Positions 1 to 64,000 of a stretch of 64,000 nucleotides of DNA are shown here, in pieces (position 1 is the first letter of the stretch; every line of letters begins with the position of its first letter). The notes below the pieces were generated by a model that saw only the letters and a program-made list of their open reading frames with translations, was not told the DNA's origin and made no database searches. Location of the stretch: NCBI GenBank assembly GCA_017470425.1, contig JAFUYT010000021.1, positions 124,001 through 188,000 of the forward strand. Reading direction: 5' to 3'. The stretch is from Bacteroidaceae bacterium (GTDB taxonomy: Bacteria; Bacteroidota; Bacteroidia; Bacteroidales; Bacteroidaceae). The translations under genes were made by a program, and so were the position numbers.

Positions 1-695
1 GCCACGTTGATGGTGCAGTTCTTCATCTCGAGGTACTCACCACTCCAGATGCCGTGGCCCACGGCGCTGCTGACGGTGAGCGTGCCCTTACCCTTGAACT
101 CGGTGTGCCCTTTGCTGACGAAGGCTGCCTTCTGCGTACTCGCGCTGCCGTCGGACAGCGTGTTCACGGTGCCGTTCTTCACGCTCACGGCGATGCGCTT
201 GCCGTCCTGGATGTTGATGGCGGCGCCGGTGGGGTTCGTCAGCGTGAGACCGCGCAACTCCACGGTAGCCTTGTAGGAACCAGAGAGATAGAACTCGCCG
301 TCGGTGCTGCTGCCCGAGAGGCTGTAGGTGATCTCACCCGTCGTGTCGTCGGCCACCTCGGCGCTCTGCATGACACTCACGTGGGCACCGCTGACGGCGA
401 CGCTCACGTACTTGGCGATGCGGCCATCGACGAGGACGCGGGCGGCGTTGCCGTCGTAGGTGACATAGACCGCGGTATCGCCCACGACAGCGTCATCGAC
501 ATAAATGCGCGTGATGTCGGCGATTGCATACGTGTTGTCGGCGATCGTGAGGCTGGTGCCGTCGGCGTAGAGCATCGAGCCGGCGTCAGCGGCGGGAATC
601 TGATAGGTGACGCTGCCCACCTCGACGTTCAGCGTCTGCGCCATCGCGGCCACTGTGACCACGGCGGCGATGAGGAAAGAAGCAAGCCGTCTCAT
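1..695 (-). CDS. Cthe_2159/DUF4353-like carbohydrate-binding beta-helix protein (partial)
   Basis: The reading frame opens with ATG at 695 and runs off the left edge of the window without a stop, so about 231 N-terminal residues are visible. It starts with a Sec signal peptide (MRRLASFLIAAVV, ending near AMAQ). A region follows with the wording of the Cthe_2159 family: LTNPTGAAINIQDGK, then NGTVNTLSDGS, QKAAFVSKGHTEFKGKG and HGIWSGEYLEMKNCTI. Family members are secreted beta-helix proteins linked to polysaccharide binding. The ATG overlaps the stop of the upstream small secreted-protein gene (ATGA, 692-695), so the two are probably translationally coupled. The family is clear; the ligand is not. 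Confidence 0.8.
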   Translation of the reverse strand, partial: MRRLASFLIAAVVTVAAMAQTLNVEVGSVTYQIPAADAGSMLYADGTSLTIADNTYAIADITRIYVDDAVVGDTAVYVTYDGNAARVLVDGRIAKYVSVAVSGAHVSVMQSAEVADDTTGEITYSLSGSSTDGEFYLSGSYKATVELRGLTLTNPTGAAINIQDGKRIAVSVKNGTVNTLSDGSASTQKAAFVSKGHTEFKGKGTLTVSSAVGHGIWSGEYLEMKNCTINV

Positions 696-1117
696 TTCAC
701 TGCGATTTTAGAGGTGGAACCATCGGATTTACGGACCACATAGATGCCCTTGCGCACCAGCGTCCGCTCGTTCTTGCGCACCGCCTGACGGCCGCTGAGG
801 TCATAGTAGGTGTCGCGCTGCGAGTTCAGTGCTGCGGGATTGACGGCCTGCACGCCGGTGGGCAGCTCCTCGGCGGTCGAGAACTGCATGGCAGCCAGGT
901 CGGAGAGCTCCAGTGTCGTCTGCGTGCCCGTGGCGTTGGTGGCCACGAGCTTGCCGTCGCTGAATGTGATGACGAGCTGATCCACCGCCACAGCGCTCTG
1001 CGTGCCGTTGGCGCCCGTGAACACCAGATAAGGATAGGTGTAGTCTTCAGCAAAGATGACGAGGGCCACCATCGCGGCGCACATCGTCAACAAGTACTTC
1101 TTCATATTGTTCTTCAT
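692..1117 (-). CDS. small secreted protein with C-terminal secretion tail
   Basis: This 141-residue protein has a signal peptide (MKKYLLTMCAAMVALVIFA) followed by a short beta-rich segment (QLVITFSDGKLVA). It ends in a tail of the YDLSGRQ ... GIYVV ... KIAVK type shared with several other exported proteins here, which I read as a type IX secretion or surface-sorting tail. The annotated start is the first Met; the internal Met five codons later (MKKYLL) is an equally good start. Its stop overlaps the start of the Cthe_2159-like gene. A -7 box (TACTTTTG) lies 29 bp upstream. It has no catalytic motif. A guess is that it partners the beta-helix protein downstream. Confidence 0.75.
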   Translation of the reverse strand: MKNNMKKYLLTMCAAMVALVIFAEDYTYPYLVFTGANGTQSAVAVDQLVITFSDGKLVATNATGTQTTLELSDLAAMQFSTAEELPTGVQAVNPAALNSQRDTYYDLSGRQAVRKNERTLVRKGIYVVRKSDGSTSKIAVK

Positions 1118-1145
1118 TATGTGAATAATCTCTTATTTGCGCTTG

Positions 1146-1153
1146 CAAAAGTA
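1146..1153 (-). promoter_or_regulatory. putative -7 box TACTTTTG
   Basis: On the minus strand this reads TACTTTTG, matching the Bacteroidetes -7 consensus TAnnTTTG, 29 bp before the small secreted-protein start. No good -33 element is visible. It suggests that the 1117-1 pair is transcribed separately from the LRR operon upstream. Confidence 0.45.
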
Positions 1154-1241
1154 GGCAATTAATCCCATATAGGACGAAAAAAAGTGCCGTTTCTCAATGA
1201 AACGGCACAAAAAGACGATAAACAAAGGGGCTATAAAAGGT

Positions 1242-3566
1242 CTATTTCACCATCACCTTGCGAGTGGAGCCATCGCTCATCTGCAAGATATTGATGCCGC
1301 GTTGCGGAGCCGTCAGACGGCGACCGCTCAGGTCGTAGCGGGCCACCACGGAGAGTGTCGGAGACTGGATGCCATCGACGGCATCGGGGCAGACGGGCAG
1401 TTCCTCGCGAGGCTGGCAGAGGATGCCAAGGAGGGGAAAGGAAGTAATATAACCTTGACGGCGGAGTGAATTCGTGATCCTTACAGATGCTACCTCCAAA
1501 ACATTATACACATCCGAGATGACCTGCACGCCCTCAAACAAGAGGACAGTGTCCACTTTTTCGCTTTCATACAGGAGGTCAATGTTACCGCCTGACATGA
1601 TACTAGTCTTCCCTACCCCTGTCTCTTCATCGAACGCTGCGACATACGTCAGATAGGAACGAATGCGATTGCGGTAGGACTGAAGCTCCAACCCATTGTC
1701 ATCCGTAAATGGTGTAGGATGCACGGGCGGCACGATGGCATAGATGTCGTAGGTGACATTCGGTACCATGTGCAGAGCGAAATAAGCAGAGGGATAAAGT
1801 GTCTGTACGCTAAACAGGTATCCATTCTCTACAGGAAGGCCCCATGCTGGATCTGCTGCAAACGGCTCGGCGGTCGTCTGGGTATCCGTGTTAATAGGCA
1901 GTTCATTGGCACCAACATAGTCGCTGGCGGGAATGAACGGCGACTGCAGGAACCAGTTGGTGAAGTTGCCGGCATCGAAACCGGTGGCCAAGTGTATCTC
2001 GCCGTTGATGCACTTCAGGACGGTGTCGTCGGGACGGTCATAGGCCCGGAAGTGGTCAGGCGTCATGTACTGCTTCAAGAGGTAGTCACGGAAAAGCTGC
2101 TTAAAGTCGTATCTGGATGTGCTCACCGGATTGCTGGTGTAGTACTGCGGATAGGCTTCCTCGATGATGGTGTTCCAGTCACCGTCGTAAACCACGACCT
2201 TTCCATCCTCCACGGTGCAGGACTCCTTGTCGTACATCGGTAGCACCTCTTCCACGTACAGTTCCTCTGTGGGTCGGTCGATGTCTGCGACCGTGATGCA
2301 GTTATTTGCAATGAGATTCTTCCACGGGGAATTAGTCTGCATCCGTTCTCTCGCGTAGGGGAAAACAGAAACCACACAGGGCTTTTCGTATGAACCTATA
2401 TTAGGCGCATTGTACGACCAAAACATTCCCGTCTCCGACATGCGCAGCGTCAACTCCTCTAACTGCGGGAAGTAGCATTTGTCCAATGGTGCCCACCAAG
2501 AATGTGGGAGCTCCAGCTGTCGGAGCTTCGAGAATTCTCCATCCAGGAAATAGCTGGTATCGTATTCGTCTCTATAGAACTCTTCACCTGTCTCGGGGTC
2601 TGTAAACATGAGTTCGTGCGTCACAAGCTTAGAATAGACACCCGCGGCGGGATAAGGCACCGTAAGGCGCTCCACCGTCGGCAGCACGGTCAGCAAATCC
2701 TTGGTTGCACGGCTGTAGAGCACCTTGCCGTCGTCTGAGGTGTAGCAGTAGGGATTATCGGCGGGCAAGGTGAGGCGGTCGAGGAGTCTGCAGCCATTGA
2801 AGGCCAGGATGTCAATGTCGCCTTGATAGTGGGCGAGGTCGATGGTGCGGATGGCCGTCCCTGCGAGCGCCTCTTTACCGATGCGCGTAATACCTGCAGG
2901 AAGCGCCACCTCTGTGATGCCATAGCAACCTTTAAGCACACCATCAGACAGTTCGGTGAGCCCTGCCGGAAGATGAATATTCTGAAGACGGGAACCGCTG
3001 AAAGCGTAGGCGCCGAGATAGGTGACCGCATCCGACAGCGGGAATGCACGCAGGTGGGTGCCGGCGAGGGCGTTGTCACCCACGTAGGTCAGGCGGGGCA
3101 GCTCGGCGCCGCCAAGGCTGTAGAGGGGTGTTCCACTGCAGAGGGAACTTTCCAGACGTTCCACGGTGGGAGGCAGGTTGAGATGTCCCATGACCGAGCA
3201 CTGTGCAAAGGCGCCTTCACCCATCGTCTTGACGTTGGGGGACAAGTTGATAAAGGTTGCATCGCAGTTCGCAAACGCATTGTTGCCGATGGCGGTGACG
3301 GTGGCGGGCATGGAAACGGCGGCCACAGGGCTGTCCTTGAATGCTTCGTCACCGATGGCCGTGACCGTATAGGCCGTGCCCTCATGGGTGACGGTTTCGG
3401 GGATGACGGCCAAAGCACCTTCGCCCAGAGTGCAGGCGGCGACACTCACCGTAGCGCTCCCCGTAGGCTGATAGCTGAAGTCCCCTTCAGTGAAGGCTTC
3501 CTGAGCCATGCTGCTCCAGGTCGTAGCGAGACCGAGCAGCAAAAGTGATAGATATCTTTTCATCAT
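1242..3566 (-). CDS. BspA-type leucine-rich-repeat surface protein with FAS1-triad C-terminal module
   Basis: This 774-residue exported protein has a signal peptide (MMKRYLSLLLLGLATTWSSMA). Roughly residues 60-340 are treponemal/BspA-type LRR_5 repeats (for example VTAIGDEAFKDSPV and LPAGITRIGKEALAGT). The central and C-terminal part (about 490-740) is not LRR. It contains VLKCINGEIHLATG, then TYDIYAIVPP and a VDTVLLFEGVQ segment, and this aligns by eye with the C-terminal half of the FAS1 lipoprotein at 61181-62863. It ends in a YDLSGRRL ... GINIL ... KVMVK tail. It is the third gene of an operon (gaps of 37 and 28 bp to the two FAS1 genes upstream). BspA-like LRR proteins usually act in surface adhesion. 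The fusion suggests that the first half of a FAS1 protein was replaced by LRRs. Confidence 0.85.
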   Translation of the reverse strand: MMKRYLSLLLLGLATTWSSMAQEAFTEGDFSYQPTGSATVSVAACTLGEGALAVIPETVTHEGTAYTVTAIGDEAFKDSPVAAVSMPATVTAIGNNAFANCDATFINLSPNVKTMGEGAFAQCSVMGHLNLPPTVERLESSLCSGTPLYSLGGAELPRLTYVGDNALAGTHLRAFPLSDAVTYLGAYAFSGSRLQNIHLPAGLTELSDGVLKGCYGITEVALPAGITRIGKEALAGTAIRTIDLAHYQGDIDILAFNGCRLLDRLTLPADNPYCYTSDDGKVLYSRATKDLLTVLPTVERLTVPYPAAGVYSKLVTHELMFTDPETGEEFYRDEYDTSYFLDGEFSKLRQLELPHSWWAPLDKCYFPQLEELTLRMSETGMFWSYNAPNIGSYEKPCVVSVFPYARERMQTNSPWKNLIANNCITVADIDRPTEELYVEEVLPMYDKESCTVEDGKVVVYDGDWNTIIEEAYPQYYTSNPVSTSRYDFKQLFRDYLLKQYMTPDHFRAYDRPDDTVLKCINGEIHLATGFDAGNFTNWFLQSPFIPASDYVGANELPINTDTQTTAEPFAADPAWGLPVENGYLFSVQTLYPSAYFALHMVPNVTYDIYAIVPPVHPTPFTDDNGLELQSYRNRIRSYLTYVAAFDEETGVGKTSIMSGGNIDLLYESEKVDTVLLFEGVQVISDVYNVLEVASVRITNSLRRQGYITSFPLLGILCQPREELPVCPDAVDGIQSPTLSVVARYDLSGRRLTAPQRGINILQMSDGSTRKVMVK

Positions 3567-3603
3567 GATGGATTCGTTCTTTTAAGCTTTGTGATTGCTG
3601 CGT

Positions 3604-5274
3604 TTACCATATATCTTCGGGCGTCGAGGGATTGTCATAGACCTCGCACGGACACCATTCGATGTAGTCCATATAGAACTGAAGGGTGGTATCGTTCATG
3701 CTATTCTTGACACGCAGGAAGTAGGTCTTGCCCGCCTCCAGATAGCCTCTCCAGACGATGCGGCGCAGACACCACTCTCCGCTGCGGAGTGGTGTAGCCG
3801 TTGCAGAAGCTCCTGACAAATATGCGTTGGGGCCTTTCATATAACCTCGCTCATAGAGTCGCAAATCGACGAGGCGGTTCTGCACGTCATCATCAACATC
3901 CTGAGACCAGCCGATGTTGCTCACGATGTTTCCAGTCCTAAAGCGCCTGTTCTTTCCTCCTATGCGGAGATCCAGTGGCAAACCTGTGGCTTGCAGGTTC
4001 TCCTTGTCTGAGCCGATAAAGAACTGGGCGATACCTCGTGCCCAGGAACTGGCAGAGACGCCAAAGCGAAGCTCGTACTCACCATTCTTGGGAACCGGCG
4101 GCAGCTGGAGCGTGAAATCATAACGCCCAACGACATTGAACTCATCGCCCTGGCAGTTCGACCAGCCGCGATCGAGTCCGCTCATATAATAGAACTGGGA
4201 ACCTGGCTCGATGGTCAGACGTTCGAAGTAAGGATAATCCTGCGTGACGGGGAAACCACGGGTTAGAGTACTTCCATCAGAATATTGGGTGAGCGGACGG
4301 CGCAAGCCGTTGTTCATCATCTCGGGCAACAGCGAGGCCACATCAAAACGCAGACGCTGAGTTCCTAACTGGTTCTGCACGTTCTCGGTATAGGCCAGCA
4401 GTTGCTGAAGAGGATAGATGAAGCCATTGACAACAGACACATAGGGATGTTCCTCCTGCGTCCTGTCCAAGACCATGATGCCGAGGTTCTCGTCGGCGCT
4501 CAGCGCATCGCCTATCAGCGGTCTGAAGTCGCCGGACTCGTGGTAGTCGTTGCGGTTGGGATCCCCGCCTGACGCTGCCGCAGTGAAGCGCCCGCGGCCA
4601 TTGCGAAGCTCAGGGAAGCGGTTGAGGAAGATGCCCATGCTCTCACGGCTCTCATAGATCTTCAGCAGGCGCGGCAGTCCGAGCGTCTGGTAGAACTCCT
4701 CCACGGGGATGGTGAAGTTCATGCCGGAAGTTTTCCAATAGTAGCCGTTCTCGTTGTAGTGAAACACGAGTTGCTCGGGCGACAGCTTTTCTGGAAGAAT
4801 ATGGTAGGTCGTGAACTGATTGATGATATTGTTCGGGTCAGCGTAGTTGTTGTCCGTAGTGGCTTGGGCATACAACCCGTGCGCGGTGATATAGCTCTTG
4901 ACATCCTCCACAGTGATGTTCGCTGCCGACTTACCCAGCAAGGCCTCCCAAACGACATCGGTCTCTGCGAAGATGGTGTAACCGTAGTTGCGGTGCAGGG
5001 GAATCGTACCAATCTGTTCCGTGGGATGCTGTGGGAGGTCTTCGAGTTGTCCGCTGCGGACTGCCTGCTCGTAGGCCTCATCCCGCCACTGGCTCAGCAC
5101 CTCATTGAGGCCGCAGGCCTCCACCAGGCGGGCAAAGACGGTGTAGTCCGGCGCATTGCGGAGTTCCTGATCCAAGGTGACGACGGGCTCCTCCATGGGC
5201 TCGTCGGGTTGCGCTACCGCCACCGTACTGACAGCGAGACAGAGCGCAAGAAGAATATAGGTTTTCTGTTTCAT
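3604..5274 (-). CDS. secreted FAS1 (fasciclin) protein with C-terminal carbohydrate-binding-like module
   Basis: I chose the ATG at 5274, because the longer frame runs into the upstream gene and the signal peptide starts here (MKQKTYILLALCLAVSTVAVA). The protein has 556 residues. A FAS1-type region begins with DYTVFARLVEACGLNEVL and continues through YGYTIFAETDVVWEALLG and INQFTTYHILPEKL. A second FAS1-like part follows. From about residue 370 there is a beta-sandwich-like module with GDEFNVVGRYDFTLQLPPVP, ELRFGVS, RGIAQFF and FYMDYIEWCP. The same module ends the FAS1 lipoprotein at 59074-61140. There is no lipobox, so it is probably soluble or surface-secreted. It lies 28 bp after the preceding FAS1 gene, in the same operon. 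Confidence 0.8.
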   Translation of the reverse strand: MKQKTYILLALCLAVSTVAVAQPDEPMEEPVVTLDQELRNAPDYTVFARLVEACGLNEVLSQWRDEAYEQAVRSGQLEDLPQHPTEQIGTIPLHRNYGYTIFAETDVVWEALLGKSAANITVEDVKSYITAHGLYAQATTDNNYADPNNIINQFTTYHILPEKLSPEQLVFHYNENGYYWKTSGMNFTIPVEEFYQTLGLPRLLKIYESRESMGIFLNRFPELRNGRGRFTAAASGGDPNRNDYHESGDFRPLIGDALSADENLGIMVLDRTQEEHPYVSVVNGFIYPLQQLLAYTENVQNQLGTQRLRFDVASLLPEMMNNGLRRPLTQYSDGSTLTRGFPVTQDYPYFERLTIEPGSQFYYMSGLDRGWSNCQGDEFNVVGRYDFTLQLPPVPKNGEYELRFGVSASSWARGIAQFFIGSDKENLQATGLPLDLRIGGKNRRFRTGNIVSNIGWSQDVDDDVQNRLVDLRLYERGYMKGPNAYLSGASATATPLRSGEWCLRRIVWRGYLEAGKTYFLRVKNSMNDTTLQFYMDYIEWCPCEVYDNPSTPEDIW

Positions 5275-5302
5275 CGTTGTAATGCTTTGAAGGTGACGAA
5301 GA

Positions 5303-7186
5303 TTAATAGGAGCGCAGCACGCCGTCGATCTGGTGGATGACACCCGTAGCGTAGCTCTGGATGACAAGATTATTAAGCGATGCCAATCCGACAGGAGAGA
5401 CTGAGGGGCCGTCCCCTGTACCGCCTTGATCTCTAATACATCTCACCTCGCGCACGAACATATTCTTATGCGCATCCACCACATGGCGGGTGTTGCCGTC
5501 CTCGCCAGTGACGGTCATCCGTCCGTTCCCCAGTCCCTGCACGCGCAATTTGGGTGCCTGTAACGTCTCCTCCAACACCAGCATAGAGTGATGTTCACGG
5601 TCAAAGGGCAGTTGGTCGGCAATCTCTATACCGAACTGGAAATGCGCTTTCACGAAAGCGGCAATGCGCGCCTGCTTCTTTTGAAGTGTAAGCTGCAGTT
5701 CCTGTGCTACGGCATCGTCCTCTGTCTCATAGATTTGTTCCTGAAGCGCCTCAAGCTCTTCAGCCAGCGGTAACCCATGAAGGGCGGCCTCCTGCTCGAT
5801 GGCTTCATTGGTGGGCACGAACAGCGTGAACGGGATATTCGTCAGGAAATCCAGCCCTTGCGACAACCCGCCGATCTTCGACGTGAAGAGTTGTGGTATG
5901 CTACAGAGATCAAAGAACCGCTGGTAGGGATTCGACTCACCCTCGGCAAGTTCCTCGCCAGAGAGTACATTATATATAGTGCGGGGCGTAGCTTCCAAGG
6001 TGTTATCGATGCAGTAGATGGTTCCGTTGCCCTTGGTACGTTGGTTGGTGATATTGGCACGAACCAGACTGGCAGAGCTACCGCCGCTCATGGCTGTGCG
6101 CCCGTGTGCCTGATTCCAGAGATGGTAAGCACCCTGCACGCCGACCACCTTTCCGCCCTCCCGGATGACACGCACGGGACTGCCATCCAAGGCGAGGTAG
6201 TAGTCGTTACCACTATTCAGGCCGTTGGCAAAGTCTTCAGGACGGTTATGCAGAATTGTGTGTGAGCGGAGCAGCGTGGCGAGGTATGTTGTGAGCTGCC
6301 ACTGTGACATTTGTTCCGTATTAAACATATTCGCCACTTCACCTGTTAAGAAATCATATGAATAGCATATTCTACCTGTAGTGAACGGGAATGAGCCTGA
6401 CCACATGGTCAACTTAAAAGCCTGCGGTTTCCGAGATACATAGCTGACGATATTGGGCACATACTGAAGGGCCTCATCCGATGGCATGAGCAACGAGATA
6501 TTGTGATTGGTGCCGTCGGGAATCATCGCATAGAAATCTTCGTGGAGATAATTGGTAGAGCCGGACTGGCCATCAAAAAAGCTCCAATAGTATATCAGCG
6601 AGGATTCTGCAAGACGTGACAGATAGCCACCGATGCCCTGCACAGAGTCTTGAAAGTGAATAAGCTGTGTGGATGCCATCGGGATGGTGTAGTGCTGACC
6701 ATCGGCGGTGATGAGCTCGTAGGTTCCGATAGGGCTGGAGAAGCGCAGTTCGCCAGGCTCCGCCATCCAATAGCTCTTACCATCGATGTCGAAGCGTAAG
6801 GGATACGTATTGTTCCATTCCAAAGTACTCATAGCAGGCGCTTGATAACCGCTCATGTCTGGGCTGGTATAGCTGGCAGGCGAGTTCAGGAACTTAATAC
6901 AGCTCAAATCCTCATAACCGATGGGGAAGCTATAGACTGGCGCCCCGTCCTTGTCGGTGAGCACGCCAAAGGATGGCCGAAGCTCATAGCCACTGGATTT
7001 ACGGCTCTGAGGCCAGTAGAGCGTAACGCCGTCTGTGAGCGGGACGATTTTCTTGTCCCCATAGCGGTCAGCTATCTCCATGAGTACTGCGTTCTGGTCT
7101 GGGTGGTACACATCTTGCGCCCACCCCGCTTGGCCGATAGCCAGCCATACGAAGGTCAACAGACACTGAATGGTTTTCTGTTTCAT
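5303..7186 (-). CDS. secreted FAS1 (fasciclin) protein, first gene of the LRR/FAS1 operon
   Basis: The start is taken at the ATG at 7186, which begins a signal peptide (MKQKTIQCLLTFVWLAIG, cleavage near WAQ). The upstream Met in the same frame has no export signal. The protein has 627 residues. FAS1-like segments include ISLLMPSDEALQYVPNIV and IPFTLFVPTNEAIEQEAAL. The C-terminus ends in a strand-rich part with GNGRMTVTGEDGNTRHVV and the hallmark VIHQIDGVL. The order NGTIYCIDNTLEATPRTIYN, then FFDLC, then HQIDG matches the lipoprotein at 51269-53890. FAS1 domains mediate adhesion or protein-protein contact; no catalytic role is implied. It is probably cotranscribed with the next two genes. Confidence 0.8.
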   Translation of the reverse strand: MKQKTIQCLLTFVWLAIGQAGWAQDVYHPDQNAVLMEIADRYGDKKIVPLTDGVTLYWPQSRKSSGYELRPSFGVLTDKDGAPVYSFPIGYEDLSCIKFLNSPASYTSPDMSGYQAPAMSTLEWNNTYPLRFDIDGKSYWMAEPGELRFSSPIGTYELITADGQHYTIPMASTQLIHFQDSVQGIGGYLSRLAESSLIYYWSFFDGQSGSTNYLHEDFYAMIPDGTNHNISLLMPSDEALQYVPNIVSYVSRKPQAFKLTMWSGSFPFTTGRICYSYDFLTGEVANMFNTEQMSQWQLTTYLATLLRSHTILHNRPEDFANGLNSGNDYYLALDGSPVRVIREGGKVVGVQGAYHLWNQAHGRTAMSGGSSASLVRANITNQRTKGNGTIYCIDNTLEATPRTIYNVLSGEELAEGESNPYQRFFDLCSIPQLFTSKIGGLSQGLDFLTNIPFTLFVPTNEAIEQEAALHGLPLAEELEALQEQIYETEDDAVAQELQLTLQKKQARIAAFVKAHFQFGIEIADQLPFDREHHSMLVLEETLQAPKLRVQGLGNGRMTVTGEDGNTRHVVDAHKNMFVREVRCIRDQGGTGDGPSVSPVGLASLNNLVIQSYATGVIHQIDGVLRSY

Positions 7187-7233
7187 GTGGAGTTTTATGG
7201 TTAAATGATTGGGATTACGACTCATATGGTCTG

Positions 7234-7241
7234 CAAAGATA
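7234..7241 (-). promoter_or_regulatory. putative -7 box of the FAS1-FAS1-LRR operon
   Basis: The minus strand reads TATCTTTG, a match to TAnnTTTG, 47 bp upstream of the first FAS1 start. The -33 element is not clear. Confidence 0.45.
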
Positions 7242-7345
7242 TTAAAAAAGCTTCAATTCACCCCCCCGATTTGCTAAATAACGTTAAACAGACAATAAAA
7301 GGTTGTTTATTCAAGCATAATGCGTGTAGAAAAGACAATCTTTTG

Positions 7346-7353
7346 TAACTTTG
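7346..7353 (+). promoter_or_regulatory. putative -7 box of purN
   Basis: TAACTTTG, a perfect TAnnTTTG, lies 44 bp before the preferred purN start. It is divergent from the FAS1 operon promoter at 7234-7241. Confidence 0.5.
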
Positions 7354-7397
7354 TACACAAAATATGACTGAATAGTTACCGCTAAATGGTTACAGAA

Positions 7398-7964
7398 ATG
7401 AATATAGCTATCTTCGTGTCGGGAAGCGGCACCAACTGCGAAAACATCATCCGCTATTTCCAGGGTTCTGAACGATTTCATGTCGTGCTGGTCGTGAGCA
7501 ACCGCGCCGACGCCTACGCACTGGAGCGTGCGAAACGGCTGAACGTGCCTTCGGCAGTGGTGCCGAAGGCGGAGCTACAGCAGCCGGAGATCGTGCTGCC
7601 ACTGTTGCAGGCGTCGCAGGTGGATTTCATCGTGCTGGCGGGCTTCCTGCCGATGGTGCCAGACTACCTCATCGAGGCGTTCCCGCGCCGCATCGTCAAC
7701 ATCCACCCTGCCCTGCTGCCGAAGCACGGCGGCAAGGGGATGTGGGGCCATCATGTCCACGAGGCGGTGAAGGCGGCGGGCGACACAGAGACGGGCATCA
7801 CGATTCATTACGTGACGCCCGTCTGTGATGGCGGCGAGATTATCGCGCAGTTCCGTACGGCACTCTCCCCCGACGACACGCCCGAGACGATTGCCGACAA
7901 GGTACACGTGCTGGAGATGGCGCACTTCCCCGAAACGCTGGAAGCGCTCTGGACAGGGGAGTGA
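7398..7964 (+). CDS. purN: phosphoribosylglycinamide formyltransferase
   Basis: This is the GAR transformylase of purine synthesis. It transfers formyl from 10-formyltetrahydrofolate to GAR in the cytoplasm. The protein has 188 residues from MNIAIFVSGSGTN; an in-frame ATG four codons earlier (7386) is possible. Visible family marks are the phosphate-binding GSGTNCENII, the HPALLP segment with the catalytic Asn/His near residues 101-103, and the catalytic Asp in VTPVCDGGEII near residue 140. The length is normal. The stop codon (7962-7964) directly abuts the stop of the convergent GH27 gene with no base between. It is an isolated housekeeping gene between exported-protein operons. Confidence 0.93.
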   Translation: MNIAIFVSGSGTNCENIIRYFQGSERFHVVLVVSNRADAYALERAKRLNVPSAVVPKAELQQPEIVLPLLQASQVDFIVLAGFLPMVPDYLIEAFPRRIVNIHPALLPKHGGKGMWGHHVHEAVKAAGDTETGITIHYVTPVCDGGEIIAQFRTALSPDDTPETIADKVHVLEMAHFPETLEALWTGE

Positions 7965-9545
7965 CTACTGCAGTTCTGACACCTGTAAGGCATCGATGTC
8001 GGGCATCCAGCCGTCGGCGTTGTAGAGGCGGATGGTGTTGTTGCCTTTCTGCAATGCCACGTTGACAGAGATGCGCGCCGGGGTGTTCCAGTCACGTGAA
8101 TGGGTGTGCAAGGCGGTGATGTGCTGCCCGTTCACTTCCAGCTCCATGTCGCGGTCCTCAGCACAGAAGTAGGTGATGGTCAGGCGGCGCACGCCAGCTT
8201 CCTTCAGATAGACATTGCGCCACTGGAGGTCGTTGTCCTCACGGTTGCCAAGCCACCCGGCCACATAGCCGCCCGCAGCCTTGTCGGCATCCATATAGAT
8301 GCCGGAACGCTCCGTCTGGTTGTTGCGCAGCTCCTGATAGGCGGGGATGTATGCGGTCTCAGCCTCGTAGCGGGTACGATCCAGACGCTTCTGGCCTTTC
8401 GCACGGAAGATTTTGGTTCCATGGGCCGGGATGGTGAGGGTGACGGGGTTCTTGTCATAGAGGTAGTCCTGCTGTGCAAAGCAGTCGTAATATTGCACGG
8501 CACCGCTGAGATCAATCGTGGCGGGATCAAGCACTACACGCTGTTCAGCGTCGCTGGGATTGTAGATGGCTACGGCACGCTCCTTGCCTTGCAGCTTCTT
8601 GATGTCTTTCACAAGGATGAAGCACTCGCCCTGCTTGTCGGCCACGTAGGCCTGCAGGTGCAGCGGGTCTTGGTTGAGGGCGATCAGATCCTTGTTGCAG
8701 AGCAGCTTCAGCGACTCGGGCCGGATCTTGGCCATGTCGCAGCCGATGAGGAGGGGCGAGCTCATGATGCACCACATCCCGAAGTGTGTCTCGTCCTCGG
8801 TCTGCGTCATTGAGCGTCCTACTTCGAGCATATCCATATCGTTGTAGTGTCCGTCATGGCAGTAGGCGCTGAGGTAGAGGTTCTCTGCGAGGATTCCCTT
8901 GACGCTCTTCCAGGCATCGTAGATGTCGCCCGTCGTGCGCCATGAGTCGGCCACGTCGGCACTCCACGTACCGGGATAAGCCCAGCGGCACATGTTATAG
9001 ACGATGCCCTGCTTGCGGCAGCTCTTGATGGCATCGGATATCTTGGTGTACTGCTCGCGCTCGTCGAGGCGCATGTGGGCACCGCCGCAGTAATCGACCT
9101 TGATGAAGTCGAAGTCCCAGTCGTCGAAGTAGAGGCGGCAGTCCTGCTCCTCATGCCCGGCAAAGCCCACGCCGAGTCCCCAGGCGTGCTTGCCGCCGGA
9201 GCCGCAGGTGTTGTCGCCCGCATCGCTGTAGATGCCGGCCTTCAGCCCGAGGCCGTGGATGTAATCGACCAGCGCGCGCATCCCCGAGGGGAAGCGCTTC
9301 GTGTTCAGGCGCAGATGGCCGTCCTCGCCGCGACCGTCCCAGTAGCCGTCGTCGATGTTGACGTACTGATAGCCTGCCTGCTGGAGACCGGTGGTGTGCA
9401 TGGCATCGGCCTGCGACTTGATGAGCTCCTCGTTGATGTCGAGGGCGAAGGTGTTCCATGAGCTCCAGCCCATGGTAGGCGTGCGCTGCGCGGTCGCTGT
9501 CAGGGCGAAGGCCAGCAAGCTGAGGGTGAAGAGATTCTTTCGCAT
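7965..9545 (-). CDS. GH27 alpha-galactosidase with C-terminal CBM35-like domain
   Basis: This is a 526-residue exported enzyme with a signal peptide (MRKNLFTLSLLAFALTATA). The GH27 barrel starts with TPTMGWSSWNTF. The presumed nucleophile Asp is in DFIKVDYCGG (about residue 150). The acid/base Asp is in NDMDMLEVG (about residue 236), where many homologues have NDPDML. SPLLIGCDM and LNQDPL are also typical. After the antiparallel C-domain, about residues 385-525 look like a CBM35-type module (YEAETAYIP, then GGYVAGWLG, VNGQHITAL, GNNTIRLYNADGW). The enzyme probably removes terminal alpha-galactose, or beta-L-arabinopyranose as some GH27 members do. It lies 36 bp after the sulfatase gene, so both probably act on one sulfated or galactosylated glycan. 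Confidence 0.9.
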   Translation of the reverse strand: MRKNLFTLSLLAFALTATAQRTPTMGWSSWNTFALDINEELIKSQADAMHTTGLQQAGYQYVNIDDGYWDGRGEDGHLRLNTKRFPSGMRALVDYIHGLGLKAGIYSDAGDNTCGSGGKHAWGLGVGFAGHEEQDCRLYFDDWDFDFIKVDYCGGAHMRLDEREQYTKISDAIKSCRKQGIVYNMCRWAYPGTWSADVADSWRTTGDIYDAWKSVKGILAENLYLSAYCHDGHYNDMDMLEVGRSMTQTEDETHFGMWCIMSSPLLIGCDMAKIRPESLKLLCNKDLIALNQDPLHLQAYVADKQGECFILVKDIKKLQGKERAVAIYNPSDAEQRVVLDPATIDLSGAVQYYDCFAQQDYLYDKNPVTLTIPAHGTKIFRAKGQKRLDRTRYEAETAYIPAYQELRNNQTERSGIYMDADKAAGGYVAGWLGNREDNDLQWRNVYLKEAGVRRLTITYFCAEDRDMELEVNGQHITALHTHSRDWNTPARISVNVALQKGNNTIRLYNADGWMPDIDALQVSELQ

Positions 9546-9581
9546 GATGATATGGTTAGTTAGTTGTATTCAGTTCCTATG

Positions 9582-11117
9582 TCAATGCCACGCGGGCAAC
9601 GTAATCGGGAAGAGGGCGTTATCGGTGTGGTCTTCGTAGATCTTACTGACGAGCTCGCGCACAATGTCGGGATGCTCGGCAGCGAGGTCGCGGTCTTCGT
9701 GCGGGTCGGCGGCGAGGTTGTAGAGGCTGGGCTTGCCGTGGAGCACGACGAGCTTCCAGTCGCCGCGGCGCACGCCGATCATGTCGGTCTCGTGGAACTC
9801 CCAGTAGAGATGGTCGTGCTGGCGTTGCGTGCCCTTTCCTGTGAGCGTCGGCAGAATGCTGATGCCGTCGAAGTAGTCGGGCGCGGAGACCTGGAGGGGG
9901 GCAGGGCCGCTGATGGTCCGCACGGGCTGCGGACGGCGGTAGCGACGCTCGTAGTCGCGGATGCCGGCGATGTCGCAGAAGGTCGGCATGAGGTCGTAGA
10001 AAGCAAAGGGCTGGTCGCTCTCGCTACCTGCTGCCACACGGCCGGGCCACCGCACGATGAAGGGGATGCGGATGCCGCCCTCGTGGGTGCTACGCTTCAA
10101 GCCTCGGAACTTGCCGTCGTGGTTGAAGTACGCGGGGTCGGCGCCGCCCTCCTCGTGGGGGCCGTTGTCACTGGTGAAGATGAGCACGGTGTTCTGCGCC
10201 AGGCCCTGCTCTTCGAGCACCCGCATAATGTCGCCCACCTGCTCATCCAGTCGCGCAATCATGGCCGCGAACTGGGCGTGGGCCTCAGGCGTCGGGTTGT
10301 AGCGGGAGGGCTGGTTGCCACGGTACTCGCGCTCGGGCAGCAGCTTGCCGCGGTAGGACTGGAGAAGCGAGTCGTCGGGCTGGCGCAGCTCGGCGTGCGG
10401 CAGTGTGTAGGTGAAGATGCCGAAGAAGGGCTTCCCTTTCTTCTGGGCGCGCAGCCACTGGAGGGCACGCTGGTGGATGATATCGGCGCTGTACTCGGTG
10501 CGACGGTCGTAGTCGTCGCCGTACATGGCGTGGCTGATGTTCTCGGTGAGCACCTCGCGCACGACACCCGTGTCACCACGTTCGCGGCTGTAACGGTTTA
10601 GGAAGTTGGGGAAGTAGAGGTGGGCCTGGAACTGGCAGATGTAGCCAAAGTACTCATCGACGCCGCGCTTGTCGGGCGTCGAGGCACTGCCTTCGTAGCC
10701 GCCGGCCCACTTGCCGAACATACCCGTGCGGTAGCCTTCGGCCTTGAAGATCTCGGGCAGGATGACGTGGTGGACATCGTAGGGCTCCTGCCCCACGACG
10801 GCGTAGTCGGTGTTCTGTCCGTACTGCACCTGTCCGAGCCAGTACTCCTTGTTACCGCGCACATGGCAGTGGCCGGAGTGCTGCCCCGTCATGAAGGAGG
10901 CACGCGAGGGTGCCGAGACGGGGCTGCCGGCATAGGCCGATGTCATGCGCATACCTTGCGAAGCCAGACGGTCGATGTTCGGCGTGCGGAAACGTTGCTG
11001 GCCATAGCACGAGAGATCGCCATAGCCCATGTCATCACACATGATATACAGGATGTTAGGTCGCTGCTGCGCTGCGGCGGGGACAGCCAATAGCGGGAGG
11101 AGTGCGGTTAGTTTCAT
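9582..11117 (-). CDS. arylsulfatase (S1 family, serine-type)
   Basis: I take the ATG at 11117, where a signal peptide begins (MKLTALLPLLAVPAAAQ); the longer frame overlaps the upstream ATPase gene. The protein has 511 residues. The metal-site start is NILYIMCDDMGYGD. The modification motif is SPVSAPSRASFMTG, with Ser where other sulfatases have Cys, so activation would need an anaerobic radical-SAM sulfatase maturase. FTSDNGPHEEGG and THEGGIRIPFIVRWPG complete the family pattern. The enzyme removes sulfate from a glycan in the periplasm. A good Bacteroidetes promoter lies 25 bp upstream, and the GH27 gene follows in the same operon. The substrate subfamily cannot be assigned by eye. Confidence 0.92.
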   Translation of the reverse strand: MKLTALLPLLAVPAAAQQRPNILYIMCDDMGYGDLSCYGQQRFRTPNIDRLASQGMRMTSAYAGSPVSAPSRASFMTGQHSGHCHVRGNKEYWLGQVQYGQNTDYAVVGQEPYDVHHVILPEIFKAEGYRTGMFGKWAGGYEGSASTPDKRGVDEYFGYICQFQAHLYFPNFLNRYSRERGDTGVVREVLTENISHAMYGDDYDRRTEYSADIIHQRALQWLRAQKKGKPFFGIFTYTLPHAELRQPDDSLLQSYRGKLLPEREYRGNQPSRYNPTPEAHAQFAAMIARLDEQVGDIMRVLEEQGLAQNTVLIFTSDNGPHEEGGADPAYFNHDGKFRGLKRSTHEGGIRIPFIVRWPGRVAAGSESDQPFAFYDLMPTFCDIAGIRDYERRYRRPQPVRTISGPAPLQVSAPDYFDGISILPTLTGKGTQRQHDHLYWEFHETDMIGVRRGDWKLVVLHGKPSLYNLAADPHEDRDLAAEHPDIVRELVSKIYEDHTDNALFPITLPAWH

Positions 11118-11141
11118 AGTCCGGTAAACGATTTGTTGCTG

Positions 11142-11173
11142 CAAAAATAGTGAGGAAAGGCGAAAGCAGCAAA
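11142..11173 (-). promoter_or_regulatory. promoter of the sulfatase-GH27 operon
   Basis: On the minus strand TTTG (11173-11170), 20 bp, then TATTTTTG (11149-11142). This is a full -33/-7 match to the Bacteroidetes sigma-70 consensus, 25 bp before the sulfatase ATG and just after the stop of the ATPase gene. Confidence 0.65.
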
Positions 11174-11193
11174 TAAAACCGCAAAAAAGTGCA

Positions 11194-12996
11194 TCAGCAG
11201 TAGTCCGTCGCGGGCAGACTAATGTCATCCTGCGTGAGGATATGGAGCTGGCGCAGTGTCGTGAGGTTGTCGCGCTCACTGCGAAGGGCGTGCAGCAAAT
11301 AGATCTGATCCAGCCAGTTCGTCACGAAGCGGGCGTTGGGCCAGCGGTCGGTGCGCTGGTCGTAGGCCTCGCGCAGGAACCAACGGTACTTGGCCCACGC
11401 GGCACGGCTGAAGTGGTAGCCGTAAGTGGCCACGTTCTTGAGGGTGATCTGCTCCAGCTCCTCAATCGTGAAGTCGGGGAAGAAGAAGCGGTTGGGGAAG
11501 CGCGAGAACAAGCCCATGTTCTGCTTCAGCAGCTGCTGCATAGGCTCGGGGTAGCCGCAGAGCACCACGGCGACATCGCACCACGCGGGATCGGCGAGCA
11601 CGTTCATCATCAGCGGCATCACCAGCCGTCCGGGGTCGTTGGGGTGGAGGTCGCCCAGGAGCTGGTAGGCCTCATCAATCATGAGGACACCGCCGCGTGC
11701 CATCTGCAGGACGGCGCGCACGGTCTTCTCTTCGTCGCCCCAGTGGGTGCCTACGAAGGTGCTGCGGTCACAGACGACGACATGACCGTACTCCAGGACA
11801 CCCGCCTGGCGCAGCAGCGAGCCATAGAGCTTGCACACGGTGCTCTTGCCCACACCGGGGTTGCCGGTGAAGATGGCATGGAGCATCAGCTCATGGCGCA
11901 GTGCCCGCGGCTCCAGGCGCAGACGGCGCTGGTTGTACTGCGAGAGGATGGTGAGCTGTGCGATCTGCGCCCGGATCTTCTGGCAGCCCACGAGCCGGTC
12001 GAAGTCCTCATCGGGATGGTAGGTGGGACGGCGCACCTCAACGCGCGAGGGGATGGAGCAGGAGCCCAACGTGTCGGGGTACTGCTCGTCCAGGCTCGCG
12101 CGTACCTTATTTATATGTTCGTCGAAGCGCTTGAAGAAGGCCTCTTCCTCCGTGAGGGGCTTGCCGAAGGGGGGGAACGGTTCGGGGTCACTGTCATAGT
12201 CACCGAAGTCGTGCTCGTCAAGGTCGAGGTCGTCGTCCTGATCATCGTCCTGGTCTTCGGGCGGGAGACTATACGGCTTATCATCATCGGAGAGCGGACC
12301 GAAGAGATCCTCCATGCCCTGCTGAAACGGATCCTTCACGGCCGCTCCTTCATCGTGGCGGGAGCGCATACCCTTTTCCCTGCTCTTCTGCGCCTCGGCC
12401 TCCTCCGTCTCCGCCGTCGGCACCCACTCCGGCTCCACATGAGGCAGACGGCGGTGAAGGTGATCGTACATCTCATCAATGGCAGCGAGCATCGCAGCAC
12501 CGTCGGAGGGGAGTTCGACAGCACGCAGCTTCAGCGGCATCTCCTCCGGCAACAGGCGGTCGATGATCTTCACCTGCAAATCAGCAAGATTCTCCTCGTA
12601 GTCATCGAGGTTGATGAGGCGGGAGCTGGTGAGCAACACGCCCATGAGCTGGGGCTGGGTGATGTGCTCCTTGCGGCAGCTGTCCTCCAACAGCTTCATC
12701 AACTGTCGAAGGCGATAGACAGGACTGGTGCGGTGTGATTGCTCGGTGAACCACATCGGATCCTCACCCGCAAAGGGTTCTTCGTCGATGAGTTCGCCGG
12801 ATGGAGACTGCAGCGCATCCATCACGAGCAGTACGGCCTGCCCCTCTTGCACATAGAGATAGACGCCGTTGTTCGCAAAGGCGTGTTTCAAGCAGGGGCT
12901 TTCGTTCATGAACATCAGCTTCTGGTCACTAATCTTGCGCAGGAAAGCCCAGATGGTGTCTTGGTCCTGCGCACTGAATCTCGTCAACAAGTCCAT
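11194..12996 (-). CDS. CbbX/CbxX-type AAA+ ATPase with unassigned N-terminal domain
   Basis: This is a 600-residue cytoplasmic protein. Residues 1 to about 190 form an uncharacterised domain. A long charged linker follows, with a very acidic stretch (DDDQDDDLDLDEHDFGDYD). About residues 350-590 are an AAA+ module: FTGNPGVGKST (Walker A, near 380), GVLMIDEAY (Walker B, near 437), VVLCGYPEPM (sensor 1) and FSRFPNRFFFPDF. The module resembles CbbX and SpoVK-like ATPases, which remodel protein complexes. No Rubisco or sporulation context exists here, so the target is unknown. It stands alone with its own promoter. A weaker -7 box (TAAATTTG, 13007-13014) sits only 10 bp before the ATG. Confidence 0.85.
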   Translation of the reverse strand: MDLLTRFSAQDQDTIWAFLRKISDQKLMFMNESPCLKHAFANNGVYLYVQEGQAVLLVMDALQSPSGELIDEEPFAGEDPMWFTEQSHRTSPVYRLRQLMKLLEDSCRKEHITQPQLMGVLLTSSRLINLDDYEENLADLQVKIIDRLLPEEMPLKLRAVELPSDGAAMLAAIDEMYDHLHRRLPHVEPEWVPTAETEEAEAQKSREKGMRSRHDEGAAVKDPFQQGMEDLFGPLSDDDKPYSLPPEDQDDDQDDDLDLDEHDFGDYDSDPEPFPPFGKPLTEEEAFFKRFDEHINKVRASLDEQYPDTLGSCSIPSRVEVRRPTYHPDEDFDRLVGCQKIRAQIAQLTILSQYNQRRLRLEPRALRHELMLHAIFTGNPGVGKSTVCKLYGSLLRQAGVLEYGHVVVCDRSTFVGTHWGDEEKTVRAVLQMARGGVLMIDEAYQLLGDLHPNDPGRLVMPLMMNVLADPAWCDVAVVLCGYPEPMQQLLKQNMGLFSRFPNRFFFPDFTIEELEQITLKNVATYGYHFSRAAWAKYRWFLREAYDQRTDRWPNARFVTNWLDQIYLLHALRSERDNLTTLRQLHILTQDDISLPATDYC

Positions 12997-13188
12997 GGCG
13001 CTTAGACAAATTTAGCGGGTGAGACATCAGCAGCTAACATGATTGTCAGCTGCCCTATTACTTGTATTTCTTGAATGTTGGTTGCGCGAAGGCCTTCAGG
13101 TGTTTTTCGTTGTTCGCTTTTCCCAAGAAGCTGTTATCGCGTCTTTGAATGTTTCCATCCGCACGGCAGTCCGCACGAATTCTGTGTG

Positions 13189-13220
13189 CAAAGCTAAGGA
13201 GTTTCTGCGAGCCGACCAAA
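13189..13220 (-). promoter_or_regulatory. promoter upstream of the AAA+ ATPase, long leader
   Basis: The minus strand reads TTTG (13220-13217), 20 bp, TAGCTTTG (13196-13189). The predicted start near 13182 would give a leader of roughly 185 nt before the ATPase ATG, or a separate small RNA. Confidence 0.5.
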
Positions 13221-13277
13221 TCTTTCCGTGGAAAAAGTGTGTGGCGTGCCTGCTTTTAACATTTCATGGGTGTAGAA

Positions 13278-13311
13278 AAGTCCCTCTGCCAATGACTCGG
13301 CAGAGGGACTT
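13278..13311 (-). terminator. rho-independent-type terminator of the etf/acyl-CoA dehydrogenase operon
   Basis: This is a perfect 13-bp stem (13278-13290 with 13299-13311) with an 8-base loop, followed on the minus strand by TTTTC. It lies 48 bp after the acyl-CoA dehydrogenase stop. Confidence 0.75.
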
Positions 13312-13358
13312 ATGAGGGCGAGAAGCCAATGGGATTCCCTCGGTATCAGGATGTTGTC

Positions 13359-15101
13359 TTATGCCTCAGCAACTTTCTCGGCTGCGCGGAAGCTGTCGAG
13401 GGATGCGGGGTCGAAATTCTGGATGTAGGCGGCCTTGCCGAGGACATTCTCCTCGGTCATTCCGACATACACCACTGCGCTCTTCTCGAACAGTTCGGGT
13501 GCCTTGGCAGCATCGCGAATGATGAGCAGCGACATGACGATCTCGGCGGTCATGTCATAGAGACGGCGGGAGAGGAAGTCGATGGCCTCCTGCCTGTCGA
13601 GTGCCTTGACCGTGTTCAGCGCCTGCTCATAGACAGGAATGAGCTTCTCCACGCGGGTCTTCAATGCAGCGACAGAATCGCTGCACGCTATCTCGGGGGT
13701 AAGCTCGTCGATCATCTCCTTGATATTCTGGAGCATCGTGCCATTGATGATGTAGCGGATGGCGGCGACAACCTGCAGCTGGGTCGTACCTTCGTAGATG
13801 GAGAAGATGCGGGCATCGCGGTAGAGACGCTGGCACTTGTACTCCATGATGAAGCCGCTGCCGCCGTGGATGCTGATGGCGTCGTAGGCGTTCTGGTTGG
13901 CATACTCGGAGTTCATGCCCTTGGCCAGCGGCGTGAAGGCATCGGCCAAGCGCTGGAACTTCTTCAGCTCCTGCTTCTCCTCGGGGGTGAGCTTGCGGTC
14001 GCGCTCGATGTCTTCGAGGCACTTGTAGATATCAACATAGGCTGCAGTTTGGTAGAGCATGGCACGACCCGCATCGAGCTTCGCCTTCATGCGGCTGAGC
14101 ATATCATAGACAGCGGGGAACTCGATGATCTTCTGTCCGAACTGCGCACGCTCCTTAGCGTATGCCAGCGCTTCGTTGTAAGCTTCCTGCGAAAGACCTA
14201 CGCTCTGGGCGGCGATGCCGAGGCGGGCGCCGTTCATGAGGGACATCACGTACTTGATCAGACCCAGACGGGTGCTGCCGCAGAGCTCAGCCTTCGCGTT
14301 CTTATAAGTAAGTTCGCAGGTGGGCGAGCCGTGGATGCCGAGCTTGTGCTCGATGTGGCGCACGTTGACGCCCCCCTGGCGCTTGTCATAGATGAACATC
14401 GAGAGGCCGCGGCCGTCCTTCGTGCCTTCCTCGGAGCGGGCCAGAACGAGGTGGATGTCGCTGTCACCATTGGTGATGAAGCGCTTCACACCGTTCAGAC
14501 GCCAGCAGTTCTCCTTCTCGTCGAAGGTGGCCTTGAGCATCACGCGCTGTAGGTCACTGCCGGCATCGGGCTCGGTGAGGTCCATGGACATGCCTTCTCC
14601 GGCGCAAACACGGGGGATATACTTCTGGCGCTGCTCCTCGCTGCCGAACTCATAGAGGGTGTCGATACAGCTCTGTAGGCTCCAGATGTTCTGGAAGCCG
14701 GCGTCGGCGGCGGAGATGACTTCGCTCAACATCGAGAATACGACGTTGGGGAGGTTCAGACCGCCGTAGCGGCGGGGCATAGAGACACCCCAGAGGCCAG
14801 CCTTGCGCGTGGCATCGATGTTCTCGACGGTCTTGGAGGCATAGATCATGCGGCCGTTCTCGAGATGGGGACCTTCGAGATCCACGCTCTCGGAGTTGGG
14901 AGCGATGATGTTGGCAGCCACGTCACCTGTGATGTCGAGAATCTGCTTGTAGTTCTCGATGGCATCGCCCAAATCCACGGGGGCATAGTCAAAGTTCTTG
15001 GCGTCTTCGTAGTTGCGCTCCTTGAGCTCAACGATGCGCTTCATCAGAGGATGAGCCAGATGAAACGCTATTTCGGGATGATCGCTATAGTAGTTTGCCA
15101 T
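13359..15101 (-). CDS. acyl-CoA dehydrogenase family protein
   Basis: This 580-residue flavoprotein oxidises an acyl-CoA and passes electrons to the EtfAB encoded just upstream in the operon. Visible marks are LTEPDAGSDLQ (FAD/substrate contact), NGVKRFITNGD, HKLGIHGSPTCEL, the ARLGIAAQSVGLSQEAYNEA helix, and the catalytic-base region IYEGTTQLQ (Glu near residue 435). It is longer than the roughly 380-residue short-chain enzymes because of an N-terminal extension and a C-terminal helical domain, as in other Bacteroidetes members. The start at 15101 follows a purine-rich stretch (AAGAAAAGAAAT) and overlaps the small membrane ORF by 17 bp. The specific acyl-CoA substrate cannot be told. Confidence 0.92.
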   Translation of the reverse strand: MANYYSDHPEIAFHLAHPLMKRIVELKERNYEDAKNFDYAPVDLGDAIENYKQILDITGDVAANIIAPNSESVDLEGPHLENGRMIYASKTVENIDATRKAGLWGVSMPRRYGGLNLPNVVFSMLSEVISAADAGFQNIWSLQSCIDTLYEFGSEEQRQKYIPRVCAGEGMSMDLTEPDAGSDLQRVMLKATFDEKENCWRLNGVKRFITNGDSDIHLVLARSEEGTKDGRGLSMFIYDKRQGGVNVRHIEHKLGIHGSPTCELTYKNAKAELCGSTRLGLIKYVMSLMNGARLGIAAQSVGLSQEAYNEALAYAKERAQFGQKIIEFPAVYDMLSRMKAKLDAGRAMLYQTAAYVDIYKCLEDIERDRKLTPEEKQELKKFQRLADAFTPLAKGMNSEYANQNAYDAISIHGGSGFIMEYKCQRLYRDARIFSIYEGTTQLQVVAAIRYIINGTMLQNIKEMIDELTPEIACSDSVAALKTRVEKLIPVYEQALNTVKALDRQEAIDFLSRRLYDMTAEIVMSLLIIRDAAKAPELFEKSAVVYVGMTEENVLGKAAYIQNFDPASLDSFRAAEKVAEA

Positions 15102-15273
15102 ATTTCTTTTCTTTAATCAATTTCTTATATGTTTCGTAGAAACTATTTACGCCACAAATTAGTAATAAAGCATTAAGGATTTCGTGCCACCATAGAGTGT
15201 CTATAAACATCCAATATACAAGATATACAACAATAATAGCATCTCCAATGAGCAACATAAATCTCCACCACAT
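15085..15273 (-). CDS. small two-helix membrane protein within the etf operon
   Basis: This is a 62-residue frame with two hydrophobic segments (LLIGDAIIVVYLVYWMFI and ILNALLLICGV) and a lysine-rich cytoplasmic tail (KKLIKEKKYGKLL). Its ATG begins 3 bp after the etfA stop, and its end overlaps the acyl-CoA dehydrogenase start by 17 bp. That spacing is what a translated operon member would have. The DNA here is clearly AT-richer than its neighbours. No family is recognised. It may be a late insertion or a fast-evolving small protein; it is less certain than the flanking genes. Confidence 0.55.
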   Translation of the reverse strand: MWWRFMLLIGDAIIVVYLVYWMFIDTLWWHEILNALLLICGVNSFYETYKKLIKEKKYGKLL

Positions 15274-15276
15274 ACA

Positions 15277-16314
15277 TTACTTGCTGTTCTGCTTATAGTA
15301 CTTAATCAGCTTGGGAACGACCTCCTCCACTGTGCCAACGATGACGTAGTCGGCGATGCGGTTGATGGGGGCATCGGGGTCGCTATTAACGCTGATGATG
15401 ATGCCAGAGTCCTGCATACCGGCGATGTGCTGGATCTGCCCGCTGATACCGCAGGCGATATACACTTTCGGGTGAACGGTGACACCCGTCTGACCAATCT
15501 GACGGTCGTGGTCGCAGAAGCCTGCATCCACGGCAGCACGCGAGCCGCCGACTTCGCCGTGCAGCACCTTGGCCAGTTCAAAGAGCATATCAAAGCCTTC
15601 CTTGGAGCCCATGCCGTAGCCACCGGCCACGACGATAGGCGCGCCCTTCAGGTTGTGCTTGGCTGCCTCCACGTGGTGATCGAGCACGCGAACCACGAAG
15701 GCCTCAGGGGAGACATATTGACCGACAGCCGGATAAACCACCTCGCCTCGCGCCGCAGGGTTCTCCCCTGCGGGCACATAGACTGCCTTCTGCATCACAC
15801 CACTGCGCACGGTGGCCATCTGAGGCCGGTGATCAGGGTTGACGATAGTAGCCACGATGTTACCACCAAAGGCGGGACGAATCTGATAGAGCAGCTGGTC
15901 GTAGTGCTTGCCACTCTTCTTGTCATCGTACTCGCCAATCTCCAGCTCTGTGCAGTCGGCGGTGAGACCGCTGGTGAGAGAAGAGGAAACGCGGGGACCC
16001 AGATCGCGGCCGATGACGGTAGCACCCATGAGGCAGATCTGCGGCTGCTCCTCCTTGAAGAGGTTCACGAGGATGTCGGTGTGGGGGGCGCTGGTATAAG
16101 GGAACAGACCTTCGCCATCGAAGACAAAGAGCTTATCTACACCGTAGGGCAGGATCTGATCCTCGACCTGCCCCTTGATGCCTGTTCCGGCCACCACGGC
16201 GTGCAATTCCACCTTCAGTTCATTGGCGAGCTTGCGACCCTTGGTCAGCAGCTCCTGAGATACTTCCTGTACCTGTGTACCTTCTATCTCAACATAAACA
16301 AATACATTATTCAT
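15277..16314 (-). CDS. etfA: electron transfer flavoprotein subunit alpha
   Basis: This 345-residue FAD-binding subunit pairs with EtfB and shuttles electrons from acyl-CoA dehydrogenase. The N-terminal domain includes GATVIGRDLGPRVSS and LTADCTEL. The C-terminal FAD domain has VVAGGYGMGSKEGF, GGSRAAVDAGF, IGQTGVTVHPKVYIACGISG, HIAGM and NSDPDAPI, all typical of EtfA. The length is normal. It lies 6 bp after etfB in the operon. Confidence 0.95.
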   Translation of the reverse strand: MNNVFVYVEIEGTQVQEVSQELLTKGRKLANELKVELHAVVAGTGIKGQVEDQILPYGVDKLFVFDGEGLFPYTSAPHTDILVNLFKEEQPQICLMGATVIGRDLGPRVSSSLTSGLTADCTELEIGEYDDKKSGKHYDQLLYQIRPAFGGNIVATIVNPDHRPQMATVRSGVMQKAVYVPAGENPAARGEVVYPAVGQYVSPEAFVVRVLDHHVEAAKHNLKGAPIVVAGGYGMGSKEGFDMLFELAKVLHGEVGGSRAAVDAGFCDHDRQIGQTGVTVHPKVYIACGISGQIQHIAGMQDSGIIISVNSDPDAPINRIADYVIVGTVEEVVPKLIKYYKQNSK

Positions 16315-16320
16315 ATCTCG

Positions 16321-17214
16321 TTATCCAATAATCTTTTCGTCCAACAATTCTTTGATCATTCCTTCAACGTCAGCATCGGAAGCCGTCAAAGTTTTCGACT
16401 CCTTAGCCTGGAAGACGATGTTCTTCACGGCCTTCACCTTCGTGGGAGAGCCTGCGAGACCGCACTGGGCGGGGTCGCCATCGACATCGGCCACGCTCCA
16501 CTGGTTGAGGACGGCCCCCCTGAGCCCCCCGGCGGGGGGCATTTCAGCAGCCTGGGCATCTCCCCCCACCGGGGGGGCAGGGGGGGCCACCTCCAACGGG
16601 CAATGATCCCACTTGTGAGCCATTGTCAGTTTGGCATTACGGGGTCGGCAGGGAGCGGCACTTCCGTTCACGGTGATGACCACGGGCAGGGGAGCCTCTA
16701 CGGTCTCCACGCCGCCGTCGATGTGGCGCTTGATGGTAGCCACACCGTCCTTCACGCTGATCTCCTCAGCATAGGTCACCTGGTTCAAGCCCAGCTTCTG
16801 AGCCACCTGCGGTCCCACCTGTGCCGTGTCACCGTCGATAGCCTGACGTCCGCCGATGACAATATCCACGTCGCCGATCTTCTTGATAGCGGTGGCGAGA
16901 GCATAGGAGGTTGCGAGGGTGTCGGCACCGGCAAAGAGGCGGTCGGTCAGCAACCAGCCTGTGTCGGCGCCGCGGTAGAGGCCCTGGCGGATAATCTCAC
17001 CAGCGCGGGGAGGCCCCATCGTGAGCACGCCCACGGTCGAACCGGGGTGCTGCTCCTTGAGGCGCAGCGCTTGTTCGAGCGCATTCAAGTCTTCGGGGTT
17101 AAAAATAGCAGGCAGGGCGGCGCGGTTGACGGTACCTTCGGCCGTCATGGCATCCTTGCCCACATTACGGGTGTCTGGCACTTGCTTGGCCAGCACTACG
17201 ATTTTCAATGCCAT
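16321..17214 (-). CDS. etfB: electron transfer flavoprotein subunit beta, with a palindromic repeat inside the frame
   Basis: The start is set at 17214 (MALKIVVLAKQVPD); the longer frame has no support. The protein has 297 residues and binds AMP/FAD with EtfA. Marks are GVLTMGPPRAGEIIRQGLYRG, GRQAIDGDTAQVGPQVA and VITVNGSAAPCRPRNAKL. The C-terminal EtfA-wrapping arm is normal (LTASDADVEGMIKELL). Between MAHKWDHCPLE and NQWSVADVDGDP, a 76-bp nested GC palindrome (16513-16588) is read in frame as a Pro/Gly/Ala segment (VAPPAPPVGGDAQ and on). This is probably a tolerated surface loop. A complete promoter lies 53 bp upstream. It is the first gene of the etfB-etfA-orf-acyl-CoA dehydrogenase operon. 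Confidence 0.93.
   Translation of the reverse strand: MALKIVVLAKQVPDTRNVGKDAMTAEGTVNRAALPAIFNPEDLNALEQALRLKEQHPGSTVGVLTMGPPRAGEIIRQGLYRGADTGWLLTDRLFAGADTLATSYALATAIKKIGDVDIVIGGRQAIDGDTAQVGPQVAQKLGLNQVTYAEEISVKDGVATIKRHIDGGVETVEAPLPVVITVNGSAAPCRPRNAKLTMAHKWDHCPLEVAPPAPPVGGDAQAAEMPPAGGLRGAVLNQWSVADVDGDPAQCGLAGSPTKVKAVKNIVFQAKESKTLTASDADVEGMIKELLDEKIIG
16513..16588. repeat. nested palindromic element, copy 1 (inside etfB)
   Basis: Two inverted arms (16513-16540 and 16562-16588) are separated by 21 bp. Each arm itself folds into a C-run/G-run hairpin (for example GCCCCCCGGCGGGGGGC). It has the same architecture as the elements at 23738-23839 and 27518-27649. The whole element is translated as part of EtfB. 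Confidence 0.8.
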
Positions 17215-17266
17215 AATATGCTTATTATCGTTTGGTTCGTGAATCCTTCTTTTTTCAAAAACGCCG

Positions 17267-17298
17267 CAAAGGTACACCTTTTCCACGGAACAGCCAAA
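17267..17298 (-). promoter_or_regulatory. promoter of the etf operon
   Basis: The minus strand reads TTTG (17298-17295), 20 bp, TACCTTTG (17274-17267), a full Bacteroidetes consensus match 53 bp upstream of etfB. Confidence 0.7.
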
Positions 17299-17398
17299 CA
17301 GAACGCGTTAATAATGCACAAAAATGCCCGAAGCGTGCAGTGAGCGGCTCAAAATCAAAAAAAACAGGAAAAGATGCGGTGCTTTGGGAAATTAAGTG

Positions 17399-17406
17399 TA
17401 TTTTTG
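17399..17406 (+). promoter_or_regulatory. putative -7 box of the DUF1680 glycosidase gene
   Basis: TATTTTTG lies 39 bp before the ATG at 17446. No well-spaced -33 motif is seen. Confidence 0.4.
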
Positions 17407-17445
17407 CCCTCGAAACTCGACTAACTATCTCTAAACATCTCCTAT

Positions 17446-20400
17446 ATGCGCATCCGCAACCTGACTCTCCTCCTGCTGGCCATGCTGCTGCACGGCCGCG
17501 CCCTCGCCCAGAGCGAACTCTACCCCCAACACTTCGACCTCACCGAAGTCACCCTCCTGGACAGCCCGCTGAAGACAGCTATGGACGGCAATGCCCGCCT
17601 GCTCTTGCAGTATGATGCCGACCGTCTGCTGGCACCTTTCATCCGTCAGGCGGGCCTCCACACGAAGAGCGGCAGCAAGTACTATGGCTGGCTCACAGCA
17701 CATCCCTCCTTCTCTAACTGGGGGCTCTCCAGCTGGAGTCTCGAAGGACACGTCGGCGGACACTACCTGACGGCGCTCGCCCTGGCCTACGCCGCCGAAC
17801 GCGATGAGGCACTGCGACAGCAGCTGAAAGAGCGCCTGGACTACTGCGTCAGCGTGCTGAAGGACTGCCAGGATGCCTTTGCCACCAACACACAGGGTTT
17901 GAAGGGCTTCATTGGCGGACAGCCTATCAACCAGATCTGGACGGGGCTTTACGCCAACGACCTCACGGAGTTCCGCAAATATGGCGGCTGGGTGCCCTTC
18001 TACTGCGAGCACAAGGTGTTGGCGGGGTTGCGCGACGCATGGATCTACGCCGGCAACGAGACCGCCCGGGAGTGCTTCCGCGGATTGGCGGACTGGAGCG
18101 TGGAGGTCATCTCGAAGCTCTCCGACACTGACATGGAGACGGTGCTGGGATGGGAGCACGGCGGCATGAACGAGGTCATCGCCGACGCCTTCTGCCTCTT
18201 CGGCGACATGAAATACCTGGAAGCGGCAAAGCGCTACAGCCATAAATATGAGATCAACGGGATGCAGGGCAACCCCTACAACGCACATTTCTTGGACAAC
18301 CAACATGCCAACACGCAGGTACCGAAGTACATCGGCTTCGAGCGTGTCTGGAGACTCTACGCGAAGGCGAAGGCCAGCGAAGACATGAGCGCCTACCGCA
18401 CGGCAGCGCTGAACTTCTGGGACGACGTAGCCACGCACCGCACCGTATGCATCGGCGGCAACAGCACCTCGGAACATTTCTTCGACCCCGCCAACGGACA
18501 GCGATACATCAACGACCTCGACGGCCCCGAGTCGTGTAATTCCAACAATATGTTGAAGTTCTCGGAGGCGCTGTTTGATGACACACATGACGCACGCTAC
18601 GCCGACTTCTACGAGCAGACGATGTACAACCACATCCTCTCCACGCGTGATCCCGACACGGGCGGCTATGTCTATTTCACCACACTGCGCCCGCAGGGCT
18701 ATCGCATCTATTCGACGGTAAACCAGTCGATGTGGTGCTGCGTGGGTACAGGCATGGAGAACCACTCGAAGTACGGACACTTCATCTACACGCACGATGG
18801 CAGCTCAACGCTTTACGTGAATCTGTTCGTCGCCAGCGAACTCGACAACGAGACCTTCGGCATCCGACAGGAGACCACCTTCCCCTACCCTGCCACCTCT
18901 GACTTGGTCGCCAGTACGCAACTCACCGTCACGCGCGCAGGTACTTATACGATTGCCGTTCGCCACCCCGCATGGGTTACCAATAGCAGCCGCCAGATGT
19001 TCTATATAAAGGTCAATGGCGAAGAGATGAACACAACCGCTACTGAAGGGAAAGCCTCCTATGTCCACATCAGCCGCACTTGGCAAGTCGGGGACGTCAT
19101 TGATGTCAACCTGCCCATGAATATATACTACGAGGAATGTCCGGGACTGCCTGAGTATATCGCTTTCAAGGCAGGCCCCATCCTCTTGGGAGCAATGACA
19201 ATTGCGGGGAATGATGAAACGGCAAAGGAATGGACAATCCAATATCCTAAAGAAACGCTACAGAATGAATATGGTGGTGAAGGACGCATGGACCACGCTC
19301 CTGGCAGTCGTGCCAGCGTGAAGGACCTTACAGAAGCACCCCTCCTTATTGATGCAGACCGCAGCCAAACCTTGGGTCGCATTACCTGGGACAAGTTGAA
19401 GAAATTAAAATTCATTATTGACGCTTCCAGCGAACAATCCAAGAGAAAATGGGCAAGACTACGTCTGGTTCCTTTCTTCACCATTCACCACGGCCGTTAT
19501 ATGTGTTACTGGTACTCAGCCACCCCTGAGGCTTACGCACAGAGCGACATGGGCAAGGCCGATGCCGAGGCGGCAGCGCTGGCTGCACGCACGCTGGACT
19601 TCGTAGCTACCGGCGAGCAGCAGAGCGAAGCCGGGCACAACTACGAATACAGCAGCGACTCCAGCGTGGGAACGTACAATGGCGAGACTTACCGCGATGC
19701 ACAGCGCAATGGCTACATCCAATACACGCTTGCCAACCCCGAGGGCATCACCGAGGGCGTAGCCGTTATGCTGCGACTGACGACGGCCGACAAGGGCCGT
19801 CAGGGCGTGCTCACCGTGGATGGCACGAAGATTGCCGATGTCACCGTAGCGGCCAGCGTCAAGACACAGGACGCCAAAGGCTTCTATAACGCGGAGTTCC
19901 CCATCCCCACGGCGCTTCTCCTGAATGACGATGGCACGCCCAAGGTTGAAATCACCGTGCGCCTCACAGCCAGCGCCACCACCCTCATCCCCGGCCTCTA
20001 CTACCTGCGCCTTGTCAAGGGCTACAACAACCACGACTATGTATTCCATGCCAGAGACTGGGTGACGGGCGATGCAGGACGTGTCAGCCAATCCAACATC
20101 AGCTACGACGACCAGGCGAACACGCTCACGGTGCACGCGACAGGCTCCAACAACGTGGCACTGAATATTGACTGGGCGCACCTCGACTACGAGATCAATG
20201 CCGCACAGAAGTTCCTCATCGTCAAGGGGAGTAACCTCGCCCGCACCAGCGGCGCCAGCTACCTTTGGTGGCTCAATGGCGTGAACAAAGGTTCGCAGGT
20301 CGCCCCCACGAGCACCAAGGTCGCCAGCGACGGCGACATCATCGTGGCATGGAACATGAACAGCAGCGGCCTCAGCGGCAACAACACAGGAGACCGCTTC

Positions 20401-20643
20401 AGCATCTGCAAGGGACACACCATCTTCGGCCTCACGAGCACCACCGGAACCAGTGTCATCCGCCATATCGGTTTCTACGAGAGCGTCGCCGCTTTCGAGA
20501 CTGCCACAGCCATCAACGACGTGGCATTGAAGGAAGGAAACCAGCCAACAGCGAGCAACACGTACATCGACCTGTCCGGACGCCAGGCGATTCCACGGAA
20601 AGGCATCTACATCATCAACGGGAAGAAAGTCGTCCTTCAGTAA
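17446..20643 (+). CDS. DUF1680 (GH127/GH146-type) beta-L-arabinofuranosidase, secreted multidomain
   Basis: This is a 1065-residue exported enzyme with a signal peptide (MRIRNLTLLLLAMLLHGRALAQ). Residues of about 30-620 are the alpha/alpha-barrel DUF1680 module: SLEGHVGGHYLTALALAYA, EHGGMNEVIADAF (candidate acid Glu near 242), GPESCNSNNMLKFSE, YNHILSTRDPDTGGYVYF and QSMWCCVGTGMENHSKYGHF (candidate Cys ligand/nucleophile near 430). The wording is closer to the GH146 side than the GH127 protein at 35964-38408. A long beta-rich C-terminal part follows (about 640-1040). The tail is YIDLSGRQ ... KGIYIINGKK, suggesting type IX export. The expected role is release of L-arabinofuranose from plant arabinans or hydroxyproline-rich glycoproteins. 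Apparently monocistronic. Confidence 0.85.
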   Translation: MRIRNLTLLLLAMLLHGRALAQSELYPQHFDLTEVTLLDSPLKTAMDGNARLLLQYDADRLLAPFIRQAGLHTKSGSKYYGWLTAHPSFSNWGLSSWSLEGHVGGHYLTALALAYAAERDEALRQQLKERLDYCVSVLKDCQDAFATNTQGLKGFIGGQPINQIWTGLYANDLTEFRKYGGWVPFYCEHKVLAGLRDAWIYAGNETARECFRGLADWSVEVISKLSDTDMETVLGWEHGGMNEVIADAFCLFGDMKYLEAAKRYSHKYEINGMQGNPYNAHFLDNQHANTQVPKYIGFERVWRLYAKAKASEDMSAYRTAALNFWDDVATHRTVCIGGNSTSEHFFDPANGQRYINDLDGPESCNSNNMLKFSEALFDDTHDARYADFYEQTMYNHILSTRDPDTGGYVYFTTLRPQGYRIYSTVNQSMWCCVGTGMENHSKYGHFIYTHDGSSTLYVNLFVASELDNETFGIRQETTFPYPATSDLVASTQLTVTRAGTYTIAVRHPAWVTNSSRQMFYIKVNGEEMNTTATEGKASYVHISRTWQVGDVIDVNLPMNIYYEECPGLPEYIAFKAGPILLGAMTIAGNDETAKEWTIQYPKETLQNEYGGEGRMDHAPGSRASVKDLTEAPLLIDADRSQTLGRITWDKLKKLKFIIDASSEQSKRKWARLRLVPFFTIHHGRYMCYWYSATPEAYAQSDMGKADAEAAALAARTLDFVATGEQQSEAGHNYEYSSDSSVGTYNGETYRDAQRNGYIQYTLANPEGITEGVAVMLRLTTADKGRQGVLTVDGTKIADVTVAASVKTQDAKGFYNAEFPIPTALLLNDDGTPKVEITVRLTASATTLIPGLYYLRLVKGYNNHDYVFHARDWVTGDAGRVSQSNISYDDQANTLTVHATGSNNVALNIDWAHLDYEINAAQKFLIVKGSNLARTSGASYLWWLNGVNKGSQVAPTSTKVASDGDIIVAWNMNSSGLSGNNTGDRFSICKGHTIFGLTSTTGTSVIRHIGFYESVAAFETATAINDVALKEGNQPTASNTYIDLSGRQAIPRKGIYIINGKKVVLQ

Positions 20644-20695
20644 CCCAGCAGCAGCCAAGAGCTACTATGAAGGAAGCTGCCTGCCAGATAGGAGA

Positions 20696-21460
20696 TCATT
20701 CCCAGACCAGTTTAGCCTGCACGACGACTTCGCCGGCAGGCTTTTCTGAACTGCCCACATGCTTGCGGATCTCTATGTGGTGCTCGCCCGCCGTCTCTTC
20801 GCAGAAGAAAGCGAGGTCATCGCCGAGGTAGCTCTCGGTCTTGTACGCAATATCAAAGCGGCGGATGCGGTGCTGCTCGTGCTGCTCGCGCGGGAAGAGA
20901 TCGAGGATGTGCTCGATATATTTGATGCTGTTGATGTGGCCGTTGATATCGACATCGCTGTAGTGCGTCGCCACGACCACCGTATCTCCTCCCAGCAGAG
21001 GCTTGATACGGCCGAACTTCGCGATGGGACAGGGCTTCTCCTCGGCCGTGAGGACATAACGGAGGATGTCGCCGTCGTGGAGAGCGATCAAGTCTGCCGG
21101 ATGCCGCGTCTCCACGTCAATCATCGCCCAAATGGAGCGGGCGTAGCCATAGATGCGGCCATCGTCGGCGTTGCGGATGAGAAAGTTACGCTCGGTGAAC
21201 AGCTTCATCACGCTCTCCACCCATGTCTCCACCTCCACATGTTCGTACTGCGCAGGCATCTCCGTCAGCTCAATGCTCAGACGGGACAGCACCCACGTAT
21301 AATGGTTCTCGTTCAGCTGGTCGATGCCCCATCCGCGGTTGTGCGAGTGGCGGCCAGCAGCGTTCAGCAGATGGTTGCCCAAGACACCCAGGAACAGATG
21401 CCCCGTGAAATCCACGTGGAAAGGCTCCACTGCAAAATGATAGGTCTCAATCTTATCCAT
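20696..21460 (-). CDS. acyl-ACP thioesterase (FatA/FatB-like)
   Basis: I choose the ATG at 21460 (MDKIETYHFAVEPFHVDF); this gives 254 residues, normal for bacterial members. It is a cytoplasmic double-hotdog thioesterase that hydrolyses acyl-ACP to free fatty acid. The catalytic segment YSDVDINGHINSIKYIEHILD carries the Asp/Asn/His set. The N-terminal hotdog has the helix HLLNAAGRHSHNRGWGI. Its start overlaps the end of ilvN by 8 bp. The placement at the end of the branched-chain amino acid operon is known from other Bacteroidales. There the gene is usually followed by ilvC, which is absent here: the next gene is a convergent glycosidase. Confidence 0.88.
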   Translation of the reverse strand: MDKIETYHFAVEPFHVDFTGHLFLGVLGNHLLNAAGRHSHNRGWGIDQLNENHYTWVLSRLSIELTEMPAQYEHVEVETWVESVMKLFTERNFLIRNADDGRIYGYARSIWAMIDVETRHPADLIALHDGDILRYVLTAEEKPCPIAKFGRIKPLLGGDTVVVATHYSDVDINGHINSIKYIEHILDLFPREQHEQHRIRRFDIAYKTESYLGDDLAFFCEETAGEHHIEIRKHVGSSEKPAGEVVVQAKLVWE

Positions 21461-21998
21461 TTTTCTCCTTTTCTCGCTCTGCCAGATAGTCATCAAGTTG
21501 CTCACGCGTACCGCGTGTGATGCAGATACGTCCCGAACGGGCAAACTGACGAACCACGCCAAGGTGATTCAAAGCTTCATAGAGTGACAGGATGTCCTCT
21601 GTAGTACCCGTCTTCTCGACCGCAGCATAGGTGGGGTTCACCTCTACAATGCGGGCACCATGATGCCGCACGATGCGGCACACCTCGGAGTTCTCCATCA
21701 CGGCCGGTGCCGAGATCTTCAGCAGCGAGCTCTCCAGCATGAAGATGTCCTCATCGGTGTAGTAGCGGGCCTGTAGCACATCGATGCGCTTCTCGATCTG
21801 CTTCTTCAGCATCTTCACCATCTCCTCTGTGCAGTAGCACGTAATGGTGTATTTATGCACTCCGGGGGTGGAGCTGGCGCAGACGTTCAGGCTCTCAATG
21901 TTCACCTGCCGACGCGTGAAGACCGCCGTGATCTGATTGAGCACACCGGCTATGTTCTCGGAATAGACGAGAATGGTATATAGTTTCTGTTCTTCCAT
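21453..21998 (-). CDS. ilvN: acetolactate synthase small (regulatory) subunit
   Basis: This 181-residue ACT-domain protein modulates the catalytic subunit through branched-chain amino acid feedback. The N-terminal ACT domain is visible (YTILVYSENIAGVLNQI, then FTRRQVNIESLNV). A C-terminal domain follows (about residues 80-170). It lies 6 bp after the large subunit and overlaps the thioesterase by 8 bp, so expression is coupled. ilvH is the alternative symbol. Confidence 0.93.
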   Translation of the reverse strand: MEEQKLYTILVYSENIAGVLNQITAVFTRRQVNIESLNVCASSTPGVHKYTITCYCTEEMVKMLKKQIEKRIDVLQARYYTDEDIFMLESSLLKISAPAVMENSEVCRIVRHHGARIVEVNPTYAAVEKTGTTEDILSLYEALNHLGVVRQFARSGRICITRGTREQLDDYLAEREKEKNG

Positions 21999-22004
21999 GA
22001 TTGC

Positions 22005-23717
22005 TTATACTTGGATCTCCAACATCATATCGTCAAGGTTCATGCCCGGCGGCGTCATCGGCAGGACGTTATCTTCCTCCATGATGGCACACTCCAGGAT
22101 GTAGGGCCCCTTCGCTTCGAGCATCCGCCCGACGGCTGCGGCAAGTTCCTCGCGGTCGGTGACAGCCTCATAGGGGATGCCATACCCTTTGGCTATCAAC
22201 TCGTAGCAGGGATTCATCATGCGCGTGAACGACTTGCGGCGCTTCCAGAACATATCCTGCCACTGACGTACATTGCCGAGATAGTTGTTGTTCATGAGAA
22301 TCATCTTCACGGGAGCCTGCTGCTCCATGATAGTGCCGAGCTCTTCGATACACATCTGGAAACCACCGTCGCCCATGAAGCAACAGACCGTACGGTCGGG
22401 GGCTCCAAAGGTGGCGCCGATGGCTGCGGGCATCCCATAGCCCATCGTGCCGAGGCCACCGCTGGTGCAGATACTGCGGCGCTTGGGGTATTTGAAGTAG
22501 CGGGTGGCGAAGAGCTGGTTCTGACCTACGTCGGTCACCAGCACAGCATCCCCCTGCGTAGCCTCGGCCACCACATTCACCACCTCGCCCATCAGCAGAG
22601 GGCCTTCCGTGGGATGGATGGCAGGCTCGATGACCTTCGCGCGCTCCTGGGCATCGAGCGGTTTGAAGGACTCACGCCATGCGCTGTGATCACCCTTATT
22701 CACGAGTGCCGTGAGGGCAGGCAGCGACTCCTTGCAGTCGGCTACGACCGCTACGTGCGCGCGCACGTTCTTATTTATCTCGCTCTTGTCGATGTCCAGA
22801 TGAATGACCTTCGCCTGCTTGGCGTAGGTCTTCAGGCTCCCCGTGACGCGGTCGCTGAAGCGCATACCGATGGCGATGAGCACATCGCACTCCTGCTCCT
22901 TCAGGTTGACGGCGTAGTTGCCGTGCATTCCCAGCATCCCCACGTTCAGGGGGTGTGTGCTGGGCAGTGCGCTAAGCCCCAGCATCGTGCGGCCTGCAGG
23001 GATGTCTGCTTTCTCCAAGAAAGCCACCAACTCGTCCTGAGCATGGCCAAGCTCCACGCCCTGCCCCACCAGCGCCAGAGGCTTCTGGGCACGATTGATC
23101 AGGTCAGCTGCAGCCTGCACCGCATCCATCTCCAACTTGGGGTACGGCACGTAGGAGCGCACGAAATCGACTTTCTCAGGCTTGAAATCCACAAGCTCCG
23201 TCTGCGCGTTCTTCGGGAAGTCCAGCACCACGGGGCCTGGGCGGCCGCTGCGGGCAATATAGAACGCACGGCTCACCGCCCACGCGATGTCCTCGGCATG
23301 GCGAATCTGATAGCTCCACTTGGAGATAGGCTGCGCCACGCCCACGAGATCTACCTCCTGGAAAAAGTCGGTGCCGAGGGCTGAGATGGGAACCTGTCCG
23401 GCAATCACCACTATGGGCGTGCTGTCCAGCATGGCATCTGCCACGCCCGTCAGGGTATTCGTAGCACCGGGGCCGCTGGTGACCAGTGCCACACCCACCT
23501 CACCGCTGACACGGGCATAGCCCTCGGCAGCATGTGTGGCGCCTTGTTCGTGGCGCACGAGGATGTGGTCGAAAGCTTTTTTCTCGCCACGCGTATAGTC
23601 GTAGAGCGCATCATAGACCGGCATAATGCTGCCACCGGGATAGCCGAAGATGGTCTTCACGCCTTCCGCCTGCAGCGCCAGCATCAGCGCCTCTGAACCT
23701 GTAATCTTGCTATTCAT
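22005..23717 (-). CDS. ilvB: acetolactate synthase large subunit
   Basis: This 570-residue ThDP enzyme makes acetolactate or acetohydroxybutyrate, the first common step of Val/Leu/Ile synthesis. Marks are GYPGGSIMPVYDAL, the catalytic-Glu region HEQGATHAAEGYAR, TSGPGATNTLTGVADAM and the ThDP/Mg motif GDGGFQMCIEELGT ... NNNYLGNVRQWQ. The length is normal. It is separated from ilvD upstream by about 124 bp containing a nested palindromic element. ilvN follows at 6 bp. Confidence 0.96.
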   Translation of the reverse strand: MNSKITGSEALMLALQAEGVKTIFGYPGGSIMPVYDALYDYTRGEKKAFDHILVRHEQGATHAAEGYARVSGEVGVALVTSGPGATNTLTGVADAMLDSTPIVVIAGQVPISALGTDFFQEVDLVGVAQPISKWSYQIRHAEDIAWAVSRAFYIARSGRPGPVVLDFPKNAQTELVDFKPEKVDFVRSYVPYPKLEMDAVQAAADLINRAQKPLALVGQGVELGHAQDELVAFLEKADIPAGRTMLGLSALPSTHPLNVGMLGMHGNYAVNLKEQECDVLIAIGMRFSDRVTGSLKTYAKQAKVIHLDIDKSEINKNVRAHVAVVADCKESLPALTALVNKGDHSAWRESFKPLDAQERAKVIEPAIHPTEGPLLMGEVVNVVAEATQGDAVLVTDVGQNQLFATRYFKYPKRRSICTSGGLGTMGYGMPAAIGATFGAPDRTVCCFMGDGGFQMCIEELGTIMEQQAPVKMILMNNNYLGNVRQWQDMFWKRRKSFTRMMNPCYELIAKGYGIPYEAVTDREELAAAVGRMLEAKGPYILECAIMEEDNVLPMTPPGMNLDDMMLEIQV

Positions 23718-23737
23718 AATTCATAATTTATAATCTA

Positions 23738-23839
23738 GACCCCTCTCCCCGCTCCCCCGTGGGGGAGAGCTGCGTTACCGCTTGAAACATCTCCATAGGA
23801 TAAGGAGTCCTCCCCCCACGGGGGGAGTTAGAGAGGGGC
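23738..23839. repeat. nested palindromic element, copy 2 (ilvD-ilvB spacer)
   Basis: Inverted arms at 23738-23770 and 23809-23839 are about 30 bp each and separated by about 38 bp. Each arm contains an inner hairpin (CTCCCCCGTGGGGGAG and CTCCCCCCACGGGGGGAG) plus an outer CCCCTCTC/GAGAGGGG segment. The architecture matches copies 1 and 3. It could attenuate or stabilise the ilvD-ilvB transcript. Confidence 0.8.
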
Positions 23840-23841
23840 TT

Positions 23842-25671
23842 TCACTTTTCATTAATTATCCTCACGCCACCTTTGTCTGCGCTGGAGACGCTCTGGGCGT
23901 ATGCACGCAGGCTCTTGGATACCACACGCTTACGCTGTAGCGGACGCTGGGGACGGGCGGCGAGTTCCTCATCACTGAGGCGGACATTGATACTACGGGA
24001 CGGTATATCGATGACGATGATGTCGCCATCGACAATCTTACCGATATTGCCACCGCTCGCAGCCTCGGGAGAGATATGCCCGATGGAGAGACCACTGGTG
24101 CCGCCGCTGAAGCGGCCGTCGGTGATGAGGGCACATTCCTTGCCCATGTGCATCGACTTGATATATGAGGTCGGGTACAGCATCTCCTGCATACCGGGGC
24201 CGCCCTTGGGGCCTTCGTGGGTGATGACCACGCAGTCGCCCTTCTTGACCTTGCCGCCCAGGATGCCTTCGCAAGCGTCCTCCTGACTGTCGAAGACCAC
24301 GGCAGGACCTTCAAAGTGCCACAGTTCCGGTGCAACGCCTGCCGTCTTCACCACGCAGCCGTCCTGCGCGATATTGCCGAAGAGAACCGCCATGCCGCCA
24401 TCTTTGGTATAGGCATGAGCGATGTCGCGGATGCAACCGTTCTCGCGGTCGGTGTCGAGCGTCTCCCAATGCGTGTCCTGCGAACCCATCTGGGTGGAGA
24501 AGCGGCCTGCCGGTGCGCAGCTGTAGATGTCCCAAGGCGACATAGCATCACCGTTTTTCGTCTTTAACTGTTCATTATCAATGATCGAGTAGCGAGCAAT
24601 ATCCTCGCCCAGCGTAGCACCGTTTACCCGCTTGCAGCTGAGATCCAGCAAATTGCCCTTGGCCAGCTCACCCAGGATGCCCAGGATGCCACCGGCACGG
24701 TTCTCCTCCTGAATAGAGTACTTCTGCCAGTTCGGTGCCAGCTTGCAGAGGAAGGGCACCTTACGCGACAATGCATCAATATCGCTCATCTTGAAATCCA
24801 CATCGCCCTCCTGCGCCACGGCCAGCAGGTGAAGCACCGTATTGGTGGAGGCGCCCATAGCGATGTCCAGCGTCATCGCATTCAGAAAGGCAGCACGCGT
24901 AGCGATAGAGCGAGGCAGCACCGATTCGTCGCCCTCCTCGTAGTAGGCAAGGGCGTTCCTCACAATCTGCCGGGCTGCCTGGCGGAAGAGCTGCACACGG
25001 TTCACGTGGGTGGCCAGGATGCTGCCATTACCGGGCAGCGAGAAACCCAGCGCCTCGGTCAGTGAGTTCATGGAGTTGGCCGTGAACATTCCGGAGCAGG
25101 CTCCGCAACCCGGACAGGCTCTGTGTTCTATCACCTCCAGTTCCTCGTCGCTGACGGTGGGATCACCTCCCTTGATCATCGCGGTAATCAGGTCGGCATT
25201 CTCGCCGTTGACCTTACCGGCCTCCATCGGGCCTCCGCTGACGAAGACCGCAGGGATGTTCAGGCGCATGGCAGCCATCAACATTCCGGGTGTCACCTTG
25301 TCGCAGTTGGAGATGCACACCATCGCATCAGCCTTATGCGCGTTGACCATATACTCCACGCTGTCTGCGATAATGTCGCGCGAAGGCAACGAATAGAGCA
25401 TACCGTCATGACCCATCGCTATGCCGTCATCGACAGCAATCGTGTTGAACTCCGCCGCATAGCAGCCCAATGCTTCGATCTCGGCCTTCACGATCTGCCC
25501 GATCTCGTGCAGATGGGTGTGACCCGGTACGAACTGTGTAAAGCTATTGACAATGGCGATGATGGGTTTGCCAAACTGTTCTCGTTTCATGCCGTTGGCA
25601 ACCCACAGGGCGCGAGCTCCTGCCATACGGCGACCTTCGGTGCAGACAGCGCTGCGGAGTTGATGTTTCAT
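23842..25671 (-). CDS. ilvD: dihydroxy-acid dehydratase
   Basis: This 609-residue iron-sulfur enzyme converts dihydroxy acids to 2-keto acids in Val/Ile synthesis. Cluster ligands are seen in [16 protein letters not shown] and [31 protein letters not shown] and [14 protein letters not shown] are also diagnostic. The start ([20 protein letters not shown]) and length are typical. It is the first gene of ilvD-ilvB-ilvN-thioesterase, behind a full consensus promoter (25697-25728). Confidence 0.96.
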
Positions 25672-25696
25672 TGTGATAGTGTGTTGAAAATCGCGG

Positions 25697-25728
25697 CAAA
25701 ATTACGGCAAAGTGCTGTCAAAAACAAA
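25697..25728 (-). promoter_or_regulatory. promoter of the ilv operon
   Basis: The minus strand reads TTTG (25728-25725), 20 bp, TAATTTTG (25704-25697), 25 bp before the ilvD start. It is divergent from the slyD-aroC -7 box. Confidence 0.7.
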
Positions 25729-25768
25729 TTTATCTCGCGTTTAATGCAGAAAGATGAAGAAAATAACG

Positions 25769-25776
25769 TAACTTTG
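25769..25776 (+). promoter_or_regulatory. putative -7 box of slyD-aroC
   Basis: TAACTTTG lies 65 bp before the slyD start. Any -33 element would be poorly spaced. Confidence 0.45.
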
Positions 25777-25800
25777 CCGCCAAAATGACAACAAAGGCCC

Positions 25801-25841
25801 TTTCAACTATCAACTTTCAACTATCAACTTTCAACTCAACT
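25801..25841 (+). repeat. tandem CAACTATCAACTTT repeat before slyD
   Basis: About four imperfect units of (T)ATCAACTTTCAAC run right up to the slyD ATG. The same repeat, nearly identical, precedes the FAS1 gene at 61181. The run contains no Shine-Dalgarno-like purine stretch. Confidence 0.7.
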
Positions 25842-26405
25842 ATGTCCCAACGATACATCAAAGTCTCCTACCAGATGCTGACGAACAGTGCCGCCAGCCA
25901 CAAACTTCTCTATCAGACCGAGGCCACTCGCCCCGCCGCGTTTGTCACGGGGATGGGTCTCATGATTGAAGCCTTCGAGGAGAGACTCACGCAGCTCCAG
26001 CCCGGCGACTCCTTCGACTTCACCCTGCAAGCCAGCGAGGCTTTCGGCGAGCGTGATGAGGAGTTGGTGCGCCCAGTACCGCGTAAGGTCTTCGAGATCA
26101 ACGGCAAGTTCGACGAAGAGAATATCTTCCCAGGCGCTGAGGTTCCCCTCATGAACAGCGAGGGTGACCATTTCATGGGCACCATCGCGAAGATCACAGA
26201 CACGGAAGTCACCGTCGATCTCAACAACCCCTTAGCAGGCAAAGCGCTTCAGTTCACCGGCATACTCCACGAGAACCGCGAGGCGACCCTCCAGGAAATC
26301 GAGCAGACCGCCAAGATCCTCAGCGGCGAATGTGGAGGCTGTGGCGGTTGCGGCAGCTGTGGCGACGGCGGCTGCGAAAGCGGCTGTGGCGGCTGCGGGA
26401 AATAA
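25842..26405 (+). CDS. slyD: SlyD-type FKBP peptidyl-prolyl cis-trans isomerase with Cys-rich tail
   Basis: The start is set at MSQRYIKVSYQM (25842); the longer frame would translate the tandem intergenic repeat. The protein has 187 residues and is cytoplasmic. The FKBP part is PAAFVTGMGLMIEAFEERL, with the inserted IF chaperone domain after FGERDEELVRPVP. VTVDLNNPLAGKALQF is the typical SlyD return strand. The C-terminus is a Gly/Cys tail with seven Cys (CGGCGGCGSC and on), which in SlyD proteins binds nickel or zinc. It is cotranscribed with aroC, 24 bp downstream. Confidence 0.92.
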   Translation: MSQRYIKVSYQMLTNSAASHKLLYQTEATRPAAFVTGMGLMIEAFEERLTQLQPGDSFDFTLQASEAFGERDEELVRPVPRKVFEINGKFDEENIFPGAEVPLMNSEGDHFMGTIAKITDTEVTVDLNNPLAGKALQFTGILHENREATLQEIEQTAKILSGECGGCGGCGSCGDGGCESGCGGCGK

Positions 26406-26429
26406 CATTGTCAATTGTCCATTTCACAA

Positions 26430-27542
26430 ATGAACACGTTCGGAACTCTCTTTCGTCTCACCACCTTTGGTGAGAGCCACGGCGCCGCCATCGGTGGGGT
26501 CATCGACGGCTGCCCCGCAGGTATCACCCTCGACCTGGACTTCATCCAGGCAGAGCTCGACCGCCGTCGTCCCGGCCAGAGCCGCCTCACCACTGCCCGC
26601 AAGGAAGGTGACAAGGTGGAGCTGTTGTCGGGCTGCTTAGAGTCCCCCTCCGGCAGCGGTGAACTCAAGACAACCGGCCAGCCCATCGGTTTCATCGTGC
26701 GCAACGAGAACCAGCACAGCAGCGACTACGACGACCTGCGCGATGTCTTCCGTCCCTCCCATGCCGACTACACCTATTATATGAAATACGGCATCCGCGA
26801 CCATCGTGGCGGCGGACGTTCCTCCGCCCGTGAGACCATCAGCCGCGTGGTCGGTGGTGCCATCGCCAAGCTCTGCTTGCGACAGCTCGGCATCGACGTG
26901 AAGGCGTGGACGCAGCAAGTGGGCAACATCGCCTGCTGCCGCGACTGGACACAGCTCGACCTCAGCCTCATCGAATCGAACGCAGTCCGCTGCCCAGACC
27001 CCGTCATCGCCCAACAGATGGAAGACCTCATCCTCCAGGTGAAGGGCGAGGGCGACACCATCGGCGGCATCATCGCCGGCGTCATCACCGGCTGCCCCGT
27101 AGGTCTCGGCGAGCCCGCCTTCGGAAAGCTCCATGCCCAGCTCGGCGCCGCCATGCTCTCCATCAACGCGGTCAAAGGCTTTGAGTACGGCGATGGCTTC
27201 GCGATGGCAGAGATGAGGGGGAGCGAGGCGAATGATCTTTTTGTGCCCGCTTCGCAAGGCAAAGCCACCACAAAAAGCAACCACTCTGGCGGCATCCAGG
27301 GCGGCATCAGCAACGGCCAGCCCATCCCCTTCCGCGTAGCATTCAAGCCCGTCGCCACCCTACTCCGTCCGCAAGAGACCGCTGATATCCACGGCAACGC
27401 CGTCACCATCAACCCGCGCGGCCGCCACGACCCCTGCGTCCTCCCCCGCGCCGTACCCATCGTCGAGGCGATGGCCGCCATGACCATTCTGGATGCTTAT
27501 CTGCTGAACCAACAACAGACTCTCCCCCCGCCCTCCCTATGA
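26430..27542 (+). CDS. aroC: chorismate synthase
   Basis: This 370-residue enzyme makes chorismate from EPSP, the last shikimate step, using reduced FMN. The ATG at 26430 ([18 protein letters not shown]) is preferred over an in-frame TTG. Marks are [65 protein letters not shown] and [18 protein letters not shown]. The last seven codons (TLPPPSL) and the stop lie inside the left arm of a nested palindromic element, so the native C-terminus has been replaced or extended by the repeat. Confidence 0.95.
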
Positions 27543-27649
27543 GGGAGTTATTACCTTACAAGAACAGATTACATTTTATAATGACTCTAACACCTCTCAA
27601 CAGCAAAGCATTTTGCACCCTCCCTCATAGGGAGGGCAGGGACAGAGTC
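27518..27649. repeat. nested palindromic element, copy 3 (aroC 3' end to cstA)
   Basis: Two 30-bp arms (27518-27547 and 27620-27649) are inverted copies with 27 of 30 matches. Each holds the inner hairpin CCCTCCCTATGAGGGAG or its complement. The left arm supplies the aroC stop codon; the right arm ends 8 bp before the cstA ATG. The core is about 72 bp. Confidence 0.85.
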
Positions 27650-27657
27650 CGCTGATT

Positions 27658-29133
27658 ATGATTACTTTTGTTATTGCCCTCGTACTATTAATTCTCGGCT
27701 TCTTCCTCTATGGCCGCTTTGTAGAGCACACCTTCGGCATCCAGCCCGACCGCCAGACACCCTCGTACCGCCTCACCGACGGCGTCGATTACATCCCCAT
27801 GCCCACGTGGCGCGTCTATCTCATCCAGTTCCTCAACATCGCCGGCACGGGTCCCATCTTCGGTGCCATCATGGGCATCCTCTTCGGTCCCGCCGCCTAC
27901 CTGTGGATCGTCTTCGGCTGCATCTTCATGGGCGCCGTCCACGACTACCTCTGCGGCATGATCTCCCTGCGCCAGGATGGTGCCTCGCTGCCTGAGATGG
28001 TCGGCGACTCGCTGGGCATGGGCGCCCGCCAGGCCATGCGCGTGCTCTCCATCGTGCTCTTGGTGCTCGTGGGCACTGTCTTCGTGACCACCTCCGCCGG
28101 CCTGCTCGCCACGATGACCAACGGCATCTGGGGCCTCGACCTCTCCACATGGCGCTGGCTGTGGATCGGCATGGTCTTCCTCTACTGCATCCTGGCCACA
28201 CTGCTGCCCATCGACACGCTCATCGGCCGCCTCTACCCCATCTTCGGCGCCGCACTGCTCATCATGGCCATCGGCGTGGGCTACGGCATCTTCACGCAGA
28301 GCGGCTGGCTCCCCGAGATCAGCGACGCCCCCTTCGTGAGCCACCACCCCAAGGGTCTCCCCATCTTCCCCTTCCTCTGCATCACCATAGCCTGCGGTGC
28401 CATCAGCGGTTTCCACGCCACGCAGTCTCCCTTGATGTCACGCTGCCTCGAGAACGAACGTCGCGGACGTGTAGTCTTCTACGGCGCCATGATCACCGAA
28501 GGCATCGTAGCCCTCATCTGGGCAGCCGCTGCCATCAAGTTCGCCGCCTCACAAACTACATATCCCGGAGAATATATCGGGAATGAACCCTACCACGCCC
28601 TCTCCGCCATCCTCTCCGGCGGAGGCAACGGCACGAATCCCTCCCTCCTCGTCAACATGATCTGCAAGACATGGATGGGTCGCATCGGTGCCATCCTCGC
28701 CGTCCTCGGCGTCGTGGCAGCCCCCATCACCTCCGGCGACACCGCCTATCGCTCGGCACGCCTCATCGTCGCCGACTTCATGCACCTCAGCCAGCACCGC
28801 ATCATGAACCGTCTGGTGCTTGCCATCCCCCTCTTCGGCATCTCCGCCGCCTTGGTCTTTGTGGACTTCGACATCCTGTGGCGCTACTTCGCCTGGTTCA
28901 ACCAGACGCTGGCCACCTGCTTCCTGTGGACAGCCGCCGTGTGGCTTCGTCGCCGCGGTCACAACTACTGGATCGCCTTCCTGCCTGCGGTGTTCATGAC
29001 CGTCGTCGTGACCAGCTACATCCTCTGCGCCCCCGAAGGTTTCCGCCTGCCCTACACCCCATCCCTCATCGCCGGCCTCCTCCTCGCCATCGCCCTCTTC
29101 ATCTGCTTCGTGCGCTTCAAGCCACGATCCTGA
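27658..29133 (+). CDS. cstA: CstA-type carbon starvation protein (peptide/pyruvate transporter)
   Basis: This is a 491-residue inner-membrane protein with about a dozen or more hydrophobic helices. Family marks are PTWRVYLIQFLNIAGTGPIF, GCIFMGAVHDYLCGM, SLRQDGASLPEMVG and FHATQSPLMSRCLENERRG. It is shorter than the roughly 700-residue E. coli CstA, as usual for Bacteroidetes homologues. CstA-family proteins take up peptides or pyruvate. It sits just after a palindromic element, which may separate its expression from slyD-aroC. It is the last GC-rich housekeeping-like gene before the AT-richer island. Confidence 0.93.
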   Translation: MITFVIALVLLILGFFLYGRFVEHTFGIQPDRQTPSYRLTDGVDYIPMPTWRVYLIQFLNIAGTGPIFGAIMGILFGPAAYLWIVFGCIFMGAVHDYLCGMISLRQDGASLPEMVGDSLGMGARQAMRVLSIVLLVLVGTVFVTTSAGLLATMTNGIWGLDLSTWRWLWIGMVFLYCILATLLPIDTLIGRLYPIFGAALLIMAIGVGYGIFTQSGWLPEISDAPFVSHHPKGLPIFPFLCITIACGAISGFHATQSPLMSRCLENERRGRVVFYGAMITEGIVALIWAAAAIKFAASQTTYPGEYIGNEPYHALSAILSGGGNGTNPSLLVNMICKTWMGRIGAILAVLGVVAAPITSGDTAYRSARLIVADFMHLSQHRIMNRLVLAIPLFGISAALVFVDFDILWRYFAWFNQTLATCFLWTAAVWLRRRGHNYWIAFLPAVFMTVVVTSYILCAPEGFRLPYTPSLIAGLLLAIALFICFVRFKPRS

Positions 29134-29193
29134 CAGTCACCGCGCGGTGCAGCAACAACAGTCGTTAACCGAAAAGCCCACGATCCGAAGGAG

Positions 29194-29211
29194 TGTCTCA
29201 CGCGTGAGACA
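29194..29211. repeat. 18-bp perfect palindrome TGTCTCACGCGTGAGACA
   Basis: A perfect 18-bp dyad lies 61 bp after the cstA stop. It could be the cstA terminator stem or a protein-binding site. No T-run follows. Confidence 0.6.
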
Positions 29212-29267
29212 GCCCCGCGCACTATACGCCCTGAATTCAAGCTGTATGTAGTTCGCACAAAGTTGGC

Positions 29268-29519
29268 GTAATCCCCATAGATATTGGTAACAAACTACGG
29301 TTATATTGCCTACGTCTTTCTGACAAGATTCTAGTATTCGGTAACGGTGGTGTCAAGGATGCAAGGAGTTGGCAAGAGAGTGAGACATTAGCACCCTATG
29401 TGAAGCTATTGGTGGATACCAGTCGATTCATCCAATCGCGCATAAAAGATGGAACTATTGTTCTGGTTGATAAAGAGATAATTGGAAACTTAAACTTTTC
29501 GCGATATGAAACGGAGTAG
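29268..29519 (+). pseudogene. 5'-truncated toxin-like gene remnant
   Basis: An open frame without a start codon reads VIPIDIGNKLRLYCLRLS, then FGNGGVKDARSWQESETLAP and on to a stop at 29517-29519. It resembles the C-terminal part of RelE/HigB-like or related toxin-side proteins placed before an HTH antitoxin gene. The overlap of its end with the next ATG is the usual arrangement for such pairs. Another frame just upstream (29236-29271) may hold further remnants. The DNA is AT-richer than the surroundings. Confidence 0.55.
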
Positions 29520-29710
29520 TATTTTGGAGAAAAGGAGACAACAGGTGAAGCCAGAGGCGCGTGCCTCTGTAGCCTTGTCCTTCCGCATCGTCGATAGGAT
29601 TCGTGAGATACTGGAGGAAAAAGGGCTTAAACAAAAGGATCTGGCAGAGCGTTTAGAAGAGCGAAGCTGAAATCAGCAAGTGGATGCGAGGCACTCATAA
29701 CTTCACGTAA
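29506..29710 (+). pseudogene. frameshifted XRE/HigA-like antitoxin remnant
   Basis: From ATG 29506 it reads MKRSSILEKRRQQVKPEARA, then RIREILEEKGLKQKDLAERL, a helix-turn-helix start. The frame then breaks and stops at 29668. In the other frame, from 29657, the expected continuation is present (KSEAEISKWMRGTHNFT), ending at 29710. One small indel near 29656 therefore inactivates an XRE-type antitoxin. The sequence is cut shortly after by an unrelated lipoprotein stub on the other strand. Confidence 0.7.
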
Positions 29711-29772
29711 GTCGTGCAGGAGGATAATGCCAGCGCCGCCAGCATGATTCCAAAGAAATGTTTGATTTTCAT
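29695..29772 (-). pseudogene. lipoprotein N-terminal stub
   Basis: On the minus strand an ATG at 29772 opens a lipoprotein signal peptide (MKIKHFFGIMLAALALSSC, lipobox LSSC), then TTYVKL and a stop. Only 25 codons remain before the frame runs into the antitoxin remnant, so a deletion or recombination joint probably lies near 29700-29715. Confidence 0.55.
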
Positions 29773-29816
29773 GATGAGTGATTTATAAATTAGTGAATAA
29801 GTTTGATGTTTTCTTC

Positions 29817-30098
29817 TTAAGCTGTTTTGGGTTCTTTTCCCAATTTCTTGTTAATGTCCTTCAAGGTCAGAGAGATATTGGCAAGCACTTTCATAATGCT
29901 CCATGTCACCAATGTTCCAAAGAGCACAGGAATGGCGGCAAGAAGAGCGACAATCGCAGAATATTCGTGACTGACCAACAATATCATGAATGACAAGCCG
30001 CACAGCAAACATAGGACAGAGCCGACAAGTAGAATAATTGTGGCTAAAGTGGTCAATGTCTTCTCCGCTCCATTATCATTTTTCTGTTCCATAATCAT
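29817..30098 (-). CDS. small two-helix membrane protein
   Basis: This 93-residue protein has a charged N-terminus (MEQKNDNGAEKTL), two hydrophobic helices (TIILLVGSVLCLLCGLSFMI and IVALLAAIPVLFGTLVTW) and a short amphipathic tail (LANISLTLKDINKKLG). The ATG two codons in (30092) is an alternative start. It is not recognised as a named family. It stands alone between the decayed genes and the DUF262-methyltransferase pair, in AT-rich DNA. Confidence 0.65.
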   Translation of the reverse strand: MIMEQKNDNGAEKTLTTLATIILLVGSVLCLLCGLSFMILLVSHEYSAIVALLAAIPVLFGTLVTWSIMKVLANISLTLKDINKKLGKEPKTA

Positions 30099-30192
30099 TT
30101 ACCCTTATCCGTGTCGGGCACAACTGCTATTGTTTTTTCTTTCCTTCTTTCTTCTCAGCCCAATAAGACTCAAAGTCAGCAATCTATGAGGT

Positions 30193-31302
30193 TCACTTTA
30201 CTCCTTTCCTTCGATTACACTCTCTGCACAGCATCTGGCAGTTCTCGGCAGTTGTCACGCCACCTTCTGCCCACGGGGTGATATGGTCGCCTTCCATCTC
30301 TTCCAGCTCGAAATGTTTGCCGCAGAGGGGGCAGATGCCGTGCTGCCGTTCGTAGGCTTCGCGCTTCTGCTTCTTGTCGAAGGTGCGGAAGCTGAGGTCG
30401 CGCAGGTCGCCGCTGAGGACATAGCTGTAGATGCCGGACTTCTTCATGATCTCGTCGTCCTCCATCAGGTCGTGGATGCGCTGTTCAAGCGCGGCGGTGT
30501 CGAAGATCTGTTCGTGGTAGGTGTCGTAGAGCAATCCCCAATCCAGGCCCTTCATCTCCTTCCTATATTTAATAAAGGTGGAGCGAACCCACGTCACGAT
30601 GGCAGAGAAGTAAGCCCAGAGCTGGTTGGCGTTGGCATCGTTTTGATGCAGCGACATATACTCGCTCACTTCCTTGATACCATCACGCCGGGCAGTCCAA
30701 TGCAGAATCGTGGATAGATAGGCCTGCTCAATGGCATTGCCATTCAGAAGGTCGTTAGCCATCTTGTATGCAGGACAACCGTTCTTGGAGAAATGACGAC
30801 GGGCATCGCTGATGAACGGCCCCACATAGATGGCGTTCAGCAGTTCTTGGTCGAGCAGCCGTTCCCCTGCAATATTGATGACACGGAACCAATCCAGTTT
30901 CTCTTTATCCGTTCCTGTGCAGAAATAAACGGAAAGCTCATAATCCAAGAAGCGCTCCTTCTCTTCGTCAGTCAGCGAGGCAAAGAACAGCACGCCGCGT
31001 TCAGGGTCAACGATGTTGAAATCGTGGTAGCGAAACTCGCAGATGCTCTGCGTGCGCTGCTGCCCGTCAATCATCTCGTAACGGTCATCGCCCACCACGC
31101 TCCAATACATGATGTTGAGCGGAAAACCTTTCAATATCGTATTGACAACAGCCTGCTTCTGCTTCAGGTCATAGCGGAACTCACGCTGATAGGGAGGCCT
31201 GATGTCAAGGCGTCCGCCATAGCCCCACACGCCCTTGTCCGCATCGTTTTCGTAGCCTGCTACAAGGTCGCGAACACGGATTGATTGCAGTTTGATTTCC
31301 AT
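30193..31302 (-). CDS. DUF262 (ParB-like) protein with C-terminal HNH nuclease domain
   Basis: This is a 369-residue protein. The N-terminal DUF262/GmrS-like domain shows IRPPYQREFRYDLKQKQ, NTILKGFPLNIMYW and YEMIDGQQRTQSICEF (the DGQQR nucleotide-site motif). About residues 320-369 form an HNH endonuclease: CPLCGKHFELEEMEGDHITP, then CQMLCRECNRRKG, with zinc-ligand Cys pairs. DUF262-HNH proteins act in anti-phage defence and in GmrSD-like restriction. Its ATG is 1 bp after the stop of the upstream methyltransferase, so the two form an operon and probably one modification-restriction unit. The target sequence is unknown. Confidence 0.88.
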   Translation of the reverse strand: MEIKLQSIRVRDLVAGYENDADKGVWGYGGRLDIRPPYQREFRYDLKQKQAVVNTILKGFPLNIMYWSVVGDDRYEMIDGQQRTQSICEFRYHDFNIVDPERGVLFFASLTDEEKERFLDYELSVYFCTGTDKEKLDWFRVINIAGERLLDQELLNAIYVGPFISDARRHFSKNGCPAYKMANDLLNGNAIEQAYLSTILHWTARRDGIKEVSEYMSLHQNDANANQLWAYFSAIVTWVRSTFIKYRKEMKGLDWGLLYDTYHEQIFDTAALEQRIHDLMEDDEIMKKSGIYSYVLSGDLRDLSFRTFDKKQKREAYERQHGICPLCGKHFELEEMEGDHITPWAEGGVTTAENCQMLCRECNRRKGVK

Positions 31303-31303
31303 A

Positions 31304-32383
31304 TTATTTCTTTCTGCGGATTAGGATTCTTGGATATGTTTGAATATAAAGTTTCCCATCGACCTTGTAATACGTTTTACCCTCTGGAGGTGTTTGAACT
31401 TCAAGCACGGCACCATCATTTAACTTTGTTACTCGGCTTTCTTTCCCATTCTTATCAACTTGAATTTGCTCGCCATAGGTCTTACTGGCCATACCGAACC
31501 AAGTTTTGGTGATGCCAAGTATTTCAAATTGGTCTGGGTTGTATTTATCCAAAAATGTCAGAGGAACTCCCATTAAGCCTTCGTAATCACAAGGTATGTC
31601 ATCGACCTTACCTACGTTGATTGCACCAAAGTTGTCTATTAGTGGATATTCATTCGGTAAATAACTCTTGTATAGTATGAGTTCTTCGTGTCGCTTCTTG
31701 ATGTCCAAATTTGTAAACCAACAGATATTACCGAGACTACGCCATTTCTGTCCGGTTTCGTCTTGCCAGTATCGTGTCTCTCGAGGTTCTGAATCTGAAG
31801 GGACTTTGAATGACATATCACCAGACTTGTAGCCTAGCCACATTTTATTCTGCATCAACAGGGGAAAGATTTCTTTGTATGTAACATTATTTTGACTACC
31901 AATTATTAAGAACTTCTTATCATACTCCATCAACTGCGCCACATATTCACGGAACAGTGAGAACGGAGGATTCGTCACCACGATGTCAGCCTGCTTCAGC
32001 AACTCAATGCATTCCCTGGAACGGAAGTCCCCGTCACCTTTCAACGGATGGATTCCTATCTCATTGGGGTCCGGGATATTATTCCCGTTCTTGTCGCCAT
32101 CATAAATCAGATAGATGGCCTGCTCACTCTCGTTCTGGCTGAATAGGTCCATATCCCGATTCTTGTAGCACGTCGTTATGAGCCGCTTCAATCCCAAGAA
32201 CTCAAAGTTGTAGGCGAAGTACGTGAAGAAGTTCGACACACGCGGGTCATCGCAGTTGCACAGCACCGTCTTGCCGCGGAAGTGCTCGCGATAGTGCCGC
32301 AACTCGTTGTTGATGTCCTCCAGCTGCGTGTAGAACTCATCCTTCTTCGCCTCCTTGGCTGCGTTAAGGTTCTTGTTGGCCAT
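31304..32383 (-). CDS. EcoRI-type adenine-specific DNA methyltransferase
   Basis: This 359-residue protein matches the EcoRI methylase family. The start is MANKNLNAAKEAKKDEFYTQ, then FRGKTVLCNCDDPRVSNFF and the catalytic motif IV region DIVVTNPPFSLFREYV (NPPF). AGEV-type contacts are replaced by GDGDFRSRECIELLK. The C-terminal half carries WFTNLDIKKRHEEL and KTYGEQIQV. It would methylate adenine in DNA. No EcoRI-like endonuclease is adjacent; the partner is the DUF262-HNH protein directly downstream. The promoter-leader copy at 32690-32755 and a 186-bp inverted repeat lie upstream. Confidence 0.9.
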   Translation of the reverse strand: MANKNLNAAKEAKKDEFYTQLEDINNELRHYREHFRGKTVLCNCDDPRVSNFFTYFAYNFEFLGLKRLITTCYKNRDMDLFSQNESEQAIYLIYDGDKNGNNIPDPNEIGIHPLKGDGDFRSRECIELLKQADIVVTNPPFSLFREYVAQLMEYDKKFLIIGSQNNVTYKEIFPLLMQNKMWLGYKSGDMSFKVPSDSEPRETRYWQDETGQKWRSLGNICWFTNLDIKKRHEELILYKSYLPNEYPLIDNFGAINVGKVDDIPCDYEGLMGVPLTFLDKYNPDQFEILGITKTWFGMASKTYGEQIQVDKNGKESRVTKLNDGAVLEVQTPPEGKTYYKVDGKLYIQTYPRILIRRKK

Positions 32384-32459
32384 ATTGATTGATAGTCAGT
32401 TTATAATCATTGCATCGGCTATCAATCGCTAACGCACAAAAAAGCGTGACACCTCTTAT

Positions 32460-32645
32460 GCGTTAAGCCAGGGCATGCGTAGGAATCGGAACCCCATCCT
32501 TCCACTAAGAATGCATCACGCCTTAGGCGCGAATGCATCGCTATAATCGGAAGGATAGAGGATGTCCTTACTTGACACCCCTTATCTCTATTACTTCTGA
32601 GCGTTTTTTATTCCAATCTGTTTCCTACGCATTTTGGCTTAACGC
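32460..32645. repeat. large nested inverted repeat in the methyltransferase leader
   Basis: The outer arms (32460-32491 and 32612-32645) pair through GCGTTAAGCCA and TGCGTAGGAA. Inside lies a second stem (ATCCTTCC 32496-32503 with GGAAGGAT 32549-32556), then ATGCAT (32511-32516) with ATGCAT (32533-32538), around GCCTTAGGC. Short TGACACC(T/C)CTTAT copies lie near both sides. It could be a miniature mobile element or a long structured leader RNA. Confidence 0.65.
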
Positions 32646-32689
32646 GAAATAATAGCAAATGCTTTTCTTTTTTCCAATAAGATTCTTGC

Positions 32690-32755
32690 GGGCCCCTGCG
32701 CTCAGGTTTGCCATCGACATAAAGCCGATTTCGTGCCCTTTTCGTTGCAAAGGTA
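32690..32755 (-). promoter_or_regulatory. promoter plus structured leader, copy 1 (methyltransferase side)
   Basis: The minus strand has the -7 box TACCTTTG (32755-32748), then CAACGAAAAGGGCACGAA, a short hairpin ATCG/CGAT, and CAAACCTGAGCGCAGGGGCC. It closely matches the leader at 33483-33547. The -33 element is weak. Confidence 0.6.
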
Positions 32756-32765
32756 GAGAAAAAAC

Positions 32766-32796
32766 AAAAAAGTCAGCAGGATTTGCTGACTTTTTT
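32766..32796 (-). terminator. bidirectional terminator after the ORF6N gene
   Basis: A perfect 13-bp stem AAAAAAGTCAGCA / TGCTGACTTTTTT (32766-32778 with 32784-32796) with a 5-base loop. It has A and T runs on both sides and lies 12 bp after the ORF6N stop. Confidence 0.85.
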
Positions 32797-32807
32797 GTTT
32801 GATTATC

Positions 32808-33464
32808 TTACTTTTCTTCTTTTTCTCTCCGTTTCTGAATCGCAGTATAGCCGATTTCAGGTAGTGCAAGCGGACTCTTTCCCTGACTCTGCAACGCTAT
32901 CAAAGCATCGCTGATTGCATCCAGTTGGACGCGAGTTAACTCATTGATTTCGTTTTGATCGGCCAAAGAATCATTCATGTCTGTGCGTAATTGTTTGATT
33001 TCTGAGCGAATCTGCTCCAACTGCAATTGTGTATTGCTTACGATGAGCAAAGCTTCTTGCATTTGGAAAAAAGCACGCATGATACTGATATTAGCCTGAA
33101 TCGCGACCTCTGACCTCAACAGCCCCGACAACATTGCAATCCCCTCGCGTGTGAAAGCGAAGGGGAGATACTTGCTGTGCTGTCCACGACCATTCTTCTT
33201 TAAGATTACATTTTGTGATGTTAAAGCTAATACCTTAGAACTGTCTGCAGTCTTTAAGGTGAAATTTTGGCACCTTAAAGAATCATACTCTTCTTTCGTT
33301 AATTCAAACATAAAATCCTCAGGGAAACGTTCAATATTTCTCTTGACAGCCCTTTTCAGGTCCTTGGTTTCTACGCAATATAGTGCTGCAAGGTCAGAGT
33401 CTAGCATCACTCTACGGCCACGTATCTCGTAAATCTTTCGCTTAATTGGTTCTAATGCATCCAT
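32808..33464 (-). CDS. ORF6N domain protein
   Basis: This is a 218-residue protein. The N-terminal ORF6N domain is clear: KRKIYEIRGRRVMLDSDLAA, LYCVETKDLKRAVKRNIERF, PEDFMFELTKEEYDSLRCQ, and after a divergent stretch YLPFAFTREGIAMLSGLL and ISIMRAFFQMQE. A coiled coil follows (QLQLEQIRSEIKQLRTDMN). ORF6N proteins are common in phages and mobile islands and are thought to bind DNA; their role is not well known. The gene has its own promoter and structured leader (33483-33573) and a strong terminator, so it is a self-contained unit. Confidence 0.9.
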   Translation of the reverse strand: MDALEPIKRKIYEIRGRRVMLDSDLAALYCVETKDLKRAVKRNIERFPEDFMFELTKEEYDSLRCQNFTLKTADSSKVLALTSQNVILKKNGRGQHSKYLPFAFTREGIAMLSGLLRSEVAIQANISIMRAFFQMQEALLIVSNTQLQLEQIRSEIKQLRTDMNDSLADQNEINELTRVQLDAISDALIALQSQGKSPLALPEIGYTAIQKRREKEEK

Positions 33465-33482
33465 TTTCTTCTGATTAAGACG

Positions 33483-33573
33483 GCCCCCTGCACTCAGGTT
33501 TTACCCTCGTTTTTCACACGATTCGTGCCTTTTCCGTTGCAAAAGTAGCAATTCTTTTGCTTTCGGCAACAAA
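33483..33573 (-). promoter_or_regulatory. promoter plus structured leader, copy 2 (ORF6N)
   Basis: The minus strand has CAA or CAAA complements at 33567-33573 as the -33 (TTG, about 19 bp), then TACTTTTG (33547-33540), then CAACGGAAAAGGCACGAA, hairpin TCGT/ACGA and AAAACCTGAGTGCAGGGG. The ORF6N ATG follows about 20 bp later. Confidence 0.65.
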
Positions 33574-33612
33574 AATTAAAGGAAAAGTTTGGAGGAATGA
33601 AGAAAAAGGCGT

Positions 33613-33957
33613 TTAGCGGGTTACGACTTCATTGAAGTGCTCTTTTCCCCAGGCGATAAGGGCCATGATGGCAGGCATCAGCGATTGGCCGGTGCGGGTC
33701 AGAGAGTATTCTACACGTGGTGGAAATTCCGGATAGACCTTTCTTGCGACAAGGTTGCTTTGCTCCAAATTCTTCAGTGTCTGAGAAAGCATCTTCTGGG
33801 AACAATCGGACATGTGACGATGGAGCTCGTTGAAGCGTATCACTCCGCTTTCTCTTTCGTTGATGGTATAAAGTACCAGCAATGACCACTTGTCGCCAAA
33901 ACGACTGATGACTTGCCTGATGGGACAGGTCAGATACTCTGCTTTAATGTCTGGCAT
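33613..33957 (-). CDS. HxlR-family transcriptional regulator
   Basis: This 114-residue winged-helix protein starts MPDIKAEYLTCPIRQVISRF, with the conserved N-terminal Cys (residue 11). It continues GDKWSLLVLYTI, RFNELHRHMSDCSQKMLSQT, LKNLEQSNLV and the wing VYPEFPPRVEYSLTRTGQSL. HxlR/YodB-type proteins often sense quinones, aldehydes or oxidants through that Cys. A -7 box lies just upstream (33975-33982). The EamA transporter gene 52 bp upstream, on the same strand, is a plausible but unproven target. Confidence 0.93.
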   Translation of the reverse strand: MPDIKAEYLTCPIRQVISRFGDKWSLLVLYTINERESGVIRFNELHRHMSDCSQKMLSQTLKNLEQSNLVARKVYPEFPPRVEYSLTRTGQSLMPAIMALIAWGKEHFNEVVTR

Positions 33958-33974
33958 AAACGTTGAATTTTAGG

Positions 33975-33982
33975 CAAAGGTA
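33975..33982 (-). promoter_or_regulatory. putative -7 box of the HxlR gene
   Basis: The minus strand reads TACCTTTG, 17 bp before the HxlR ATG. No good -33 was found. Confidence 0.4.
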
Positions 33983-34009
33983 GCAAATGTTATGTTGTAA
34001 GAAAAGGCG

Positions 34010-34909
34010 CTACAAGAAGAACAGGGAGACGCCGATGACGGCTACGCAGGTGCCGGCGATTTCTCTTCCTGTGATGGGCTGTCCGAACAGCCAGCGGGAG
34101 GGCCAGAGGATGAAGACCGGCGTCAGGGCCATCAGCGTGGAGGCGATGCCGGCGGGTGCCAGCTGCACGGCCAGCAGAGAGAGGGAGACGCCGATGACGG
34201 GTCCCAAGAGGATGGCACCGGTGGCGGCAGTCATCGTCGTGCGGTCACGCAAGCCTTCACGCATACGCGCACGATTCCCTTTTATACCATATACGATGCT
34301 GAAGCCAATGAGCCCGGCTACGGCACGAACCATCGTGGCCGCCATCGGCAGCAGGGGCGTCTGCTCGCAGAGCCCCATGCCCACCTTCGAGAGCACAATG
34401 CCCACGCCCTGTCCCATGCCGGCACCGATGCCGAAGAGGATGCCGCGCAGAGGGATGACAGTAGGAGCTTTGGCGTGGCCGCCCCGGCCTATGACAATAC
34501 CGATACCACTCAGCGTCACCAGCATCCCCGCGATGGCCTGCACGCTCAGCGTCTCCCCCAACAGCACCCACGCGGCCAGCGCCGAGAAGAGCGGAGCTAG
34601 GGTCATGAACAGCTGCCCCGTGCGACTGCCGATGATCTCGTAGCTGGAGAACAGGCAGTAGTCCCCGAAGAGATACCCCACAGCCCCCGATGCCAGGAGC
34701 CACGCAGCAGCAACCCATCCCATCCCCTGCGGCACCGGAGACCCGGTAGCCACCCACAGGATGGCCGCCAGGATGACGAGCGATGCCGCCATGCGGAGCA
34801 CGTTCATCTGCAGCTGCCCCATGCGGCGGCTGGCCACCTCGGCACACAGCGCCGTGATGGTCCATGTGACGGCCACAATGATGGAGAGGATTTCGCCGTA
34901 GTACATCAT
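34010..34909 (-). CDS. EamA/DMT-family transporter
   Basis: This 299-residue inner-membrane protein has ten predicted helices in two EamA halves. The first half includes EILSIIVAVTWTITALCAEV and GYLFGDYCLFSSYEIIGSRT. The second includes GILFGIGAGMGQGVGIVLSK, LLGPVIGVSLSLLAVQLAPAG and LMALTPVFILWPSRWLFG. It probably exports small metabolites; the substrate is unknown. The first of two consecutive Met codons (34909) is used. It lies 29 bp after the BrkB/YihY gene, in the same operon as GH127. Confidence 0.88.
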   Translation of the reverse strand: MMYYGEILSIIVAVTWTITALCAEVASRRMGQLQMNVLRMAASLVILAAILWVATGSPVPQGMGWVAAAWLLASGAVGYLFGDYCLFSSYEIIGSRTGQLFMTLAPLFSALAAWVLLGETLSVQAIAGMLVTLSGIGIVIGRGGHAKAPTVIPLRGILFGIGAGMGQGVGIVLSKVGMGLCEQTPLLPMAATMVRAVAGLIGFSIVYGIKGNRARMREGLRDRTTMTAATGAILLGPVIGVSLSLLAVQLAPAGIASTLMALTPVFILWPSRWLFGQPITGREIAGTCVAVIGVSLFFL

Positions 34910-34938
34910 ACATTACTCCGTTTTCAAACGCACTTCAC

Positions 34939-35946
34939 TCATGATTCATGCTGTTCCCGATAGTGGGCAATGAGGTCGGAGATACGCTGGAGCGTCTCGT
35001 CGGCAGTGGGCGGCAGCGTCTCCTCACGGCGGTGTCCATGCAGCTTCCCTGCTGCCAGCTGCTCCTCGTGCTGCCGCGTATAGCTCATGCCGGCACCGAA
35101 GAGGCAGATGGTCCAGGAGAGCTGCATCCACAGCATGAACAGCGGGATGGCCGCGAAAGAGCCATAGACGGCATTGTACGTGGAGAGCCACACCTGGGAA
35201 TGGATGTAGAACCACTGTAGGCCCTGAAAGGCGGCACCCGCCAGCAGTCCCGGCACGAAGGTGGCACGCCAGTGTACCCGCGTGTTGGGCATCAGTTTGT
35301 AGAGCAGGATGAAGGCCACGACGGAGAGCGCGTAGGGCGAGAGCTGCACGAGGAGCTCGATGCTGTCACTCACAAACGTGAAGTCGGGCAGGAAGCTGCC
35401 AATGCCGGTCAGGAAGATCTGCAGACCCGAGGTGATGACGATGACGATGGGCAGGAGGAAGAAGACGCTGACGTAATCGACCAGCTGGCGGTAGATGCTG
35501 CGGGAGGTGCGTACGTTCCAGATACGGTTGAAGGCCAGCTCGATGTTGGAGGTCAGGCTGAACAGCGTATAGAGCAACATCACCAGTCCCACGCCGATGA
35601 AGACGCCTCCGCGAGCACGCTCCAGATAGGAGTTGACGAAGCTCATGATGGTCTCCGTCATCTCCGGCGTGAAGCGCACGCTCGCCGTGAGCTTCTCCTC
35701 GATGAGCTGTCCGAAGCCGAAGCCGCGGGCGATGGCGAAGATGATGGCTAGGATGGGCACCGCTCCGAGGATGCTGGAATAGGTCAGCGCCGCGGCGTGT
35801 CCGGAGAGGTTGCGGTCGATGAACAGCTCCACAGCAAGCACCATCCTGCGCAATGAGTGGAACACCACACGTCGCGGCCATCGCCACTGCGCTGCGTCTG
35901 CGCTCCACAGGCGCCCCTCACGGAAGAATGTGATCAATCGTTTCAT
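34939..35946 (-). CDS. YihY/BrkB family inner-membrane protein
   Basis: The start is set at ATG 35946 (MKRLITFFREG), 17 bp after the GH127 stop; a GTG start at 35979 would overlap GH127. The protein has 335 residues and six helices. Marks are LSGHAAALTYSSILGAVPIL, FNRIWNVRTSRSI, YKLMPNTRVHWRATFVPGLL and YGSFAAIPLFMLWMQLSW. Members were once called RNase BN but are membrane proteins of unclear function, perhaps lipid or solute transport. The last 40 residues are a hydrophilic cytoplasmic tail. Confidence 0.9.
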   Translation of the reverse strand: MKRLITFFREGRLWSADAAQWRWPRRVVFHSLRRMVLAVELFIDRNLSGHAAALTYSSILGAVPILAIIFAIARGFGFGQLIEEKLTASVRFTPEMTETIMSFVNSYLERARGGVFIGVGLVMLLYTLFSLTSNIELAFNRIWNVRTSRSIYRQLVDYVSVFFLLPIVIVITSGLQIFLTGIGSFLPDFTFVSDSIELLVQLSPYALSVVAFILLYKLMPNTRVHWRATFVPGLLAGAAFQGLQWFYIHSQVWLSTYNAVYGSFAAIPLFMLWMQLSWTICLFGAGMSYTRQHEEQLAAGKLHGHRREETLPPTADETLQRISDLIAHYREQHES

Positions 35947-35963
35947 GACGGCTCCGGCCTCCT

Positions 35964-38408
35964 TCACTTCACGATCCACTCAAAGAGACCGGCGGAGTTG
36001 TCAGCGGGCAGCACCACTTCGAGGCGCAGGGCACGGGTCTTGACGGGGTCGAAGTTGACAGTGCAGGCAGCACCCTTGTCGGTGGGATAGGCATCGGCAC
36101 CGCTGACAGGCAGCCACTGCCCCTCGGCGCTCTGATAGAGGATGCGCCAGGACTGCGGCACACGGCAGCCGCCCCAGGGACCGTCATCGAACCAATAGAC
36201 GGTCGCCATCTGGACGGTGCTCTCCTGCGGGAACTCGTAGGCGAGCCACTCCGTGGTGCCGTTCTTAGGCCACCAGTGGGTGTAGGGCACCGAGCGGTCG
36301 TTCTCGTCCTTCGGCACCAGACGGTCGTTGATGGATGAGAGGGCGGGCATCCGCGAGGAAGTCGTAATCCGGCTTTCGGAAGCCAGCGTGGCAGGCTGCG
36401 AGGGGCTGGTGGCACTGAGGTCCTGGGGCAGCCACACGCGCATCTTGCCGCTGCCGCGGTGGCACCATGCGTAATAGGGAATCAGCGTGAGCGAACGATC
36501 CGTAGCCTGCAGCTTGCCCTGGCGGTCGAAGTCGAGGGTCTGCGCGTCGGTGGTCAGCGTGACAACGGGCGTGCTTGCCACCTCGGCATTGCCGAGCGTG
36601 AAGACCGGTTCCTGGTTCATGAGGGCTCCCATGATGTCGAAGTCGTTGTCGGGGTGTTCAGCGCAATAGACCAGGGGGCCGCGCTCCACGCTGATCATGC
36701 CCCGGTCGGCTGCAACCTTATGGTTGGCACGCACGATGCGTGCCTCCATGTCGAAGTGGATCTGCACACGGTCGCCGCGCTTCCATTTGCGCGAGATGGT
36801 GTAGTACCCGTCCTCGGTCAGCTGTCCAGCGTCCGCTGTCTGCTGTCCATTCACCGTGACCGTGTAGCCGAGACGTCGGTTGTCGGAATAGCGGTAGAGG
36901 TCGGAGGGCACGACCTGCCCACGCACCCATCCCGGGATGCGCACCTTCAGGGCGAAAGCCCCGACAGCGTTCTTGTCAACGGAGAGCGTGACATCGCCGT
37001 TCCAGGGGTAGTCGGTCGTCTGGGTCAGCGCCACCTTCTTGCCACCCACGTTGAGCGTGGTGCTGTTGGAGAGGAAGAGGTTCACGTAAATGGCCGGTTC
37101 CCCATTCGCCTTATTCGCCTCATTGGCCTTATAGGCATAGACATACCCGGGCAGCGAGGGGATGAAGCGGCAGATGTTGCTCGGGCAGCAGGCGCAGCCG
37201 AACCACGCCTGGCGCTGGTGCTGTCCCATTGATTCCAGCGGATTGGGGTAGAAGAAACCGTTGCCTTCGAGGGAGACACCGGAGATGAGTCCGTTGTAGA
37301 GCGTGCGCTCCAGGACATCGTAGTACTTCGCCTCGCCGTGCAGCAGGAACAGGCGGTAGTTGACATAGACGTTTCCGATGGCGGCGCACGTCTCGCAATA
37401 GGCACTCATGTTGGGCAGCTCATAGTTCCTGCCAAATGCCTCTCCGCTCGATGTGGCCCCGATGCCGCCGGTGATATAGAGTTTCTTGCCCACGATGTTG
37501 TCCCAGATGGCATCGATGGCGCGGACGTAGTTCTCGTCCCCCGTCAGCGCTGCCACATCCGCCATGCCGGCGTACATATAGGCTGCACGAACGGCGTGGC
37601 CCACGGCCTCGTCCTGCTCGACGACCGGCTTGTGAGCCTGGGAATAGTCATGCACGATAGTGGTCTTGCCGCGGTAGTCGAGGAAGAACTTGGCCTCGTC
37701 GAGGTATTTCTTGTCGCCCGTGACCAGATAAAGCTTGGCCAGCGCCATCTCCGCAATCTGGTGACCGGGCACGACACAGGCCTGTCCAGGATTCGGTCCT
37801 ACCTCGCGGCACACCACATCGGCGTAGCGGATGGCGATGTCAAGGAACTTGCGGCTGCCAGTGGCCTGGTAGTGGGCGATGGCGCCCTCCACCATGTGTC
37901 CGAGGTTGTAGAGCTCATGGGAGAGGTCCTCCTCCTTGCTCCAGCGCTTGTCGCCAGCCCAGTCATGGGGGTGCTGCGGGTTCTGGGTGCGGGAGGTGTA
38001 GAGGTATCCGTCGGGCTCCTGGGCCGATGCGATGACGTCGATCACCGAGTCGATGTACTGGACCAGTCGCTTATCAGGATAGGTCTGGAGGAGATAGCTG
38101 GCCCCTTCGATGGTTTTGTAGGGATCGGTGTCGTCGAAGGAGTAGCCGCCGACCTTGAAGACCTTGGAGGGGTCCTTCATGTGGGCTGCAGCGTTGGAGA
38201 AGTTGGTGTAGCGCCCAGTCTCCTCGCATTTGGAGAAGGCGAGGGGGATGGTGACCTTCCGGCTGGCTTCGAGGCGCTGGCCCCAGAAGGTGCCTGGCGT
38301 GACCTTCACGCTGGTGAACGGCACGGGGTTGATGGGGTAGCCAGCCTGTGCAAGGCACTGAGCGGCAGAGAGCGCGATGACTGACACGCAGAGTAGAATC
38401 CTTTTCAT
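35964..38408 (-). CDS. GH127 beta-L-arabinofuranosidase
   Basis: This is an 814-residue exported enzyme with a signal peptide (MKRILLCVSVIALSAAQCLA). The DUF1680/GH127 barrel shows FWGQRLEASRKVTIPLAFSK, AQEPDGYLYT, YNLGHMVEGAIAHY, YITGGIGATSSGEAF, SAYCETCAAI (near 337), YNGLISGVSLEGNGFFYPNP and WFGCACCPSNICR (near 404-407). In HypBA1-type enzymes, Cys residues at these sites bind zinc and one acts as nucleophile. Beta-domains follow; the last 160 residues hold another carbohydrate-binding-like sandwich. There is no YDLSGR tail. It would remove beta-L-arabinofuranose from arabinan or extensin side chains. Two inner-membrane protein genes follow in the operon. Confidence 0.92.
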   Translation of the reverse strand: MKRILLCVSVIALSAAQCLAQAGYPINPVPFTSVKVTPGTFWGQRLEASRKVTIPLAFSKCEETGRYTNFSNAAAHMKDPSKVFKVGGYSFDDTDPYKTIEGASYLLQTYPDKRLVQYIDSVIDVIASAQEPDGYLYTSRTQNPQHPHDWAGDKRWSKEEDLSHELYNLGHMVEGAIAHYQATGSRKFLDIAIRYADVVCREVGPNPGQACVVPGHQIAEMALAKLYLVTGDKKYLDEAKFFLDYRGKTTIVHDYSQAHKPVVEQDEAVGHAVRAAYMYAGMADVAALTGDENYVRAIDAIWDNIVGKKLYITGGIGATSSGEAFGRNYELPNMSAYCETCAAIGNVYVNYRLFLLHGEAKYYDVLERTLYNGLISGVSLEGNGFFYPNPLESMGQHQRQAWFGCACCPSNICRFIPSLPGYVYAYKANEANKANGEPAIYVNLFLSNSTTLNVGGKKVALTQTTDYPWNGDVTLSVDKNAVGAFALKVRIPGWVRGQVVPSDLYRYSDNRRLGYTVTVNGQQTADAGQLTEDGYYTISRKWKRGDRVQIHFDMEARIVRANHKVAADRGMISVERGPLVYCAEHPDNDFDIMGALMNQEPVFTLGNAEVASTPVVTLTTDAQTLDFDRQGKLQATDRSLTLIPYYAWCHRGSGKMRVWLPQDLSATSPSQPATLASESRITTSSRMPALSSINDRLVPKDENDRSVPYTHWWPKNGTTEWLAYEFPQESTVQMATVYWFDDGPWGGCRVPQSWRILYQSAEGQWLPVSGADAYPTDKGAACTVNFDPVKTRALRLEVVLPADNSAGLFEWIVK

Positions 38409-38478
38409 ATATGGTTCGTTTGTTTAGTTATATCTCAATCGACTATTGTATAATTCGTTTGTCTTCTGATTTCGAGTG

Positions 38479-38486
38479 CAAAGATA
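38479..38486 (-). promoter_or_regulatory. putative -7 box of the GH127 operon
   Basis: The minus strand reads TATCTTTG, 70 bp before the GH127 ATG. Possible TTTG elements are spaced 12 or 23 bp away, so the -33 is uncertain. Confidence 0.4.
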
Positions 38487-38624
38487 CCCTTTTCCTGTCA
38501 AAAAGCGCACAAATATCGCCGTTAGTTTCCAAAAAACACCTCTTCCGAGGCAATTTTATCAACAATTTCAAGTTTTTTTGTACATTCCCAGCTGATTTGG
38601 CGCGGTCATTCGACAACTTATGAC

Positions 38625-38632
38625 TAATTTTG
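38625..38632 (+). promoter_or_regulatory. putative -7 box of the CotH-zincin-GH43 operon
   Basis: TAATTTTG lies 23 bp before the CotH start. A TTTG lies 25 bp further upstream, which is longer than the usual spacing. Confidence 0.4.
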
Positions 38633-38655
38633 TAGCCGAAATTGAAGAAACCGAC

Positions 38656-40599
38656 ATGAAGATTCTTTTCACGCAAGCAAGCAGGATGGCCCTCCTCGCG
38701 TGGACATTCCTGTTGCTTTGGCAGTTTCCCCTGTGTGCACAGGATGAACAGCCCACAGGCCAGCAGCGCACTCATCTCCACATGAACGCTGCGGGTGGCA
38801 AGTGGGACTTCCCCGTGACCATCGACAGCATCACCGACATCACCGTCAGCAGCGACCTCAGTCACCTGTTGCTGAACATGCCCGACGGGCAGTCGATGCC
38901 CTTCACTATCAGCCATATCGACAGCCTGACGGTCCTCAACGACCCGCTGGAGGAATCGAAGAACCCCTACAAGGTGTTCCAGCTCTACGTCACGACGCGC
39001 GACGAGGCGGGTGTGCACTCCCGCGAGAGCTACACCGACGCCTGGTTCTCGCTGAACGCGCAGGGCTCCTTCAGCCATTTCACCGCCGCCACCGGCATCC
39101 GCGGTCGCGGCAACAGTTCCTATCTCTGGTACGACAAGAAGCCGTACCGCCTGAAGCTCAACGAGAAGCACAAGGTGCTGGGGCTCTCGAAGGCCAAGAG
39201 CTGGGTGCTGCTGGCCAACTACCGCGACGTGACGGATCTGATGAACACGTTCGTGTTCGAGATGGGTCACTACGTGGGGCTCCCCTACACCAACCATACG
39301 CGCTACGTGGAGCTCTTCCTCGACGGCAGCTACGAGGGCCTGTACCAGCTCACGGAACAGGTGCAGCAGAACAAGAACCGCGTGGCAGTGAGCGACGAGG
39401 GCGGCATCCTGATCTCGCTCGACGTCGATGACGGCCCCGCCGAGTCGCCCTCTGCCGGCGACAACTTCTGGAGCGAGGTCTATGGGATGCCTGTCTGCGT
39501 GAAATACCCCGACGATGAATGGTTCACGAGCCACACGGTGGATTCCGTGCGCACCGTCTTCGCGGAGCTCGAGAGAGCCATCAAGTCGAAGAACTTCGCG
39601 GCTGTGGAGCAGCTGCTCGACGTCCCGTCGATGATCAAGTACCTTCAGCTTCAAGAATTTGTCTATAACGTAGAGCTGTCCGCCCCGCGCTCCATCTATA
39701 TGCACAAGGACGGCGACGGCCGCTGGGTGATGGGTCCTCTGTGGGACTTCGACGCGGGCTACGACTTCGATTGGGGCAGCATGACCACGGGCCACACCTT
39801 CTTCACGGACTTCACCGAGACCGTCATGGGCACGAACCCGCTGAAGCGCAACGGTCAGTACAACTATGTCCCGCAGTTCTTCACCGACCTCTTCGGGTGC
39901 CCGGAGTTCGTGGAGCAGTACAAGGCGCAGTGGGCTGCGGTGAAGGACAGCATTGTCACGGTGGCGTGGGATGCCTGTCTGCGCTACGTCGCCGAGTGGC
40001 GCGCCTCGGGAGCCCTGACGCGTGAGTTCGCGCGGTGGCCGTTGGCCGGAAAGTCCTTCGACACCGAGCTGGAGAAGATGCACCAGTGGCTGCTGAACCG
40101 CCAGCGCCACATGACCTACCTCATCGCCGCCATCCCCGTGCCGGACGCGACGCCGGTCGTGGGCGAGAAGCTCTGCGGCACGATCACCGCCAGGGTGAAG
40201 ATGGACTGGAACGCGGGCTACAGCCAGAGCAACAAGGTCTCTGTCAGCAAGAGCCGTGTGCTGGGCCTCATGGGCTTGCAGGAGAGCGAGTTGCAAGAGT
40301 CGAACCTCTCCATCGTGCCGCTCTACACCGACGGCAGCGAGGGCGAGAACCACACGAACGGCACCTATGGCGCATGGTTCAATGAGGACGACGACCCGGG
40401 CTACTACGACGACGGCCACACCTACATCGAGGTGTTCCAGGATCTCTGGAACTGGAACTGCGGCCTCTACCAGTGGAACTGCTACGACGACAGCCACACC
40501 GTCACCATGCAGTACCAGTACCCCCACGACGGCACACTCCTGAAGGTCAACGTCAAAGTGGTCTTCACCATCGAAAACGCCGGTGGCGGATGGTGGTGA
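38656..40599 (+). CDS. CotH-type kinase-fold secreted protein
   Basis: The ATG at 38656 starts a signal peptide (MKILFTQASRMALLAWTFLLL, cleavage near LCAQ). The protein has 647 residues. A short N-terminal strand domain (to about residue 100) precedes the CotH module: TGIRGRGNSSYLWYDKKPYR, LANYRDVTDLMNTFVFEMGH, VELFLDGSYEGLYQLTEQVQ and MGPLWDFDAGYDFDWG (catalytic Asp region). CotH proteins phosphorylate secreted proteins in spore formers; in Bacteroidetes they are frequent next to glycan enzymes and their target is unknown. The C-terminal about 150 residues are beta-rich. It is the first gene of an operon with a zincin-like protein and GH43. Confidence 0.88.
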   Translation: MKILFTQASRMALLAWTFLLLWQFPLCAQDEQPTGQQRTHLHMNAAGGKWDFPVTIDSITDITVSSDLSHLLLNMPDGQSMPFTISHIDSLTVLNDPLEESKNPYKVFQLYVTTRDEAGVHSRESYTDAWFSLNAQGSFSHFTAATGIRGRGNSSYLWYDKKPYRLKLNEKHKVLGLSKAKSWVLLANYRDVTDLMNTFVFEMGHYVGLPYTNHTRYVELFLDGSYEGLYQLTEQVQQNKNRVAVSDEGGILISLDVDDGPAESPSAGDNFWSEVYGMPVCVKYPDDEWFTSHTVDSVRTVFAELERAIKSKNFAAVEQLLDVPSMIKYLQLQEFVYNVELSAPRSIYMHKDGDGRWVMGPLWDFDAGYDFDWGSMTTGHTFFTDFTETVMGTNPLKRNGQYNYVPQFFTDLFGCPEFVEQYKAQWAAVKDSIVTVAWDACLRYVAEWRASGALTREFARWPLAGKSFDTELEKMHQWLLNRQRHMTYLIAAIPVPDATPVVGEKLCGTITARVKMDWNAGYSQSNKVSVSKSRVLGLMGLQESELQESNLSIVPLYTDGSEGENHTNGTYGAWFNEDDDPGYYDDGHTYIEVFQDLWNWNCGLYQWNCYDDSHTVTMQYQYPHDGTLLKVNVKVVFTIENAGGGWW

Positions 40600-40641
40600 A
40601 AATTGAGAAATTAAAAGTGAACTACTAACTAAATAGAATAT

Positions 40642-42798
40642 ATGAAACGACTCTTTACTCTTCTCGCTCTGGTGAGCATCGCGGCGACCTCTGTGTTCGC
40701 CGACAAGACCGTGTATATTCCGCGGTCATGGTCCTACAACGCCTCGACGCAGGAATACACCGAGGGCGGGAACAGCGACCTGCAGTGGTCCTACAACCGC
40801 AGCAAGCAGTCGGAGAACTGCATCATCTTCTGGCAGAAAGGCTTCGGCGACGACCCCTCGAAGGCTCCGCGCCTGGACGGCGTGGATATGACGGTCGATG
40901 TGGATGCCGTGCTGCGCGTGGCGGAGACGTGCTACGACCTGAACGTGAACCGTCTGGGCTTCTCGAGCAGCAATATGCGCGAGAAGTACAAGATCATCAT
41001 CCTGATGAACTACACGACGACGTGGACATGCTACGGCGGCGGCTACGACTTCGTCTGTAGTGCCCTGTGGCTGAACCCCGCGACGGTGAAGCCCGCGGGC
41101 CATTCGCTGGCTCACGAGGTAGGCCACTCCTTCCACTACATGAGCTTCGCCGAGCACGCGGGCTACCAGAACTCCACGACCGACAACACGGGCTTCCACC
41201 TCTCCTGCGGCAACGGCCAGGCCATCTGGGAGCAGACGGCGCAGTGGCAGGCCAACCAGGCCTACCCGGAGCTGATGTTCGACCAGAGCGTGAACGTGTT
41301 CCGCAACTCCCACAACTACGCCTTCTCCCACGAGTGGCACCGCTACCAGAGCTACTGGTTCCACTACTACCTCTGTCAGTACTACGATGACATCACCACC
41401 GTGGCACAGGTCTGGAGCACCCCGATGACGGGACAGTCCGATGGCAACGCCACCGACTTCAACAGCGCGCTCATGAAGCTGAAGTCGCTCTCTGCGCGCG
41501 ACCTCTACAAGCTCTACTTCGACTACGCCTGCCGCATGGCCACGTATGACATCGAGGTCTGCCGCCCTTACCGCGACGGCAACATCGGCGACTTCAACTA
41601 CCGCTGCGTGCTAACCGACGACGACCAGTACCAGGTGGCCCTCTTCTCCTGTCCGCAGGGCACGGGCTTCAACGTCATCCCGCTGGAAGTGCCCGCGGCA
41701 GGCACCGAGGTGACGACCTCGCTGACGGGTCTCCCCGTGGGCAGCGCCCTGCTCGATGCCGACCCGGGCGAGTTCCTCAACGGCGACTCCCGCGCCGAAA
41801 CCATCGAGCGCCGCAACTACGTCAACGGCGGCCCCCGCGCCGCCCGCGGCTTCCGCATGGGCTACGTGGCGCTGATGCAGGACGGCACGCGCCGCTACTT
41901 CGCTGAGGACAGCGTCTATTGTCAGGGCACCACCACCGCCACGGCCGACTACGCCTTCACCGTCCCCGAGGGTGTCAGCCGCCTGTGGCTGGTCATCTCT
42001 CCAGCGCTGAAGAACTATTTCGTCCATAAGTGGGACGACAGCATCGAGAAGGACGACATGTGGCCCTACCGCTTCCGCCTCCAGGGCACCGACATCGGCA
42101 CGCGCGCCACCGTCTATGCCGAGCCGACGCTCGACGGGCGCGCGCTGGCCGACGCCACCTTCACCTATGATGTCACCTTCCCGCGCGATGCCTCCTACTA
42201 CAGCGGCATCACCATCGCCGTGGGCGGCAAGGCCGCAGCCACACTCGGCACCGCCTTCCAGATGAGCCCCTCCGGCATCAACGCAAAGATGCAGGCCTGG
42301 AGCGCACAGGGGCCCGCCAACGGCAAGATCGTCTTATACGCCGCCGACGCCGACGGCAGCCTGGCCGCGAGCGGCTCCACCGCCAACGGCTACGGCCACT
42401 GGTTCAACGCCCAGGGCACCGTCTCGTCTTTCGCCGACGGCGTCCTCTACTCCGAGTTCTCGCCCTCGCAGCTGCTGTTCTCCCTCGGCCAGAGCCCCGG
42501 CAAATGTGCCGAAGGCAGCACCTACACCATCCGTCAGGCACTGCGCTACCGCAAGAACCCTCGCGAGTACGCCCAGGCGAACTTCATCTTCCACATCACC
42601 GTCGGCGGCTCCACCGCATCGGCCATCCTGCGCGAGATTGACTACACCAACCCCGACCTCGTTGGCATCAGCCTCCCCGACGCCGACGCCGCAACCAGCA
42701 CGCCCGAGGCTCCCATCTACGACCTCCAGGGCCGCCGCCTCGCCACGCTCCGGAAGGGCATCAACATCGTGGGCGGTCGCAAGATCATCGTGAAATAG
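40642..42798 (+). CDS. secreted zincin-like (DUF6055-type) protein with secretion tail
   Basis: This 718-residue protein has a signal peptide (MKRLFTLLALVSIAATSVFA). About residues 20-310 form a domain with SENCIIFWQKGFGDDPSKAP, YKIIILMNYTTTWTCYGGG and the zinc-type motif SLAHEVGHSFHYM (HExxH near residue 158). WEQTAQWQANQAYPELMF and FSHEWHRYQSYWF follow. The pattern fits DUF6055-like predicted metallohydrolases; activity is inferred from the motif only. Beta-sandwich regions follow and the end is YDLQGRRLATLRKGINIVGG...IIVK, a type IX-like tail. It lies 42 bp after CotH and 9 bp before GH43. Confidence 0.78.
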   Translation: MKRLFTLLALVSIAATSVFADKTVYIPRSWSYNASTQEYTEGGNSDLQWSYNRSKQSENCIIFWQKGFGDDPSKAPRLDGVDMTVDVDAVLRVAETCYDLNVNRLGFSSSNMREKYKIIILMNYTTTWTCYGGGYDFVCSALWLNPATVKPAGHSLAHEVGHSFHYMSFAEHAGYQNSTTDNTGFHLSCGNGQAIWEQTAQWQANQAYPELMFDQSVNVFRNSHNYAFSHEWHRYQSYWFHYYLCQYYDDITTVAQVWSTPMTGQSDGNATDFNSALMKLKSLSARDLYKLYFDYACRMATYDIEVCRPYRDGNIGDFNYRCVLTDDDQYQVALFSCPQGTGFNVIPLEVPAAGTEVTTSLTGLPVGSALLDADPGEFLNGDSRAETIERRNYVNGGPRAARGFRMGYVALMQDGTRRYFAEDSVYCQGTTTATADYAFTVPEGVSRLWLVISPALKNYFVHKWDDSIEKDDMWPYRFRLQGTDIGTRATVYAEPTLDGRALADATFTYDVTFPRDASYYSGITIAVGGKAAATLGTAFQMSPSGINAKMQAWSAQGPANGKIVLYAADADGSLAASGSTANGYGHWFNAQGTVSSFADGVLYSEFSPSQLLFSLGQSPGKCAEGSTYTIRQALRYRKNPREYAQANFIFHITVGGSTASAILREIDYTNPDLVGISLPDADAATSTPEAPIYDLQGRRLATLRKGINIVGGRKIIVK

Positions 42799-42807
42799 TC
42801 CGCGCCC

Positions 42808-45699
42808 ATGTCTGTCCGCACAAGATTGTTCTGCCTGCTGCTGTCGGCACCGCTGATCGCTGGTGCCCAGCCGCAGGGCAGCACTCAGCCGGCGAGCACC
42901 GCGCCGACGACCGCACGCTGGAACACCCCCAGCGCCGCCAATCCGCTGGTGCCCGGCTACTTCGCCGACCCCACGCTGCGCCGCTTCGGCGACACCTACT
43001 ACCTCTACGCCACCACCGACGGCACCGGCAACGGCTACGGACCGCCGCAGGTGTGGGTGAGCCGCGACTTCGTGAACTGGCAGAACATCGTGATGAACTG
43101 GCCCACGACGGAGGTCGTCTGGGCCCCCGACGTGGTGCAACAGCCCGACGGCCGCTACCGCTACTACTACTGCGAGCCCTGCAACATCAGCGTCGGCGAG
43201 AGCACCTCGCCCATCGGCCCCTGGCACAACCTGCTGGGCGCCGACGACGCCGTGCTGGTGCCCGACCGCTACGTCCACAACGCCATCACGCTCGACCCGC
43301 AGCTGTTCCGGGACGACGACGGCTCGGAGTACCTCTACTTCACCACGTGGGGCATCTACAAGGGCTTCGGCTGCGGCGTGGCCAAGCTGCGTCAGCCCAC
43401 TGTCCAGCCTCCATCCGGTGATGCCCGCTACTGGCGCGAGGACGCGCCGTTCCCGATCGCCGCGGACACGTTCTTCTCGGAGCGCCGCCTCATCCCCAAC
43501 ACGGAGCTGAAGGACATTTTCGAGGCGCCCTTCGTGTTCAAGCGCGGCTCGACCTACTATTTCACCTACTCCTCTGGCTCCTGCCACGACGCCTCCTACC
43601 GCGTGCAGTACGCCACCTCGGACACCGGCCCCATGGGACCCTTCCGCTACAAGGGCTGCATCCTGGCCACCAACGATGACCAGACGGTGCACGGCCCCGG
43701 GCACCACTCCATCCTGGAGGCCGACGGCCACTACTACATCATCTACCACCGCCACAACCTGCCGCGTAGCGTGCACGGCTTCAACCGCCAGGTGTGCATC
43801 GACGAGCTGCGCTTCGACGAGAGCGGCGACATCCTCCCCGTGACACCGTCGCACGACGCCCGGGGCGTGGCGCTCCTCGCCGCCCGTGCCGCCCGCCGTG
43901 CGCCCCGCAACCTGGCCTTCGGCGCGCGGGTGACAGCCTCATCGAGCTACGACGAATGGTTCCGCCCGGAGTACGCTGTCGATGACAACAACGCCACACT
44001 GTGGCGCGCACGCCACACCAACTGGGGCCGCCCCGGCGGGCACCACGACGAGTGGCTGCAGATCGACCTGGGACGCGCGATGCGCTTCACGGAGGTGTGG
44101 ACGCAGTTCGAGTACGCCACCTTCTTCTACCAGTACCGCATCGAGACCTCCACCGACGGCACCCACTGGACGCTCTTCGCCGACCGTACCGGCAACCGTA
44201 CGCCCGGTTCCCCAATGATCGACCGCCGCAAGGCGAAGGCGCGCTACCTGCGCATCACCATCACCGACACCCAGAAGAACGGCCACCTGCCCGCCATCTG
44301 GAACGTGAAGGTGTGGTCGCAGGCCCCGCAGCTGCCCTACCCCACCCCGCCGCAGGCATCCTCCTATCCCGGCATGGATCGCCAGGATGTCACGCCCGCT
44401 GAGCGCAGCACCCGGGCCGCGGACATCACACTCTCTGCCGCCGACGTGGCCGCAGAGCGGACTGCACCCTTCGACGTGAGCGAGGTCAGCGGCGGCGCCG
44501 AAGACGCCCTCCTCTTCCGCGCCAACAAGCCCCTTCGTGCCCGCGTGAAGGACGGGCGCTGGGCTTTCTTCTTCAACGGCACGCAGACGCTCACCAGCTC
44601 CACTCCGCTGCCCGCACCCTACCGTTACAACAGCCCCTACACCATCGCGGTCTGGGTGCTGCCTACACGCGTAGGCCCCGTCTCCACGCTCGTCTCGCTG
44701 AGTACCTCGCGCGCCGACCTGGCGACGACGGAGCTACGCCTGGGCACCGACCCCGCCACGGGCCTCCTCCACCACAATGGCTCCTTCGAGAGCTGCGGCG
44801 CGCCGGAGGCGACGAAGGCGTGCGAGGGTGCCTGGCACCACGTGCTCGTGAGCTTCGACGGTTGGATGGAGCGCGTCTGGCTCGACGGCGAGCTGCTCCA
44901 CGAGCAGAACAACTTCCTCATGCTCCGCCCCGAGGGGCACATCACCATCGGTGCCGACGGCGGCGCCACGAATCATTTCATGGGCTACATCGCCGACGTG
45001 CGCATCACACCGACAGCCACCACCGCCGAGGAGGCGCGCGCACGCTACGAGGCCGAACGCCTCGCTGCCGTGCCCTCGCTGGGCGACGATGACTTCGAGG
45101 AGATCGACCCCGACAGCAAGTTTACGCTCCCCGCCGACTGGCAGCTCTGCTACGAGAGCCGCGCGCCGCAGACGCTCTCTGCCACCAACGGCGACTTCAA
45201 CGACAGCCCCCTCCGCCACGGCGGCATCGCCTGCCAGAAGATGGAAGGGGACTTCGTGGCGATGGTCACCATAGATGACATGGAGGGCCTCGCCGAGCAC
45301 CGCATCACGGCCTACAACGAAGGCGGCCTCCTCGTAGCGGCCCTGCCCGAGGACACCCCTGCCACCGACGGCGTGCACCGCACCGATACCACCTACTACC
45401 ACCTCGGCGCCTTCCCGCTCTACAACTGCGGCAATATGCTGACCGTCCTCAGCCACCGCGGCCGCCCGCAGTACCCCAACTACAAGGGCTACGCCTTCGA
45501 CCGGCTCCTCCAGTTCGAGCGTCGCGGCGGGCAGCTCTTCGCGCGCACCAGCGCCGACGGCGTGACATGGAGCAACATGCCCGGCTCGCCCATTGAGGTG
45601 AGGGCGCGGCGCCTGGCCGTAGGCATCTACCAGACCACCTACACCGCCACCCCCTCCTGGGTCCGCCTCCGCGACCTCGTCATCTACCGTCCGCAGTAG
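42808..45699 (+). CDS. GH43-family glycosidase with F5/8-type and LamG-type domains
   Basis: This 963-residue exported protein has a short signal peptide (LFCLLLSAPLIAGAQ). The five-bladed GH43 domain (about 45-355) shows PGYFADPTLRRFGDTYYLYA (general-base Asp near 51), VVWAPDVV, DPQLFRDDDGSEYLYFTTWG, DIFEAPFVFKRGSTYYFTYS (acid Glu near 239) and VHGPGHHSILE. About 365-505 is an F5/8-type C (discoidin) module (YAVDDNNATLWRARHTNWG, LQIDLG, RYLRITITDTQ). About 560-745 is a concanavalin/LamG-like domain (YNSPYTIAVWVLPT, LFHHNGSF-like LLHHNGSFESC). A last beta-domain fills 770-963. It probably cleaves arabinose or xylose linkages. There is no YDLSGR tail. Confidence 0.88.
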   Translation: MSVRTRLFCLLLSAPLIAGAQPQGSTQPASTAPTTARWNTPSAANPLVPGYFADPTLRRFGDTYYLYATTDGTGNGYGPPQVWVSRDFVNWQNIVMNWPTTEVVWAPDVVQQPDGRYRYYYCEPCNISVGESTSPIGPWHNLLGADDAVLVPDRYVHNAITLDPQLFRDDDGSEYLYFTTWGIYKGFGCGVAKLRQPTVQPPSGDARYWREDAPFPIAADTFFSERRLIPNTELKDIFEAPFVFKRGSTYYFTYSSGSCHDASYRVQYATSDTGPMGPFRYKGCILATNDDQTVHGPGHHSILEADGHYYIIYHRHNLPRSVHGFNRQVCIDELRFDESGDILPVTPSHDARGVALLAARAARRAPRNLAFGARVTASSSYDEWFRPEYAVDDNNATLWRARHTNWGRPGGHHDEWLQIDLGRAMRFTEVWTQFEYATFFYQYRIETSTDGTHWTLFADRTGNRTPGSPMIDRRKAKARYLRITITDTQKNGHLPAIWNVKVWSQAPQLPYPTPPQASSYPGMDRQDVTPAERSTRAADITLSAADVAAERTAPFDVSEVSGGAEDALLFRANKPLRARVKDGRWAFFFNGTQTLTSSTPLPAPYRYNSPYTIAVWVLPTRVGPVSTLVSLSTSRADLATTELRLGTDPATGLLHHNGSFESCGAPEATKACEGAWHHVLVSFDGWMERVWLDGELLHEQNNFLMLRPEGHITIGADGGATNHFMGYIADVRITPTATTAEEARARYEAERLAAVPSLGDDDFEEIDPDSKFTLPADWQLCYESRAPQTLSATNGDFNDSPLRHGGIACQKMEGDFVAMVTIDDMEGLAEHRITAYNEGGLLVAALPEDTPATDGVHRTDTTYYHLGAFPLYNCGNMLTVLSHRGRPQYPNYKGYAFDRLLQFERRGGQLFARTSADGVTWSNMPGSPIEVRARRLAVGIYQTTYTATPSWVRLRDLVIYRPQ

Positions 45700-45982
45700 A
45701 TGCGAAAATAGCAAATGTTACGGCGGCACACCGGCACTGCGGCACACTGGCACTTATGAAAGAGACACGGTGTACATACATCGTGTTGCAACGCTGGAAC
45801 ACTGGAACAGCGAGAGCAGAGTGTTTTTTGAATTTCTTGAAAAAAGTTCCTCAGACATTCGAAAAGCGCAATGGCAATGTGATAACCTTTGCAGCATCAA
45901 AAATCAACGCAGCACGCTGCATCGCCCTTCGCAGCGTGCTCCGAAAGCCAACGCACCACGGTGCGTGAAAAAAGCCCCTATT
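45700..45982. other. intergenic region before the small peptide gene
   Basis: This stretch carries GC-biased short repeats (CGGCACACCGGCACTG, GCGGCACACTGGCAC at 45720-45755) and two neighbouring hairpins. AGCACGCTGC pairs with GCAGCGTGCT (45911-45920 with 45931-45940), and ACGCAC pairs with GTGCGT (45951-45966). No gene other than the peptide that follows could be supported. Confidence 0.5.
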
Positions 45983-46111
45983 ATGAAAGAATCGACCAAG
46001 AAGACACTGAAGGGGATTGGCGAAGTGATAGTAACTATACTCACGGCACTGCCCACCACGCTGGGAGCGCACGCCGCCATCTGTCAAGATGGGAGGCTGA
46101 AAGTCAGCTAG
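45983..46111 (+). CDS. smalltalk-like short peptide
   Basis: This is a 42-residue frame from ATG 45983: MKESTKKTLKGIGEVIVTIL, then TALPTTLGAHAAICQDG. It resembles the Bacteroidetes smalltalk protein family (about 30-40 residues, a Lys-rich start, one hydrophobic helix, a TALATTLG-like end), of unknown function. Those are usually next to HU-like DNA-binding genes; none is seen here, and the hydrophilic C-terminal extension (ICQDGRLKVS) is unusual. Two hairpins precede it. The assignment is by pattern memory only. Confidence 0.55.
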   Translation: MKESTKKTLKGIGEVIVTILTALPTTLGAHAAICQDGRLKVS

Positions 46112-46145
46112 GCTGACGATTGTACCAAGGACAGAGACGAGAGAA

Positions 46146-46180
46146 AGAGCGGCGCAGCTGGAAGGGCTGCACCGCTCTCT
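46146..46180 (-). terminator. terminator hairpin after the DUF4859 gene
   Basis: The 13-bp stem AGAGCGGCGCAGC (46146-46158) pairs with GCTGCACCGCTCT (46167-46179), with one mismatch, and an 8-base loop. It is followed on the minus strand by TTTCTC. It lies about 50 bp after the DUF4859 gene stop. Confidence 0.6.
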
Positions 46181-46229
46181 GTATTTGCCGCTCTGGGCGG
46201 ACGGTATGGCCGCCTCAGTGGGGCGGGGA

Positions 46230-48656
46230 TTACTTCACGATGTACTTGCGGCCGTCGCGGATGTAGATGCCGCGGCGGGGCTGGGCGACCTGGCGACCGC
46301 TGAGGTCATAGATGCGGGCTGCGGCGGGCGTGGCTGCGCTGACGGCATCGATGCCGACATAGATATTCGTAGATACGAACTTCGCGTAATAGACGTACTG
46401 CTTGTTGTTCACCTCGAAGCAGAACTGGGCGTTGACGTTGTAGTCTTCTGGCACAGGATCATTGGAGAAAGTGGAGATGACGAAGCCGTCTCCTTCCTCC
46501 TCGACCATGAGGATGTATGAACCATAGCTGTCATAACCGCCATCGGCGGCAAAGCTGAGGCCGTTCTCGCAGTTGACACCTTCGCCATAGACGCCGTCGG
46601 ACTGCAGGGCGCGGAGGTAGTAGTTATCCGGCGAGAGCAGGTCTGCGGTCTCCACGCCGAGAGCCTCGGCCGCCTTGGCAAGGTCGATGGGCACGGTGAT
46701 GTCTTCCAAGTCGAAGGGCACGACGATGTTCTCGCTGCCGACGATCTCCTTCTCTTCGAGGCTCTCTACGAAGGAGAGCTTGATGTTCAGGGTGATCATC
46801 TTGTTGGTGGCTTCGTTCACGAGGAAGAGCTGGGTGGTGAAGACATCGCCGATGGCGTTGCGGTTCGGGTGCTGGAAGAAGCGGAGGATGCTGTTATCCA
46901 CCCAGCAGATGCCCACGCGGGCATCGGCATCGCCCCACACGCTGACGCGGCCGTCCTTGTTGAGCCAGAAGCCGGGCTTCGGGTCGCAGGAATAGGCTTT
47001 GCTATAGTCGCCCTTCACGACGGCCACGCTGTCGATATTCAGGCCGTAGAGCTCCGGTGTGGCGGTGCCAAGGACAGCCTCAAGATTCTCTGCGGGGATG
47101 GTGATGAGGTCGAGCGGTGCGTAGCTGTTGTCCAGAAGAGCCTGCACGGCGAAGGTGCGAGTCTCTACGCTCTCGAACTCGTAGTCCACCTTCTTGGGCT
47201 CCACGATCTTCAGAGTGACGTTGTACTGATAGTAGTTCGTGGCGTTGGTGAAGTAGAGGCTGGCCGTGAGTTCATCACCCACCTGGCGTGTGCCGGGCTT
47301 GTGGCCTACATTCAGGACAGAGTAATCGTTGGCGGTGGCGGGTTCGATGTAGAAGGCGCCGTTGGCATAGGCGACGACCGTTCCCACTTCCGTGAGCCAC
47401 CAGCCGCCGTTGTTGGCTGTGGATGCGCCGAAGTTGTCCTTGTCATCGAGGGCTACCAGCCCCACGGCGCTCACCTCGCAGCCGAGGGCTGCGGCGATGG
47501 CCTCCATATCGGGCTTGGCCTGTACGGCTGCCCAGTCGCTGAGGGGTTCCTGCTCGAGCACGACGGTCTCCTCGCCCACCTTCGTGTAGTCGGCGAGTCC
47601 GTTGCCGGCCTCCTTCTCGAGGATGTTCAGGCTGTACTTGATGCGGTAGGCTTTCTCGCCGTAGATGATATAGATGTAGGTGAAGTACTTCTCGTTGTCC
47701 TTGCAGGAGCCGGGGTACTGACCCAGGTTGCAGGTGAGCGAATCCTTCTCTGCATCGTAGGCGAAGGACTCTACGAAGAAGCGGTCTGAATCACCCCAAC
47801 CTGCGGCGGAGCACTCGCCGGTCTCCTGGCCTTCGGCGTTCTGCACGGGACGCACCCACCAGCCGATGCCGCCGGCCGTCGCCTCATTGGAGAGGGAATC
47901 CTTCTTCATGCCGCCGCCGGACTCTACGTCGCCCGTGTTATAGACGGTAGCATAGAGCAACTGTTCCAGCGCCTCGGACATCATATTGGCATCGCTGATG
48001 CCCAGAAGCGTGAGGGCGTCGCCGAGCTTCACCTTCACGGGGTCGCTGTCGTAGCCGCCGCGCGGGTACTGCTCCACGATGACTTCCTGCTCGCCCACGA
48101 TGGTGAGCTTCGACTCTAAGAGCTGGGGCTCGGGAACCTCATAGACGGGCTTAGCGATAACGTTGAGGGTCAGGGCGAAGGTGACGACCTTCTCGTTGAA
48201 GGACAGCGAGATGGTGGTCTCGCCCTTGCTGCCGACCGCCATCATGTTGGGCTTCTGCCCCACGCCGAAGGTGAGCGTCGTGAACTCTTCATCGACTTCG
48301 GGGCTGGCATAGAAGGCGCAGTTTTCAGCGTCGTAGCCCACGGGCATACCGTCGGTGCTCATCCAGAAACCGTGGTTGGCGGCTTCGAGGGCGGCGGCCC
48401 AGGGTGTGCCATTGGCTGCGAAGAGAAGCGTGGCGGGTGTCTCTGCCGTGATGTACTCCTGAATGGCGGCACCGAGCGTAGCAGCGTCTGTGCTGAGAGC
48501 ATTAGCCACCTCCGAGAGGGAGAATTCGATGGGAGCTGCCGACCAGTCCGTCGTCGGGTACTGTTCAGCGCTGCCGCTGAACTGAGCCTGGGCAGAGATG
48601 CCTGCCACGAGGCCGATGACTGCGAAAGCAAGTCGCTTGAAAGTAGTAGTGATCAT
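46230..48656 (-). CDS. secreted DUF4859 repeat protein with secretion tail
   Basis: This 808-residue protein has a signal peptide (MITTTFKRLAFAVIGLVAG, ending near AQA). Four to five repeated units of about 150 residues follow. Each contains a helix-like start (SLSEVANALSTDA, IAAALGCEVSA, AAEALGVETADL), a W/F-rich centre (NHGFWMSTDG, NNGGWWLTEVG, PGFWLNKDGRVSVWGDAD) and a closing strand (FGVGQKPN, NVGHKPGTRQVGDEL, FQHPNRNAIGDVF). This is the DUF4859 pattern, found in Bacteroidetes surface proteins and thought to bind carbohydrate. It ends YDLSGRQVAQPRRGIYIRDG...YIVK. A full promoter lies 62 bp upstream; it is divergent from the zincin-like gene. Confidence 0.82.
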   Translation of the reverse strand: MITTTFKRLAFAVIGLVAGISAQAQFSGSAEQYPTTDWSAAPIEFSLSEVANALSTDAATLGAAIQEYITAETPATLLFAANGTPWAAALEAANHGFWMSTDGMPVGYDAENCAFYASPEVDEEFTTLTFGVGQKPNMMAVGSKGETTISLSFNEKVVTFALTLNVIAKPVYEVPEPQLLESKLTIVGEQEVIVEQYPRGGYDSDPVKVKLGDALTLLGISDANMMSEALEQLLYATVYNTGDVESGGGMKKDSLSNEATAGGIGWWVRPVQNAEGQETGECSAAGWGDSDRFFVESFAYDAEKDSLTCNLGQYPGSCKDNEKYFTYIYIIYGEKAYRIKYSLNILEKEAGNGLADYTKVGEETVVLEQEPLSDWAAVQAKPDMEAIAAALGCEVSAVGLVALDDKDNFGASTANNGGWWLTEVGTVVAYANGAFYIEPATANDYSVLNVGHKPGTRQVGDELTASLYFTNATNYYQYNVTLKIVEPKKVDYEFESVETRTFAVQALLDNSYAPLDLITIPAENLEAVLGTATPELYGLNIDSVAVVKGDYSKAYSCDPKPGFWLNKDGRVSVWGDADARVGICWVDNSILRFFQHPNRNAIGDVFTTQLFLVNEATNKMITLNIKLSFVESLEEKEIVGSENIVVPFDLEDITVPIDLAKAAEALGVETADLLSPDNYYLRALQSDGVYGEGVNCENGLSFAADGGYDSYGSYILMVEEEGDGFVISTFSNDPVPEDYNVNAQFCFEVNNKQYVYYAKFVSTNIYVGIDAVSAATPAAARIYDLSGRQVAQPRRGIYIRDGRKYIVK

Positions 48657-48717
48657 ACCATAGAAATAATTTAGTTAGTTGTTGGAAAAATGTACTTGCT
48701 GAATGTCAATGACACCG

Positions 48718-48750
48718 CAAAAGTACGAAAATATCTTTAACGCCACCAAA
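48718..48750 (-). promoter_or_regulatory. promoter of the DUF4859 gene
   Basis: The minus strand reads TTTG (48750-48747), 21 bp, TACTTTTG (48725-48718). Confidence 0.6.
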
Positions 48751-48859
48751 AAGCGCAAGGAAAAAATCGCGCTAAGGGTGTTTTTTCTGCGCAAAGGGGC
48801 TGTCGAAGGGCCTCGGAAGTCTAAAAATAGAGGCGTAAGAAAAACTTTGTCGGAAAATG

Positions 48860-48891
48860 TTTGCGCGAATGGGCATAAGGTTGTATCTTTG
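48860..48891 (+). promoter_or_regulatory. promoter of the zincin-like gene at 48911
   Basis: TTTG (48860-48863), 20 bp, TATCTTTG (48884-48891), with the ATG 19 bp later. The leader would be very short. Confidence 0.65.
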
Positions 48892-48910
48892 TTGCATAAA
48901 ACTGACCGAA

Positions 48911-51232
48911 ATGAGAAAATCTTACGTGATATGCACGCTGTTGGCGTGCCTGTTGGCATGGTGCGGGACGGCTCCGGCCGGCGCCCAGGCGCTGTCGAAC
49001 ATCTCCGTGAGGGCGCTCCGCGTGGCGGCATCGGCCAGCGCGGCAGGGCACGGCCCGGAGCTGGTCTGCGACAACCGCACGGCACAGAGCAACTACTGGA
49101 GCAGCTACACGGGCGAGGCGTCGCTCGGCTCAGAGGCATACGTGGAGCTGCAGTGGGATCGCTCCTACGCTATTAAAGAGGTACGCGCGTATTGGGCCGT
49201 GACAGGCACCTACGTAGTGCTGCCCACGGAGGCCTACGCCGCCTGGTGGGACGGCACCGGATGGCAGCGCGGCACCTCCCTGGCAGCAGCCGACGCGAGC
49301 AACCTCTCCACCACCGCCACCGACATCACGACGCGCGCCCTGCGCATCTGCCTGCGCAGCGAGCAGGCCGTGGGCATCCGCGAGCTGCGCATCATGGGCT
49401 ACGCCGCCGACCCGACGGAGAACTACCAGTGGCCCGCCTACGAGCCCACCCTCTCCTACGACTACCGCAGCGAGTACCCTGCCCTCAACCCGCCCACAAA
49501 GATGCTCCCCGAGAACAACAACCAGAAGGGCTACGTGGCCGACGGATGGTGGGCAGTAGCCTGGGGACCCGACCTCAACGCCCACGTCACCGAGGCCGCC
49601 AAGCAGGGGCTCCTCGCCAAGATGAACGAGGACTTCGCCTTCTTCCGCGACCAGATGGGATGGCCGCCCGACAAGCGCGCACGCAACGGCTACTACTCCA
49701 CCGTCTATATCTACGGTAGCGGCCTCTACAGCGATGGCGCCACGAAGTACGACCGCGGCGGCTGGCAGGGTGCTACGTGGTACAACGGCTCCTCGTGGCC
49801 GATGGTGAACCTGAGCTACTACCCCGTCGCCTGCTTCGACCCCGCCTTCACCAACGACAACGACAACCCGAACTACACGCCGTGGACCGTCACCGACCAG
49901 ACGTTCCAGCAGAACGCCTGTGTCCACGAGGGCATCCACGCCATCTTCGCCGACCTCGAGGGCTGCAAGAACTCCGCATGGTACCAGGAGGCGGGCAACA
50001 CATGGCTGCAGGGCGAGGCGGAGCTCGTGAAGACCGGCAAGACGCCGGAGAGCATGGGCTTCCTCAGCGCCGGCAACATGATCGCGCCCTTCATGCCCAT
50101 CGAGTGCTACTCCGGCTGGCTCCTCGACGACACCTTCGGAGGCCCCTCCGCCGAGGGCGTCAACATGTACAACGGCTCGCAGCAGGTCTGCACCTGGCGC
50201 AACCTCCTGGGCGGCATGCAGTACGGCGAGCTCTTCCCCCACTTCGTCAGCGAGATCCTGGGGCGCGGCAGCATCCCCTGGATCTGGCGCTACTGCCGCA
50301 ACCGCGTCCTTGACGGCATGGCCGACTCGCTGGGCGAGCGCCAGATGCGCCACCTCGTCCTCGAGTACCGCGCCCGGCAGGCCATGATCGACGTCGGGCA
50401 GTGGAGCAACGCCTGCCGCAAGCTCCTCGACGACAACTGGCTGCTTACCGTGCAGCAGGAGTGGAGCCCCTACTGGAAGAAGGTGGATCCTTGGCAGGCA
50501 ACGCCCTACGCCAATATGTACCGCTGCAACGAGGTGGACAGCGCCGGATGGTGGCGCCCCGAGTGGCGCACGACGCCCGGCTGGAGCGGCGCCAACCAGG
50601 TGCCCCTGCACGTGGCAGGGCAGGCGGGCGACGTCATCAGCCTCCACTTCAAGCCCCTCGGCACGAACATGGTCTGTATGCTCTGCTACCGCACCAAGCA
50701 GGGACGCGTCTATTACTCACTGCCCGTGGAGGGCGAGGGCGACGTCGTCATGAAGCTGCAGGGCGAGCCCGCCAACAAGGTCGTCATTGCCGTCATCGTG
50801 AACACCGACTACCTCTACCAGGGCGACGAGACCCGCAAGAAGCACTTCGACTACCGCCTCCGCATGGGCGAGAACATCTACCAGCCCGCCAAGGCACAGC
50901 TCAAGTGGTACAACTACCGCTCCACCATCCGCGACCAGGAATTCATCACCGGCATTGAGACCGTAGCCCCCGAGGCAGAGCCCGCCCGCTTCGCCATCCA
51001 CCCGGAGCGCAGCGTGGTGCGCCGCGGCGAGCAGGTGGCGCTGCACATCGCCGCCGCCTCGCAGCTGCAGGTGCCCGTGCGCCTCTTCGACCAGAGCGGA
51101 CGGCAGCTCCACTCGCAGAGCTTCCTGCGCGACGGCCTCTACCAGATTCCCGCCAGCCTCGCGCCCGGCATCTACATCCTGCAGGGCGTCAACGGCCGCG
51201 AGACGAGCACCGCGCGCATCGTCGTGAAATAA
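48911..51232 (+). CDS. secreted discoidin + zincin-like protein with type A secretion domain
   Basis: The start is ATG 48911 (MRKSYVICTLLACLLAWCGT), because the promoter overlaps the longer frame. The protein has 773 residues. About 30-165 is an F5/8-type C-like domain (ELVCDNRTAQSNYWSSYTG, YVELQWDRSYAIKEVRAYWA). The central domain (about 190-540) has DFAFFRDQMGWPPDKRARNG and the motif NACVHEGIHAIFADLEG, an HExxH near residue 338, then WYQEAGNTWLQGEAEL. It resembles the zincin-like protein at 40642-42798. The last 80 residues are a canonical Por-secretion (type IX, type A) domain: VPVRLFDQSGRQLHS, then LAPGIYILQG and IVVK. Zinc-dependent activity is inferred only. The FAS1 gene starts 36 bp later. 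Confidence 0.78.
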   Translation: MRKSYVICTLLACLLAWCGTAPAGAQALSNISVRALRVAASASAAGHGPELVCDNRTAQSNYWSSYTGEASLGSEAYVELQWDRSYAIKEVRAYWAVTGTYVVLPTEAYAAWWDGTGWQRGTSLAAADASNLSTTATDITTRALRICLRSEQAVGIRELRIMGYAADPTENYQWPAYEPTLSYDYRSEYPALNPPTKMLPENNNQKGYVADGWWAVAWGPDLNAHVTEAAKQGLLAKMNEDFAFFRDQMGWPPDKRARNGYYSTVYIYGSGLYSDGATKYDRGGWQGATWYNGSSWPMVNLSYYPVACFDPAFTNDNDNPNYTPWTVTDQTFQQNACVHEGIHAIFADLEGCKNSAWYQEAGNTWLQGEAELVKTGKTPESMGFLSAGNMIAPFMPIECYSGWLLDDTFGGPSAEGVNMYNGSQQVCTWRNLLGGMQYGELFPHFVSEILGRGSIPWIWRYCRNRVLDGMADSLGERQMRHLVLEYRARQAMIDVGQWSNACRKLLDDNWLLTVQQEWSPYWKKVDPWQATPYANMYRCNEVDSAGWWRPEWRTTPGWSGANQVPLHVAGQAGDVISLHFKPLGTNMVCMLCYRTKQGRVYYSLPVEGEGDVVMKLQGEPANKVVIAVIVNTDYLYQGDETRKKHFDYRLRMGENIYQPAKAQLKWYNYRSTIRDQEFITGIETVAPEAEPARFAIHPERSVVRRGEQVALHIAAASQLQVPVRLFDQSGRQLHSQSFLRDGLYQIPASLAPGIYILQGVNGRETSTARIVVK

Positions 51233-51268
51233 AGACTACTAACCCGACAAACTACATCACAAAGCATT

Positions 51269-53890
51269 ATGATTCATATCATCAGGCACCGGGCGCGCCG
51301 CCTCTTCCGCTCAGCATGTCTCCTGCTGCTGCCTCTCACGGCAAGCGTCTCGTGCAGTGAGAAGGATGAGCTTATGGACGAGCCCGAATGGCTGGGCAAC
51401 AGCATCTATGAGCGCTTGCAGGAGGAAGGAACCTACAACTACACCCTCCGACTCATCGAGGATCTGGGACAGCAGCAGGTGCTGAGCCAGACGGGCTCCA
51501 AGACCCTCTTCGTGGCCTCCGACGACGTCTATGACGCCTTCTTCCAGAAGAACGACTGGCACGTCAGCCGCTACGAGGGCCTCTCCGCCGGACAGAAGAA
51601 GCTCCTGCTGAACAGCGCAATGGTCAACAACGCCTATCTGCTGGAGCTCCTGAGCAACGTCAGCGGCACACCCCCGCAGAAGGGAATGTGTATGCGCCGC
51701 GCCACCTCGGCATCGGTCTTCGACAGCATCTCACGCATCATGCCCGCAGAGATGCCCAACACGCCCTTCTGGGCGAAGTATAAGGAGCGCCCCCGCGGCA
51801 TCGTGCTCCTGCGCGACAACACCGCCAAGCCAATGATCCACTTCCTGCCCGTCTTCATGCGCACGAACCTCATCACCGGCAACGACCTGGCCACCCTCAC
51901 CAACGGAGCATCCACTTCGATCACCGACGCGTGGGTCAACGGCCGCAAGGTCATCCAGAGCGACATCGTCTGCAAGAACGGATACATCCAGAAGATCGAC
52001 GGGCTCGCCACTGCGGCCGACAACATGATGGAGATCGTGCACAGCCATCGGAACATGTCCCGCTTCGCATCCCTCATGGACCGCTTCTCGGCACCTTACT
52101 ACGACCGCGCCGCCACCGAGGAGTACAACCGCCTCTTCAACAACCAGGACTCCGTCTTCACCCTCAAGTACTTCTCGCAGAACAGCAACACCAGCGAGTA
52201 CGGAGGTTCCGAGGGAGGAGAGCTCACCACAGACCCCGACGGCAACGTCGTCGATGCCTACCTGAGTTTCGACCCCGGATGGAGCCAGTACATGTACACC
52301 AACACCGCCGGGCGCGACCTCCACTACGATGCCGGTGCACTCCTCGTGCCGAGCAACGACGCGCTCGACCACTGGTGGAACAACGACGGACGCGTGCTGC
52401 AGGATATGTACGGAGCCTGGGAGAACGTGCCGATGAAGGTCCTCGTGAAGATGCTTGACATCAACCTGATACGCTCCTTCACGCAGACCGTGCCCTCGAA
52501 ATTCCGTAACATCGTCGATAACACCACGAAGGTGCCACTGGGCATCACCACCGCACACGTGGATTCCTGCTTCATGGGATGCAACGGCGTCGTCTATCTC
52601 CTCAACCGCGTCTTCACGCCCGCGTCCTACAGTTCCGTTTCCTTCCCCGCGCTCGTCAACGAGCAGACGATGAACATCATCTACTGGGCCATTGAGAAGC
52701 TGGAGTTCGAGCCCTACCTCAACTCAATGGACTCCTACTACAGCTTCATCATACCCACCAACACGGCCATGCTCACCTACGTGGACCCCTGCACCTACGG
52801 CTCCACCCTCTCCACGCTCTATGAGTTCTACTACGACGCCGACCGCAAGAGCGTGGGCGCACGACGCTACAGCTACGACCTCGCCACCCACCAGAAGGTC
52901 GAGGGCGGCACACCCCTCAACGACGCCACCGATGCCCAGGTGCAGAACCGCCTGCGCGACCTCCTCGACAACCTCATCGTCATCGGCAACATCGAGGACG
53001 GCCACCGCTACTACCGCACCAAGGGAGGCAGCGTCATCAGCGTAGATCGCGCCGGACAGGAGGGCACCATGACCATCAGCGGAGGCTTCCAGATCGAAGA
53101 GGACAGCCCCGTCACCGTCGCCACCATCTACGACCAGACCGAGAACGGCAACGGCAAGAGCTACGTCGTGGAGCAGACGCTGCCCATGACCAGCCGGCGC
53201 TCCCTCTACTCACTGCTCAACGGCCGCAATGGCTGCGAATCCTTCTTCTCGCTGCTCCTCAACGGCGGCTCCGCCAACACGCTCCTGAAGGCACGCATGA
53301 GCAGCTACACCTGCGCCGACTACAACTGCTCCCTCTTCGATGCCTACAACTACACCATCTATGTCCCCGAGAACGCCACCATCGACCAGCTCCACCAGCA
53401 GGGCGTGCTGCCCACCTGGAGCGACTACGAGGCGCTCGCAGACCCCACCTCGCGCTTCAGCGAGATCGCGCAGAACGCCACCCTCCTCAAGCAGGCGCGC
53501 AACATCGTGGCCAACCGCATCCTCAACTTCCTGAAGTACCACATACAGGACAACTCCGTCTTCATCGGAGGACAGCCCACTGCGGGCGTGAAGTACGAGA
53601 CATCGACGCTCAACCCCGTCAACAAGCGCTTCTTCAGCCTCACCGTCAGCGCCGACGACAGCCAGCTCACCATCACCGACCAGCTCGGCAACCAGCGCTC
53701 CGTAGTCACCGCAGGCGGTAACTACAACCTCGTGGGACGAGAGTACTGGATCCAGAACGCACAGAACGTGAACAACACGCAGCTCTACAACGCCTCGGAT
53801 CTCGTCGTACACCAGATCGACGGGCCCCTCTTCTACGAGCCCCAGCAGCTCACCAAATGGGAGGACGAGGTGATGGCGCTGATTCCCTGA
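51269..53890 (+). CDS. FAS1 (fasciclin) lipoprotein, first gene of the SusCD locus
   Basis: This 873-residue protein has a lipoprotein signal (RSACLLLLPLTASVSC, lipobox SVSC). It carries several FAS1-like units: GSKTLFVASDDVYDAFFQKN, AGALLVPSNDALDHWWNND, YYSFIIPTNTAMLTYVDPC and YTIYVPENATIDQL. The C-terminal part has GNGKSYVVEQTLPMTSRRSL, FFSLLLNGG, QLTITDQLGNQRSVV and VVHQIDGPLF, matching the secreted FAS1 protein at 5303-7186. It probably sits on the outer-membrane surface near SusCD, 38 bp before susC. The likely role is binding or organising the glycan-capture complex; FAS1 domains have no known catalysis. Confidence 0.82.
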   Translation: MIHIIRHRARRLFRSACLLLLPLTASVSCSEKDELMDEPEWLGNSIYERLQEEGTYNYTLRLIEDLGQQQVLSQTGSKTLFVASDDVYDAFFQKNDWHVSRYEGLSAGQKKLLLNSAMVNNAYLLELLSNVSGTPPQKGMCMRRATSASVFDSISRIMPAEMPNTPFWAKYKERPRGIVLLRDNTAKPMIHFLPVFMRTNLITGNDLATLTNGASTSITDAWVNGRKVIQSDIVCKNGYIQKIDGLATAADNMMEIVHSHRNMSRFASLMDRFSAPYYDRAATEEYNRLFNNQDSVFTLKYFSQNSNTSEYGGSEGGELTTDPDGNVVDAYLSFDPGWSQYMYTNTAGRDLHYDAGALLVPSNDALDHWWNNDGRVLQDMYGAWENVPMKVLVKMLDINLIRSFTQTVPSKFRNIVDNTTKVPLGITTAHVDSCFMGCNGVVYLLNRVFTPASYSSVSFPALVNEQTMNIIYWAIEKLEFEPYLNSMDSYYSFIIPTNTAMLTYVDPCTYGSTLSTLYEFYYDADRKSVGARRYSYDLATHQKVEGGTPLNDATDAQVQNRLRDLLDNLIVIGNIEDGHRYYRTKGGSVISVDRAGQEGTMTISGGFQIEEDSPVTVATIYDQTENGNGKSYVVEQTLPMTSRRSLYSLLNGRNGCESFFSLLLNGGSANTLLKARMSSYTCADYNCSLFDAYNYTIYVPENATIDQLHQQGVLPTWSDYEALADPTSRFSEIAQNATLLKQARNIVANRILNFLKYHIQDNSVFIGGQPTAGVKYETSTLNPVNKRFFSLTVSADDSQLTITDQLGNQRSVVTAGGNYNLVGREYWIQNAQNVNNTQLYNASDLVVHQIDGPLFYEPQQLTKWEDEVMALIP

Positions 53891-53928
53891 CGAGCCTTGA
53901 ACACACGAACGATAAAGAGCATTGAACC

Positions 53929-56900
53929 ATGAGATATAGGATTTTCCTTCTTTCACTTTTCCAGCTGATCGTCCTCACCGCCACCGCACAGGTCAAGGCC
54001 GTCCACGGCACCGTGCGCGACGAGTACGGCGAGCTGCCCGGAGCCTCCGTCTGCGAGGTCGATGGCACCGGACGTATCATCGAGGCCACGATCACCGACA
54101 TGAACGGTAACTTCTCCATGCGCATACGCAACCCGAAGGACAAGCTGCGCATCAGCTACGTGGGATGCAAGCCACAGCTGCTGGCCATCAAGACCGAGCT
54201 GGTCAACGTCACCCTCGTCTCGCAGACCATGCAGGAGGTCACCGTCACGGCACAGAAGAAGCTCAACAGCGGAGGACTGGCCATCCCTGAGCGCGAAATC
54301 TCGTTTGCCACGCAGACCATCGACATGAAGGAGTTCGAGGGACTCGGCATGACCACCGTCGATGAAGCACTGCAGGGCCGTATCGCCGGACTCGACATCA
54401 TCGCCAACAGCGGTAACCTCGGCGCAGGCACCACGATGCGACTGCGCGGAGCATCCAGCATCTCCACACTCACCAACCCCAACCCACTGATCGTCGTCAA
54501 CGGCAACACCTGGAACGTTGATATGAACAACTTCGACGTCACCAATGCCAACGACGAGCAGTTCGCACAGCTCCTCAACGTCAATCCCGAGGACATCGCG
54601 TCCATCACCGTCCTCAAGGATGCCGCCGCCACAGCCATCTACGGATCGCAGGGCGCCAACGGCGTCATCGAAATCACCACCAAGCGCGGAGCTAAGGGAG
54701 CACCCAAGCTGACCTACTCCCTCCGGCTCACCGGCACCTACCAGCCACCTGGCTACAAGATGCTCAACGGCGACGATTACACCATGCTCCTCAAGGAGAG
54801 CTACTTCAACCCCGAGCAGAACGACAACGCATCGAACCTCGCAGAGCTGAACTACGACCCCACCTTCTCCGAATACGAGCAGTATAACAACAACACCGAC
54901 TGGGTCGATGCCGTCACGCAGTGGGGACTCCGGCAGAACCACTACATCTCCGTCACCGGAGGCGGCGAGAAAGCCACCTTCCGCATCTCCGGAGGCTACG
55001 ACCACGAGACAGGTTCCGTCATCAAGCAGAAGCAGAACCGCTTCGCTACGCGACTGGCATTGGACTACTACGTCTCTGAGCGCATCAAGATCTCCACCAA
55101 CTTCGCACTCACCTACACCGACACACAGCGCAACTACGACGACCTCCTCGCCATCGCCTACAAGAAGATGCCCAACATGAGCATCTACGAGCAATATCCC
55201 GTAGGCCATCCCCTCCAAGGACAGGACACCGACCGCTACTACACCATGCTGCAGTCCGCCCCCAATGTATTCAAAGACGACCAGCGGGCATACGTCAACC
55301 CCGTGGCATCCGCACACCTGGCCACCAACGACGACCGCACCTACGACATCACCCCCGAGCTGGAAATCAACTACAAGCTCCTCGGCACCGACGACGACAG
55401 CCACCAGCTCAACTGGCAGGGGCGCGTCTATATGAACGTCTTCAACGAGTACGTCGATAAGTTCTACCCCAAGGAGCTCGTCACCGTCAGCTGGAACAAC
55501 GGCGTCAACAACGCCTACACCGGTTCCTCGAAGAGCGTGGCCTTCAACACGAAGCAGACGCTCACCTTCATCCCAAGCTTCAAGAACAAGGACCACTCGC
55601 TCATGGCCATGGGACGCTTCGAGCTCACCAGCGGCAGCAGCAACGGACAGGGCACCGACGCCACCAAGTTGCCCTCCGGAGGCATCACACTACCCACCGC
55701 TGGCGGCAAGGTCACAGGCATGAACAGCTCCTTCAGCCAGTGGCGATCGATGTACTACACCTTCTCCACGCACTACGCCTACAAGAGCCGCTATATGCTC
55801 GACGTGTCGCTGCGCGTCGATGGCACCACCAAGTTCGGTCCCGACCGCCGCTGGGGCTACTTCCCCGCCGCCTCGCTCCGATGGAATATCATCGACGAGA
55901 AATGGATGCAGCCCACCCGCAGCTGGCTCTCCATGCTCGCCCTGAGAGGCAGCTGGGGACAGGTCGGTAACCAGCCCAACCGCGACTACCTCTACGAGAG
56001 CATCTACAGCAGTGCACCACGCTATCTCGACATGGGTGCCATGCAGCCCGACAACATCCGCCTGACCAACCTTAAGTGGGAGACCACCGCCACATGGGAT
56101 GTCGGACTCGACCTCTCGTTCTTCGACGACCGCCTGCGCCTGCAAGCCGAATGGTACCACAGCAAACGCCGCGATATGCTCATGGAGAACGTCAGCATAC
56201 CCTCCAGCACAGGCTACTACGCCCTCGCCTACAGCAACGTGGGCTCGATGACCAATATCGGATGGGAGCTCAACCTGCAGACGAACAAACTCATCCGCAA
56301 AGGCAAGTTCTTCGCCGACCTCAACTTCACCTTCGGCAACAACCGCAACGAGATCCTGACGATGGACGAGACCGTGCTGAAGACGCTCAACTCCAAGTTC
56401 AACTACGAGAACCGCGAAGTCCTCAAGCGCGTGCAGCTCAACAACCCCTTCGGCGCCATCTACGGTTTCCGCTACAAAGGCGTCTATGAATACCAGTATG
56501 AGACGTTCGCCGCCATGACGCCTCAGGAGCGCACCGACTTCGTCAGTGCAGGGCATACCGCGCCCTACGTGCTCAGCGAGACAGGCGAGATCGTGACCGA
56601 CGACAAGGGTCAGCCCGTGCGCATGATTTACAACTACTCCCACGACAACACCGGCAAGAACTATATGTTCAACGGCGGCGACGCCATCTACGAGGACGTG
56701 AACCACGACGGCAACATCAATGCCCTCGACATCGTCTATCTCGGCTCCTCACTGCCCAAGCTCACTGGAGGCTTCGGCTTCACGCTGAACTACGGGCGAT
56801 GGAAGCTCAACACACAGTTCAACTACCGCGTAGGCAACAAGATCCTCAACCTGGCACGACTCGATGCCGAGGCCATGAGCACCAACAACAACCAGAGCAA

Positions 56901-57252
56901 GGCCGTCAACTACCGATGGCGCAGGGAGGGCGACGTGACGACCATCCCACGTGCCATGTACGGCTCCTCGACCAACTACAACACGCTCGTCAGCGACCGC
57001 TTCGTGGAGGACGGCACCTTCCTGCGGCTGAACTACCTGCAGCTCTCCTACTCCTTCGACCCGAAGGTCATCAAGCGCTTCCTCGGACTCGCACGCCTCA
57101 GCCTCTACGCCAGCGCCAACAACCTCTTCATCCTCACCCGCTATAAGGGCGTCGATCCCGAGGTGAGCTACAGCGGCTACGGCGCTGCCGTCGATGGCGG
57201 ACAGACACCGCGCGCCAAGTCCTTCACCTTCGGCCTCACCGTAGATTTCTAA
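53929..57252 (+). CDS. susC: SusC/RagA-type TonB-dependent outer-membrane transporter
   Basis: This is a 1107-residue porin. It has a signal peptide (MRYRIFLLSLFQLIVLTATAQ). A carboxypeptidase-D-like domain is at about 22-100 (VHGTVRDEYGELPGASV, ISYVGCKPQ). The plug is at about 105-240 (EVTVTAQKK, VDEALQGRIAGLDIIANSGN, MRLRGASSI, VLKDAAATAIYGSQGANGVI). A beta-barrel follows, ending SFTFGLTVDF with the terminal Phe needed for membrane insertion. TonB energises import of glycan captured with SusD. Its C-terminus is complete. SusD follows 3 bp later. Confidence 0.95.
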   Translation: MRYRIFLLSLFQLIVLTATAQVKAVHGTVRDEYGELPGASVCEVDGTGRIIEATITDMNGNFSMRIRNPKDKLRISYVGCKPQLLAIKTELVNVTLVSQTMQEVTVTAQKKLNSGGLAIPEREISFATQTIDMKEFEGLGMTTVDEALQGRIAGLDIIANSGNLGAGTTMRLRGASSISTLTNPNPLIVVNGNTWNVDMNNFDVTNANDEQFAQLLNVNPEDIASITVLKDAAATAIYGSQGANGVIEITTKRGAKGAPKLTYSLRLTGTYQPPGYKMLNGDDYTMLLKESYFNPEQNDNASNLAELNYDPTFSEYEQYNNNTDWVDAVTQWGLRQNHYISVTGGGEKATFRISGGYDHETGSVIKQKQNRFATRLALDYYVSERIKISTNFALTYTDTQRNYDDLLAIAYKKMPNMSIYEQYPVGHPLQGQDTDRYYTMLQSAPNVFKDDQRAYVNPVASAHLATNDDRTYDITPELEINYKLLGTDDDSHQLNWQGRVYMNVFNEYVDKFYPKELVTVSWNNGVNNAYTGSSKSVAFNTKQTLTFIPSFKNKDHSLMAMGRFELTSGSSNGQGTDATKLPSGGITLPTAGGKVTGMNSSFSQWRSMYYTFSTHYAYKSRYMLDVSLRVDGTTKFGPDRRWGYFPAASLRWNIIDEKWMQPTRSWLSMLALRGSWGQVGNQPNRDYLYESIYSSAPRYLDMGAMQPDNIRLTNLKWETTATWDVGLDLSFFDDRLRLQAEWYHSKRRDMLMENVSIPSSTGYYALAYSNVGSMTNIGWELNLQTNKLIRKGKFFADLNFTFGNNRNEILTMDETVLKTLNSKFNYENREVLKRVQLNNPFGAIYGFRYKGVYEYQYETFAAMTPQERTDFVSAGHTAPYVLSETGEIVTDDKGQPVRMIYNYSHDNTGKNYMFNGGDAIYEDVNHDGNINALDIVYLGSSLPKLTGGFGFTLNYGRWKLNTQFNYRVGNKILNLARLDAEAMSTNNNQSKAVNYRWRREGDVTTIPRAMYGSSTNYNTLVSDRFVEDGTFLRLNYLQLSYSFDPKVIKRFLGLARLSLYASANNLFILTRYKGVDPEVSYSGYGAAVDGGQTPRAKSFTFGLTVDF

Positions 57253-57255
57253 AAA

Positions 57256-59016
57256 ATGACCAACATGACATACAATCACGCCAATAACAGCCGGAACATT
57301 CTGAAAAGGAACAGGCGCACACGCACGTGGGCAGCCGCTGTGCTCCTCGCACTGCAAGCACCCGTGCTCACCTCCTGCGGCAACTTCCTGGAGATAGCGC
57401 CCCTGGAGACCATCGTGCTGGAGAAGTTCTGGAACGAAGAGACCGATGTGGAGAACGTCGTCGCTGGATGCTACGCTGCCATGCAGGACCAGACGGTCGT
57501 CAGCCGCATGATGGCATGGGGAGAGTTCCGGTCCGACAACATCGTCGGCGGAACGGGCATTGAGAACAACCTCGACCTCTCCAATATCTTCAAGGAGAAC
57601 ATCAACGCCAGCAACAGCTTTCTGAAATGGGGGGAGTTCTACAACATCATCAACCGCTGCAACACCGTACTCTACTACGCACCGTCGGTCGCAGAGAAAG
57701 ACCCCAACTACACACAGAGTGAGCTCCGCGCTACGGAGGCGGAGGTGACCGCCATACGCGCACTCATGTACTTCTACCTCATTCGCACGTTCCGCGATGT
57801 TCCCTACGTCACCGAGCCCTATCTCGACGACAACCAGCAGCTCGCCATCCCCGCAACACCGTTTGCCGAGGTCCTCGGCCACCTCATCAGCGACCTCGAG
57901 CGCGTGCAGGACTACGCCGTACGCAAGTACCCCACCACGAAGAACTACTACCAGCGCGGACGCATCACCCAGGATGCCATCCACGCCATGCTCTGCGACA
58001 TGTACCTCTGGCAGCAGGACTACCAGAACGCCGTGCGCTACGCCGACATGGTCATCCAGGCGAAGACCGCCGACTACGAGGCAGAGCTCAACCGGATGTC
58101 AGGCGTCATCTCCGCCAACCAGCAGATGATCGACGGCTACCCCATCATCAGCGATGCCTACGCCACCGGCAACTACTACGGCAACGCCTTCATCGAGATA
58201 TTCAGCGACGGCAACAGCCGCGAGAGCATCCTCGAGCTCATCTATATGGAGGATGACCAGATGCCCGCCAACGGAGCCGTCAGCAACTACTACGGCAACA
58301 GCGAGAACACCGTCGGCAGCGTACGACCCGCAGACTTCCTGATGAGCGACATCAACGATGAGCTCTTCACCGTCTTCGAGAACAAGTACGATGCACGATT
58401 CTACGAGAATATGCAGCCCGTCACGGGTTCCAAGACACTCGCGGGCATCAACAAATACGCTAACAGAAGCGTGATGATCAACCTGGGAAAGGCGGAACTC
58501 GAGGGCACCTACGGATCGGCCTATGCCCGCGACCACTGCCACGCCAACTGGATCCTCTACCGCCTCACCGACGTGATGCTGATGAAGGCAGAAGCCCTCG
58601 TGGAAATGGGCTCCCCAGAGCAGATGCAGCAGGCCTTCGACATCGTGAACACCGTCTATAAACGCTCCAACTGCTCCGCCACCGACAAGAACCTCGACCC
58701 CGCACGCTACTCCGTCACCAACCAGGATGTCATGCGCGACCTGGTACTTCTGGAGCGGCAGCGTGAGCTGATGTTCGAGGGCAAACGGTGGTACGACCTC
58801 GTCCGGCGCTCCCTCCGCGACGGCAACACCGGCAAGCTCGCCGGGCGCGTAGCCCTCAAGGGCTCCGGCGGCAGCACAGCCATCTCCAGCAAGCTCTCGA
58901 GCATGGACGCCATCTTCTGGCCCTACCACATCGACGAGCTCGACGTCAACGAGTATCTCACCCAGAACCCCGCCTTCGGCAGCGGTGAGAACAGCAGCAT
59001 TGAACTCACGCAGTAG
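57256..59016 (+). CDS. susD: SusD/RagB-type glycan-binding lipoprotein
   Basis: This 586-residue protein has a lipoprotein signal (AAAVLLALQAPVLTSCGNFL). SusD features are FLEIAPLETIVLEKFWNEET, CYAAMQDQTV, the TPR-like helices with RATEAEVTAIRALMYFYLIR, FRDVPYVTEPYLDD, MLCDMYLWQQDYQNAVRYAD, RLTDVMLMKAEALVEM and the C-terminal LLERQRELMFEGKRWYDLVR. It caps the SusC barrel at the cell surface and binds the oligosaccharide. The N-terminal Met at 57256 leaves a long positively charged leader; a later Met in the same frame is not obvious, so this start is kept. Confidence 0.95.
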   Translation: MTNMTYNHANNSRNILKRNRRTRTWAAAVLLALQAPVLTSCGNFLEIAPLETIVLEKFWNEETDVENVVAGCYAAMQDQTVVSRMMAWGEFRSDNIVGGTGIENNLDLSNIFKENINASNSFLKWGEFYNIINRCNTVLYYAPSVAEKDPNYTQSELRATEAEVTAIRALMYFYLIRTFRDVPYVTEPYLDDNQQLAIPATPFAEVLGHLISDLERVQDYAVRKYPTTKNYYQRGRITQDAIHAMLCDMYLWQQDYQNAVRYADMVIQAKTADYEAELNRMSGVISANQQMIDGYPIISDAYATGNYYGNAFIEIFSDGNSRESILELIYMEDDQMPANGAVSNYYGNSENTVGSVRPADFLMSDINDELFTVFENKYDARFYENMQPVTGSKTLAGINKYANRSVMINLGKAELEGTYGSAYARDHCHANWILYRLTDVMLMKAEALVEMGSPEQMQQAFDIVNTVYKRSNCSATDKNLDPARYSVTNQDVMRDLVLLERQRELMFEGKRWYDLVRRSLRDGNTGKLAGRVALKGSGGSTAISSKLSSMDAIFWPYHIDELDVNEYLTQNPAFGSGENSSIELTQ

Positions 59017-59066
59017 ATGGACAATGGATAGTGGACAATGGACAGTTGACAATTGACAGTTAGAAT
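59017..59066 (+). repeat. GGACAATGGACA/TTGACAATTGACAG short repeats
   Basis: Imperfect units of (A/T)GGACAATGGA and TTGACAATTGACAG fill the SusD-FAS1 spacer. A related TGTCAATTGTCCATTT lies between slyD and aroC (26409-26424). Confidence 0.55.
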
Positions 59067-59073
59067 CAGAAAC

Positions 59074-61140
59074 ATGCACACCAACGATATGACAACACAG
59101 AGGAACAACCGCCTGCGCGGGATGCTGAAGGTGCTCGGCGCCGCCTGCATCATGCTACAGGCTGCAACCTTCTTTTCCTGTAGCGACGAACCCGACAGCG
59201 AGCACTTCTACACCTTCAAGGGGCAAATGATGAGCGAGTACCTCTACAGCCACGAGCAGTTCAGCCAGTTCACAGCACTGGCAGAGCGCACGGGGATGAT
59301 GAAGCTACTGGCCACCTACGGAGCCTACACCTGTTTCCCGCCCACCAACGAGGCCGTGGACGTATTCCTACAGAAACGGGGACTCAGCAGCATCGACCAG
59401 CTCTCTTGGGAGGACTGCGACACACTCGTGCGCACGCACCTCGTGGATAACATCTATACCACCGCCGACATGGACGATGGCGTGCTCTCCACAGCCAACA
59501 TGAACCGCCGCTACATCGAGGTCACCCACGGGACAGACGAGAACGGCAACGCCGTCGTATTCCTCAACGGAACATCGCATATCATCTTCACACTGCAAGA
59601 TGACTCCGTCGAGAACGGCATCGTACAGCCCATCACGGAAGTTCTCGAGAGCAGCAACCGCATGATCATCGACGTGATGAAGCTCAACCCGAACATCTCG
59701 CTCTTCGTGCAGGCGTTCGAGGCCACCGGGCTGCGTGATTCCTTCTATCAGTTCAAGGACGCCACCTGGGATCCCGACGAATATACCCGCTACCGCTACA
59801 TCTCACACGTGAACAAGGAGACCGCCACCGTACCCGATGAGAAGCGGACGGGATTCACCGTCTTCACACCCACCGACGAGCTCCTGCGCACCAAGTACGG
59901 CATCACGACCCTGGAAGGGCTCTATCAGAAAGCCTGCGAGATCTACGACCCCATCTACCCCGAGGATGCCGGAGCGGCCTACCACGACTTCAACCACATC
60001 AAGGACCGCCGCAACCCGCTCTTCCGGCTCCTGGCCTACCACGTGCTGACGCGCGATGCCAAAGGCTGGAACTACCTCACACCCTACAAGGACGTAGGCA
60101 TCCTCACGACGGTGATGAACCCCGTCGATTGGTATGAGACGATGCTCCCTCACACGCTGATGAAGTTCGAGCGCCTCACAGTCCGCAAGTGGGCGGGAGG
60201 CAGCACCGTGGGACAACGATATATCAACCGCCGCTACGACGACCTCTTCCAGATTCCCGGAACCATGATACAACCGACCGTGGAGACGGAATACAAGCAG
60301 GATGCCCTCAACGGACGCTACTTCTATGTCGATGACCTGCTGGCCTTCGACGAGACCACGCGCGACATCGTCCTCAACGACCGCATCCGCATGGACTTCT
60401 CCACCATCTTCCCCGAACTCATGACCAACGACATACGCCTCAATGAGCGCAACGGAGGCATGAAGCAGCAGGATCCCGACTACGACGAGACTGGCAAATT
60501 CGGCCGCAACTATTACTTCCCCAACGGCTACCTGAAGGGCGTCACCATCAATGAGGGATGCCACTTCGTATATCGCCGTCCCCACGACTACTACGACAGC
60601 TACGAGGGCGACGAGATGAACCTCTTCGGCGACTTCGACATCACGTTCAAGATTCCACCCGTGCCCTACGAGGGAGAATGGCAGCTCCGCCTGGGCTTTG
60701 CTGCTGAAGGCACACGCGGCGTGGCGCAGTTCTATTTCGACGAAGTGCCACAGGGCATACCCCTTGACATGACCAAGCAACTCAACGACCCCTCCATCCT
60801 CGGTGCCGACTGGAAGGCGGACTACAACAGCATGTCCACCGTCGATCTCTCTACCGACCAGAAGGTGCTCAAGAACAAGGGCTACTACCGAGGCGCTGCA
60901 GGCGGCTACCGCTATGCGCAGGGAAGCACCCAGCAGACCATCTTCGCCACACAGCCTCACACCATCCGCATGGTCATCTGCACCACGCACATCGACCCCT
61001 CACAGGACCACTTCCTCCGCATCCGTTGCGTATCAGCCAAGCAAGGCAACGACAACGAGTTCATGCTCGACTACCTGGAGTTGGTGCCCAAGAGCGTCTA
61101 TGGCGTCACCGACGAAGGCGAAATGGAAAGTATGCTTTAA
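59074..61140 (+). CDS. FAS1 (fasciclin) lipoprotein with C-terminal carbohydrate-binding-like module
   Basis: The start at ATG 59074 (MHTNDMTTQ) or 59089 is possible; both lead to the lipobox ATFFSC. The protein has 688 residues. The first FAS1 unit has FTALAERTGMMKLLATYGAY and TCFPPTNEAVDVFLQKRG; the second has LFVQAFEATGLRDSFYQF and TGFTVFTPTDELLRTKYGI. From about 480 a module follows with GDEMNLFGDFDITFKIPPVP, WQLRLGFAAEG, GVAQFYFDEVPQGIPLDMT and FMLDYLELVP. This is the same module as in the secreted FAS1 protein at 3604-5274. It is a surface lipoprotein of the SusCD locus. Confidence 0.83.
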   Translation: MHTNDMTTQRNNRLRGMLKVLGAACIMLQAATFFSCSDEPDSEHFYTFKGQMMSEYLYSHEQFSQFTALAERTGMMKLLATYGAYTCFPPTNEAVDVFLQKRGLSSIDQLSWEDCDTLVRTHLVDNIYTTADMDDGVLSTANMNRRYIEVTHGTDENGNAVVFLNGTSHIIFTLQDDSVENGIVQPITEVLESSNRMIIDVMKLNPNISLFVQAFEATGLRDSFYQFKDATWDPDEYTRYRYISHVNKETATVPDEKRTGFTVFTPTDELLRTKYGITTLEGLYQKACEIYDPIYPEDAGAAYHDFNHIKDRRNPLFRLLAYHVLTRDAKGWNYLTPYKDVGILTTVMNPVDWYETMLPHTLMKFERLTVRKWAGGSTVGQRYINRRYDDLFQIPGTMIQPTVETEYKQDALNGRYFYVDDLLAFDETTRDIVLNDRIRMDFSTIFPELMTNDIRLNERNGGMKQQDPDYDETGKFGRNYYFPNGYLKGVTINEGCHFVYRRPHDYYDSYEGDEMNLFGDFDITFKIPPVPYEGEWQLRLGFAAEGTRGVAQFYFDEVPQGIPLDMTKQLNDPSILGADWKADYNSMSTVDLSTDQKVLKNKGYYRGAAGGYRYAQGSTQQTIFATQPHTIRMVICTTHIDPSQDHFLRIRCVSAKQGNDNEFMLDYLELVPKSVYGVTDEGEMESML

Positions 61141-61142
61141 CC

Positions 61143-61178
61143 ATCAACTATCAACTTTCAACTATCAACTCTCAACTA
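61143..61178 (+). repeat. tandem ATCAACTTTCAACT repeat before the third FAS1 gene
   Basis: ATCAACTATCAACTTTCAAC and the bases after it fill the whole spacer to the ATG at 61181. The core is identical to the repeat before slyD (25801-25841). Confidence 0.7.
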
Positions 61179-61180
61179 CC

Positions 61181-62863
61181 ATGCCCTCCAAATATGCCCT
61201 CCTCCGTTGTCGTGTAGGCTGCGTATGTTGCGCAGCAATCCTCGCTCTCGCCGCCTGCAACGATGCCTGGAGCGACCACTACGACGCCACCTCCACCACC
61301 CAAGAGAGCGGCACTCTGTGGGATGCCATCGCCGCACAACCAGACCTCTCCAACTTCGCACGCGTAGTGGAGGCCTGCGGCTACGACATCCTCCTCAGCG
61401 GCAGCCAGGCCTACACGGTCTTCGCGCCCACCAACGACGCCCTCACCACCGCCGAGGCCGACGTCCTCATAGAGGAATTCCGGCAGCAGCAAGCGGCCGG
61501 CACACGCGTCAACGACAACACCGTCGTCAGGCAGTTCCTTCAGAACCACATCGCACTCTACAAATGGCCGGTCTCATCCATCACCAATGACAGCATCACG
61601 CTGATGAATGATAAGTACGCCGTCCTCACGCCCTCCACCCTCGCAGGTCAGCAGCTGCTCTCCACCAATGCCCTCTACAGCAACGGACTGCTCTTCACGC
61701 TGGGGCACCAGCTCGACTACTTCCCCAACGTCTTCGAGTACCTAGGCCACGACGATGACCTGGACAGCGTCTATCGGTTCCTGAACAGCTTCAGCGTCTA
61801 TGAGTTCAACGATGCCAAGAGCGTGCCGGGCGAGATTGTCGATGGACAGACCGTCTATCTCGACTCCGTCTCGGAGCTCCGCAACACGGTCCTCCAGCGC
61901 TACGGCCTCATCAACTCCGAGGATAGCACCTACTGGATGCTCTGCCCCACCAACAGCGAGTGGCGCCGACTGGTCGGCGAGTACGAACCGTTCTTCAACT
62001 ACGCCAACAGCGTCAACCAGCGCGACTCCCTGATCTACGCCAACACCCGCCTGGCCATCATCAGCGGAGCCTTCTTCAGCCGCACGATCAACTCCGACGA
62101 GGCCTTACGCGACTCCGCCGTCTCCACCCGAGCCATCTCCCACTCCTTACGACGCATGACGGGTTGGGAAGATGCCTACTACACCTATTTTAAACCTTAC
62201 GCACAAGGCGGCGCCTTCTATGGCACCGAGGACATCACGTGCAGCAACGGCCACGTGCTCAAGTCCCCCGCTTGGGGCATCTCCAAGTTCGAGACCTTCG
62301 CGCAGACCATCAAGGTCGAAGCAGAAAACATCCTGGCACAGGACACCATCATCGATGCTGTGGATCCGCTCATCGTCCGCGAAGTGGCCAGTAACAACCC
62401 CTTCTACGGCAAGGTGTCAGGCAACAGCTTCGTGGAAGTGCAACCCGACCCCGCCACCGCACAGGTCACCGTGCAGTACCGCGTGCCGAACATCCTCTCC
62501 GGCATGAAATACGACATCTACGCTGTCTTCGCGCCGGCAACAGCCTACGACACACTGGCGGTCGATGAGACCAAGCGCCCGAACATCATCCTGCCCACCC
62601 TCCAGTGGCTCGACCAGAACGGCAAGGAAGGACGCAACAACCGCATGAGGACGAAGACCGTGAACACCGCCGTCATGGACACCATCCAGTTGGTCACCGG
62701 GCAGACTTTCCCCACCAGCTCCTATGGGCTGGCTGAGGAGCAGGTGAAGCTGCGCATCAAGTCCAACATCCAGAGCAACCAGACGACCACCCACTCCGGA
62801 ACCCTTCGCATCGACTGCATCATCTTCCGGCCTACCGAGCTGGGCGGCTTCGCGGCACAATAG
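61181..62863 (+). CDS. FAS1 (fasciclin) lipoprotein, third of the triad
   Basis: The start is at ATG 61181 (MPSKYALLRCRVGCVCC); the much longer upstream frame is an artefact overlapping the previous gene. The protein has 560 residues, with lipobox LALAAC. FAS1 unit one has LSNFARVVEACGYDILL, YTVFAPTNDALTTAEADV and VVRQFLQNHIALY. Unit two has YLDSVSELRNTVLQRYGLIN and YWMLCPTNSEWRRLVGEYE. The last 200 residues have ITCSNGHVLKSPAWG, MKYDIYAVFAPAT, VMDTIQLVTGQTFPTSSYG and LRIDCIIFRP. The last module matches the LRR protein at 1242-3566. It completes the FAS1-SusC-SusD-FAS1-FAS1 set. Confidence 0.83.
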   Translation: MPSKYALLRCRVGCVCCAAILALAACNDAWSDHYDATSTTQESGTLWDAIAAQPDLSNFARVVEACGYDILLSGSQAYTVFAPTNDALTTAEADVLIEEFRQQQAAGTRVNDNTVVRQFLQNHIALYKWPVSSITNDSITLMNDKYAVLTPSTLAGQQLLSTNALYSNGLLFTLGHQLDYFPNVFEYLGHDDDLDSVYRFLNSFSVYEFNDAKSVPGEIVDGQTVYLDSVSELRNTVLQRYGLINSEDSTYWMLCPTNSEWRRLVGEYEPFFNYANSVNQRDSLIYANTRLAIISGAFFSRTINSDEALRDSAVSTRAISHSLRRMTGWEDAYYTYFKPYAQGGAFYGTEDITCSNGHVLKSPAWGISKFETFAQTIKVEAENILAQDTIIDAVDPLIVREVASNNPFYGKVSGNSFVEVQPDPATAQVTVQYRVPNILSGMKYDIYAVFAPATAYDTLAVDETKRPNIILPTLQWLDQNGKEGRNNRMRTKTVNTAVMDTIQLVTGQTFPTSSYGLAEEQVKLRIKSNIQSNQTTTHSGTLRIDCIIFRPTELGGFAAQ

Positions 62864-62908
62864 ATTCCACAGAACGAGACACTCCGCTAAAAACATAACA
62901 CATACGAT

Positions 62909-64000
62909 ATGAATAGAAAATTCATTTTCGCAATCCCCCTCCTGCTGCTCAGCACCCTGGCGGCGTGGGCACAGGAAACTGGCGACGAAACAGCTCCCGC
63001 TGCCGTCAGGAAAGAAGCGCCCAAAAAGCAGTACCCCACGCGCACCGTGCGCGGTAAGGTGCTCGACGCTGCCACGCGCCAGCCAATGGCAGGTGCGCTG
63101 GTGAGAGTCGCCGAGATAGAAGGCTACAGCACGCTCACGGCCGATGATGGCACCTACGAACTCACCGTGCCGCAGTTCGCCACTTCCATCGAAGTGTCAG
63201 TCCCCGACTACAACCTTGTCAAGATCGGACTCCGCACTGGCGAAGAGCAGCAGGAAGCACGCCTCCACCCCGATACGTTCACGCCCGAATACGATGCCGC
63301 GACGAGTATCGCCGTGAGCTCCGCCATGAGTGACTTCCGCTTCAGCAATGCCGTCAGCATCGAAAATGAGATCCAGAACCGCCTCGGCGCTGTCGTCCAC
63401 ACGACCACGCGCAGCGGCACACCCGGCATCGGAAGTGTCATGTTCATCGGCGGCCTCAACTCTCTGAATGCCAACGCGCAGCCACTCATCGTCATTGATG
63501 ACGTCATCTTCGACCAGCAGTACAGCCGCACCACCCTCCACGACGGTTTCTACAACGACATCCTCAGCAACATCAGCACGGCTGACATCGAGAGTGTAGA
63601 GGTGCTACAGAACGGCACTGCGCTCTACGGTGCCAAGGGCTCTAACGGTGTGATCCTCATCCGCACACGCCGCAACCACAGCATGGCCACCCGCATCACC
63701 GCCAGCCTCTCCGCAGGCGTGGTGCTCGAACCGAAGCACTTCAAGATGATGGATGCCACGCAGTATCGGAGCTACGCCAGCGACCTGCTGCAAAGCACCC
63801 ACACGACCATCAAGGATTTCAAATTCCTCAACGAGAATCCTTCCTATTACTACTATCCGCAATATCACAACGACACCGACTGGAAGGACGACATCTATCG
63901 CACGGCTGTCACCCAGAACTACAACATCAACGTGGAGGGTGGCGATGACGTGGCCGACTACAACCTCTCACTCGGCTACATCAACCACAAGAGCACGCTC
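62909..64000 (+). CDS. second SusC/RagA-like TonB-dependent transporter (partial, cut by window edge)
   Basis: It is open from ATG 62909 to the end of the window (364 codons). It has a signal peptide (MNRKFIFAIPLLLLSTLAAW). A carboxypeptidase-D-like domain follows (TRTVRGKVLDAATRQPMAGA, TADDGTYELTVPQF). The plug region is divergent: GVVLEPK, IENEIQNRLGAVVHTTTRSG, PLIVIDDVIFDQQ and ESVEVLQNGTALYGAKGSNG replace the usual VLKDAAATAIYG wording. The barrel start is visible (NYNINVEGGDDVADYNLSLG). It lies 45 bp after the third FAS1 gene and is probably in the same operon, with a SusD expected beyond the edge. Confidence 0.88.
   Translation, partial: MNRKFIFAIPLLLLSTLAAWAQETGDETAPAAVRKEAPKKQYPTRTVRGKVLDAATRQPMAGALVRVAEIEGYSTLTADDGTYELTVPQFATSIEVSVPDYNLVKIGLRTGEEQQEARLHPDTFTPEYDAATSIAVSSAMSDFRFSNAVSIENEIQNRLGAVVHTTTRSGTPGIGSVMFIGGLNSLNANAQPLIVIDDVIFDQQYSRTTLHDGFYNDILSNISTADIESVEVLQNGTALYGAKGSNGVILIRTRRNHSMATRITASLSAGVVLEPKHFKMMDATQYRSYASDLLQSTHTTIKDFKFLNENPSYYYYPQYHNDTDWKDDIYRTAVTQNYNINVEGGDDVADYNLSLGYINHKSTL

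Follow-up and report, generated by a model that had tools for sequence, protein, structure and literature searches.

Results

Two FAS1 trios in one window

The window, by which we mean the whole 64-kb stretch of DNA analysed here, carries two homologous sets of three genes, whose products we call A, B and C (Table 1). All six genes lie where an earlier note, made from the letters alone, had placed them. The curated cut-off of the FAS1 family PF02469 (22 bits) is passed by right A, right B and right C and barely by left A (22.9 bits), while left B and left C score below it.

Table 1. Genes of the two FAS1 sets and of the adjoining SusCD pairs.
Feature	Position	Strand	Description
Left C	1242..3566	-	BspA-type leucine-rich repeats followed by the C-terminal module known from operon C and by a tail (sorting-tail-like by eye)
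Left B	3604..5274	-	Secreted; has the second FAS1-like part and C-terminal module of operon B and lacks the first FAS1
Left A	5303..7186	-	Secreted, with FAS1; corresponds to the C-terminal half of operon A (hhalign 100%, 2.5e-67)
Right A	51269..53890	+	FAS1 protein; gene 1 of the seven-gene operon
SusC1	53929..57252	+	TIGR04056, 715 bits
SusD1	57256..59016	+	PF07980 and PF14322
Right B	59074..61140	+	FAS1 lipoprotein; C-terminal module without Pfam family
Right C	61181..62863	+	FAS1 lipoprotein; C-terminal module without Pfam family
SusC2, first part	62909..64000	+	Crosses the window edge; by homology
SusD2	C18:190262-192010 (L015)		Downstream of SusC2, outside the window; second SusCD pair by homology

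The right set is part of an operon with the order A-SusC1-SusD1-B-C-SusC2-SusD2, the second SusCD pair of which runs past the window edge. The earlier note described a cassette that occurs twice, once with SusCD. The division into sets with and without pumps stands, but the count does not, as the genome holds three such operons (the other two, both complete, are L012 and L013) in addition to the left set, and the trio is present four times, three of them together with two SusCD pairs. Similarly, the right set was correctly seen to be interleaved with SusC and SusD, while the second pump pair and the two further operons were missed. Its description as lipid-anchored agrees with the alignments of B and C: every one of 45 operon C rows has the lipobox Cys, which is also at least 90% conserved in the 45-row operon B alignment. 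Anchors were judged from these conserved Cys columns and by eye; upstream start codons spoil the lipobox pattern.

The left set was said to have neither SusCD nor lipid anchors, and both points hold for the range covered, with no SusCD found for it in the window or 20 kb past the window's left edge and no lipobox Cys seen by eye in left A, left B or left C. By model coordinates, left A has lost approximately the first half of operon A; the first FAS1 of B is missing from left B as well. In left C, BspA-type repeats stand in place of FAS1 as proposed, but the “secretion tail” is recognizable only by eye: TIGR04183, the type A sorting domain of T9SS cargo, has no match at E<=0.1 in any of five left-type C proteins. 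This makes T9SS only a possible export route for the secreted trio and counts against the explanation we favour below. In favour of that explanation, the sortase PorU was found in all nine genomes with SusCD-free sets in which it was sought.

Left and right proteins pair one-to-one

BLASTP of left against right proteins gives E-values of 3e-11 for A and 3e-28 for B, and only 0.018 for C. The C pair is nevertheless clear, because C31_C, a third C paralogue from the same genome, bridges left C (7e-8) and right C (3e-21). Left B and C31_B share 50% identity across 540 residues. Profile-profile comparison (hhalign) of secreted with operon proteins, using operon alignments built without the secreted sets, yields 100% for A/A (2.5e-67), 100% for B/B (1e-139) and 97.9% for C/C (5.9e-13). 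The highest value off the diagonal, 92.9% for secreted B with operon C (3.7e-7), covers 85 columns in the FAS1 part; secreted B with operon A follows at 74.4%, and the remaining off-diagonal pairs reach at most 26.5%. Sequence-profile scores give an identical diagonal. The pairing therefore exceeds generic FAS1 likeness, and the idea that it reflects such likeness is rejected. The earlier note had named equal similarity to any FAS1 protein as the result that would speak against its specific pairing of the C-terminal modules, and the pairing survived this comparison. The string VIHQIDGVL, one of its clues, is presumably a form of a general FAS1 end motif and by itself is no proof of the A pairing.

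The seven-gene operon is widespread in Bacteroidales

Among 83 loci examined, gene order is the same in all 49 that have all seven families. A further 40 loci have both SusC families in 36 cases and A, B and C in 28. The operon order was found again in eight or more further families of Bacteroidales, and our literature search found no published description of it. The right set is one copy of a widespread Bacteroidales operon, a putative uptake operon of the SusCD polysaccharide-utilization type. In the most distant loci the order persists, yet B and C can be aligned over their C-terminal modules only in part or not at all, which weighs against our favoured explanation. The SusC1 tree includes nine SusC2 rows from B-less operons and one from L174; these form a separate single clade and were left uncounted.

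Trios without SusCD recur

The left-type A-B-C set occurs in five genomes, that of the window and four relatives, and four more genomes have a C-A-B type, in full or as its A-B portion. In one further genome (locus L098), the A gene adjoins a gene in which the C module and B module are fused into one chain. SusCD-free trios have at least two separate origins, the C-A-B type having arisen separately. Every one of the 10 SusCD-free sets read lacks the first FAS1 of B, which is kept by all 97 operon B rows and all 43 unlinked B rows. As far as occurrence goes, this genome survey bears out the earlier proposal of three modules conserved as a set with and without SusCD; the working surface complex that the earlier note drew from it is putative. 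Because the same three proteins are found without pumps and without membrane anchors in a few bacteria, the trio may be a unit of its own; the L098 fusion protein alone hints directly at contact among its members.

The left set could also be a decaying remnant without function. It is rare, with full left-type C matches in at least 5 of 139 genomes (among the best seven or fewer candidates per genome), and one genome (G029) holds a broken remnant. We consider decay very improbable, since five genomes keep the three frames open, with 37-63% identity to the window proteins in three of these, which suggests selection on the left-type genes.

A different possibility is that A, B and C share no more than their inheritance: they would be separate FAS1 binding or adhesion proteins encoded by one operon, forming no complex, and the left set would be part of an operon put to new use as secreted adhesins. 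Known adhesion proteins contain FAS1 domains, with periostin and TGFBIp the best PDB matches, left C bears BspA-type repeats, and unlinked B genes lie apart from A and C. Retention of the same three modules in pump-free sets at least twice over, together with the C-B fusion, makes this possibility rather unlikely.

B genes and enzymes outside the operon

B is absent from the operon in at least three lineages, in one of which the genomes have 5-24 unlinked B matches each, mostly full-length; the earlier with/without-SusCD picture, sound as a pattern, missed this relocation and multiplication. The B/C linkage count used 55 of 63 C rows, excluding eight weak or fragmentary ones; three of the 55 were skipped as coming from genomes without listed B coordinates, “unlinked B” also covers the B of secreted sets and a small number of fragments, and of the two C genes in G099 one comes from a secreted trio. 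That a B-less operon is always accompanied by an unlinked B was not upheld: in G176 and G196 operon C was found but B, at E<=1e-20, was not, which means that B can be missing, a point against our favoured explanation, and G084 has seven B and no C.

Several unlinked B copies adjoin different glycosidases. Glycoside hydrolases account for 4 of 10 scanned neighbours of unlinked B, a hand-picked, non-random sample of mostly large same-strand genes. A GH2 gene follows the genome's own C31 operon, GH2, GH3, GH30 and GH88 genes follow operons of relatives, and glycoside hydrolases lie downstream of SusD2 in several genera, in keeping with glycan uptake. The right operon tells against it, as its two direct neighbours encode a DUF6055 protein and a protein without Pfam family, and no known glycosidase. 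The DUF6055 gene follows the operon, and its product has, by eye, a metalloprotease-like HELGH motif; an M6 peptidase adjoins one unlinked B, and SusCD-type peptide importers exist. The operon might thus import peptides or glycopeptides instead of plain glycans, which we regard as unlikely given the glycoside hydrolases beside operons and unlinked B genes.

Discussion

The explanation we favour, with a probability of about 0.55, is that the right set belongs to a glycan-uptake operon and that the left set is its uncoupled, secreted derivative. The two pumps and the three FAS1 lipoproteins would work as one machine at the cell surface, with a trio that is separable from the pumps. Both pumps would be gone from the left set, as would the lipid anchors and the first FAS1 of B, and left C would have exchanged its FAS1 part for leucine-rich repeats. 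A, B and C most likely bind each other through their C-terminal parts, forming a physical complex, and these parts probably bind plant glycan too. The most likely role of B's first FAS1 is docking of the protein on the pump or membrane side, because this domain is present in every anchored B read and missing from each pump-free trio read.

Accounts of SusCD uptake usually feature a pump pair served by surface binding proteins of its own. The levan and dextran utilisomes of Bacteroides thetaiotaomicron are surface lipoproteins assembled on SusCD for glycan uptake (PMC7618045), an arrangement proposed here as well; as far as that account was available, they have one SusCD type and non-FAS1 partners, whereas the present operon has two SusCD pairs and three FAS1 proteins. 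The xylan locus PUL-XylL of Bacteroides ovatus likewise combines two SusC/D pairs and has surface glycan-binding proteins, but the portion of its description drawn on here names no FAS1 trio (PMC4491172), while in the present operon A, B and C stand around and between the pairs in fixed order. DUF1735 proteins of polysaccharide-utilization loci, as described in the part of the source used, resemble the present proteins in having an anchored N-terminal part, varying C-terminal modules and multiplication within genomes (PMC11216935). They have an Ig-like fold instead of FAS1, and the word “fasciclin” is absent from that paper.

The operon unites two pump pairs and three FAS1 proteins and is found across many Bacteroidales of gut and rumen. 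Which of its parts belong together is indicated by the recurrent trios without pumps and by the fused protein, and the loss, each time, of the first FAS1 of B makes the docking hypothesis open to test. We tentatively raise the possibility that B is a receptor subunit which can be swapped on a common import machine with two pumps: one A-SusCD-C-SusCD machine would serve many substrates by recruiting different B proteins in trans, with the retained first FAS1 of B as the plug. If B is exchangeable in this way, it would allow these bacteria a wider diet without pump duplication.

The FAS1 trio in the window genome

The three FAS1-related genes A, B and C had been described in the earlier note as occurring twice, once with SusCD and once without. 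Both sets are present, but the genome (72% complete) holds four occurrences, three of them with two SusCD pairs. The right set extends past the window edge, where its second SusC is followed by a second SusD (L015), and the seven-gene set is also complete on contigs C31 (L012) and C29 (L013) of the same genome, which therefore has three A-SusC1-SusD1-B-C-SusC2-SusD2 operons plus the left set. The left genes are separated by gaps of 28 and 37 bases, and the set does lack SusCD: apart from those of the right operon, no SusC or SusD of the operon families was found in the window, nor in a 20-kb stretch spanning its left edge (L014).

Features of the two sets and adjoining genes (window positions)
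Feature	Position	Strand	Context	Domain content
Small secreted protein	692-1117	-	past left C	141 residues, sorting-tail-like end
Left C	1242-3566	-	left set	Pfam: BspA-type leucine-rich repeats (LRRs)
Left B	3604-5274	-	left set	Pfam: no family above cut-off
Left A	5303-7186	-	left set	Pfam: Fasciclin, barely above cut-off
Secreted protein	48857-51232		before right operon	HEGIH motif; no Pfam family; T9SS sorting domain TIGR04183 just under cut-off (22.6 bits vs 23)
Right A	51269-53890		right set, first gene	Pfam: Fasciclin
Right SusC	53929-57252		between right A and SusD	
Right SusD	57256-59016		between SusC and right B	
Right B	59074-61140		right set	Pfam: Fasciclin
Right C	61181-62863		right set	Pfam: Fasciclin
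Second SusC	from 62909		right operon	

Left and right proteins pair one-to-one

Left-against-right BLASTP E-values are 3e-11 (A), 3e-28 (B) and 0.018 (C). The C pair is bridged by the C31 paralogue (7e-8 to left C, 3e-21 to right C), and left B shares 50% identity with its C31 counterpart along 540 residues. When profiles of five left-type sets were compared with operon families free of any left-type member, the proposed one-to-one pairing was borne out, with own-family matches (A, 100%, 2.5e-67; B, 100%, 1e-139; C, 97.9%, 5.9e-13) above all mismatched pairs, of which the highest was B against C (92.9%, 3.7e-7), across the FAS1 part. By sequence-profile scoring, matched families gave 173-247, 434-533 and 15-33 bits, and no mismatched one exceeded 8.3 bits. 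Judged by sequence, the pairing of A, B and C is real and specific.

A seven-gene operon of fixed order

The best 80 of 171 matching stretches in a scan of named genomes came mostly from rumen Prevotellaceae and Bacteroidaceae, and also from Paraprevotella, Prevotella and Xylanibacter. Together with three loci from the window genome they made 83 loci, of which 49, including L012 and L013, hold all seven families, in one order and on one strand in every case; the other 34 either are truncated by the end of the contig or locus or have B, alone or with A, but no pumps. Within the genus, the B C-terminal module profile matches 137 of 139 genomes. With the window genome counted, the C family is found in 204/301 genomes of the family (18/30 genera) and 36/393 genomes of the order (28/207 genera). 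Among 40 further loci selected around C matches, 36 have both SusC families and 28 have A, B and C. Of the four that do not have both SusC families, three lie at contig ends (L131, L149, L158), and the fourth (L138) lacks the SusC1 side within its contig and has a partial SusD1. The full order occurs in at least eight other families. A or B is relocated inside the locus in L123, L124, L126 and L132, B is missing from the operon in L129, L153, L154 and L161, and the most distant loci (L136-L141) keep the order, with C-terminal modules that align partly or not at all.

L064, titled Roseburia sp. NALB_7823_13 (a Firmicute), carries a Bacteroidales operon nearly identical to L065 and L066, and its contig is probably wrongly binned. 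The right operon lies close to those of Prevotella sp. RGIG4424 (identity 84% for B, 82% for SusC1 and 79% for A). The left set shares the right operon's contig, yet it and the C31 operon group with the genus; this would be explained either by horizontal gene transfer or by an assembly of mixed origin.

Ten operon neighbours were scanned for families. GH2 enzymes follow L022 and the C31 operon, and others are GH3 with CBM6, GH30, GH88 and a glycosidase-core protein. The rest are a LamG and ricin-type lectin protein, DUF5013, DUF6055 (the gene that follows the right operon) and a hybrid two-component regulator. The setting is like that of a polysaccharide utilization locus. By eye, a relative of the HEGIH protein precedes the operon in L094. 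No Pfam family besides Fasciclin recurs in 45 B and 45 C homologues, and the strong PDB profile matches of B and C are FAS1 proteins.

Sets without SusCD

SusCD-free sets take several forms. Besides the window genome, the left type (A, B, then LRR-bearing C) is found in L038, L040, L061 and L096; identity of the window proteins to their counterparts in L038, L040 and L061 is 37-63%. Both the LRR and C-module parts of a left-type C profile were matched in 5 of 139 genus genomes, with at most seven candidates per genome scored. A decayed trio, a broken left-type C with neither A nor B, is seen in G029 (L097). A C-A-B type (L109, L162, L164; an A-B form in L163) has signal peptides without a lipobox (by eye) and a different N-terminal segment on A and C. 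In L098, the A gene adjoins a fusion protein of 1063 residues, in which residues 47-219 are a C module and 585-1063 a B module, with a middle that looks LRR-like by eye.

In a B tree of 139 rows, seven of them from secreted sets (L162-L164 were left out), the left type is a single clade of five, L109 nests with unlinked B (genes apart from the operon) and a long branch separates L098 from the rest; the starred branches force three changes. In an A tree of 86 rows, L098 groups with the left type, and L109 pairs as sister with its own genome's operon A, forcing two changes. A careful statement is that the SusCD-free sets had at least two origins.

B starts at model position 203-213 in all ten distinct SusCD-free sets (window, L038, L040, L061, L096, L098, L109, L162, L163, L164). 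Its first FAS1 is kept in 97/97 operon and 43/43 unlinked rows, counts that include a few duplicate loci, treat some tandem second copies within operons as unlinked, and exclude rows truncated by contig or locus ends. The lipid anchor is also gone; all 45 C rows carry the lipobox Cys, and it is at least 90% conserved in a 45-row B alignment that includes left B. Of the 934 model positions of A, the left type keeps ~484-907 and the C-A-B type 44-906, so N-terminal loss in A is not general. Left C had been read as LRRs plus a secretion tail: Pfam bears out BspA-type repeats, but the tail of left-type C has no match to TIGR04183. PorU, the type IX sortase, was found in 9/9 genomes tested. It occurs twice with equal scores in the window genome (G000:C12:69889-73164 and G000:C25:34482-37757), perhaps because part of a contig is duplicated in the assembly.

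B proteins such as left B can end in E-D-[ILMVT]-W, which is seen in 38/42 unlinked B, 26/91 operon B and 11/12 B rows adjoining A without SusCD, and is possibly a docking or export tag.

B outside the operon

Across 35 genomes of the genus, the 11 with only B-less operons have 5-24 unlinked B matches (median 8; two of the 24 in G003 are short fragments) and the 21 in which B adjoins C have 0-7 (median 1); two are mixed and one lacks C. The ten B-less operons read directly (from 10 of the 11; L161, L165-L173) form one clade of the SusC1 tree, so their genomes are not independent. B loss falls in three places of that tree (FastTree): this clade, L153/L154 and L129. Outside the genus, G149 and G163 have four and seven B genes on contigs other than the operon's, and G709 has one B ~83 kb off and a partial match close to a second, weaker C match. 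There are counter-cases: no B reaches E<=1e-20 in G176 or G196, which have C, and C is absent from G084, which has seven B.

Ten hand-picked neighbours of unlinked B, mostly large same-strand genes, comprise two GH2, one GH27, one GH78, three CotH, one M6 peptidase and two without a family; the CotH-kinase proteins adjoin B in L062, L057 and L118. Across operons the C-terminal module is the best conserved region of B (mean identity against that of the first FAS1, 75.6/67.0, 53.4/51.8 and 63.9/60.9%), but this does not hold for unlinked copies within a genome (46.1/51.6 and 49.2/50.5%), a modest apparent shift in sequence identity. Taken together, B loss and multiplication, the neighbours and this shift fit the hypothesis of an exchangeable B.

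Comparison with known systems and implications

As far as the available portions of the sources go, the operon resembles utilisomes, in which lipoproteins are assembled on SusCD (PMC7618045), PUL-XylL, with two SusC/D pairs (PMC4491172), and DUF1735 proteins, anchored spacers whose C-termini vary (PMC11216935). The FAS1 trio, a gene order kept around two pump pairs, and derivatives without pumps appear to be its own. Within the retrieved parts of the open-licence literature on fasciclin/FAS1 with SusC, SusD, polysaccharide utilization loci or TonB-dependent receptors, and on paired SusC/SusD and utilisomes, the operon is undescribed, as it is in the portions seen of PMC7661554, PMC6032426, PMC10199937 and PMC4891872; one Gramella figure legend includes a FAS1 protein in a PUL.

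The observation in the earlier note is confirmed, and its extent is greater than first stated. Across the loci surveyed, the trio does occur both with and without SusCD, a claim that holds as a pattern of occurrence and evolution. That A, B and C may form a physical complex is a good hypothesis, for which the C-B fusion is the one direct hint.
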